The position numbers and the translations under genes are program-made. The notes beneath the pieces were generated by a model. That model searched no databases, was not told where the DNA came from, and was given only the letters and a program-made list of their open reading frames with translations. Positions 1 through 38,486 of a stretch of 38,486 nucleotides of DNA are shown piece after piece (the first letter of the stretch is position 1; each line of letters opens with the position of its first letter). Origin of the DNA: Bacteroidales bacterium (GTDB lineage Bacteria; Bacteroidota; Bacteroidia; Bacteroidales; P3); contig JAGCVD010000010.1 of NCBI GenBank assembly GCA_017962545.1, positions 1-38,486 on the forward strand, written 5' to 3'.

Positions 1-228
1 GAGGTCCTCGACGTTGTTGGTGGTGACATACTGCATGAAGTGCTTGGCGATGGGGCCTTTGGCGCGGAACTCGCCCATGTGGCTCACGTCGAACACGCCC
101 ACGTTGTTGCGGACGTTGTTGTGCTCCTCGACGAGACCGGTGTACTGGATAGGCATGTTGTAGCCGGCGAATTCGGCCATCTTTGCACCAAGTTTAATGT
201 GCAAGTCGGTGTACGGTGTGGTTTTCAT
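1..228 (-). CDS. gcvT: Glycine cleavage system T protein (aminomethyltransferase), N-terminal part
   Basis: Only the first 76 codons are in the window; the gene runs off the left edge. The reverse strand reads [20 protein letters not shown], followed by a Pro-Ile-Gln-Tyr stretch and the segment [11 protein letters not shown]. The family's conserved N-terminus has the same run (LGAKM.PFAG..MP.QY and FDVSHMGE), so the identification is strong despite the short length. GcvT transfers the methylene group from the aminomethyl-lipoyl H protein to tetrahydrofolate and releases ammonia. The start is the ATG at 228-226. No clear TAnnTTTG box was seen upstream on this strand. It is transcribed away from meaB and shares with it a gap that contains a hairpin repeat. 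Confidence 0.9.
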
Positions 229-355
229 TATGGTATTGTTTTTGTTATTATTACTTTGTTTTTATGAATAAAATAACGAAACATTCGGCGCTATATTGTG
301 TGGGGTCGAAAAAAAAGCCTGAAAAGTCCCTGATAGCTCCCTCACTTCAACAGTT

Positions 356-412
356 GTTCTTTGGTAGTTCTTTGGTTGTTCTTTGGAAAAAAGCAAAGAA
401 CAACCAAAGAAC
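356..412. repeat. Intergenic hairpin built from 11-nt units (copy 1)
   Basis: Three direct 11-nt units (GTTCTTTGGTA, GTTCTTTGGTT, GTTCTTTGGAA) begin at 356. The arm 367-385 is the perfect reverse complement of 394-412 (19 bp), around the 8-nt loop GAAAAAAG at 386-393. A second member with the same loop and unit length lies at 20961-21016. The remaining gcvT-meaB gap shows no gene-like ORF. A terminator role is not obvious here because the flanking genes diverge. Confidence 0.85.
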
Positions 413-432
413 GGACGGAGGCAGGGCGGTTT

Positions 433-459
433 TTGTGTGGACCTGATGCAATATTTTTG
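433..459 (+). promoter_or_regulatory. Bacteroidetes-type promoter for meaB-hemW
   Basis: TATTTTTG at 452-459 matches the -7 consensus TAnnTTTG, and TTG at 433-435 is a possible -33 element 16 nt upstream, slightly short of the usual spacing. Transcription would start near 464-466, on top of the upstream ATG at 465. This argues for translation from the second ATG at 486. Confidence 0.6.
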
Positions 460-485
460 TCGACATGTCGTTAAGAAAGGCAGAT

Positions 486-1571
486 ATGGACGACAAGCAT
501 CTTTACAGCAACTTTGAATATGAGTCGGCGCTGTCGACGGGCACCGGCGCCACCCCCAAGGACCCCGTGAACAACAGCTATCTGGAGCGTATGCGTGCGC
601 TGCGGCAGCAGGAGCCCTCGGTCGAGGAACTGGTCAGCGGCATCCTGCACGGTGACCGCACCTTGCTGAGCCGTGCCATCACGCTGGTGGAGAGTTCCTT
701 GTTCGCTCACCAGAAGAAGGCGCAGGAGGTCATCGAGCGTTGTCTGCCTTACAGCGGCAAGAGCGTGCGTCTGGGCATCACCGGTGTGCCGGGCGTGGGC
801 AAGAGCACCACCATCGAGGCGCTGGGCAAGCACCTGACGGGCCACGGCCACAAGGTGGCTGTGCTGGCCATCGACCCCAGCAGCGAGCGCTCGAAGGGCT
901 CCATCCTCGGCGACAAGACGCGCATGGAGGAACTCAGCGTCGACCCCAACGCCTTCATCCGCCCCAGCCCCTCGGCGGGCTCGCTGGGCGGCGTGGCACG
1001 CAAGACACGCGAGATCATCACCCTTTGTGAGGCGGCGGGCTTCGACGTGGTCATCGTCGAGACCGTCGGCGTGGGACAGAGCGAGGTGGCGGCCCATTCG
1101 ATGGTTGACTTCTTCCTGCTGCTGCAGCTGGCCAATGCCGGCGACGAGCTGCAGGGCATCAAGCGCGGCATCATGGAGATGGCCGACATGATCAGCATCA
1201 ACAAGTGCGAACTCGATATGCATCGCGCCGAACTGGCTGCGGCACAGTACCGCAACGCGTTGCACCTCTTCCCCATGCCCGAGAGCGGCTGGACCGTCAA
1301 GGTGACGCTCTGCTCGGCTTACACAAAGCAAGGCATCGAAGACCTCTGGAACTCGGTGATGGAGTACGTCACCTTCACCAAGCAGAACGGCTATTTCTAC
1401 CACAAGCGCCAGCAGCAGAACCTGCGTATCATGGGCGAGACCATCGAGAACGGCCTGCGTGAGCGTTTCTACAACGCCCCAGGCATGGAAGAGCGCATCG
1501 AGGAACTGAAGCAGCAGATTCTCGAGAATAAGATTAGCCCCTACGCCGCCGCAGACCAACTGTTGGGATGA
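486..1571 (+). CDS. meaB: Methylmalonyl-CoA mutase-associated GTPase MeaB (ArgK family)
   Basis: This is a G3E-family P-loop GTPase that guards adenosylcobalamin loading of methylmalonyl-CoA mutase. Visible motifs are the Walker A GVPGVGKST, the LAIDPSSERSKGSILGDKTR segment typical of MeaB/ArgK, the switch region ETVGVGQSE, and NKCE where the family usually has NKxD. The C-terminal helices fit the family's dimerisation arm, and the length (361 aa) is normal. I chose the ATG at 486 because AAGAAAGG (473-480) precedes it and because the predicted promoter places the transcript start at about 465; starting at 465 would add seven residues. Its stop overlaps the hemW start (ATGA), so the two are probably cotranscribed. 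No mutase subunit genes are next to it here. Confidence 0.93.
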   Translation: MDDKHLYSNFEYESALSTGTGATPKDPVNNSYLERMRALRQQEPSVEELVSGILHGDRTLLSRAITLVESSLFAHQKKAQEVIERCLPYSGKSVRLGITGVPGVGKSTTIEALGKHLTGHGHKVAVLAIDPSSERSKGSILGDKTRMEELSVDPNAFIRPSPSAGSLGGVARKTREIITLCEAAGFDVVIVETVGVGQSEVAAHSMVDFFLLLQLANAGDELQGIKRGIMEMADMISINKCELDMHRAELAAAQYRNALHLFPMPESGWTVKVTLCSAYTKQGIEDLWNSVMEYVTFTKQNGYFYHKRQQQNLRIMGETIENGLRERFYNAPGMEERIEELKQQILENKISPYAAADQLLG

Positions 1572-2605
1572 TATACATTCACGTTCCTTTCTGTCATCGC
1601 AAGTGCACCTATTGTGCCTTCTATTCAGTTCGGAGTTCGGAGTTCGGAGTTCGGAATTATGTTGAGGCGTTGTTGCGTGAGATGGAGGAGCGCAAGGGGG
1701 AGCAGGCGCATCCGATAAAGACTGTCTATTTCGGCGGTGGCACACCGTCTATATTGCCCATCGACCTGCTGGCGCGCATCGTCGAGGGGCTGCGCCACTG
1801 CTTCGACCTGTCGCAGGTCGAGGAGGTGACCCTCGAGGCCAATCCCGAAGACTTGACACCCGAGTATCTTGCTTCGCTGAGGACGTTGGGTGTCAACCGT
1901 CTGAGTGTCGGCATACAGAGTCTTGACGATAAGGTGCTGCGGTTGCTCAACCGCCGCCACACGGCACAGCAGGCCCTCGAGGCTGTGGAGAATGCCCACC
2001 GTGCAGGCTTCGATAATATCAGCGTGGATTTTATCTATGGAATTAAAGACCCTAAGGACTTTAAAGTCTTTAAGGACATGGTTTCTCATGTTTCCGTCTA
2101 TGCGCTCACCGTGGAGCCTGGCACAGCGTTGGCTGTGCAGGTGGAGCAGGGGAGGGTGACGTTGCCCGGCGAGGAGGAGGTGGTTAGGCAGTATCATGCG
2201 TTGCACCGCCAGCTCGAGGAGGCCGGTTTCCGCCAGTACGAGGTGAGCAACTACGCCCGTCCGGGCTTTGAGTCGAAGCACAACAGCCGTTATTGGGACC
2301 GCACGCCCTACCTCGGCCTCGGTCCCGGGGCACATAGCTTCGATGGAAAGAAACGCCAATGGAATAACCCCGACGGCACCGTCGGTGAGGAAACGCTCAC
2401 CGAGGCTGACGCCTACAACGAGCTGCTGATGACCTCGCTGCGCACCGTGCGAGGCTTGCCTGCTGAGGTTGTCGCCAAGGGCCAGAAAGAAAAACTGCAG
2501 CCGTATCTCGACTGCAGTTGGTTGGTTTTCCAGGACGGTTTTTACCGTCCCACCACGGAGGGTCTTCTCCATGCCGACGGCATGGCCGCGGCATTGTTTG
2601 TCTAA
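1568..2605 (+). CDS. hemW: Radical SAM protein HemW (coproporphyrinogen oxidase-like, heme chaperone family)
   Basis: The protein opens with MIYIHVPFCHRKCTYCAFYS, which carries the radical SAM CxxxCxxC cluster motif. YFGGGTPS, the EANPED segment, VNRLSVGIQS, YALTVEPGT and HNSRYWDRTPYLGLGPGAH follow in the family order. The CxxxCxxC plus HNxxYW pattern favours HemW over the anaerobic oxidase HemN. At 345 aa it is a little shorter than typical. Two short repeat arrays are read through in frame: four heptamers after the cluster motif (1628-1655), and a Lys-Asp-rich stretch at 2043-2077. It overlaps meaB by four bases at its start and the convergent NPCBM-protein gene by four bases at its end. 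Confidence 0.9.
   Translation: MIYIHVPFCHRKCTYCAFYSVRSSEFGVRNYVEALLREMEERKGEQAHPIKTVYFGGGTPSILPIDLLARIVEGLRHCFDLSQVEEVTLEANPEDLTPEYLASLRTLGVNRLSVGIQSLDDKVLRLLNRRHTAQQALEAVENAHRAGFDNISVDFIYGIKDPKDFKVFKDMVSHVSVYALTVEPGTALAVQVEQGRVTLPGEEEVVRQYHALHRQLEEAGFRQYEVSNYARPGFESKHNSRYWDRTPYLGLGPGAHSFDGKKRQWNNPDGTVGEETLTEADAYNELLMTSLRTVRGLPAEVVAKGQKEKLQPYLDCSWLVFQDGFYRPTTEGLLHADGMAAALFV
1628..1655 (+). repeat. 4 x 7-nt tandem array (GTTCGGA) inside hemW
   Basis: Four perfect GTTCGGA units (28 nt) encode the segment SSEFGVR just after the radical SAM cluster motif. As 28 is not a multiple of three, the units are read in rotating frames, yet the ORF stays open. Confidence 0.95.
2043..2077 (+). repeat. Short AAGGAC/AAAGAC repeat stretch inside hemW
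   Basis: AAAGACCCTAAGGACTTTAA followed by AGTCTTTAAGGAC encodes KDPKDFKVFKD. It uses the same words as the 9-nt array at 29121-29172 in the polyferredoxin gene, and it sits between VDFIYGI and the conserved YALTVEPGT segment. Confidence 0.7.
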
Positions 2606-5505
2606 TCCATTCTGTAGTAGCGCACCTGCTGGAGTGCGGTGCCGGCAGGCACCACCTCGTCGGGACCCAGAGGCAGCAGGAGCGTCTTGTCGGTACTTTG
2701 CACTCCGTCGACGACGATGGTCTGGCGCAGCATCTCGTTGATGTTCTCATTCTCGGCGGATTTTCTCTCCACCAGCTCGTCGGCCTGCTGACGGCACTGG
2801 CTGATGACGTTGGTGCCTAGTTTGATGACGCGTCCGTAGAGGATGAGGTCGGGCGTGTGGGGCACTGCCAGGGTGGCGGAGGGGAGGCAGATGTCGGCGT
2901 CGAGGGCCTTGGCTTTGACAACCTTCGCCATCTTGGCGAAGTCCTCATTGGTGCGCATGATACTCCTGATGCCGAGTTTCTCACCGTTGAGTCCGCGGAA
3001 GGTGATGGCTTTGCAGATGCTGCCGTCGGTGGCCTGCACGTAGTTCTGCTGTATGGTGTACTGACTCTCGCCCTGGGCGAGCATATCCTGTGTGGTCTTC
3101 CAGAGGATGTCGATGGCATCGATAAAATCGTCCATGCTCTTGTCGCCGCTGTGTTTGACGGGCGTCCACACCACGAGTGCTTTCTGCTTCTTGGGCTTGC
3201 TTTTCTTTTCCTTGGCCGGCTTGGCTTTGGCGGGAGCGGCTTTCGGGGCGGCCTTGGGCTGCGCGTTGCGACTCTCAATGATGGTCTTGCGGCTGGGCAG
3301 CGACGAGGGTGTCTGCGGCAGCACCCGTTTATCGAGGGTCATGTCGTAGAGCACATACTGGCCCGAACGCACGTCGCCGCATTGCAGCCAGAAGAGCAAT
3401 TGTTCGCACTTGTGGATGGGCACCGTATAGGTGGTGGGCATCATCTTGTCGGTGAGGATGATTTCGGCCACCGGCATCTGGTCGGCGATGACGTAGAGCG
3501 TCACAGGCGGCGCTTTGCCATCGGCAAACAGTTCGTTAAAGGGGTCAACATATTCGCTCTTGTTGGCCACGGTAAAGGTGATGCTCTCATACTCGCGGTA
3601 GGGGTTGAAGGCTGCCGCCGACGACTGGCCGCCGCCGTCGTTGACCAGGCCCAGCACGGGGGTGGGAATGATGACGGGACCCGCAATGAGTGACACGAGG
3701 GCGGTGCTGAGGCTGATGTCCTCCAAGCCCAGCGGGATATTGGTCTCGAGCATGATGCCTTTGTATATCTTGCGGCCGTCTTTCATCTGGAAGTATTCGC
3801 GCTGCGAGCTGCCGTTCTTGAAGCAGTCATTGAAGTCGAAGTTGGTCAGCGTGCTGAGGTAGCGTCCCACATAGTGGAAATAGGGCCGCTTGCAGAGGTC
3901 GATAAGGTCCACTTGGTCAGGACACTCGGGCTTTTCATGCACGAAGAGGTCGTTGGGGCGAGGCTTGCCGCGGTAGAGCACTACATCGGCGATGCCAAAG
4001 TAGACCTGCTTCTTCTGGTTGTTGCCGGGCTTGACGAATTTGAGGTTGCGGCAGCGGTTCAGCGGCAGCTCGAAGTGCTTGTTGGGCTCCAGGGCGTGGA
4101 TGGTGGTCTCAAGGATGAGTTTGTCATCGGCATATACGCGAATGATGTCGTCGTCGAGCACACGGTGTTGTGTGAGGCAGCCGGCGGTGAAGCTGATCCA
4201 GTCATATTCGCCTGCCAAGTCGAAGGTGGCGAAGCTGTTGATGTTGTCGTCAAAAAGTGTCGTGCCTGTGGTCAGTATGAATCCTTCCCAGAACTGCTCG
4301 CCGCCCATGGAGAAAGTGTAGTGGCGGCTGGCGCCGTCGAAGTAGGTGTTGGAATGCGACGATACGCCGCGTACCGAGTAGGGTGGTATGTTGCTGCACA
4401 TGGCGCAGACGTCGGGAAGTTTACTGATGCGCTCTTTCGAGCCGTTGACGAGACCCGCCGAAGGTACGCCGCTGCTGCCAGCAGGCCAGGCCTCGATATT
4501 TACCACGCCGAAGGTGATGGAGGCCACGAAGTCGCCGTCGGCGTATTCGCCGTGGAACGACAGCTGGTTGACCCCTTTGACGTCGAGCACTACTTGTTCG
4601 GCCATATCTGTCTGGCTTACTTTATGTTCGTAGAGTATCTTGCCGTCGCCTTTGACGGTGAGCCAGGCCTGGGTGCGTGAACTCTGGTTGTCGCGAGGTC
4701 CGACGATGAAGCTAACCTTGTCGTATTTCTTCTGCAGCCAGAAGTAGGCCCAGCTTTGGTTGGTGCCGGCAAGTGCCTGGTCGAGCGAGAACTCAAGGCC
4801 TGTATTGTAGGTGACGCGGTTGATGCTGATGCTCTTGGTGATATGGCAACCCTGGCTGCCTTCGCGGTCGGTGATGGCGGCAATCCATCCGCTGTGACGG
4901 ATATAGTGCGGCCACAGGTCTTTCACCAGCGTTACCTTGCCTGACGGCAGTTTCAGCGGGTTGGGCGCAGGGGTGGGTTTCTGTCCGGCTTTCCACAGGC
5001 GGGCGGCGGCTACGGCCAGGTCGGTCGAGCCCCGCATCACGTCGAAACGCAACTCTTTGACTCCCTTCACGTCCAGTATCACCTCGCGTGGTGCATCGTG
5101 GTTCCACACCACCTCGTCGAGCAGCGTGCGTCCATCGCCCTTGATGGTGACGATGACATTGCTGCCGTCGCCAGCCGAGTTGGGACCGTTGAAGTATTCA
5201 AACTCGCCGGTGTTGTACTCGCCGCCGTAGGGTCCTATGACGAAGCTCAGCTTGTCGTAAGCGCCGTTAAGGTTGAACACAGCATGGCCGCCGGGGTTGT
5301 CGGAAGATATCAGTCCACCCACGCCTGTGGTAAGTTTGAAGCCGCCTCGGTAGCCGTATCGGGCCACACAGAAGGCCTTGTCCTTCGACTTGAAACAGGT
5401 GTAGCGTTTCTGGCTTGTTGGTGTCAGCACGTCGGTCAGGTATACTTGTGCCATAACATTGCCGGCAAGCATTGTTATTGCCAGCGCCAGTAGTAACTTT
5501 TTCAT
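2602..5505 (-). CDS. Secreted protein with four NPCBM-like carbohydrate-binding domains
   Basis: The 967-aa product begins with a Sec signal peptide (MKKLLLALAITMLAGNVMAQ). About four beta-rich units follow, at residues ~30-170, ~195-335, ~385-515 and ~555-725. Several repeat the pattern YDK(L/V)SF(V/I)GP ... (T/V)(I/V)KGDG(R/K) ... (V)(I/V)LDVKGV(K/N)(E/Q)L, which is characteristic of NPCBM-type modules. A Lys/Ala/Pro-rich basic linker (~735-780) joins them to a C-terminal domain (~780-967) I do not recognise. No catalytic domain and no type IX C-terminal domain is visible. The gene is last in an operon behind the stress-protein and SPOR genes (12-nt gap) and converges on hemW with a four-base overlap. 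Binding of surface or wall glycans is plausible but inferred. Confidence 0.75.
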   Translation of the reverse strand: MKKLLLALAITMLAGNVMAQVYLTDVLTPTSQKRYTCFKSKDKAFCVARYGYRGGFKLTTGVGGLISSDNPGGHAVFNLNGAYDKLSFVIGPYGGEYNTGEFEYFNGPNSAGDGSNVIVTIKGDGRTLLDEVVWNHDAPREVILDVKGVKELRFDVMRGSTDLAVAAARLWKAGQKPTPAPNPLKLPSGKVTLVKDLWPHYIRHSGWIAAITDREGSQGCHITKSISINRVTYNTGLEFSLDQALAGTNQSWAYFWLQKKYDKVSFIVGPRDNQSSRTQAWLTVKGDGKILYEHKVSQTDMAEQVVLDVKGVNQLSFHGEYADGDFVASITFGVVNIEAWPAGSSGVPSAGLVNGSKERISKLPDVCAMCSNIPPYSVRGVSSHSNTYFDGASRHYTFSMGGEQFWEGFILTTGTTLFDDNINSFATFDLAGEYDWISFTAGCLTQHRVLDDDIIRVYADDKLILETTIHALEPNKHFELPLNRCRNLKFVKPGNNQKKQVYFGIADVVLYRGKPRPNDLFVHEKPECPDQVDLIDLCKRPYFHYVGRYLSTLTNFDFNDCFKNGSSQREYFQMKDGRKIYKGIMLETNIPLGLEDISLSTALVSLIAGPVIIPTPVLGLVNDGGGQSSAAAFNPYREYESITFTVANKSEYVDPFNELFADGKAPPVTLYVIADQMPVAEIILTDKMMPTTYTVPIHKCEQLLFWLQCGDVRSGQYVLYDMTLDKRVLPQTPSSLPSRKTIIESRNAQPKAAPKAAPAKAKPAKEKKSKPKKQKALVVWTPVKHSGDKSMDDFIDAIDILWKTTQDMLAQGESQYTIQQNYVQATDGSICKAITFRGLNGEKLGIRSIMRTNEDFAKMAKVVKAKALDADICLPSATLAVPHTPDLILYGRVIKLGTNVISQCRQQADELVERKSAENENINEMLRQTIVVDGVQSTDKTLLLPLGPDEVVPAGTALQQVRYYRMD

Positions 5506-5517
5506 AATGCGGTGTGT

Positions 5518-5964
5518 TTACTCGTCGCCCGACTCTTGGTCGTCGGGGGCGTATTCCTGTTGCACAGGAGGTTCGGGATTGATATTGTCCTTGATAAGAT
5601 AACCTTTGTAGGTTTCTTTGATTTGTTGCAGGAAGGCGTAGGCTTCGAGGCGGGTGCGGAAGTCGCCCACCTTGACCTTGAAGTTGGGTTCGTCGAAGAC
5701 TATGTACGCCTGCACGGCGGGATAGTCGAGCATGAAGCGGTCGCGCAGGTTGAAGGCGTTGACCTTGCTGTTGGCACCGCTGAAAGAGGCTATCTGTACG
5801 CGGTAGCCTGGGATGGTCTTCACCATGCTGTTGAGCTCCACGTGTTTCTCCACCATCCGTGTGACGCCCACGTCGCCCGTAATGCGCACTTGCGCGCCTG
5901 CCGAGAGGGTAGGTATGAGGAGGGCGGCCAGCACGGCACAGGGGAGAAGTCTTTTCAGGTTCAT
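5518..5964 (-). CDS. SPOR-domain protein (probable peptidoglycan-binding, exported)
   Basis: The 148-aa protein has a signal peptide (MNLKRLLPCAVLAALLIPTL, then SAGAQ) and one SPOR domain at about residues 50-125, with the motif YRVQIASF at its first strand and FKVKVGDFRTRLEAYAFLQQ at the repeat half. SPOR domains bind peptidoglycan denuded of stem peptides, often at division sites. The ATG at 5964 is preferred over one 33 nt upstream because it begins the signal peptide directly and clears the stop of the upstream gene by four bases. The tail is acidic and Pro/Gln-rich. It lies between the universal stress protein gene and the NPCBM gene in one operon. Confidence 0.85.
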   Translation of the reverse strand: MNLKRLLPCAVLAALLIPTLSAGAQVRITGDVGVTRMVEKHVELNSMVKTIPGYRVQIASFSGANSKVNAFNLRDRFMLDYPAVQAYIVFDEPNFKVKVGDFRTRLEAYAFLQQIKETYKGYLIKDNINPEPPVQQEYAPDDQESGDE

Positions 5965-5968
5965 GAGA

Positions 5969-6790
5969 TTAGTGTATAGCGGTGTCGGCCAGTACATTGG
6001 TGGGACGCACGGTGAGCACGGGGATGGTGCTTTCGTTGATCATCTGCTGGGCGTAGGTGCCCATCAGGAGGCTGGTCAGACGCGACTCCTGCTCGGTCAT
6101 GATGGTAATCATGTCGGCATTCACCTCTTTGGCGTATTCCAGCGTCGTCAGGGTGACATTCTTCTCCACCTCAAGGTAAGTGGTGATGTATTTCACCTCG
6201 TCTTTGTCGAAGTAGCGCTCCACGAACTTGACGTAGTTCTTGACAATCTGGCGCACGTCGTGGGCGTTCGTGGTGTAGAGGCCCAGCAGATGGATGGTGG
6301 CGTCGAAGGTCTTGGCGAACATGGCGGCTTTGGCGGCTTTCTGGCGTGTGTCGTCGCTGCTGTCGATGGGCACTACAATCTTCTCCAGCTTTTTGCTGAA
6401 GTTGAAGTCTTCGCGCACTATCAGTACCGGCACGGGGCTCTGCTCAATGGTCTTGAAGCTGTTGCGTCCGAGGAGTCCTTTCTTGAGGCCGCTCATGCCA
6501 TGGGTTCCCACGATGAGCAGTTCGGCGTTGTCTTCCTTGGCTTGGGCGCACAGTTCGTCGGCAGGCTTGCCCTCACGCAGCACATACTCCAGCTTGATGC
6601 CTTGCAGCAGGTGGGCCACACCAGCGTTGCGCCGCTCGATTTCGGCACGTATGGGAGCCTCATCCTCGTTCTTCTCCTTCACATATACCAACTGGATGTC
6701 GCTCTGCCAGCGGTTGGCGATATCAATGGCGAGGTCGACGGCGTAGGCCGAACCGGAAGAAAAGTCAAAACCGACTACTACTTTGTTCAT
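5969..6790 (-). CDS. Universal stress protein, tandem Usp domains
   Basis: The 273-aa protein has two UspA-like domains. The first (residues 1-~140) has the opening strand VVVGFDFSSGSAYAVDLA and the nucleotide-binding signature GTHGMSGLKKGLLGRNSFKT. The second (~145-273) begins KIVVPIDSSDDTRQKA and ends with the strand IPVLTVRP, but its glycine signature is degenerate (MGTYAQQMINES), so only the first domain looks ATP-competent. It is cytoplasmic, with no signal peptide. It is the first gene of an operon with the SPOR and NPCBM genes, behind a good Bacteroidetes promoter at 6906-6937. Confidence 0.9.
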   Translation of the reverse strand: MNKVVVGFDFSSGSAYAVDLAIDIANRWQSDIQLVYVKEKNEDEAPIRAEIERRNAGVAHLLQGIKLEYVLREGKPADELCAQAKEDNAELLIVGTHGMSGLKKGLLGRNSFKTIEQSPVPVLIVREDFNFSKKLEKIVVPIDSSDDTRQKAAKAAMFAKTFDATIHLLGLYTTNAHDVRQIVKNYVKFVERYFDKDEVKYITTYLEVEKNVTLTTLEYAKEVNADMITIMTEQESRLTSLLMGTYAQQMINESTIPVLTVRPTNVLADTAIH

Positions 6791-6905
6791 GTTTTTATTT
6801 GTTTTTTGTTTATTCTTTAGTCGATACGCACAACCGCCAAAACACGCCCTGTAGCGGAAAAGACTCGCATCTAGGGGCGTATGGGCGGATGTCCGATTGT
6901 CGGGA

Positions 6906-6937
6906 CAAAATTACGAATTAATTTTGAATTGGCCAAA
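6906..6937 (-). promoter_or_regulatory. Promoter of the usp-SPOR-NPCBM operon
   Basis: On the minus strand the -7 box TAATTTTG (6913-6906) matches TAnnTTTG, and the -33 TTTG lies at 6937-6934 with a 20-nt spacer, close to consensus. The predicted leader is about 105 nt. Confidence 0.75.
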
Positions 6938-6973
6938 AAAAGTTTCATTTATATAAAAAAAGAGGACTCCCTG

Positions 6974-7013
6974 CCGACCCTCGACCGACCCTCGACCGAC
7001 CCTCGACCGACCG
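6974..7013. repeat. 11-nt tandem array (CCGACCCTCGA)
   Basis: Three perfect units run from 6974 to 7006, followed by a partial fourth. It sits in the 437-nt gap between divergent usp and rnfB. A near-identical word (ACCGACCCTC) occurs twice at 30871-30892, upstream of the LuxR-type regulator. Downstream, 7021-7062 is rich in GGATGG words. I see no gene in this gap; the Pro/Arg-rich ORF across it looks like a by-product of the repeats. Confidence 0.85.
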
Positions 7014-7163
7014 TCTATCTGTTTTCTGGATGGGAAATGGATGGATGGAAGTTGGATGGTGGAATAGTGGTTGATAAAATGGTAAACGTTTGTAAGACAG
7101 TGCATCTGTGGGTCTGCTTCATGGCGGTTGAAAAAAAAGTTTTTTCATGTCGAATAAAATGTG

Positions 7164-7171
7164 TACTTTTG
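7164..7171 (+). promoter_or_regulatory. -7 box for the rnf operon
   Basis: TACTTTTG matches TAnnTTTG, 56 nt upstream of the rnfB start. No convincing -33 TTTG lies at the right distance; a poly-A/poly-T stretch (7131-7145) occupies that place. The leader is AT-rich with an A-rich run before the ATG. Confidence 0.6.
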
Positions 7172-7227
7172 CATTTGCTTTTTGGAGTAAACATATTATA
7201 GATTAATCCTAAAATAATAACAAATAT

Positions 7228-8133
7228 ATGACTCATGACATTCTGATTGCGGTATTGATTTTGGGCGCTTTGGGTGTCCTCTTTGCCGTAGTGCTCTACA
7301 TTGTGGCTCAGAAGTTCAAGGTGGTCGAGGATCCGTTGATCGACGAGGTCGCCGAAGTGCTGCCGGGTGCCAACTGCGGCGGCTGCGGCAAGGCCGGCTG
7401 CCGTGCTTTCGCCGAGGCTTGTGTGGCGCAAGGTAACATGGATGGTCTCCGTTGTGCCCCGGGCGGCGACGCTGTGGCGGCCAAGGTGGCTCAACTGCTG
7501 GGCTGCGCTGTGGCGCAGGGAGAGCCCCAGGTGGCTGTGGTGCGCTGCAATCCCGCCAACTGCGGTGAGAAACGTAAATCGAACTATGACGGCCTGCGCT
7601 CCTGCGCATTCCAGAATACTGTCTATACCGGCGAGAGTGGCTGCCCCTTCGGCTGCCTGGGTTGTGGCGACTGTGTGGCCGCCTGCCAGTTCGATGCCAT
7701 CCACATGGGTCCCAACGGGGTGCCTGTGGTCGACGCCGACAAATGCACCGCCTGCGGCGCCTGCGCCAAAGCCTGTCCGCGCCGCATCATCGAGCTGCGC
7801 AACAAAGGCAAGAAGGAGCGTCGCGTCTATGTCAGCTGCATGAACAAGGAGAAGGGCGCCGTGGCCATGAAGAGCTGCGCCAACGCCTGTATCGGCTGCG
7901 GCAAGTGCGCCAAGGTGTGTCCCATGGAGGCCATCACCGTGACGGACAACCTGTCGTATATCGACTTCACCAAGTGCATCGCCTGCCGCAAGTGCGTCAC
8001 CGAGTGCCCGACGAAAGCCATCCACGACGTGGGCTTCCCCGCTCCCGCCGTCAAGCCGGCTCCCAAGCCCGAGGCTCCCGCCGCCGAGAAGGTCGAGATT
8101 CCCGTGGCAGAAAAAGTGGAAGTAAAGAATTAA
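7228..8133 (+). CDS. rnfB: Rnf electron transport complex subunit B (multi-cluster ferredoxin)
   Basis: The 301-aa protein has an N-terminal membrane helix (residues ~4-27), then the Rnf-specific four-Cys domain CGGCGKAGCRAFAEAC with a following LRCAPGG. Four bacterial ferredoxin-type clusters follow: CPFGCLGCGDCVAAC, CTACGACAKACP, CIGCGKCAKVCP and CIACRKCVTECP. The C-terminus is an Ala/Pro/Glu-Lys-rich tail. RnfB is the entry point for electrons from reduced ferredoxin into the membrane complex that drives NAD reduction and ion pumping. It is the first gene of the rnf operon, 10 nt from rnfC. Confidence 0.95.
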   Translation: MTHDILIAVLILGALGVLFAVVLYIVAQKFKVVEDPLIDEVAEVLPGANCGGCGKAGCRAFAEACVAQGNMDGLRCAPGGDAVAAKVAQLLGCAVAQGEPQVAVVRCNPANCGEKRKSNYDGLRSCAFQNTVYTGESGCPFGCLGCGDCVAACQFDAIHMGPNGVPVVDADKCTACGACAKACPRRIIELRNKGKKERRVYVSCMNKEKGAVAMKSCANACIGCGKCAKVCPMEAITVTDNLSYIDFTKCIACRKCVTECPTKAIHDVGFPAPAVKPAPKPEAPAAEKVEIPVAEKVEVKN

Positions 8134-8143
8134 GTTAAGAGTT
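8134..8143 (+). repeat. GTTAAGAGTT spacer word between rnfB and rnfC
   Basis: The whole ten-base spacer is made of the same GTTAAG word that is expanded between rnfC and rnfD, between rnfD and rnfG, and at 27461-27577. Confidence 0.5.
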
Positions 8144-9472
8144 ATGAAGACATTCCGAATGGGTGGTGTACACCCCGAAGAGAACAAGATATCGAACGAT
8201 GCCGCCATCGAGGTGATGCCCGTGGGCAAGCAGATGGTGGTGCTTATGAACCAGCACCTGGGTGCTCCCGCCACGCCGATAGTGCAGAAAGGCGACAAGG
8301 TGAAGGTGGGTCAGCTCATCGGCGAGGCTCAGACCTTCATGTGTGCCAATGTTCACTCGCCCGTGAGCGGCACTGTGCTGAAGGTGGAGCCCTGCAAGGA
8401 TGCTTTCGGCCTGGCCAAGCCGGCCGTCTATATCAATGTGGAGGGCGACGAGTGGATGGAGAGCATCGACCGGACGCCCGACATCAAGCGCGAATGCACG
8501 CTGGAGCCCAAGGAGATTGTCGCCAAGCTGAAGGAGATGGGTATCGTCGGCCTCGGCGGCGCCACCTTCCCGGCCCACATCAAATACAGCATCCCCGAGG
8601 GTAAGAAGGCGGAGTATCTGATAGTGAATGCCGCCGAGTGCGAGCCCTATCTGACGAGCGACTACCGTGTGATGATGGAGCATGCCGAAGAGGTGTGCAT
8701 CGGCGTGAGCATCCTGCGCAAGGCGCTGGGTGTCCCCAACGCCTATATCGGCATCGAGAGCAACAAGCCGCTGGCCATCGCCCACATGCAGGAGGTGGTC
8801 AAAGGCTTCGAGGGCATCATCGTCGAGCCCCTGAAGGTGAAGTACCCGCAGGGCGCCGAGAAGCAGCTCATCAACGCCGTCACGGGCCGCAAGGTGCCCA
8901 GCGGCAAGCTGCCTATCGACGTGGGCTGTGTGGTCAGCAACCTTGGCACCTGCTTCTCGGTGTACGAGGCTATCCAGAAGAACAAACCCCTGATAGAGAA
9001 TATTCTCACCGTCACCGGTAAGGAGTTGCCCAGCCAGCACAACTACATTGTGCGTATCGGCACCACCTATAATGAGATTATCGCCCACAGCATCGGCCAG
9101 CTTCCCGAGACCACCGGCAAGGTGATCAGCGGCGGCACAATGATGGGCAAGGCTGTGGTGAACCTCGACGCTCCCACGGTGAAGGGCAACAGCAGCGTGC
9201 TGGTGATAGGGGAGAAGGAGGCACTCCGTGCGGAGGAGACCAACTGCATACGCTGCGGCAAGTGCATGCACGCCTGCCCCATGGGCTTGGAGCCCTACCT
9301 CTTCTCGGCGTTGGTGAAGAACAACCGCATTGAGGAGGCCAAGGAACACAACATCCTCGACTGCATCGAGTGTGGCTGCTGCTTCTTCAGTTGTCCGGCC
9401 AACAAGCCGTTGACCGACGAGATACGTCTGGGCAAGAACAAGGTGCGTGCCATGATGGCGGCGAAGAAATAG
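8144..9472 (+). CDS. rnfC: Rnf electron transport complex subunit C
   Basis: The 442-aa protein opens with the short barrel-like N-terminal domain (MKTFRMGGVHPEENK) typical of RnfC. The flavin/NADH-binding core has GLGGATFPAHIKY and the NAAECEPYLTSDYR motif seen in NuoF-like proteins. Two 4Fe-4S sites follow: CIRCGKCMHACPMGLEPY and CIECGCCFFSCPANKP. It is the NAD(H)-interacting peripheral subunit of Rnf. Its stop is followed by an AT-rich heptamer array and then rnfD. Confidence 0.95.
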   Translation: MKTFRMGGVHPEENKISNDAAIEVMPVGKQMVVLMNQHLGAPATPIVQKGDKVKVGQLIGEAQTFMCANVHSPVSGTVLKVEPCKDAFGLAKPAVYINVEGDEWMESIDRTPDIKRECTLEPKEIVAKLKEMGIVGLGGATFPAHIKYSIPEGKKAEYLIVNAAECEPYLTSDYRVMMEHAEEVCIGVSILRKALGVPNAYIGIESNKPLAIAHMQEVVKGFEGIIVEPLKVKYPQGAEKQLINAVTGRKVPSGKLPIDVGCVVSNLGTCFSVYEAIQKNKPLIENILTVTGKELPSQHNYIVRIGTTYNEIIAHSIGQLPETTGKVISGGTMMGKAVVNLDAPTVKGNSSVLVIGEKEALRAEETNCIRCGKCMHACPMGLEPYLFSALVKNNRIEEAKEHNILDCIECGCCFFSCPANKPLTDEIRLGKNKVRAMMAAKK

Positions 9473-9502
9473 TTATGAGTTAAGAATTAAGAATTAAGTA
9501 TT
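9473..9502 (+). repeat. Heptamer array (GAATTAA-type) between rnfC and rnfD
   Basis: After the rnfC stop the spacer reads GTTATGA, GTTAAGA, ATTAAGA, ATTAAGT, ATTATGA, a degenerate 7-nt tandem array whose last unit contains the rnfD start codon. Confidence 0.75.
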
Positions 9503-10462
9503 ATGAACTTATTAAATATATCGGGCTCGCCCCACGTGCACAGCGACGAGTCGACAAAGAAAATCATGTGGCGCGTCAACCTGGCTCTGGTGCCGGCGTT
9601 GCTGTGCGCCATCGCCTATTTCGGTATCAACGCGCTGCTCGTCAGCCTCATCTCGGTGGCCAGCTGTGTGTTGTTCCAGTGGCTGATTGAGAAATTCATA
9701 CTGAAGCAGAAGAGCACCGTGTGGGATGGCTCGGCCATCGTCACGGGTCTCTTGCTGGCCTTCAACGTTCCCGCCACGGTCGACATGATGTGGATTGTCG
9801 TCATTGGTGCGCTGGTGGCTATCGGAGTGGCCAAAATGGCTTTCGGCGGATTGGGCAAGAACCCCTTCAACCCCGCCATCGTGGGTCGTATCTTCCTGCT
9901 CATCTCGTTCCCCGTACAGATGACCACCTGGCCGCAGGTGGGCGGTCTCTTCCCCATGAACTTCGACGTGGCCACGGGTGCCACGCCGCTGGGCGCCTTC
10001 AAGGAGGGTGCCTTGGGTGAGGGCGTGACCTTTATGGATGCCTTCCTCGGCCACATCGGCGGCTCGATGGGCGAGGTGTCGGCCATCGCCATACTCCTCG
10101 GCGCCATCTATCTGCTCTGCCGCAAGATTATCAGCTGGCACATCCCGGTGGCCTTCATCGGCACGGCCTTCGTGTTCAGCGGCATCCTGTGGCTCGTCGA
10201 TCCGCAGAGCTATATGGATCCCGTGATGACCATCCTCACCGGCGGTATCATGCTGGGTGCCTGCTTTATGGCCACCGATATGGTGACGTCGCCTATGGCG
10301 AAGAGCGGCCAGCTCATCTTCGGTTTCGGCTGCGGCCTGCTGACCATCGTCATCCGCAACTGGGGCTCCTATCCCGAGGGCGTGAGTTTCGCCATCCTCA
10401 TTATGAACAGTGTCACACCGTTGCTCAACCGCTGGTGCAAACCCAAACGTTTCGCGAATTAA
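9503..10462 (+). CDS. rnfD: Rnf electron transport complex subunit D (membrane flavoprotein)
   Basis: The 319-aa polytopic membrane protein has hydrophobic segments across its whole length and the HVHSDESTKKIMWRVNLALV start typical of RnfD/NqrB. The covalent-FMN threonine motif is visible as VATGATPLG near residue 155, and GGLGKNPFNPAIVGR precedes it, as in the family. RnfD is part of the ion-translocating membrane core. It lies between rnfC and rnfG, with spacers made of short tandem words on both sides. Confidence 0.94.
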   Translation: MNLLNISGSPHVHSDESTKKIMWRVNLALVPALLCAIAYFGINALLVSLISVASCVLFQWLIEKFILKQKSTVWDGSAIVTGLLLAFNVPATVDMMWIVVIGALVAIGVAKMAFGGLGKNPFNPAIVGRIFLLISFPVQMTTWPQVGGLFPMNFDVATGATPLGAFKEGALGEGVTFMDAFLGHIGGSMGEVSAIAILLGAIYLLCRKIISWHIPVAFIGTAFVFSGILWLVDPQSYMDPVMTILTGGIMLGACFMATDMVTSPMAKSGQLIFGFGCGLLTIVIRNWGSYPEGVSFAILIMNSVTPLLNRWCKPKRFAN

Positions 10463-10505
10463 GTAGTTAAGTAGACAGTAGTTAAGTAGTAAAGACAATA
10501 CAATT
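10463..10505 (+). repeat. GTAGTTAA repeat words between rnfD and rnfG
   Basis: The spacer contains GTAGTTAAGTAGACAGTAGT followed by TAAGTAGTAAAG, an imperfect tandem of the GTAGTTAA word that recurs at 27461-27577 in both orientations. Confidence 0.7.
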
Positions 10506-11069
10506 ATGGCAAAGAAAGCACAATCTACATTACCTAATATGCTTGTCGCGCTGACGGTCATCGCCCTCGTGGCGGCGGCAGCGCTGGCAGCCCTCAACGG
10601 AGTGACCAAGGAGCCTATCGCCCAGGCGCAGCAGGCCAAGGTGGAAGCGGCCATCAGCGCCGTGCTGCCGGCCTTCGACCGTCTGGAAGACCGCGATGTC
10701 GACGGCTCGGTATGCCATATCGGCTACGATGCCGAGGGCAACTTGGTGGGTGCCGCCATCGAGGCCGGCAACGACAAGGGCTTCGGTGGCCATCTGCAGC
10801 TGATGGTGGGCTTCGACAAAGAAGGCAATGTCTGCGGATACCAGATACTTGAGACCCACGAGACCCCCGGTCTTGGCGCCAAAGCCAGCGAGTGGTTCCA
10901 GAAAGACAGCAAGGGCGACATCATAGGCCGTCGTCCCGCCGATGCCGCGCTCACGGTGAAGAAAGACGGCGGCGATGTGGATGCCATCAGCGGCTCCACC
11001 ATCACCTCGCGCGCCTTCCTCAGCATCGTCAACGACGCCGCAAACGTATTTTCCAACATCACCATCTAA
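10506..11069 (+). CDS. rnfG: Rnf electron transport complex subunit G (FMN-binding)
   Basis: The 187-aa protein has one N-terminal membrane helix (residues ~11-32) and a periplasmic FMN-binding domain. The covalent FMN attachment motif appears as SGSTITS near residue 165 (family consensus SGATxTS, second Thr flavinylated). ETHETPGLGAKASEW is another family hallmark. It normally needs the flavin transferase ApbE, which is not in this window. It is 12 nt upstream of rnfE. Confidence 0.94.
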   Translation: MAKKAQSTLPNMLVALTVIALVAAAALAALNGVTKEPIAQAQQAKVEAAISAVLPAFDRLEDRDVDGSVCHIGYDAEGNLVGAAIEAGNDKGFGGHLQLMVGFDKEGNVCGYQILETHETPGLGAKASEWFQKDSKGDIIGRRPADAALTVKKDGGDVDAISGSTITSRAFLSIVNDAANVFSNITI

Positions 11070-11081
11070 AACCAAGACTCT

Positions 11082-11675
11082 ATGAAAACCAAAGATATTA
11101 TCAAGAACGGTCTTGTTAAAGAGAATCCCACCTGGGTTCTCGTGCTCGGCATGTGCCCCACGCTGGCCACCACCACGTCGGCCATCAACGGCCTCAGTAT
11201 GGGCTTGGCCACCACCTTTGTGCTGATGATGTCGAACATGGTTGTCTCACTGCTCAAGAGTGTGATTCCCGACAAGGTGCGCATCCCGGCCTTTATTGTC
11301 ATTATCGCCACCTTCGTGACCATCGTCCAGATGGTTATGCAGGCCTACCTGCCTGCGCTCTACGACAGCCTGGGCCTCTTCATCGCCCTCATCGTGGTCA
11401 ACTGCATCGTGCTGGGTCGCGCCGAGGCTTTCGCCTCGAAGAACAACGTCGGCCAGTCGTTCCTCGACGGCCTCTTCATGGGTCTGGGTTTCACTTGGGC
11501 GCTCACCCTGCTGGGCATCGTGCGTGAACTGCTGGGCACGGGCTGCTTCTTCGGCCACTCGCTCATCGGCGGCGCCGACGGCATGCTGATGATGATACTG
11601 CCTCCGGGCGGCTTCCTGGCGCTGGGATTGCTGATGGCCCTGATTAACCACATTAGGCGCAAAAGTGTTAAATAA
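11082..11675 (+). CDS. rnfE: Rnf electron transport complex subunit E
   Basis: The 197-aa membrane protein of about six helices has the RnfE pattern NGLVKENPTWVLVLGMCPTL, then VVNCIVLGRAEAFASKNN and LPPGGFLALGLLMA near the end. The N-terminal NGL-(V/W)-xxNP and ILPPG features separate it from its paralogue RnfA. RnfA and RnfE together form the inverted-topology core that carries the membrane 2Fe-2S centre. No rnfA follows: the next gene is a small secreted protein behind a hairpin. Confidence 0.93.
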   Translation: MKTKDIIKNGLVKENPTWVLVLGMCPTLATTTSAINGLSMGLATTFVLMMSNMVVSLLKSVIPDKVRIPAFIVIIATFVTIVQMVMQAYLPALYDSLGLFIALIVVNCIVLGRAEAFASKNNVGQSFLDGLFMGLGFTWALTLLGIVRELLGTGCFFGHSLIGGADGMLMMILPPGGFLALGLLMALINHIRRKSVK

Positions 11676-11687
11676 TCATAAAAATAA

Positions 11688-11711
11688 CACCCCGTTGAGC
11701 CAAATGGGGTG
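11688..11711 (+). terminator. Hairpin after rnfE
   Basis: CACCCCGTT pairs with AATGGGGTG (9 bp, one G-T pair) around the loop GAGCCA, 12 nt after the rnfE stop. No strong U-tract follows, so intrinsic termination is uncertain. Confidence 0.5.
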
Positions 11712-11740
11712 CCTTGTTCGTCTATAGGGTAGAAATAAAA

Positions 11741-12217
11741 ATGAATAATAATATGAAAAGGTTTATCCCAATAGTTGCGTTTATGCTTGTCGTGATGAGC
11801 GCCAGCGCCCAGAACTGCGAGTCCATCGTATTGCCGTTCTTCGGCTACGACACAGCCCGTATGGAGGACTATCCCGTACAGAAACTGATGCAGCGTTGCT
11901 GGTATTCGCAGGCCTCGTTCTACGAGTCGGACACGATACCCGCCGGCGTCGATGTGTTCAACATCAGCGAAGTGCGTGAGGCCTATGGCACCAACTATCT
12001 GCCGCAGACTTATGTGGTCGACTTGACGACGCTGAGTTACTATGCCTACAACTTCCATTCATTCCAGTTGGCCTACCCCAGGGGAAATGTGACACTGTGT
12101 TTCCGCACTCCGTCGTCCACGCACCCCTATCTGGTGTTGCGTTCCATCGAGGACAGTTACCAGGTGGCATCGGAGATGGAGGCCGCTTACTATGAGGCGC
12201 ACCCGAACGAAAGATAA
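11741..12217 (+). CDS. Small secreted protein of unknown function
   Basis: The 158-aa product has a signal peptide (about MKRFIPIVAFMLVVMSASAQ, beginning at the fifth codon). The mature part starts NCESIVLPFFGYDTARMEDY and has no motif I recognise; it holds several Tyr and Phe residues and only a few Cys. ATGs at 11741 and 11753 are both possible; the A-rich run AAATAAAA directly before 11741 favours the first. It ends 21 nt before the type IX substrate gene, suggesting cotranscription and possibly a shared role at the cell surface. It occupies the position where rnfA would be expected. Confidence 0.65.
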   Translation: MNNNMKRFIPIVAFMLVVMSASAQNCESIVLPFFGYDTARMEDYPVQKLMQRCWYSQASFYESDTIPAGVDVFNISEVREAYGTNYLPQTYVVDLTTLSYYAYNFHSFQLAYPRGNVTLCFRTPSSTHPYLVLRSIEDSYQVASEMEAAYYEAHPNER

Positions 12218-12238
12218 ATAGAGAAAAAACGTTCTAGT

Positions 12239-15200
12239 ATGAAAAAGATAGTTTCAATAGTCCTTTTCTTTGTGGCCACCTGCTCAATGGCGTGGTCGCA
12301 GGAAATCTTTGTGAAGATAGACGATGCGAGCAACGGCACGATAGTGGACGCAGGAGGCGGAACCGTCGTTGTGACCGACGACGACTCGCAGGGGGCCGGT
12401 GCTCCTCAGGCAGGCCATTACCAGTATGGTAAGGACCGCTATGTCACCATCTTGGCCAATTGTGTTGCTGGTGGTCGTTATTCGTTCCGTGTCGACCAGT
12501 TGGAAGTCGCCTGTATTGACACAGTGTTTGTCTATGACGGTTCCGGTACTACGGGTACGCTGATTGCCAAGTTCAACAGCTATACGGGCAATGTCCATGT
12601 GGGTACCCGCCTGTATGAGACCCCTGCCAACACCTCAGGCATGATAACCGTCCGTTTCAAGACCGACCCGCGTACCGATACCAATCGTACGAACCTCTCT
12701 TGTAATAGCACCACCCTGGGCTTCAAACTGACCTGTGAATGCGGTATTCCTTGTGAGACGGTGGTGCCGGTCATCGACCACACGTTCTATCGTACCCGCA
12801 ACGGGGAGGTTTATGACACCGCTTTTATCAAACTCGTCACCGAGTTTGATACAGTCTATAGAATTGATGACGATCCCATGTCGGGTATTGACCATATCGA
12901 TACCACCCAGTTCTGGGGTGCCAACCTTTGCATAGGTGACGGTGTCATCTTTCTGGGCCACGGCGACTACACCTACAATTACGGCTACTACACGCCCAGC
13001 GATGCCACCACATTCTTCCGCTGGGATATGGGCTACGAGAACGACACTATCGTGGGATACAATAAGGTACAGATTACTTATGATGACTATCAAACCACAG
13101 GTTGCTTCGATGTGAGTCTGAACATGGTTGATGAATTTGGCTGTTCAAACTCCGTGTTCACTTCGGTCAAGGTGCGCACGGCACTGAACCCCATCAAGAC
13201 CATCTTCACCTTGGCAGATATCTGCAACAGGGACTCGCTGATGGTGAACATGGGTTACGACGGCGAGGACGCCACGCTGACGCTGAAGAGGATTGAAACT
13301 TCGGAGACCGTCAGCAAGGTGTTCGAGATACGTACCTTTATCCCCGATGGTTGCAACTGCGGCGCCACCAGTTACTACGAGGCTCCTGTTGAATTCACCG
13401 AATTCCCCAACAGCCGTGTCGTCCAGTCGGCCAAAGATATCTGCTCGCTCTGCGTCAATATGGAACACTCCTTCTTGGGTGACTTTTTCATGACTCTCGT
13501 CTGCCCCACTGGTCAGGAGGCCATCATCAAATTCGGAAATAAGGTAAGCCAGGGGGGATGTACGTTCCCCTCCCCGTCATCACTGGCAGATGTGCAGAAC
13601 GATCCGGAATACGGTCCGACCTATGCAAATGGTGTGGATCATGGTAGCGGTAAGAATCTTGGCTTCCCAATAGATGCTAACTCTGGTGGAAGGTTTTCGG
13701 GTGGTGGTGAAGACGGAAGCAACCATTGCGACTCCTTGCTGAGTCCTTATGGTGTGGGTCTCGACTATTGCTTCTCGCGCGATACCCACTATACGCTTGT
13801 TACGGGTCAAAACGCCAAGGGTGTATGGAACGCGAACACGCCCTGCCCGCAAGGAAACTTCTATATTGTCTCCAATGCCTATATGGACAACCTGCCCATC
13901 ACCTTCCCTGCGGTGCCTTATGGATTTAACCATGCAGGTGAAGTCCCCACGGCTCCCCGTGATACGCTCACGACCAAACATCCGAGCAACCATCTCGAAA
14001 AGACCGATTACTATCTGCCTTGGACCACCTTCAAGGAGTTGGTGGGATGCCCGCTCAACGGCGTGTGGAAAGTGCGCGTCTACGACACCTGGGGCGCCGA
14101 TAACGGCTGGATTTTTGACTGGAGCCTCGACATGTGCAACATCTTGCCTGACGACTGCAACTATCAGGTGGGTATCGACAGCCTTGTGTGGACTCCCGAC
14201 CCCTCGCCGCAGTACCACGACTACGACCTCGGCTACTACCGCGGTGTGAAGGTGAACGCCCAAACCCCCACCGTCAGCCATATCCTGTCACCCGACACGG
14301 CAGGCACATTCCCCATCCTGGTGAAGGTGTATGATGAGTTTGGTTGCGAATGGGATACCGTCACCTCCATCACCACCTATTGGACTCCTACTCCCAACCT
14401 GGGTACCGACACCTCGCTCTGCGGTGTCGACAAGATGCTGCTCGACGGTAAAGACCGTCATGCCGCCACGGAGAACTACACCTATGTGTGGTCGCCCTTC
14501 GGCCAGAACACCGACACCATCACGACCATGGAAGGCGCCTACGGCGAAGTGAACTATGTCGTCCAGGTGACCAACCATCGCCACGACCTCGCTTGCATCA
14601 CGCAGGACACCATCCATGTCGGCAGCCGCCGTCAGCCCATGCCCAGCTTCATCCCCACGCCCTTCGTCTTCGAGGGCTGCGACCCCTTCACCCTGAGTTT
14701 TGAGAACCGTTCGATTGATGCCGCTGAGCATCTGTGGGTCTTCGGCGACGGCGTCACCTCGACGCTGGCCAATCCCACCCACACCTATGCCGCCGGTATC
14801 TACGACTTGAAATACTATGCCACTTCGGCCGACGGATGTATCGACTCTGTCATCAGTCCCCAGTCGATAGCGGTCTACACGGCTCCCAAAGCCGGCTTCT
14901 CGTGGACGCCAGTGTATCCCTCGGTGCTCAACCCCGTGGCAACTTTCAACAACCTCACCGAGCCCAAGACTGCCTGGACCAAATACTTCTGGGAGATACA
15001 GTATAACATCGACAACCCCTTGTCGGTCGAGACCCTCACCGATGTGTATCCCACCTTCGACTTCTCGCGGTGGACCGACGACGACCCGTCGGGCAACTAT
15101 GCCGTGCGTCTCATTGCACGCACCGACAACTTGGCGCCCTCGGGCAACATGGTCTACTGCCGCGACACCGCCGAGAACACCATCCTCGTGGTCAACGACT

Positions 15201-15475
15201 TCCTGCAGTTCCCCAATGTGGTCTCCCCCAATGGCGACGGTATCAACGACCGCTTTGTCATCAAGAACCTCGTCAACGGTATGGGCTACCCCATCAACCA
15301 ACTTGACATCTACAACAAATGGGGCTCCCGCGTATACCACAAGGAGAACATCTCGCGCGACGAGGACTTCTGGGATCCCAAAGACCTGCCTTCGGGCACC
15401 TACTTCTACCGCTTCTCCGCCAAGGGCTATAATGGTAACATAGAGCACAACGGCGCCATCGAGGTGGTGAGGTAA
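12239..15475 (+). CDS. Large secreted protein: CUB-like, P-domain-like, PKD and type IX secretion (gliding-type) C-terminal domain
   Basis: The 1078-aa protein starts with a signal peptide (MKKIVSIVLFFVATCSMAWS). A CUB-like domain (~22-170) has VFVYDGSGTTG and ends in paired Cys. Around 220-325 is a PKD/Ig-like unit. Residues ~404-420 (NMEHSFLGDFFMTLVCPTG) and ~605-630 (GVWKVRVYDTWGADNGWIFD) look like the two halves of a proprotein-convertase P domain, separated by a long Gly/Asn-rich insertion. A PKD domain (WVFGDGVTSTLANPTHTYAA) is near 832-850. The end (FPNVVSPNGDGINDRFVI to the C-terminus) is the gliding-motility-type C-terminal domain of type IX secretion substrates. It is therefore expected at the cell surface. 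No protease catalytic site was found. Confidence 0.85.
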   Translation: MKKIVSIVLFFVATCSMAWSQEIFVKIDDASNGTIVDAGGGTVVVTDDDSQGAGAPQAGHYQYGKDRYVTILANCVAGGRYSFRVDQLEVACIDTVFVYDGSGTTGTLIAKFNSYTGNVHVGTRLYETPANTSGMITVRFKTDPRTDTNRTNLSCNSTTLGFKLTCECGIPCETVVPVIDHTFYRTRNGEVYDTAFIKLVTEFDTVYRIDDDPMSGIDHIDTTQFWGANLCIGDGVIFLGHGDYTYNYGYYTPSDATTFFRWDMGYENDTIVGYNKVQITYDDYQTTGCFDVSLNMVDEFGCSNSVFTSVKVRTALNPIKTIFTLADICNRDSLMVNMGYDGEDATLTLKRIETSETVSKVFEIRTFIPDGCNCGATSYYEAPVEFTEFPNSRVVQSAKDICSLCVNMEHSFLGDFFMTLVCPTGQEAIIKFGNKVSQGGCTFPSPSSLADVQNDPEYGPTYANGVDHGSGKNLGFPIDANSGGRFSGGGEDGSNHCDSLLSPYGVGLDYCFSRDTHYTLVTGQNAKGVWNANTPCPQGNFYIVSNAYMDNLPITFPAVPYGFNHAGEVPTAPRDTLTTKHPSNHLEKTDYYLPWTTFKELVGCPLNGVWKVRVYDTWGADNGWIFDWSLDMCNILPDDCNYQVGIDSLVWTPDPSPQYHDYDLGYYRGVKVNAQTPTVSHILSPDTAGTFPILVKVYDEFGCEWDTVTSITTYWTPTPNLGTDTSLCGVDKMLLDGKDRHAATENYTYVWSPFGQNTDTITTMEGAYGEVNYVVQVTNHRHDLACITQDTIHVGSRRQPMPSFIPTPFVFEGCDPFTLSFENRSIDAAEHLWVFGDGVTSTLANPTHTYAAGIYDLKYYATSADGCIDSVISPQSIAVYTAPKAGFSWTPVYPSVLNPVATFNNLTEPKTAWTKYFWEIQYNIDNPLSVETLTDVYPTFDFSRWTDDDPSGNYAVRLIARTDNLAPSGNMVYCRDTAENTILVVNDFLQFPNVVSPNGDGINDRFVIKNLVNGMGYPINQLDIYNKWGSRVYHKENISRDEDFWDPKDLPSGTYFYRFSAKGYNGNIEHNGAIEVVR

Positions 15476-15500
15476 GGAAAGCGTATAGCTTAAAGGCAAT

Positions 15501-15547
15501 AGGTTAAAGGGCTGACGCGTCAACACGACGCGCCGGCCCTTTAACCT
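15501..15547 (+). terminator. Long hairpin terminator after the type IX substrate gene
   Basis: Arms 15501-15521 and 15527-15547 pair over 21 positions with one G-T and one A-C mismatch, around the loop AACAC. The stem ends carry the word GGTTAAA/TTTAACC that is also tandemly repeated at 29906-29933. It lies 25 nt after the stop and before the dnaG promoter. Confidence 0.75.
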
Positions 15548-15579
15548 AAAATTATTTCGTCTATGTCGGAAAAAAGTTG

Positions 15580-15587
15580 TATTTTTG
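15580..15587 (+). promoter_or_regulatory. -7 box for the dnaG operon
   Basis: TATTTTTG matches TAnnTTTG, 12 nt upstream of the dnaG ATG, so the predicted transcript start is only a few bases before it. The -33 element is weak. The in-frame TTG at 15585 lies inside this box and is not a likely start. Confidence 0.65.
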
Positions 15588-15599
15588 CAATTCATTTCT

Positions 15600-17654
15600 A
15601 TGATTGACCAGGAGACCATACAACGTATCATGGATGCCGCCCGCATCGAGGAGGTGATAGGCGATTTCGTCAGCCTCAAGAAGCGTGGCGCCAACCATAT
15701 CGGCTGCTGCCCGTTCCACAACGAGAAGACGCCGTCGTTCTATGTCTCTCCCTCGAAAGGTATCTACAAGTGCTTCGGCTGTGGTGAGGCGGGCGACGTG
15801 GTCAAGTTCCTCATGAAGCACGAGCACTACACCTACCCGGAGGCTTTGCAGTGGTTGGCGCGCAAATACAACATCGAGATTGTCGAGGAGGAACTCACCC
15901 CCGAGCAGAAGGAGCGGCAGACGGAACGCGACGGCCTGTTCCATGTCTCGGAGTTCGCCCAGAAGTATTTCGCCGACCTGCTCTTCAACGACGAGATGGG
16001 ACGTGCTGTGGGTCTCAGCTACTTCCACCAGCGTGGCATGAGCGACGAGATTATCAAGCGCTTCGGTCTCGGCTACTGCCTCGAGGGATGGAGTGACTTC
16101 ACCGACCATGCCCGCAAGAACGGATATAGCGACACGGTGCTGGAGAAGACGGGTCTGACCATCTTCAAAGAGAAGACGGAGGCAGGAGGACAGAACACAG
16201 AACCTTCCGGCACAGATAACCCCGAACCGAAAGTCAGGGCCTACGACCGCTTCCGTGGCCGTGTGATGTTCCCCATCTACAGCATCTCGGGCCGTGTGCT
16301 GGGCTTCAGCGGCCGCATCCTCAGCAGCGAGAAGAAGGCTGCCAAATACGTCAACTCGCCTGACTCGGACATTTATAACAAGAGTCGCATCCTCTACGGC
16401 CTCTTCCAGGCCCGTGCTGCCATCGCCAAGGCCAACAAGTGCTACCTCGTGGAGGGCAATGTCGATGTGGTGTCGATGCACCAGTCGGGGGTGGAGAACA
16501 CGGTGGCCTCGTGCGGCACCAGCCTCACCGTTGAGCAGATACGCCTTATTAAGCGCTATACGCCCAATGTGACGGTGCTCTACGACGGCGACACGGCGGG
16601 TATCAAGGCGGCCTTGCGAGCCGTCGACCTGCTCTTCGCCGAGGGTATGCATGTGCGTCTCGTGCTCTTCCCCGACGGCGAAGACCCCGACAGCTACGCC
16701 CAGAAATATGGCTCCTCGGCGCTGCAGGACTACTTGGCACAGCACGAGGACAACTTCATCATGTTCAAGACCCGTGTGTTGCTCGACGGCGTCAAGGACG
16801 ACCCCATCCGCCGCGCCGAGCTTATCAGCGACACGGCTCACAGCATCGCGCTGGTGAGCGACATGCTGGAACGGGCCGAGTACATCCGCGAGTGTGCCCA
16901 CCTGCTGCATGTCGGCGAAGAGGTGCTAGGCAATGCCGTAGCCAAGGCGGCCGCACAGGCCCGCCAGAAGGCCTATGAGCAGGTCCAGAAAGAGCAGCAG
17001 CGCAGCGATGCTGCCGAGACGGCACCGGAGGAACGGCCTGAAGAGAAGACCGAAACCGCCGCCCCCACGCAGTCTGCACAGCCTGCCTTCCTCCCCGAAG
17101 TGGAGCGTCATCTGGTCAAGCTGATGCTTGACTATGGCAACGAGAAGGTGCCACAGGAGGTTGTGGGTGACGACGGCAAGAAACAGTTGGTGGAGTACAC
17201 CGTGGCGGAGATTGTCGTCTCCGAGTTGCGGCGCGACAACCTCGTTATGACGCATCCGCTGTGCCAGCGCATCTTCGAACAATGCTCCCTGATGGTCGAC
17301 ATGACGCACTCGGTCGACACCAATCGTTTTATGAACTCATCCGACGAGCAGCTGCGCGTCTTCGCCATCTCGTTGATGATGGACACCTACACCCTTAGCG
17401 ATACTTGGCGTAACAAGGGCATCTTCGTGCCCAAGCCGGAAGACAACCTGTTGCAGGACCTCACGGAAAGCGTCTACACCTTCAAGAGCGGACGACTGGC
17501 GCAGATGATTGACACGTTGCGCGAGCAGTTGCGCTCGGCCACGGTCGACGAGGAACGTGAGCTGCTGGCACAGATACAGCAGTATTCCGCCGTGGCCCGT
17601 CAGCTGCAGAAGGCCCGCAATATTGTTATTGCGCCGCACTACAATAGTTATTGA
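15600..17654 (+). CDS. dnaG: DNA primase
   Basis: The 684-aa protein starts MIDQETIQRIMDAARIEEVI. The CHC2 zinc-binding domain has CPFHNEKTPSF followed by CFGCGEAGD (Cys-His-Cys-Cys). The catalytic core has FRGRVMFPI and GFSGRIL. The TOPRIM acidic sites appear as LVEGNVDVVSMHQ (family EGYMDVI) and LYDGDTAGIKAALRA. The C-terminal third is variable, as usual for a helicase-interaction region, with an Ala/Glu/Thr-rich linker near residues 465-500. DnaG makes RNA primers at the replication fork. I chose the ATG at 15600 because the upstream TTG is inside the promoter. It heads a tight gene group with the sigma-54 activator, aroA and miaA. Confidence 0.96.
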   Translation: MIDQETIQRIMDAARIEEVIGDFVSLKKRGANHIGCCPFHNEKTPSFYVSPSKGIYKCFGCGEAGDVVKFLMKHEHYTYPEALQWLARKYNIEIVEEELTPEQKERQTERDGLFHVSEFAQKYFADLLFNDEMGRAVGLSYFHQRGMSDEIIKRFGLGYCLEGWSDFTDHARKNGYSDTVLEKTGLTIFKEKTEAGGQNTEPSGTDNPEPKVRAYDRFRGRVMFPIYSISGRVLGFSGRILSSEKKAAKYVNSPDSDIYNKSRILYGLFQARAAIAKANKCYLVEGNVDVVSMHQSGVENTVASCGTSLTVEQIRLIKRYTPNVTVLYDGDTAGIKAALRAVDLLFAEGMHVRLVLFPDGEDPDSYAQKYGSSALQDYLAQHEDNFIMFKTRVLLDGVKDDPIRRAELISDTAHSIALVSDMLERAEYIRECAHLLHVGEEVLGNAVAKAAAQARQKAYEQVQKEQQRSDAAETAPEERPEEKTETAAPTQSAQPAFLPEVERHLVKLMLDYGNEKVPQEVVGDDGKKQLVEYTVAEIVVSELRRDNLVMTHPLCQRIFEQCSLMVDMTHSVDTNRFMNSSDEQLRVFAISLMMDTYTLSDTWRNKGIFVPKPEDNLLQDLTESVYTFKSGRLAQMIDTLREQLRSATVDEERELLAQIQQYSAVARQLQKARNIVIAPHYNSY

Positions 17655-17661
17655 TAGTATT

Positions 17662-18872
<1,211 letters not shown>

Positions 18873-18876
<4 letters not shown>

Positions 18877-20102
18877 ATACTAACGACATCCGTATCAACC
18901 TACCAGCATCGAAGAGCATGAGCAACCGATGGTTGATTATCAACCATTTGATAGGTAGCCATTTCCGTATAGGGAAGTTGTCTACCTCCGACGACACTAA
19001 GTTGCTGCGCACGCTGCTTACCCAGATGGAGACACACTCTTCCGATGTCTACTATTGTAACAATGCGGGGTCTGTGGCACGCTTCATCATGCCCCAGCTG
19101 GCCATCACCTCGGGCCATCATATCCTCACAGGCGACGACCGTCTGTGCCAGCGTCCCATGGCGCCGCTCATCGACGCTTTGCGCCAGATGGGCTTCCGGA
19201 TAGAATGTATGGAGCAGGAGGGCTTCCTGCCGGTGCAGATACAGGGTGGGGTGCCCACCAAACGCACGGTGCTGGTCGATCCGTTGCTCAGCAGCCAGTT
19301 TGTCAGCGCCCTGTTGCTGGTGGCGCCCAAGATGTCCGATGGCATCTCCCTGACCATGACGCAACGTCCCACGTCGCGGCCTTATATCGAGATGACATGC
19401 GACGCGCTGCGTCAGGCGGGTGTCGAGGTGCGCCGTTCCTCCAACGGCCGCACCTATTACGTGCAACCCTTCCAGGGCAAGCCCAAGCCAGCCTGCATCA
19501 CCATTGAGCGCGACTGGTCGTCGGCATCCTATTTCTATACCATGGCTATGCTGCGTCCCGACCTGCGTATCCGGCTGCTGGGCCTACAGCTCGACAGCAC
19601 GCAGGGCGACAGCGCCACCGACCGTTTCTTCCGCCAACTGGGAGTCGTCAGCACCGAGGTGCGCTCGCCCTATCGCGCCAGTGGCCGCAGTGTCACTTTG
19701 CAGGGTGGGGGAGAGAAAACCAAGACGGTGCAGTTCAATTGTATCGACTGTCCCGACTTGGTGCCCACCTTCGCTGTGGCGGCAGCGGCATCGGGCTTGC
19801 GCACAGTCCTCAAAGGGGTGAGCAACATCGCCCTCAAGGAGAGTGACCGCCGTGAGGCCATCACCACGGAGCTGCGCCGCATGGGTGTCACGGTCAACGC
19901 CAGCGAGGACGAGCTCCACATCCTGCCCTCGACGCTGAAACCCAAAGAGATGGTACGTACCTACGGCGACCACCGTATCGCCATGGCCTTTGCCCCGCTG
20001 CAGCTGCTCTTCCCCGAACTCAAGATTGAGAATCCGCCGGTGGTGGGCAAGTCGTTCCCTGAGTTCTGGGATGAGTTTGAGAAAGTGCTGGCAGCCAAGT
20101 GA
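18873..20102 (+). CDS. aroA: 3-phosphoshikimate 1-carboxyvinyltransferase (EPSP synthase)
   Basis: The 409-aa protein shows the family series INLPASKSMSNRWLIINHL (shikimate-binding SKSxSNR), NNAGSVARFIMPQLA, the LTGDDRLCQRPMAPLIDALR segment, SSQFVSALLL, and YGDHRIAMAFA near the end. The motifs are slightly degenerate (NAGSVARF rather than NAGTAMRF), which I believe is normal in Bacteroidetes. It joins phosphoenolpyruvate to shikimate-3-phosphate in aromatic amino acid biosynthesis. Starts and stops overlap both neighbours by four bases (ATGA and GTGA), so translation is probably coupled. Confidence 0.95.
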
Positions 20103-20932
20103 GGCGATTGATAATCATAGCAGGCCCCACGGCAGTGGGCAAGACAGCCTATGCCGTGCAGCTGGCGCGGGAGCTGGGCACCGAGATAGTCTCCTGCGAC
20201 TCGCGCCAGTTCTACTGTGAGTTGCGCATCGGTGTGGCGCGCCCCACCGATGAGGAACTGGCCGCTGTGCCTCATCATTTCATAGCCTGCCGCTCTGTCA
20301 CCGCCCCTTACAATATCTATGACTATGCGCAGGATGCCCTGCGGGTCATCAACGCCCTCTTCGAGACGCACGACACGGTGCTGGCTGTCGGAGGCAGCGG
20401 CCTCTATATCGACGCCTTGCGGGGTTGTGTCAGCCGTATGCCCAGCCCCACGCCTGAGTTGCGTGAGCGTCTGCAGCAGATGCCGCTGGAGGAGAAACGC
20501 GCGCAGCTGAAATTGCTGGACCCTGTCTATTACGACCGTGTCGACCTGCGCAACCCCGTGCGTCTGCAGCGGGCCCTTGAGGTTTGCCTCATGACGGGCC
20601 GCCCCTACAGTGAGGTGATAGCGGAAAGAGAAAAATGGAAAGAGGAAAATGGAAAATGGGAGACCGTAGTGCGTGTTCTTGAAATGGAGCGCACCGAACT
20701 GCGCGAGCGCATCGACCGGCGCGTGGACGCGATGATGCAGGAGGGTCTGCTCGACGAGGTGCGCTCGCTGTTGCCTTATCGTGAGCTGAACACCCTGAAC
20801 ACGGTGGGCTACCGTGAGCTTTTCCCCGTGATAGACGGAACGGAAGAACTTGACCATGCCGTCGACATGATTAAACTCAACACCTGGCATTACGCCCGCA
20901 AGCAGATGACTTGGATGAAGAGGTATTGCTGA
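20099..20932 (+). CDS. miaA: tRNA dimethylallyltransferase
   Basis: The protein starts with a GTG in a GTGA overlap with aroA and reads MRRLIIIAGPTAVGKTAYAV (P-loop GPTAVGKT). It continues with IVSCDSRQFY, VGGSGLYIDAL, DRVDLRNPVRLQRALEV and TVGYRELFPV. MiaA adds a dimethylallyl group to A37 of tRNAs that read U-starting codons. At 277 aa it is short for the family (usually about 300 or more). A heptamer array at 20632-20659 encodes a charged stretch (EKWKEENGKWE) in the middle of the protein, after the SEVIAE segment. A hairpin repeat lies immediately downstream. Confidence 0.94.
   Translation: MRRLIIIAGPTAVGKTAYAVQLARELGTEIVSCDSRQFYCELRIGVARPTDEELAAVPHHFIACRSVTAPYNIYDYAQDALRVINALFETHDTVLAVGGSGLYIDALRGCVSRMPSPTPELRERLQQMPLEEKRAQLKLLDPVYYDRVDLRNPVRLQRALEVCLMTGRPYSEVIAEREKWKEENGKWETVVRVLEMERTELRERIDRRVDAMMQEGLLDEVRSLLPYRELNTLNTVGYRELFPVIDGTEELDHAVDMIKLNTWHYARKQMTWMKRYC
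20632..20659 (+). repeat. 4 x 7-nt tandem array (AAAATGG) inside miaA
   Basis: The units are AAAATGG, AAAGAGG, AAAATGG, AAAATGG (28 nt, the second a variant). The array is read through and gives a Lys/Glu/Trp-rich insert. Confidence 0.9.
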
Positions 20933-20960
20933 TTCCCTTTTTTTGAGTGTCAATTGCCCG

Positions 20961-21016
20961 TTCTTTGGTATTTCTTTGGAAAAAAGCAAAGAAATACCAA
21001 AGAAATACCAAAGAAA
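20961..21016. repeat. Intergenic hairpin built from 11-nt units (copy 2)
   Basis: Arms 20961-20978 and 20987-21004 are perfect 18-bp complements around the loop GAAAAAAG, identical to the loop of the copy at 356-412. The right side continues with units of the type AAAGAAATACC (two, then AAAGAAATGCC). It lies between the convergent miaA and fucosidase genes, where it could act as a bidirectional terminator. The 105-nt gap holds nothing else. Confidence 0.85.
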
Positions 21017-21037
21017 TGCCTACGAAATGAGGAAGAC

Positions 21038-22291
21038 TTATTTGCGTTGTCTTCCTTTCAGCTCACGGACGACGGCATAGGGAGTCTCGTCGATGAGGGT
21101 GATGGCATACTGGTGCTTGCCGTCCTTGCTCTGTGTGTAGCGGGTGTTGCCGTCACAATAAGGGGCGAGTGGACGGGTGCCGTAGATGGCGTAGCCGTTC
21201 TTGTCCAGCCATTTGCCTATCTCTTCCATGCGCTGCAGAGCCTCGGTGGGCAGGTTGCCGTCGGCGTCGGGACCTACATTGAGCAGCAGGTTGCCGCCCT
21301 TGGCCACCACGTCGACAAGCATGTGGATGAGCGTCTTGGTGGACTTGTAGTTGTCGTTGGGTACGTAACTCCAGCTGTCGCCCATGGTCATGCAGGTCTC
21401 CCAGGGGTAGGGCAGGAGGGTGTCGGGCACCTGCTTCTCGGGGGTGCGGTAGTTCTCATATCGGCCGCCGACGCTGCGGTCGACGATAATCATCCTGGGA
21501 TTCTTCTCTCGGGCGATATCGGCCACATGGCGCATGTCGATTTCCTGCACCTGTCCTGAGCATCCAAGCCAGGGTCGTGTCTCGTCGTTGACGCTCCAGG
21601 CAGGGCGAATCCAGCCGCCATCGAGCCAGAGGATGTCGATGTCGCCATAATTGTGGGTCAGCTCACGTATCTGGTTGTAGGTGAAGTTGCAGTATCGTTG
21701 CCAGCGGTCGGGATGGTCGGCGATGGAGTAGTTGACGTTGCGGTCGGGTGTGGCCCACTCATGCGCCCAGTAGTCGTCGCAGTGCCAGTCGGGCTTGCTG
21801 AAATAGAGGCCTATCCACATATTCTCGGCGCGGAAGGCATCCACCACGCCGCGCGTGAAGTCGGTCTTAGCAGGGCTGTATATGCTGGTATAGTCGGTAC
21901 ACTTCGAGTCGAACATGCAAAAGCCGTCGTGGTGCTTGGTGGTGAAGACGACGTACTTCATGCCCGCCTGCTTGGCGGCCGCCGCCCAGCCTTCGGGGTC
22001 AAAGTGTTTGGGGTTGAATGTCTTGTTGAGCGCCCAGTAGGCACGCTTGTAGTCCTCATAGTTGGCGCCGCCGCGGTTAATCCAAGGTTCATTGCAGAGG
22101 TTCCAACTCTCCACGATGCCCCACTGGGCATAGATACCCCAGTGCATCATGAAGCCGAATTTGAGGTCCTGCCACTCGCCGATGCGCTGCACAATGGCAG
22201 GGTCGCTCTCGGGAATGCTGTCGTGCTGCGCTTTCACGCTGCCCATAAGGCCCATTAAACCCATTAATCCTATAATGATTGTCTTTTTCAT
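21038..22291 (-). CDS. Secreted alpha-L-fucosidase, GH29
   Basis: The 417-aa protein has a signal peptide, MKKTIIIGLMGLMGLMGSVK then AQ, whose core is a GLM tandem. The GH29 barrel shows KFGFMMHWGIYAQWG, YVVFTTKHHDGFCMFDSK, GLYFSKPDW, and DILWLDGGW, in which the Asp of LDGGW is the expected nucleophile. GGNLLLNVGPDADG is the usual late motif. It removes alpha-L-fucose from glycans, acting in the periplasm or at the surface. It is the last gene of the long minus operon; its ATG overlaps the GH3 stop (ATGA). It lacks a long C-terminal accessory domain. Confidence 0.93.
   Translation of the reverse strand: MKKTIIIGLMGLMGLMGSVKAQHDSIPESDPAIVQRIGEWQDLKFGFMMHWGIYAQWGIVESWNLCNEPWINRGGANYEDYKRAYWALNKTFNPKHFDPEGWAAAAKQAGMKYVVFTTKHHDGFCMFDSKCTDYTSIYSPAKTDFTRGVVDAFRAENMWIGLYFSKPDWHCDDYWAHEWATPDRNVNYSIADHPDRWQRYCNFTYNQIRELTHNYGDIDILWLDGGWIRPAWSVNDETRPWLGCSGQVQEIDMRHVADIAREKNPRMIIVDRSVGGRYENYRTPEKQVPDTLLPYPWETCMTMGDSWSYVPNDNYKSTKTLIHMLVDVVAKGGNLLLNVGPDADGNLPTEALQRMEEIGKWLDKNGYAIYGTRPLAPYCDGNTRYTQSKDGKHQYAITLIDETPYAVVRELKGRQRK
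22242..22268 (-). repeat. 3 x 9-nt tandem in the fucosidase signal peptide
   Basis: On the plus strand the units are CCCATAAGG, CCCATTAAA, CCCATTAAT. They encode the GLMGLMGLM hydrophobic core of the signal peptide. Confidence 0.8.
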
Positions 22292-24807
22292 TTCCTATTG
22301 TGATAAGTGAACGGTAAGTCAAACAGGTCGCGGTCGTCGCTGCTGAAGCCTATTTGGATGGTGAACTTGGTGCCGTCGGCCGGTTCCTCCATCAGGCCGG
22401 TTTCAGCGTTGTACTGGCGGAACCAGAAAGGATCGAGCTGGATGGTGAAGGGCTTCAGGCGACGGTCCTCAGTGAGAATCAATGAGGCAATTCCAATCAA
22501 CTGCTTGACAGGCGCTTCGGGGTCATTATCGTTTTTAAGGTATACCTGTACCACTGCGCGGTGGTATCCGGCATTTGGCGCGTCGGTGTTGCAGAGGCTG
22601 GCAGTGCCGCTGACGGTGAAGTTGGCCTCGGAGACAGAAGGCTCCTTGATGGAGAAGAAGCTGTAGCTGTAGCCGAAACCGAAAGGAAAGAGGGCGTCGC
22701 CATTGTCAAGGTAGCGGTAAGTGCGACGTTGCATGTCGTAGTTCTCGAAGTCGGGCAGTTGGTCTGTCGAGCGGTAGAAGGTGACGGGAAGGTGCCCGAA
22801 GTCGTCACGCTGGCCGAAGAGCAGTTGTTCCACGGCGGTGCCCATGTCCTGGCCACCATACCAAGCTACGAGGATGGCATCGCAGTCCTCAATAACGTTT
22901 TCAAGGGCAATGGCCGAACCGGTGCAGAGCACCAATACCACGCGGTAGCCCTGGGCCTTGAAGGCCTTTATCTCCTCCACTTGCTCCCGTGGCAACTCTA
23001 TGCGCGTGCGGTCACCCTTATAAAACCCCTCTTTCTCGACGGGAAGCTCCTCGCCCTCGAGTTGGGGATTGAGGCCACCGACGTAGACGAGGGTCTTGCC
23101 GTCGCCGGCACTAAGCACTTGGTAGCTGCCCAGAGCTTCACCGATGGTGACGGTGTGTTTCGGTGTGCCATTGTAATTGCCCAGAGGCATGAGGCTGTCG
23201 TAAACGTTGGGACCTTCGAGACGGAGAGACTCGTTATCCTTGAGCGGCAGCACGCCGTTGTTTTTCAGCAGTACCATGGAAGCTGTCGGCACTTCCAAAG
23301 TCTCGGCCTCCACGATAGCAGACCGCGAAGTCTGTTCCGTGGCACGGATTCTTGTCTTGAGAATTCTCCTTACATGCTCGTCCACCTTGCTTTCTGGCAC
23401 AAGGCCTTGCTGCACAGCCTCGCGCAGGGCGGGTAGGCCGCTGCCACATTCGAGGTCCACCTCACGTCCGAAGGCGTCGCCGTAAGCGGCGGCGGCAGTG
23501 GCGTGGGTGCGGTGGCGCGGGATGATGGTGTCGGTCTCGTAGGCGTCGTTCAAAGCCCAGCAGTCGGTGACGAGGATGCCGTCGTACAGCCATTCGTTGC
23601 GCAGGATGTCGAAGAGTCGTCGGTTGGTGCAGCAGGGCTCACCATTGAGGCGGTTGTATCCACACATCACCTGCTGTACGTCGCTGTTCTTGATGATATA
23701 CTCGAAGGCTGTAAGATAGGTGGTGCGCAGGTCGCGCTCCGAGACACGGCTGTCGAACTCGTGGCGTGTACCTTCGGGGCCGCTATGCACGGCGAAATGC
23801 TTGAGGCAGGCGGCGGCGCTGAGCTCTGCAGGGTCGGGCTCGCCGCCATCGAAGTAATCGTAGGCATGCTGAAGACCTTCCACGCAGGCCAGTCCCATCA
23901 CGGCGGTGAGGTAGGGATCCTCGCCGTAGGTCTCCATGCCGCGTCCCCAGCGCGGGTCACGGAAGATGTTGATATTCGGGGTAAAGAAGGTCAGACCGCT
24001 ATAGTCGCCATAACCGTTGGTGTCCTGAGATTCTTGGTATTTTGAGCGGGCCTCAAAGGCCACGTTGTTGAATACATTACGAATCAGCCGAGGCTCGAAA
24101 GTGGCAGCCATCGCGATAGGCATGGGGTAGACGGTGGCCTCGCCGGCACGGCCCACGCCGTGCAGCGCCTCGTTCCACCAACTGTAGGGTTTCAGTCCCA
24201 CATGCTCGATGGCGGGGTTCTGGTGCACCATGAGGCTCAGTTTCTCATCAAGCGTCAGGTGCCGTATCAGCCACTCCACCCGCTCGTCGAGGCTCCGTTG
24301 TGGGTCCTGCCAGGGGTAGTCGTAGAGTAAAGGCTGCAACTCGCGCTCGAAGATGTCGCGCCGCACGATGCGGTAGTGTGGATGGTAGGCTTCGTTGAAG
24401 GCCCGGCTGTGGTGCTTCACCCGGCTTGGGTCGACCGAAGGCATCCCTTGGGCGCTGCGTAGCACCGCCGACGTCAGCTGCCGCAGGCTGATGCGACCGT
24501 CCTTGACCACCCGCAGGTTGACCCTCACGAAGTTGCTGTCGCACAGTGTGTATTCATACAGGGGGAACTGGTCGGACGGTACCATCGACGCCACCTCGCT
24601 CTCAATATAGCGGGCGCAGGAGGCCGAGTCCTTGATGAGGTGGCCGGGACCATAGGTGTCCTGGAACACCAGCTTCTGCAGGTCCTGCTCCTCGGCGGCA
24701 GGGTAGCGCTGGGCGTAGCGCTGCAAGGCTACAGGACACTGGGCGGGGGAAATTGAAAATTGAAAATTGAAAATTGAAATTATTGCTAATAGAATAATTC
24801 GTTTCAT
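22288..24807 (-). CDS. Secreted GH3 glycoside hydrolase with an extra N-terminal domain
   Basis: The 839-aa protein has a Sec signal peptide (MKRIILLAIISIFNFQFSIS, PAQ) whose core is encoded by a heptamer array. Residues ~25-145 form an uncommon extra domain (FQDTYGPGHLI; HHSRAFNEAYHPHYRIVRRD). The GH3 part starts near 147 (LDERVEWLIRHLTLDEKLSL) and shows FFTPNINIFRDPRWGRGMET, CLKHFAVH, and GILVTDCWALNDAY with the nucleophile Asp. It ends with the GH3 C-terminal sandwich and an FnIII-like domain (FPFGFGYSYSFF; VQVYLKN). Beta-xylosidase or beta-glucosidase activity is likely; the exact substrate is unknown. It overlaps tatC and the fucosidase gene by four bases each. Confidence 0.92.
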   Translation of the reverse strand: MKRIILLAIISIFNFQFSISPAQCPVALQRYAQRYPAAEEQDLQKLVFQDTYGPGHLIKDSASCARYIESEVASMVPSDQFPLYEYTLCDSNFVRVNLRVVKDGRISLRQLTSAVLRSAQGMPSVDPSRVKHHSRAFNEAYHPHYRIVRRDIFERELQPLLYDYPWQDPQRSLDERVEWLIRHLTLDEKLSLMVHQNPAIEHVGLKPYSWWNEALHGVGRAGEATVYPMPIAMAATFEPRLIRNVFNNVAFEARSKYQESQDTNGYGDYSGLTFFTPNINIFRDPRWGRGMETYGEDPYLTAVMGLACVEGLQHAYDYFDGGEPDPAELSAAACLKHFAVHSGPEGTRHEFDSRVSERDLRTTYLTAFEYIIKNSDVQQVMCGYNRLNGEPCCTNRRLFDILRNEWLYDGILVTDCWALNDAYETDTIIPRHRTHATAAAAYGDAFGREVDLECGSGLPALREAVQQGLVPESKVDEHVRRILKTRIRATEQTSRSAIVEAETLEVPTASMVLLKNNGVLPLKDNESLRLEGPNVYDSLMPLGNYNGTPKHTVTIGEALGSYQVLSAGDGKTLVYVGGLNPQLEGEELPVEKEGFYKGDRTRIELPREQVEEIKAFKAQGYRVVLVLCTGSAIALENVIEDCDAILVAWYGGQDMGTAVEQLLFGQRDDFGHLPVTFYRSTDQLPDFENYDMQRRTYRYLDNGDALFPFGFGYSYSFFSIKEPSVSEANFTVSGTASLCNTDAPNAGYHRAVVQVYLKNDNDPEAPVKQLIGIASLILTEDRRLKPFTIQLDPFWFRQYNAETGLMEEPADGTKFTIQIGFSSDDRDLFDLPFTYHNRK
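24751..24778 (-). repeat. 4 x 7-nt tandem array (AATTGAA) in the GH3 signal peptide
   Basis: Four perfect AATTGAA units (plus strand) encode, on the minus strand, the IFNFQFSIS part of the signal peptide. Because seven is not a multiple of three, successive units are read in different frames and all give hydrophobic or neutral residues. Confidence 0.95.
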
Positions 24808-25496
24808 TTCTCTACTCGTTTAACAATCAATATACTCAGCTCCCACAGCAGGTAGATGGGCAGCGCCACCAGCGTCATCGTGAAGGGGTCGCCCGTGGGG
24901 GTGATGATGGCGGCGAGGATGACGATGACCACGATGACGTGGCGGCGGTAGTGCCGCATGAAGCTCACCTTCAGCACTCCTATCTTGGCCAGCAGCCAGC
25001 AGAGCACCGGCAGCTCGAAGACCACACCCATCACCAAACTCATCACCCCCAGCACGGCGATGTAGCTCGAGAGGGTGATGGTGTTCTCCACCTCGGCGCT
25101 CACCTGGTAACCGCCCAGGAAGCGCACCGTGAAGGGGAAGATGACGAAGTAGTTGAGTGCCACGCCGGCCAGAAAGAGCAGATAGCCGCTGCCCACGGCG
25201 CGTAGCGCCAGCCGCCGCTCCATGGCGTACAAACCCGGCGCCACGAAGGCGAACAGCTGGTACAGGATGTAGGGCGACACGATGATAATGCCCGCCCAGA
25301 GGGCTACACGCATATGCGTGAGGAACTGCTGCGTCAGCTCCACGTTGATGAGTTGCATGTTTGCAGGCTTGGGCCACAGGACTATCTGGAAGAGCTGTTC
25401 CTTGAAGCAAAAGCAACCTAGAGCCGCCACTACAGCGGCCAGCAGCACATACCACAGACGGCGCCGCAGTTCGTCAAGATGTTCCCAAAAGGTCAT
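24804..25496 (-). CDS. tatC: Sec-independent protein translocase TatC
   Basis: The 230-aa membrane protein has about six helices and starts MTFWEHLDELRRRLWYVLLA, the family's Glu-His-Leu-(D/E)-E-L-R-R-R-L signature for binding the twin-arginine signal. SPYILYQLFAFVAPGLYAME (SPxxxYQxWxFxxPGL in the family) and the FELPVLCWLLAKIGV segment follow. TatC recognises Tat signal peptides and, with TatA, exports folded and cofactor-containing proteins. It lies 28 nt behind tatA and overlaps the GH3 start by four bases. No separate tatB was seen, so this looks like a minimal TatAC system. Confidence 0.96.
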   Translation of the reverse strand: MTFWEHLDELRRRLWYVLLAAVVAALGCFCFKEQLFQIVLWPKPANMQLINVELTQQFLTHMRVALWAGIIIVSPYILYQLFAFVAPGLYAMERRLALRAVGSGYLLFLAGVALNYFVIFPFTVRFLGGYQVSAEVENTITLSSYIAVLGVMSLVMGVVFELPVLCWLLAKIGVLKVSFMRHYRRHVIVVIVILAAIITPTGDPFTMTLVALPIYLLWELSILIVKRVEK

Positions 25497-25524
25497 CGTT
25501 TGGAGACTTCAAGTCGTCAAGACC

Positions 25525-25749
25525 TCAAGACTTCGAGTTCTCTGTATTAGTGTCGTTATGTCTTGATGACTCGATGTCTTGATGACTCGATGTCTTTTCA
25601 TCTTCCACGCCATTGACGCCGTCCTTGAAGCTCTTGACTCCCTTGCCGATGCCGCGCATAAGCTCGGGAATCTTCTTGCCGCCGAAAAGCAGCAGCACCA
25701 CGAGGACGATGAGGATAATCTCCCAAGTACCCAAGAATAACAGTTTCAT
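25525..25749 (-). CDS. tatA: Sec-independent protein translocase TatA
   Basis: The 74-aa protein has the short N-terminal helix ([20 protein letters not shown]), the [20 protein letters not shown] amphipathic helix with the conserved FG and P-E-L, and a hydrophilic tail. The tail ([20 protein letters not shown]) is partly encoded by a 16-nt tandem. TatA forms the size-fitted pore part of the translocase. Its start overlaps the stop of the preceding small membrane protein gene (ATGA). Confidence 0.95.
25565..25596 (-). repeat. 2 x 16-nt tandem in the tatA 3' end
   Basis: GATGACTCGATGTCTT occurs twice in direct succession (each made of two related 8-mers), and more fragments of the same words extend toward tatC (25505-25564). 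It encodes the variable tail of TatA in two reading frames. Confidence 0.9.
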
Positions 25750-26057
25750 TTTTTTGATTTTAAAATATTTCCTTTTTTGTCTTTTTTCAATTCCTTGCCG
25801 TTTTTATAGACATGGGCACCTTTGAGGCTTTCCCTTTTTACTTCCCATGCATCTATTAAACCTCTTCCAAATCTACCTCCAAATAGCACTATTACGATGA
25901 GCGAAATTATACATACGAGGATTTCCAAAAACGTCTTACCAACGAGTCTTTCCAGCGGTTGTCGGTAAAATAGCACAACTATTAAGACGAGCGTAAGTAT
26001 AAATCCGATGATGTATCCGCGGATTATGCGGTTTTTCAAAGTTTTCAAAGGTTTCAT
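25746..26057 (-). CDS. Small membrane protein of unknown function, AT-rich
   Basis: The 103-aa product has two predicted membrane helices (residues ~14-30, [17 protein letters not shown], and ~42-60, [19 protein letters not shown]), followed by a basic C-terminal part ([19 protein letters not shown]). No family is recognised. It starts inside an ATGA overlap with the aldo/keto reductase gene and ends in an ATGA overlap with tatA, so it is firmly in the operon. Its base composition is clearly more AT-rich than its neighbours, which suggests a different origin or relaxed selection. A role as a Tat accessory protein is possible but only inferred from position. Confidence 0.75.
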
Positions 26058-27445
26058 ACCAACGAGTCTTTCAGCGTGTTGGTGTAGTCCTCAATCATGC
26101 GCATCTTGTCGGGGATGGCGATGTGCTGTGGGCAATGCTTGAGGCACTCGCCGCACCCTGTGCAGTGGTCTGCCTGCCGGAGCCGCTCAATGCTCTTGTC
26201 GTAGGTCGTCAGGAAGGCGCGCCGTGCGCGACGGAACTCCTTCTGCTCCACGGTGCCTTCGGTGGCTATGTTGCCCTCGCCGAGGCTCTTGTTGTAGAAC
26301 GAGAAGATGCCCGGAATGTCGAGGCCGAAGGGGCACGGCATGCAGTATTGGCATCCTGTGCAGGGCACCGCGGGGAAGTGGGCGAATTCGTCGGCCACGC
26401 GCTCCAGCAGCGCCATCTCGTCGTCGGCCAGCGGCACCAAGGGACAGTGGCTGCGCACGTTGTCCTCCACATGCTCCATGGCGCTCATGCCGCTGAGCGA
26501 GGTCATGATGCCGGGGAACATGCCCAGGTAGCGGAAGGCCCACGACGCCAGGCTGCGCTCCGGCTCACGTGCCTTGAGCTGCTTGGCTATCGGCTCGTTG
26601 AGTGTGGCAAGACGGCCACCCAACACAGGCTCCATGATGACGATGGGGATGCCTCGCCGCTCCAGTTCGCCGTACAGATAGTCGGCGTTGACGTTCTCCG
26701 GCTCTATCTCGTGGGCGTAGTGCCAATCGACATAGTTCATCTGTATCTGTGCGAAGTCCCAGTGGTATTTGTCGGTCCAGCCCACCACCTTGTCGAACTC
26801 CGACTGTTGTCCGTGGAACGACCAGCCCAGGTTGCGGATGCGCCCTTTCTCGCGCTCCTCCATGAGGAAGTCCAGCATGCCGTTGTCGACGAAGCGCTTC
26901 TCGAAGTCGCTCGTGCCGTCGGGATCCACGCCGCCGAAGGAGTGCAGCAGGTAGTAGTCGATATACTCCACGCCGAGCTCCTGGAAGCTCTGCTCGTACA
27001 TCTTCAGGCTCGCCTCGCGCGTCCAGGTGCGGAAGTTGCTCAGCTTGGTGGCCACAAGCCATTTATCGCGCGGATGGCGGTTCAAGGCGATGCCGGTGGC
27101 TTTCTCCGACATGCCGCGCAGGTAGACGGGCGCTGTGTCGAAGTAGTTGACGCCGTGCTCGATGGCGTAGTCGACCATCTGGTTGATGAGCTCCTGGTCG
27201 AGCTTGGCGTCAGGATTGTCTCGCAGGCTGCCGCCGCCCTCGATGGGCAGGCGCATCATGCCGAAGCCCAGCAGGCTCACCTGCTGGCCGTGCTTGTCCT
27301 CGCGGTAGGTCATCTGCCCCAGGGGCACCTCGCCGACGGTGTAGCCCTCGGCTTTCTGGGCGTTGGGATGCTTGCAGCCCACGGCCAGCGCCGCACCGGC
27401 GGCCACGCCCCCTGCCAGTCCTTTCAAAAACGTTCTCCTGTCCAT
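26054..27445 (-). CDS. Tat-exported aldo/keto reductase with C-terminal ferredoxin motifs, probable lipoprotein
   Basis: The 463-aa protein starts with a twin-arginine signal (MDRRTFLKGLAGGVAAGAAL) that ends in a possible lipobox (AVGC, Cys24). The aldo/keto reductase barrel carries the tetrad: Asp and Tyr in NYFDTAPVYLRG, Lys in LVATKLSN, His in YYLLHSFGG. The C-terminus has two iron-sulfur motifs: CTGCQYCMPCP and CTGCGECLKHCP. Cofactor loading before export explains the use of Tat, and the tatA and tatC genes follow in the same operon. The substrate is unknown, and electron supply from the polyferredoxin encoded upstream is inference. Confidence 0.9.
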   Translation of the reverse strand: MDRRTFLKGLAGGVAAGAALAVGCKHPNAQKAEGYTVGEVPLGQMTYREDKHGQQVSLLGFGMMRLPIEGGGSLRDNPDAKLDQELINQMVDYAIEHGVNYFDTAPVYLRGMSEKATGIALNRHPRDKWLVATKLSNFRTWTREASLKMYEQSFQELGVEYIDYYLLHSFGGVDPDGTSDFEKRFVDNGMLDFLMEEREKGRIRNLGWSFHGQQSEFDKVVGWTDKYHWDFAQIQMNYVDWHYAHEIEPENVNADYLYGELERRGIPIVIMEPVLGGRLATLNEPIAKQLKAREPERSLASWAFRYLGMFPGIMTSLSGMSAMEHVEDNVRSHCPLVPLADDEMALLERVADEFAHFPAVPCTGCQYCMPCPFGLDIPGIFSFYNKSLGEGNIATEGTVEQKEFRRARRAFLTTYDKSIERLRQADHCTGCGECLKHCPQHIAIPDKMRMIEDYTNTLKDSLV

Positions 27446-27460
27446 AATATTCCTTTCTTG

Positions 27461-27577
27461 GTAGTTAAGGAGTTAAGTAGTTATCGCTTCGCTCGCCCTT
27501 CGGGCAGTAGTTAAGACAATAGCATGTCGTCTACCAGCAGTATTGCCTTAACTACTTAACTACTGTCCACTTAACTA
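27461..27577. repeat. Repeat-rich spacer between the YitT-like and aldo/keto reductase genes
   Basis: The 132-nt gap is mostly GTTAAG-type words in both orientations. 27507-27521 (GTAGTTAAGACAATA) pairs with 27541-27555 (TATTGCCTTAACTAC) with one mismatch over 15 bp. Just upstream, GCCCTTCGGGC (27495-27505) forms a small GC-rich hairpin. The inverted repeat could attenuate transcription between the two halves of the operon. No TAnnTTTG box was seen for the downstream gene. Confidence 0.7.
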
Positions 27578-28543
27578 CTATCTTTTGTTCATCTGTTCCT
27601 CTAATTCCTTGCGTTTCTTGGTGCTGAACCACAGGCCGTACACCTCGCTGACATTGTTGGCTGTCGTGAAGGCGTTGATTTTCTCGGCTTTCATCCAGGC
27701 CATCAGGCTGCTGAAGTCGTCCTTGTTGAGCAGCACCTCGAGCTCGATGCTCTTCTCGCCGGTGTAGCCGCCGATGACCTCGTACAGCGTGCAGCCGCGG
27801 TGCAGCTTGTCGGTGATATACTGCCGTATGCGCTCGTAGTCCTTCGACACGATGCACACCCTCTTGCGGCGGTTCAGCGAGGCGGTGAAGTAATCCACCA
27901 CCAGGCCGTTGATCCAAGTGCCGATGAGGCCGATGATGACCATGCGGAATGGGTTGATGGCGAAGGCCGTGCAGCAGATGACGGCGCCGGCGATGCTCAC
28001 CGAGGTGCCGATGTCGAAGTGCAGGTATTTGTTCACTATCTTGGCCAGGATGTCCAATCCGCCCGTCGAGGCGTTGATGCTGAACATCAGCGCCTGGCTG
28101 GCACTCAGCAGCAGCACGAAGCAGCAGAGGTCGAGCCACGGGTCGCCCATTACCGACATCGCTCCGGTCACGGGGTTGTCGTTGGCGATGTTCTGCCAAG
28201 GGTAAATCTTGCCCCAGAGGTCGATCATCGGACCCAGGATGAGGGCTGTGTAGACCGTCTTGAAGCCGAACTCGCGGTCAATGAGGAGGAAGGCGAGGAT
28301 GAGCAGGATGATGTTGATGATGGTGACAAGGGTACCGACGGTGATGTTGATGCCCATGGAGCCGAAGATGTTGCTCAGCACAATGGAGAGACCCGAGATG
28401 GTGCCGATAATCAGCTTGCTGGGCACCAGGAAATAGTAGACGGCTGAGGCGCATACCATCATGCCCAGGGTCATAATAACCAGCTCCTTCCAGAATTTGA
28501 AGGTGCCGACATACTTGATTGCTTCTGTTATTTTGTTGCTCAT
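27578..28543 (-). CDS. YitT/DUF161-family membrane protein with DUF2179 domain
   Basis: The 321-aa protein has about five membrane helices in the first 230 residues (for example FWKELVIMTLGMMVCASAVY), with the family's SINASTGGLDILAKIVNKYL segment. A soluble C-terminal domain (~235-315) of DUF2179 type follows, with RGCTLYEVIGGYTGEKSIEL. The biochemical role of this family is not established. Its ATG overlaps the polyferredoxin stop (ATGA), so it is cotranscribed with it. Confidence 0.85.
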   Translation of the reverse strand: MSNKITEAIKYVGTFKFWKELVIMTLGMMVCASAVYYFLVPSKLIIGTISGLSIVLSNIFGSMGINITVGTLVTIINIILLILAFLLIDREFGFKTVYTALILGPMIDLWGKIYPWQNIANDNPVTGAMSVMGDPWLDLCCFVLLLSASQALMFSINASTGGLDILAKIVNKYLHFDIGTSVSIAGAVICCTAFAINPFRMVIIGLIGTWINGLVVDYFTASLNRRKRVCIVSKDYERIRQYITDKLHRGCTLYEVIGGYTGEKSIELEVLLNKDDFSSLMAWMKAEKINAFTTANNVSEVYGLWFSTKKRKELEEQMNKR

Positions 28544-29901
28544 ATTTCTGTGTGTATTTGTTTTCCTTCAACATAGATGGCTGTCACGGGACGTGCCGGA
28601 CAGTAGTATTCGCAGGCGCCGCAACCCAGGCAGCGGGCCTCGTTCACGGCGGGCTTGCCGTCGACCATCGTGATGGCCTCCGACGGGCAATGGCGTGCGC
28701 AGCTTCCGCAGCCTATGCAGTTGTCTTTCAGCACCACAGCCACGCCTGTCGACACTGCCGTCTTCTCCTCCTTGGTGATGGGCAGTATGGCGCCCGTGGG
28801 GCACACCTCGCTGCAGCGCGTGCAAGCCGTGCGGCAGTAGCCGTCGCTGAAGTTCATCTCGGGTTGCATCAGGCTCTCCAGCTGGGTCGAGGGGCGCAAC
28901 ACCTTCTCGGGGCACTGGCTCACGCAGAGCTGGCAGGCCGTGCAATGTGACGAGAAGTGCTTGAGGCTCTGGGAGCCGGCTGGCTCGACGGGCGTCTTGC
29001 GCTCAGGTACCTGCTTGTGTGTCAGCGCCGCCAGGCCGCCGTCGAGCTTCTGCTCCTGGGCCTGAGCCGCCATCGTGACGCCCACGGCCACCGTGCCCGC
29101 CACGAACTTGCGGCGCGAAGAGTCCTTAAGGTCTTTAGGGTCCTTAAGGTCCTTAGGGTCTTTAAGTTTAAGGCCGAACTTTATCGCTCCTGTCTTGCAC
29201 TCGCCCAGGCAGTTGAAGCAATCCACGCAGCGCGAGTGGTCGACGGTGTGGTTGTCGACATCGATGCACATCGCCTTGCAGCCGTGCTCGCACTTGCGGC
29301 AGCCGCCGCATTTGCTCTCGTCGATGCGGATGCCCAGCAGGCGGTGGCGGCTCACCAGGCTCAGCAGCGAGCCCACGGGGCACAAGGTGTTGCACCATAG
29401 GCGTCCCCACACGAAGCTCATCACGCCCACGCAGCACAGCGTGGCGATGGCCACCCAGTGTACCAGCCCCGTGCCGTGAATGTTCGTCACCATGCGGGCG
29501 TAGGCGCTGTAGGGCGCTATCAGGGAGGCGATACCATTGATTCCCAGTACCATCAACAGCACGAAGAGTCCCAGGACTATGTAGCGCAGCCAGTTCTGCG
29601 GCTTGTGGTAGCGGTAGGGGCGCTTCTTGCCGAAGATAATCTTGTGGAACCACACGAGGATGTCCTGGAACACGCCCATGGGGCATGCCACCGAGCAGTA
29701 GAGACGGCCCACGAGGAACGTCATCAGCAGCACGGCCACGATAATCACCACGTTCAGCGCCAGCACGGCGGGCAGCAGCTGAATCTTGGGCATCCAGCCG
29801 AGCCAGTGGCGCAGCATGCCTGTGGCGTCGAACAGCAGCGCCGTGATGCCTGCCAGCATCACCGCCGCCAGGATAATTCTTATTGTCTTGAGTGTTTTCA
29901 T
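28540..29901 (-). CDS. NapH-like membrane polyferredoxin fused to a NapG-like ferredoxin
   Basis: The 453-aa product has two parts. Residues 1-~245 form a NapH-like membrane protein with several helices, the two CxxxCP motifs of that family (CSVACPMG and CNTLCPVG), and a pair of 4Fe-4S sites (CGGCRKCEHGCK and CVDCFNCLGECK). After a Lys-Asp-Leu-rich linker made by 9-nt repeats comes an internal twin-arginine-like segment (SRRKFVAGTVAVGVTMAAQA). A NapG-like part follows, with CTACQLCVSQCP, CTRCSEVCP, CIGCGSCARHCP and CLGCGACEYYCP. NapGH-type proteins pass electrons from the quinol pool to periplasmic acceptors. It follows the regulator gene by 26 nt of heptamer repeat and overlaps the YitT-like gene. 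Confidence 0.88.
   Translation of the reverse strand: MKTLKTIRIILAAVMLAGITALLFDATGMLRHWLGWMPKIQLLPAVLALNVVIIVAVLLMTFLVGRLYCSVACPMGVFQDILVWFHKIIFGKKRPYRYHKPQNWLRYIVLGLFVLLMVLGINGIASLIAPYSAYARMVTNIHGTGLVHWVAIATLCCVGVMSFVWGRLWCNTLCPVGSLLSLVSRHRLLGIRIDESKCGGCRKCEHGCKAMCIDVDNHTVDHSRCVDCFNCLGECKTGAIKFGLKLKDPKDLKDPKDLKDSSRRKFVAGTVAVGVTMAAQAQEQKLDGGLAALTHKQVPERKTPVEPAGSQSLKHFSSHCTACQLCVSQCPEKVLRPSTQLESLMQPEMNFSDGYCRTACTRCSEVCPTGAILPITKEEKTAVSTGVAVVLKDNCIGCGSCARHCPSEAITMVDGKPAVNEARCLGCGACEYYCPARPVTAIYVEGKQIHTEI
29121..29172 (-). repeat. 9-nt tandem array at the NapH/NapG fusion joint
   Basis: Units of the type AAGGACCCT/AAAGACCTT repeat about five times and encode LKDPKDLKDPKDLKD between the NapH-like and NapG-like parts. 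Nine is a multiple of three, so the frame is kept. Confidence 0.9.
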
Positions 29902-29905
29902 AGTC

Positions 29906-29933
29906 TTTAACCTTTAACCTCTAACCTTTAACC
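29906..29933 (-). repeat. 4 x 7-nt tandem array (GGTTAAA) across the regulator stop codon
   Basis: On the plus strand the units are TTTAACC, TTTAACC, TCTAACC, TTTAACC. Read on the minus strand, the first unit supplies the TAA stop of the regulator gene, and the rest fill nearly all of the spacer before the polyferredoxin ATG. Confidence 0.95.
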
Positions 29934-30758
29934 TTTCTTCAGCATGGCGTACACCGCCAGGCCGGCCACGCTCTTGATGCCGGTCTTGCGGGTGATGCTC
30001 TTGCGGTGTGTGTTCACCGTGTTCACCGATATCTTCAGCCTCTGGGCCACCTCCTTGCTCGAGAGGCCTTGCGCCACCAGCTCGAGCACCTCCTGCTCGC
30101 GCTCGCTGAGGGTATAGTCCTCGGGCGGCGCCAGCAGCAGCTCCTCGATTTCGGCGTGACGCTCCAGGTCGCGGCTGAGCTGCAGGATGTCGAACACCAG
30201 CTCCATCATCTCCTCGTTCAGCCGGTCGCCCGGCAGGTACTTGTAGATAATCTGCGTCAGGTCGTTGAGCTTGTCCTTGATGTTGTCGTGGCTCTTCGAG
30301 CCGCTGTCCCACAGGCCCTCCTCGAAGTGCTTCTCCTCGCGGCGCACATGCTCGCGCACCTCGCGGCAGTAGTCGGCGAAGTATTTCGTCAGTATCGTCG
30401 CCGTCTTCTCCGGCACCGCCGTGCCTGCGCCCGCGACGATGTGCTCCAGGTGGTGCTTCAGATGCGGCAGTCGCTCCTCGAGGTAATAGCGGTGGCTCGC
30501 CTGAAGGTGTTCCGCCACCAGGCGCCGGTCGATGGAGGCCATCTCCTCGGTGTCGGGACGGTAGTCCTCGAAGGTGTAGATGTTGCACACCATCAGGAAG
30601 AAATTCTCGTCCACCGCGTGCTCGCGACAGACCTCCCTGACGCTCTTCTCGCCGAAGCCCAGCGGTATGCCGAAGCGCGGCAGCATAAGGATGAGGTCGT
30701 AGTTGGCGGCAATCATGTCGGCCATCTTCATACGGCCGGTAAACAGGGTTCGTTTCAT
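29928..30758 (-). CDS. RIC/hemerythrin-like di-iron domain fused to a LuxR-type DNA-binding domain
   Basis: The 276-aa protein has three parts. Residues ~12-58 (MADMIAANYDLILMLPRFGI, then GEKSVREVC) resemble the N-terminal DUF542 of ScdA/YtfE, but the family's Cys-Cys pair is replaced by LGFG. Residues ~85-160 form a helical hemerythrin-like region with His89, His99, His102, His103, His106, His137, Glu141, Glu142 and His144 as candidate iron ligands. Residues ~215-275 are a LuxR helix-turn-helix (LSEREQEVLELVAQGLSSKE, VNTVNTHRKS). It lacks a receiver domain. Sensing of oxygen, NO or cluster damage is inferred from the family. The ATG at 30758 is only about five bases from the -7 box; M10 and M12 are alternative starts. 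Confidence 0.85.
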   Translation of the reverse strand: MKRTLFTGRMKMADMIAANYDLILMLPRFGIPLGFGEKSVREVCREHAVDENFFLMVCNIYTFEDYRPDTEEMASIDRRLVAEHLQASHRYYLEERLPHLKHHLEHIVAGAGTAVPEKTATILTKYFADYCREVREHVRREEKHFEEGLWDSGSKSHDNIKDKLNDLTQIIYKYLPGDRLNEEMMELVFDILQLSRDLERHAEIEELLLAPPEDYTLSEREQEVLELVAQGLSSKEVAQRLKISVNTVNTHRKSITRKTGIKSVAGLAVYAMLKKG

Positions 30759-30762
30759 GCGG

Positions 30763-30770
30763 CAAAAGTA
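30763..30770 (-). promoter_or_regulatory. -7 box for the regulator-polyferredoxin-Tat operon
   Basis: On the minus strand TACTTTTG (30770-30763) matches TAnnTTTG. Transcription would begin within a base or two of the regulator ATG, giving a leaderless or near-leaderless mRNA. No -33 TTTG lies at the usual distance. Confidence 0.55.
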
Positions 30771-31103
30771 CGAAAAAAAAACGAGGTGTATATAAAAAGT
30801 TCTCAACAGTCATGTGGGCTAAAAATTGCTCTCTTATCTGTTTGGAAATCAGTGGCAAATAAATTCTCCTACCGACCCTCCACCGACCCTCTATCCACCC
30901 GCACCCCGCAAGCGGTTCGTGCAGAGTGAGTTGCGCGGATTTCCGAAAGAGTGTTTTTGCAGTTAGGGTGGGTTGGGGGTAAGTCGTCGGTGGGAACGGA
31001 GGTGTGCGAAAACTCCATTGGTTAAGAAACGTTAAAGTTGGGTTGTTATGGGGTTGTAGGTCAGTGGGTTGAAAAGTTATCAACAATGTTGTGAGGAAAA
31101 AAG

Positions 31104-31135
31104 TTTGTCAATCTCGGAAATGTTTCATACCTTTG
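31104..31135 (+). promoter_or_regulatory. Promoter of the giant surface-protein gene
   Basis: TTTG at 31104-31107 and TACCTTTG at 31128-31135 are separated by 20 nt, a near-ideal Bacteroidetes -33/-7 pair. The expected transcript start is near 31142, giving a leader of about 148 nt with GTGTAGTG words and then A-rich sequence. Confidence 0.78.
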
Positions 31136-31289
31136 CGCTATTGTTGCCAATGGTGTAGTGTGCTGTAAGGTGTTGTGAAATAGGGTGTAGTGTAGTGTGT
31201 CGCGAAGGCAATAAAAGAAAAAACGAACAGGAAACAATAGAAAAAGAAAATAAGTTAATTCACCTTTTTATTAATCAAATTCCATTATT

Positions 31290-34200
31290 ATGAAACGACT
31301 TTACAAGTTTCTGATGCCAATGCTGCTTCTGGTGGCAATGGCATTGCCGTGGGAGTCAAGAGCACAGGTGACTGTGACGATTGGTACTGGTACGTCGACC
31401 TCGTACTACATACCATTCAATTCCCTCTATGGCTACTCCTTCACGGAGATGGTGTATCCTGCCACTGAAATTAATATGGCGGGAAGCATCACCACGGTGA
31501 GGTTCTACCTGGCCCAGAGTTATACTTCGGACCAGACCAACAGCATCACGCTGTACATGAAGAATGTGACCAGGTCGAATTTCTCATCCACCACGGATAT
31601 CGAGCCAGTTACGACCGCGGACGTGGTGTTCGATGGCAACTGGACCATTCCGGCTAACTACACAGGATGGGTAGACATTGACTTGGATGTCCCCTTCTCG
31701 TATGACGGCAGCAGCAACTTGATGGTTGCCATGCATGAAAAAACAAGTGGTTATTCAACCCGTTATTTCGCCTACACCAGTGTAACCAATTCGGGTCTGA
31801 GTTACTATAGCGACAGTTATAACCCTGATCCGTACAACCTGAGTTCTTATAGCGGCAGCAAATATTTGCGCAGTTATCTCGCCAATATGCAGCTTGATAT
31901 TGTAGAAGACAACGCTAGCTGCTATGCTATTAGAAACCTCTCTGTAGTGTCCAGTAATCCCGACGAGGTGGTCCTCTCCTGGCTCGACACTAACAACGCC
32001 AGCGGAATCTCCTATGTCATCGTTGACATGGCCGACACCACCGTCTTGGGCACTTCCAACGACACCGTTTATTCTCTCTCCGGATTTGTTAACGACACCG
32101 TCTATCGCATCGGCGTCTATGCCGACTGCGGCGGCGGCGATATATCGAGAATTGTCGCCCTCAATGTTCCCACACCTCCGGCTTGCCCCGTTCCCACACA
32201 GTTGCATATCGACACGATTACTACGACTGAGATTACCCTCAGTTGGACTCCCGGCTATCTGGAGTCGTCGTGGCTGCTCTCCATCGGCGACAGTGATGTT
32301 GTAGTCACCGCAAGTCCCTACACCATCACCGATCTGACCCTCAACACGCTCTACACGCTGCGCCTGCGCGCCCTCTGCGATGCCGGCGACACCAGCATCT
32401 ATGCTCAGGTCACAGCCCGTACCTTGGCGGGTGCGCCCATCAGCGAGTTCCCCTACACTTGCGGCTTCGAAATCGACGCTGACGGCAACAATGAAGCTTC
32501 CGACTGGGTGCTCGAGAACGGCACGCAGACCAACAAGTGGTATGTGGGTGCCCCCGGCGCCCATAACGGCACCAATGGTCTCTATATCAGCGACAACAAT
32601 GGTACCTCCAATAGCTATACTACTAGCTCTATAAGCCATGTTTATGCTTACGCCACTTTCAGCTTCTCCGAGGTTGGCGAATATGCCATCTCTTACGACT
32701 GGAGAAACCAGGGCGAAAGCAATTACTACGACTGGCTGCGCGTCTTCCTGGCTCCTGCCAGTCAAGACTTCGTCGGCGGCAATATCAACTTCATGGGTGG
32801 CAGCACCTATGCCGCTTGCACGACTGCAGTAGCCCCCGGCTGGATTGAACTGAGTGGCAAGACCACCTCGCCCTACACGCTGGCACAATCCAGCACCTGG
32901 CAAAATGTTACCACCACCTTCTCCGTCACCGCCCCGGGCCTTTACAAGTTGGTCTTCTTGTGGTCGAACGATGGTAGCGGCGGTACCCAACCTCCTGCAT
33001 CTGTCGACAATATCAGCATCAACCGCAACACTTGTCCGGCACCTGTGGCCCTGACAATCGACACCCTTATGCCCACCGCCATTGGCGTCCACTGGACCTC
33101 CCTTGGCGATGAGACCGAGTGGGCTCTCACCGTCGGCGACAGCGTGATTGATGGTATCCAAGATACTTTCTACACCGTCACCGGCTTGGAGCAGTACACG
33201 CTCTACACCTTGAAGGTGCGTGCCGTGTGCGGTGATGAGGACACGAGTCTCTACTCGTCGGCTATCACCGGCCGCACCACCGTTTCCTGCCCCTGGCCGA
33301 CCAACTTTGTTGTCAATGTGCAGGGCGACACCGCCAACTTCAGTTGGGATGCCGGTACCTCCAGTGAGTGGGAACTGGTCTATGATGCTCCTGGCTTCAA
33401 CCCCTCCAATTCACTCAACATTATCCCCCTCAACAATAACAGTTATCAGGATTTCCTGACCGACACCGGTTTCTATTCAGCCTATGTGCGTGCCGTCTGT
33501 GGTCCTGATGACATCAGTGCCTGGGTTGGCCCCGTCAATTTCAGCTTCGGTGTCAATATTATGAATATGGCCACATCGGGTACCGACACGTTGCGCTCCT
33601 GCGCCGCCATTGTTTATGATAACGGTGGTCCTACTGGCGATTATGCTGACGATTGCATGTCCACACTCGTTATCCTTCCTACCTCGCCTGACCGCGAGGT
33701 GTTCATCAGCGGTTCGTCGTACACCGAGGGTTCTTATGACTATCTGACCATCTATGAAGGTGTGGGTACCAGTGGTACAGTGCTTTGGACTGACGATGGC
33801 ATCTCCACCCTTACCAACTTCGGTCCTTTCACTAGCAGCGCCATCACGGTGGTGTTCGAATCCGATGGCTCTGTCCAATATAGCGGTTTCGAAATCAACG
33901 TGGGCTGCACGGCTCCTTCTTCCTGCCCGCGTCCGATTAACATTGCTGTCAATCCTGTCGTTACAGACAGTGTGACGGTGAGTTGGGGTGAGGCTGGTAC
34001 GTCTAGCAGCTGGGAGTTGGTTGTCGGTCCCCTGGGCTTCAATCCTGATACTGTGACAAGCCCCATTGTGCTTGCCGACAGCAGCTATGTCTTCACCAAC
34101 CTTAACGGCGGCGTGAGCTACGATGTTTATGTCCGTGCCGACTGCGGTGGCGAATACAGCAACTGGAGCGGCCCGATAAACTTTATCCCTGGCCAGTTTG

Positions 34201-37200
34201 TCATGGGTACTTCGGGTGCTGCCACCATCAGCATGTGCGGCGGTGTCATTTATGACAACGGCGGCCCCAACGGCAACTACTCCGACAATGTCGATTATAC
34301 TTTGACCATTTATCCCGCCAGTCCCGACTCGATGTTGACCTTCCACGGTACAGCCTACACCGAGGGTTCCATCGACTATCTGAAAATTTACGAAGGCGTG
34401 GGAACCGACGGTACTCTCCTCTGGCAGACCAGCACCAGTTCGCAGCAGGATAATATCCCGCTTGACACCTGTGTCTCTGGCCCCATTACCCTTAAGTTCC
34501 ACACTGACGGTTCTATACAATATGCTGGCTTCGAGTTGTTCGTCAACTGCGTGGCTGCTCCCGACTGCTCGCCTGTCGAGGCTCTGACGGTTGTCCCGTC
34601 ACCCAACGGCGCCCTTGTTGCTTGGCGGCCAGGTTTCTATGGTGTCTATAGCGGCGCCACGGTCGAGTACAAGGCCGACAGTGTCGTTGACAGCTGGACC
34701 TCTCTGCCCCAGACCACCGCCACCTATGCCGTTATTACGGGTCTTGAGCCCAACACGGATTACAACGTGCGTGTGACTACCGACTGCGAAGGCTATCAAG
34801 GCGGTGTGGCCATGGCCAACTTCACCACCAAAAACTTTAATTGCGTACTTGCAGACTCGACCAGCCTCGTCAACTATGTCAGTGGTACCGGCACCTCCCA
34901 AACTACAGGCGTGCCTGTCAACAGCAGTTGGGGCAACACGTTGTGCCAGAGTATCTATCTGGCCAGCGAGATTGCTGCCAGTGGCACGGCTAGCGGTCCT
35001 ATGATGATTAAACAGATTACCTACACTTGGACCAACAATAGCACCTATGCCAAGCAGTTCAGCATCTATATGACCAACACCACGGCCACCGAGTTTACCG
35101 GCACAGCTTCTTCCAACTGGCTGCCCACCGGCGCCGCGACCTTGGTCTATACAGGTCCCCACCCCGTCGGAACCTCCGGCAGTGTGACCTACGACCTTGC
35201 CACTCCTTTCGCATGGGATGGTACCAGCAACATCTGCATCACTACCACGATGAACCAGCCCGCTGGTGCATCGCACTCTTCGTCGGGCTTCTACGGTCTT
35301 AGCACCACCACCTCGCCCAACGTGTACCGTTCTATGTACAAATATCAGGACAGCAACCCGCTTGACGGAGCCAACCCCGCTTCTGTTACTCCGAGTTCGC
35401 GTAGTTACTACCGTCCTAACATCACCCTCCATGCCGAGACCTGTCTGCAGCAGGCCACCTGCGCTGCTCCGGCAGTTGCCGTGGTCGATGTGACCACCAC
35501 CACTGTTACCGTTGCTTGGGCTCCCGGTGCCACTGAGACCTCGTGGAACCTCTACTACCGCCTGGCTGGCACCACCGCATGGAGCACTCCCGTGGTTGTG
35601 ACTGGCAGCACCTACACCGTGACCGGCCTCAATTCCGGTATGCCGTATGAGTTCAAGGTGGAGACCTCCTGCAGCGAGGGTAACTTCGCCACCATCGTCG
35701 AGGCTACCACGCTCTGCGCCGCTATCACGCTGCCTTACACAGAGAACTTCAACGGCTGGGGCACTGGCCACCTGCCCAACTGCTGGTACAACACCGGCGC
35801 CTACAGCACAGGTAGCTACTCCATCATCAGCGGAACCCAGAACATGACCGGTGCCACCGGCGGTTCGGTCTATATGTACAGCAGCAACGGTGCCTCCTAT
35901 GTGAGCCGCATCATCCTGCCCGAACTCGACAGCGCCTATCAGATGAACCAGGCCCAGTTGGTGTTCAATGTGAAGTACACCTCGACCAGCTATGGTAATC
36001 CCACCTTCGTGGTCGGCGTGATGAGCGACCCGCTGAACATCACAACCTTCGTTCCCGTTGACACCGTTTCCGTCCAGGGCGGCATCAACCAGTGGGAGAA
36101 CTTCGAGGTGTCGATGGCCAACTACACCGGCAACGGCGCTTATGCCGCCATCCAGACCCTCTATCCGGGTACCTACTTCTACTGCTACCTCGACGATGTG
36201 ACCCTCGAGGCTATACCTACCTGCCCGCGTCCCGACAGCTTGACTGCCAGCAATGCCACCACCACCACGGTTGATTTGGCATGGCACGAGCGCGGCGGTG
36301 CCACCAACTGGGTGATTGAGTACGGTCCCCGTGGCTTCCAGCCCGGCACCGGCACTATGGTGGCTGCCCCCTCCAACCCCTTCACGCTGACTGGTCTCAC
36401 TCCCTCTTACCAGGGTGAGTACTATGTGCGTTCGATTTGCAGCGGCGCCGACACCGGCGAATACAGCCGTCGTCCTTGCGCCTTCGGTACCACACAGATT
36501 CCCGCCACGTTGCCGTATAACTACGACTTCGAGGATCCCACCGAGTGGGCCAACTGGCAGACCTGCAGCAACCACGACAACAACTGGTTCCGCGGCACAG
36601 CTGTGGCCGACAGCGGCTCGTACAGTATCTATATGTCCGCTGACGGTGGTGTCACCTACAAGCCCTACCTGCACGACGCTGTGGTCAATGCCACCGCCTT
36701 CCGCGACATTGACTTCGGTCCCATCGACAGCAGCTACACCTTGACTATCCGTGCCCGTGCCGGCGGTACCACCACCGGTGGCTACGATGGTATGATTGTG
36801 CTCCTCGCCGACCCGAGTATCGCCACTGTGCCTTCGGGTGAGAACCTGATGACTCCGTGGGGTGACGTTCGCGATCTCTATCAGATTATGGATGTCCGCA
36901 CCGATACCACTTGGCAGACCTATTCCTGCAGCTTCGACACCATCCATGGTGTGCACCGTATGGCCTTCTATTGGTTCAATCAGGCCACTCAGGGCAGCAG
37001 CGACTATCCCAACCTGGGCGAGCCCGTCGCTGTGGACAACATCCACCTCGACTACAGCTCCTGCCCGCGTCCGGTGTCGTTGGATGCTCCGCTTGTGGGC
37101 TCGACCAACGCTACCCTGACTTGGGGCGGCGATGCCAGCTCCAGCTATGAGGTGGTCTATCGCGAGGTCGGTAGCAACAACATGGTGGCCATTGCCAACA

Positions 37201-38486
37201 CCAACGCCATCACGCTGACGGGCCTGACCCCCAACGCTACCTACCGTGCTTGGGTGCGCAGAATCTGCGGCGCTGGTGACACCAGCCTCTACTGCGACGG
37301 CGTGGAGTTCAAAACTCCCATGTGCGAGGGCGGCACCGAAGCTACCAACTTTGATCCCTCTGCCAGCTCTACTACCACCAGCTACGGTCCTATCGGATAC
37401 TGCTTCTACAATTATAGTTATGTGCAGACCATTATCGATTCGGCCGACCTGGCCAGCCTTGGCGGCGACATCACGGCCTTCGCCTTCCTGCCCACCAACA
37501 CCACGAGCAGCGACTACTACAACAACATGACGGTCTACATGGCCAACGTGAGCGAGAGCAACCTCACGAATGGCTTCATCCTGCCCAGCGCAACAACCGT
37601 GTTCCACAAGGTTATCGACTCGGCCGACTTTAGCTTCACCACGGCTAACGAGTGGCAGATTCACAACCTTGACACGGCCTTCACATGGGACGGCCACAGC
37701 AATGTGCTGTTCGCTGTCAATCGTCAGCACGGCACTTATGCCAGCTCTGGTTCGTTCTCGGCCCACACCGCCAGTGTCGCAAAGATGCGCTACATCTATC
37801 AAGACAGCGGTCCCTATGACTACACCACTGTCTCCGGCGGTACTTCCAGCACCACGGTGGGTGACATCCGCCTCATCAGCTGCAACAGCGCAGCCTGCCC
37901 GACGCCGACCGTAACGGCCGACACCATCGGCGAGACCTTCGTCACCATCAACTACCAGACCGAGGCTAACAGCGTTGAAGTGGCCATTGTTCCGGGTAAC
38001 TGGATTGCTCCTGCCAACGGTACCGTCGTCAGCGGCGACAGCACCTACACCTTCACCGGCCTGACGGGTCTGACCGACTACGTCATTGGCGTGCGCGCCA
38101 TCTGCGGCAGCAGTGTGAGCGACTGGGCAACCCTGCCCGTCACCACGCTGCGTCATCCGTGCGCTGTGCCCACCACGCCTCAGGTCACTGGCAACACCTA
38201 TGACGGTGCCACCGTCACTTGGACTGCCGGTGAGGACGAGACCGAGTGGGAACTCAGGGTCTTCTGCAACTCGCCCGTCTATGAGCACACCTACACCGTC
38301 AGTGGCACTCCCAGCCAGGTGGTTGACGGCCTCGACGCCGCCACTACCTACAGCGTCACCGTGCGCGCCCTCTGCGACTCGGCATGGTACAGCGTGTGGA
38401 GCGACACTGTCGACCTGACCACCCTCACCTGCCCGATGGTCACCGGCGTCACTGCCAGCAATGTGACCGCCACCGGCGCCACCATC
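31290..38486 (+). CDS. Giant secreted mosaic adhesin-like protein (FN3, CUB, jelly-roll), C-terminus outside window
   Basis: The frame is open for at least 2399 codons and runs off the window end. A signal peptide (MKRLYKFLMPMLLLVAMALP, WESRA) is followed by about eleven complete FN3 domains and the start of a twelfth. Most open with Cys-Pro and end with VRAxCG-like motifs, suggesting disulfides. Between them lie two CUB-like domains (33552-33908, 34194-34550; each with YDNGGPxG and YEGVGT), three jelly-roll/MAM or cleaved-adhesin-like domains (32436-33032, 35730-36221, 36495-37061), and three copies of an unnamed beta-rich module. It is expected at the surface, by type IX secretion if a C-terminal sorting domain exists beyond the window. 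No catalytic motif was seen. Confidence 0.88.
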   Translation, partial: MKRLYKFLMPMLLLVAMALPWESRAQVTVTIGTGTSTSYYIPFNSLYGYSFTEMVYPATEINMAGSITTVRFYLAQSYTSDQTNSITLYMKNVTRSNFSSTTDIEPVTTADVVFDGNWTIPANYTGWVDIDLDVPFSYDGSSNLMVAMHEKTSGYSTRYFAYTSVTNSGLSYYSDSYNPDPYNLSSYSGSKYLRSYLANMQLDIVEDNASCYAIRNLSVVSSNPDEVVLSWLDTNNASGISYVIVDMADTTVLGTSNDTVYSLSGFVNDTVYRIGVYADCGGGDISRIVALNVPTPPACPVPTQLHIDTITTTEITLSWTPGYLESSWLLSIGDSDVVVTASPYTITDLTLNTLYTLRLRALCDAGDTSIYAQVTARTLAGAPISEFPYTCGFEIDADGNNEASDWVLENGTQTNKWYVGAPGAHNGTNGLYISDNNGTSNSYTTSSISHVYAYATFSFSEVGEYAISYDWRNQGESNYYDWLRVFLAPASQDFVGGNINFMGGSTYAACTTAVAPGWIELSGKTTSPYTLAQSSTWQNVTTTFSVTAPGLYKLVFLWSNDGSGGTQPPASVDNISINRNTCPAPVALTIDTLMPTAIGVHWTSLGDETEWALTVGDSVIDGIQDTFYTVTGLEQYTLYTLKVRAVCGDEDTSLYSSAITGRTTVSCPWPTNFVVNVQGDTANFSWDAGTSSEWELVYDAPGFNPSNSLNIIPLNNNSYQDFLTDTGFYSAYVRAVCGPDDISAWVGPVNFSFGVNIMNMATSGTDTLRSCAAIVYDNGGPTGDYADDCMSTLVILPTSPDREVFISGSSYTEGSYDYLTIYEGVGTSGTVLWTDDGISTLTNFGPFTSSAITVVFESDGSVQYSGFEINVGCTAPSSCPRPINIAVNPVVTDSVTVSWGEAGTSSSWELVVGPLGFNPDTVTSPIVLADSSYVFTNLNGGVSYDVYVRADCGGEYSNWSGPINFIPGQFVMGTSGAATISMCGGVIYDNGGPNGNYSDNVDYTLTIYPASPDSMLTFHGTAYTEGSIDYLKIYEGVGTDGTLLWQTSTSSQQDNIPLDTCVSGPITLKFHTDGSIQYAGFELFVNCVAAPDCSPVEALTVVPSPNGALVAWRPGFYGVYSGATVEYKADSVVDSWTSLPQTTATYAVITGLEPNTDYNVRVTTDCEGYQGGVAMANFTTKNFNCVLADSTSLVNYVSGTGTSQTTGVPVNSSWGNTLCQSIYLASEIAASGTASGPMMIKQITYTWTNNSTYAKQFSIYMTNTTATEFTGTASSNWLPTGAATLVYTGPHPVGTSGSVTYDLATPFAWDGTSNICITTTMNQPAGASHSSSGFYGLSTTTSPNVYRSMYKYQDSNPLDGANPASVTPSSRSYYRPNITLHAETCLQQATCAAPAVAVVDVTTTTVTVAWAPGATETSWNLYYRLAGTTAWSTPVVVTGSTYTVTGLNSGMPYEFKVETSCSEGNFATIVEATTLCAAITLPYTENFNGWGTGHLPNCWYNTGAYSTGSYSIISGTQNMTGATGGSVYMYSSNGASYVSRIILPELDSAYQMNQAQLVFNVKYTSTSYGNPTFVVGVMSDPLNITTFVPVDTVSVQGGINQWENFEVSMANYTGNGAYAAIQTLYPGTYFYCYLDDVTLEAIPTCPRPDSLTASNATTTTVDLAWHERGGATNWVIEYGPRGFQPGTGTMVAAPSNPFTLTGLTPSYQGEYYVRSICSGADTGEYSRRPCAFGTTQIPATLPYNYDFEDPTEWANWQTCSNHDNNWFRGTAVADSGSYSIYMSADGGVTYKPYLHDAVVNATAFRDIDFGPIDSSYTLTIRARAGGTTTGGYDGMIVLLADPSIATVPSGENLMTPWGDVRDLYQIMDVRTDTTWQTYSCSFDTIHGVHRMAFYWFNQATQGSSDYPNLGEPVAVDNIHLDYSSCPRPVSLDAPLVGSTNATLTWGGDASSSYEVVYREVGSNNMVAIANTNAITLTGLTPNATYRAWVRRICGAGDTSLYCDGVEFKTPMCEGGTEATNFDPSASSTTTSYGPIGYCFYNYSYVQTIIDSADLASLGGDITAFAFLPTNTTSSDYYNNMTVYMANVSESNLTNGFILPSATTVFHKVIDSADFSFTTANEWQIHNLDTAFTWDGHSNVLFAVNRQHGTYASSGSFSAHTASVAKMRYIYQDSGPYDYTTVSGGTSSTTVGDIRLISCNSAACPTPTVTADTIGETFVTINYQTEANSVEVAIVPGNWIAPANGTVVSGDSTYTFTGLTGLTDYVIGVRAICGSSVSDWATLPVTTLRHPCAVPTTPQVTGNTYDGATVTWTAGEDETEWELRVFCNSPVYEHTYTVSGTPSQVVDGLDAATTYSVTVRALCDSAWYSVWSDTVDLTTLTCPMVTGVTASNVTATGATI
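31365..31922 (+). repeat. Unnamed beta-rich module, copy 1
   Basis: This is the N-terminal module of the mature giant protein. Shared signposts with copies 2 and 3 are a YM(K/T/A)N strand (here ITLYMKNVTRSNF), a short loop, then a (P/A)F.(Y/W)DG.SN motif (here VPFSYDGSSNLMVAM), and a Tyr-rich end. Confidence 0.7.
34842..35444 (+). repeat. Unnamed beta-rich module, copy 2
   Basis: It contains FSIYMTNTTATEF and TPFAWDGTSNICITT in the same order and spacing as copy 1, flanked by FN3 domains. Confidence 0.7.
37323..37893 (+). repeat. Unnamed beta-rich module, copy 3
   Basis: It contains MTVYMANVSESNL and TAFTWDGHSNVLFAV in the same order as copies 1 and 2, between two FN3 domains. Confidence 0.7.

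Follow-up and report, generated by a model that had tools for sequence, protein, structure and literature searches.

Dispersed 7-nt tandem arrays with several words per genome are known from filamentous cyanobacteria, where they are called STRR. Comparable arrays have been described in Geobacter, Xanthomonas and several other groups. The Gmet_H4 element of Geobacter metallireducens consists of four tandem GC-rich heptamers (consensus GGGACCG/GGACCGG) and occurs at 49 intergenic and intragenic places as a predicted regulatory RNA element; further tandem hepta- and octanucleotide families are reported from this species, partly arranged as opposite-strand pairs (PMC2700814). The Xanthomonas arrays are built of a single G-quadruplex-forming word, GGGAATC, which is discussed as intergenic; they are dispersed, contain mostly four units and up to 26, and some form convergent pairs. 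The same paper mentions three Calothrix heptamers and reports an over-representation of heptamers in bacteria (PMC4692102), for which no cause has been accepted. Direct repeats of TAACTGA have been reported from Beggiatoaceae, cyanobacteria and five Bacteroidetes; in the BOGUAY genome, they comprise 2–6 copies with doublets being the commonest, and there is no four-unit mode (PMC4679880). Rickettsia palindromic elements, about 150 bp long and forming several families per genome, are found in-frame in unrelated protein genes, according to a review (PMC10969869).

The window analysed here is a whole stretch of 38,486 nucleotides from a Bacteroidales bacterium, contig 31 in a draft genome of 1.95 Mb (G000), and it contains several heptamer arrays (Table 1). 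A first-pass annotation had reported four arrays of exactly four 7-nt units each. Their coordinates were reproduced; two of the arrays are perfect and two contain one imperfect unit, and the fractional copy numbers (Table 1) indicate that "exactly four" refers to whole units. A looser AT-rich array, placed originally at 9473–9502, is present as well, but is best read as an AATTAAG array with slightly wider limits.

Table 1. Arrays and array-bearing genes of the window (positions refer to the whole stretch; gene identities are domain assignments).
Feature	Position	Strand	Remarks
Period-11 array	356-386		
HemW-like radical SAM gene	1568-2605	+	domain assignment
(A)GTTCGGA array, four units, 4.1 copies	1627-1655	+	perfect four-unit core at 1628-1655
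AATTAAG array, 4.7 copies	9471-9503	+	rnfC-rnfD spacer, adjoins rnfD start codon
AAGTAGTT-type octamer array, 75% matches	10459-10494	+	behind rnfD, in a spacer whose word class varies between congeners
MiaA-like gene (IPP transferase)	20099-20932	+	domain assignment
AAAATGG array, four units, 4.0 copies	20632-20659	+	one unit is AAAGAGG; in MiaA-like gene
Period-11 array	20950-21045		between convergent genes
Glycoside hydrolase family 3 (GH3) gene	22288-24807	-	domain assignment
AAATTGA array, 4.3 copies	24750-24779	-	four perfect AATTGAA units at 24751-24778; in GH3 gene
TTTAACC array, 4.6 copies	29905-29936	-	four units at 29906-29933, one unit is TCTAACC
LuxR-type gene	29928-30806	-	stop codon inside TTTAACC array

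The location of three arrays inside genes and of the fourth over a stop codon, also claimed at first pass, was confirmed. In the HemW-like gene, the array encodes SVRSSEFGVRN in a loop situated right behind the CxxxCxxC motif; in the GH3 gene, it encodes ISIFNFQFSI in an N-terminal signal-like region, and the signal-like N-terminus, MKRIILLAIISIFNFQFSIS, is partly array-encoded. The stretch orthologous to the array of the MiaA-like gene is 9 nt shorter in six of nine aligned relatives. The TTTAACC array bridges the stop codon of the LuxR-type gene to a start codon ATG at 29901, filling the short gap. An Rfam search of the window gave no match.

Three perfect period-7 runs were found in the window, compared with 0.13 expected from a first-order Markov simulation, which served as the null for all the expected runs. 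Other perfect runs have periods of 3, 8, 9, 11 and 16, and mismatch-tolerant arrays with periods of 6, 8, 9, 11, 14 and 16 were also detected; 7 is therefore not the sole unit length in the window. In a 408-kb sample of G000 (21% of the genome), 7 is the commonest period, with 30 perfect runs versus 0.3–0.7 expected, followed by periods 8, 9 and 11 with 8–9 perfect runs each; the excess of period 7, on which the first-pass reading had been staked, is thus large. Genomes G061 (322 kb sampled) and G064 (400 kb) contain 23 and 62 perfect period-7 runs, respectively, with simulated values not exceeding 1.0, and the spectrum of G061 peaks again at period 11, with 30 runs. No perfect period-7 runs were found in 400 kb of three genomes of the same order (samples of 200, 100 and 100 kb). 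Some more distant genomes of the same genus (G021, G027, G016 and G003) have 0–2 period-7 arrays per 34–40 kb; the trait is thus pronounced in one portion of the genus only.

Pooled period-7 arrays (276, including some orthologous pairs and hence not all independent births) use 90 words, compared with 191 expected after permutation of the letters within words. Pairs of arrays have the same word in 4.5% of cases within genomes and in 2.2% between genomes (three genomes; 0 of 300 permutations), and G and C are confined to one strand in 42 of 76 distinct words versus 23.8 expected. The difference of the words, emphasised in the first-pass annotation, holds among the arrays of the window, but the words recur genome-wide: GTTCGGA occurs at six places in the genome of the window, its own included, at five in G096 and altogether in 8 of 99 genus genomes, and AATTGAA, with at most one mismatch, is found at 14 places in the genome of the window, its own included. 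The flanks of these six and 14 sites look unrelated. The word GTGGAAA is present in 27 of the 99 genus genomes (79 matches in G089, 33 in G120 and 27 in G127) and has no match in the genome of the window. AAAGGTG, used as the reversed control of GTGGAAA, had 76 matches in G036 and peaked in genomes other than those rich in GTGGAAA; it is itself a genus word with matches in other genomes and is therefore not a clean control. The counts of both words are over-dispersed (variance/mean 33 for GTGGAAA and 41 for AAAGGTG) and uncorrelated with each other (rho 0.02, 32 genomes), which indicates that some genomes have multiplied a few words, the choice of words differing between them. GTTTAAA was found in three of eight genus members (own included) and in none of the 53 other family members searched. 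A phylum-wide scan for GTGGAAA revealed a patchy distribution (6 of 395 genomes), with many copies in two of them; isolated Bacteroidota genomes of other families are rich in single words, for example G393 and G502 (GTGGAAA) and G452 (AAAGGTG), and such bursts may therefore recur across the phylum.

When mismatches were allowed, the commonest length of the period-7 arrays was 31 nt, and 28, 60, 141, 31 and 21 of the 281 detected arrays contained two, three, four, five and more whole units, respectively. The score threshold under-detects mutated three-unit arrays and loses nearly all two-unit arrays; for this reason, detection was simulated and the true sizes were fitted at six mutation rates. 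The fitted number of three-unit arrays was 0–56 at all six rates; that of four-unit arrays was 144–206 at rates of 0–0.05, with small residuals, and 177 at 0.08, and at rates of 0.10 and 0.13, where the fit is poor, it was 160 and 64 and was exceeded by that of five-unit arrays (192 and 347). The observed unit identity of 0.94 matches the higher mutation rates, about 0.08–0.13. The fitted number of two-unit arrays (690–2622) rests on an expected detection of 1–4% of them; simple duplications may therefore form a large class that escapes notice.

An exact 18-mer search for GTGGAAA in G089, which is free of the score-threshold bias and still blind to two-unit arrays, yielded 54 sites, none of them with more than 38 perfect nt. 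One, two and three overlapping 18-mer matches were found at 21, 30 and 3 sites and none was longer; geometric decay predicts 32, 13 and 5 and was rejected (p = 4e-8). At the 20 of these 54 sites where the units were read (the first in contig order), four units were counted in 11, five in six, three in two and seven in one. Perfect runs alone fall off with copy number in the 408 kb of G000 (14, 10 and 6 runs of two, three and four copies). An explanation of the four-unit peak as a detection artefact was not favoured, given the low fitted number of three-unit arrays and the limited size of the exact matches in G089. The supposed constancy of the copy number, accordingly, can be kept in a weaker form: among arrays of three or more units, four whole units are modal genus-wide and the size is near-constant, but it is not fixed.

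Reading frame contributes to this size. ORFs were called greedily (≥90 aa) and not with gene-finding software. The number of extra units preserves the frame in 72 of 122 arrays lying deep in ORFs versus 33 of 81 intergenic arrays (p = 0.015); 70 of the 122 had four units, and period-9 arrays in the same position had mostly two copies (47/71). Filtering by reading frame accounts for part of the in-gene bias towards four units. A purely frame-driven origin of the four copies was rejected, since four units also peak between genes (29/81) and near gene ends (42/78).

Comparison with the described systems places these arrays among elements of a known kind. As in Geobacter, four 7-nt units are the commonest size (half of the detected arrays and 11 of the 20 sites read in G089), and a single word can be present in dozens of unlinked copies, such as the G089 sites, in and between genes. 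The Geobacter families have one GC-rich word each and a proposed regulatory RNA role, whereas the Bacteroidales genus, as sampled, has 90 words, multiplied genome by genome and turned over at orthologous sites, and support for such a role was not found in its arrays; the Geobacter word GGGACCG is absent from the 281 sampled genus arrays, and kinship by descent is not claimed. The Xanthomonas arrays are similar in their dispersed heptamers, four-unit majority and intergenic variation at the same site between relatives; unlike them, the four words of the window lack a GGG run and three of their four arrays are intragenic. A GGG run is present in 14 of the 281 genus arrays and GGGAATC in none. 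The TAACTGA system resembles the genus in that its heptamer arrays occupy many sites, frequently close to start codons and in some cases in ORFs, and differs from it in having one word, which is likewise found in none of the 281 sampled arrays. The cyanobacterial STRR have other words and belong to another phylum. Compared with the Rickettsia elements, the Bacteroidales arrays are short (~30 bp), tandem and mostly devoid of an inverted mate.

The first-pass statement that no equivalent is described in Bacteroidales needs a qualifier, as TAACTGA heptamer arrays have been reported in five Bacteroidetes (PMC4679880). A search of the open-licence literature (Bacteroidales, Bacteroidetes and rumen arrays, bacterial heptamer SSRs and four-heptamer elements) revealed no description of heptamer or tandem arrays of this genus, which does not prove its absence. 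The kind of element is already known; its word-switching, in-gene version in a Bacteroidales genus is new.

Orthologous sites illustrate the word switching. HemW proteins of congeners have arrays in at least three loops; the loop that harbours the array of the window contains GTTCGGA units in the window and in G061 and GTGGAGA-type units, some of them degenerate (as judged by eye), in six other genomes, and has no array in further ones. In a second HemW loop, of nearly equal length in all, one genome has units of TTTCACC and four have units of TTTCAAT. At the DNA level, orthologous loops can have one word, a different word, an 8-nt word or nothing. The spacer after rnfD at 38 loci shows the classes GTTTAAx, AAAATTG, ATCAACGT (8 nt), AAGTAGTT (8 nt), CACTGAA, other and none, assigned by eye. 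After five loci with an rnfD identical to one kept were dropped, at least 20 changes of spacer class were required on the tree of 33 rnfD genes, compared with 21.5 for shuffled labels (48 of 200 shufflings as low), and 16 changes without the four rows classed as "other"; the sister rnfD genes of G067 and G068, about 4% apart, are followed by spacers of different classes. Word turnover at orthologous sites outpaces gene divergence.

Comparisons of closer genomes revealed no array-linked indel in G021/G027 (HSPs of 92–98%, few arrays) and no clean array birth in G063/G149 (mean 91% over 22 kb), G067/G068 and G008/G023. One array differs by two units between close genomes (L089/L090). In G068, two in-ORF heptamer arrays reach 12–14 units (L213 9981–10075 and L090 11036–11124); the corresponding loops of relatives contain about four units or none.

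The ends of the arrays are not randomly phased. In a test of 140 arrays of 15 families, which assumes uniform phases and disregards flank composition, none of 2000 random draws was as extreme for the starts and one of 2000 for the ends; at 14 of the 20 G089 sites read, the array starts in one of two adjacent phases, AGTGGAA or AAGTGGA, and an open frame longer than 150 codons runs through 15 of the 20. Near-identical arrays were removed in this test and in that of variant-unit order only. The check for target-site duplication at these 20 sites found no shared flank motif. Exact 16-mers common to the 60-nt flanks of unlinked arrays were found in 2 of 1596 pairs in G000, 7 of 7875 in G064 and 2 of 1378 in G061; non-periodic 20-mers common to unlinked array regions were found in five pairs in G000, four in G061 and at least 10 in G064, and are partly variant units inside the arrays. 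An inverted match of at least 12 nt within 150 nt accompanies 16 of 271 period-7 arrays (shuffled control 0). The arrays do not match MITEs or other palindromic elements in terminal inverted repeats, and a hairpin function of period-7 arrays was rejected as well, hairpins being characteristic of the period-11 class.

Our tentative reading, to which we assign a probability of about 0.48, is that the arrays represent genome-specific families of a dispersed element of ~28–31 bp, consisting of about four copies of one 7-bp word with preferred end phases and placed by copying in trans. Word-specific copying would place an array in one event, without stepwise growth from a seed at the site; the route might be templated patch synthesis or ectopic conversion by a donor that carries this word. 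Selection would then retain arrays in spacers, N-termini and tolerant loops and would favour frame-keeping lengths in genes (three extra units make 21 nt), and mutation would erode the arrays until they are replaced. No templating enzyme or donor for the arrays was found in this analysis. A more specific version, in which a trans-acting system copies a short template as a ~30-nt patch with a 7-nt period and the word changes between species, seems rather doubtful; if it is true, each species would paint its own genome, genes included, with its own heptamers. The first-pass interpretation, copying or templating with a fixed 7-nt period, is partly supported by these data.

Local replication slippage, or local tandem duplication, in preferred steps of 7 nt (perhaps a polymerase-contact effect) and followed by selection for frame and site tolerance, is a possible explanation, according to which the recurrent words would be sequences that slip or are tolerated. 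The over-representation of heptamers in bacteria agrees with it, and a polymerase active-site slippage hypothesis is cited in PMC4692102; the frame filtering deep in ORFs, the two-unit difference between close genomes and the possible unseen class of two-unit arrays point in the same direction. The match of the word to the site in 24 comparisons with shorter homologs was 5.5 of 7 versus 5.0 of 7 for control words, which leaves room for local seeds, the support for a local seed being weak. Column patterns of variant units (ABAB 34, AABB 26, ABBA 10; detection is biased) would fit a local duplication of blocks. Loci had their order of variant units in common in 25 of 534 pairs versus 15.9 expected (5 of 300 permutations as high); copying of whole arrays predicts a common order, so this weak excess counts against copying in trans, and the support for a derivation of the arrays from master arrays with a common variant order is weak. 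Slippage, however, fails to predict the presence of one word at 54 unlinked sites of G089 and its absence from most congeners, the four-unit peak outside ORFs and the non-random end phases. The expectation at first pass that slippage of one seed would not give such arrays was borne out, local slippage of one seed being a poor explanation. Local slippage thus appears insufficient by itself, and copying in trans fits better.

The arrays might alternatively be functional binding sites of an RNA- or DNA-binding regulator with changing specificity, kept by selection, as suggested by published proposals for TAACTGA (a translational regulator) and the Geobacter four-heptamer elements (putative regulatory elements) and by the observation that some arrays end near start codons. 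This is improbable: of the 276 period-7 arrays, 133 are contained entirely in greedily called ORFs, in either orientation (the G-rich strand is the sense strand in 50 and the antisense strand in 82, with one neutral case). Close species have different words at one site, and several species have no array there; folding of three period-7 arrays of the window revealed no unusual structure, and selection by itself creates no 28-nt arrays.

Word switching at orthologous sites might also result from horizontal exchange of spacers between species by homologous recombination. Non-repeat interior letters of the spacer after rnfD are common to the distant species G000, G004 and G067, and G120 and G064 have nearly the whole spacer in common; recombination between species therefore probably plays a part. 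As the explanation of the arrays themselves, exchange is very improbable, since it accounts for mosaic spacers but not for one word at dozens of unlinked sites, including gene loops. An assembly or binning artefact can practically be dismissed: the nine named relatives found with HemW are Bacteroidales/Bacteroidetes assemblies titled as MAGs or uncultured (three from ruminant stomachs, by title), but the same features occur in many independent assemblies, inside open frames and with conserved flanks.

Other repeat classes are present in the same genomes. The period-11 arrays form a separate class; of the 119 located outside ORFs, 51 are accompanied by an inverted mate no more than 150 nt away. 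The class is represented at two places of the window (Table 1), and at the one between convergent genes, the arms form a hairpin (-30.4 kcal/mol, z -6.8). In one 11-mer hairpin compared between G023 and G008 (L132/L137), one arm is longer by about one unit in G023, and the opposite arm has matching letters. The rnfC-rnfD spacer of several congeners (loci L127, L139, L225 and L235) contains a hairpin made of an 8-nt array and, behind it, the reverse complement of this array, the word differing among species (TGCTTGAT...AATCAAGC; GCGTTAAT...), and that of the remaining congeners has a GC-rich hairpin or none. The genome of the window also contains compound AGGAGAT/AGGAGAC-type arrays of up to 8.9 copies (L016 17262–17521 and L019 4126–4258), which are long, have 8- and 15-nt units and are unlike the short heptamer arrays.

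The genus, with 120 genomes, several of which multiply different words, a switching orthologous spacer and many in-gene arrays, is a good test bed for the origin of such elements. If copying by a trans-acting mechanism is true, it would be a new source of variation in spacers and protein loops; if slippage is the cause, the data would show a preferred product size of slippage. Either way, loops encoded by repeats, for example SSEFGVR, KVESGKW and NFQFSIF, will be present in annotation and protein alignments of this group.
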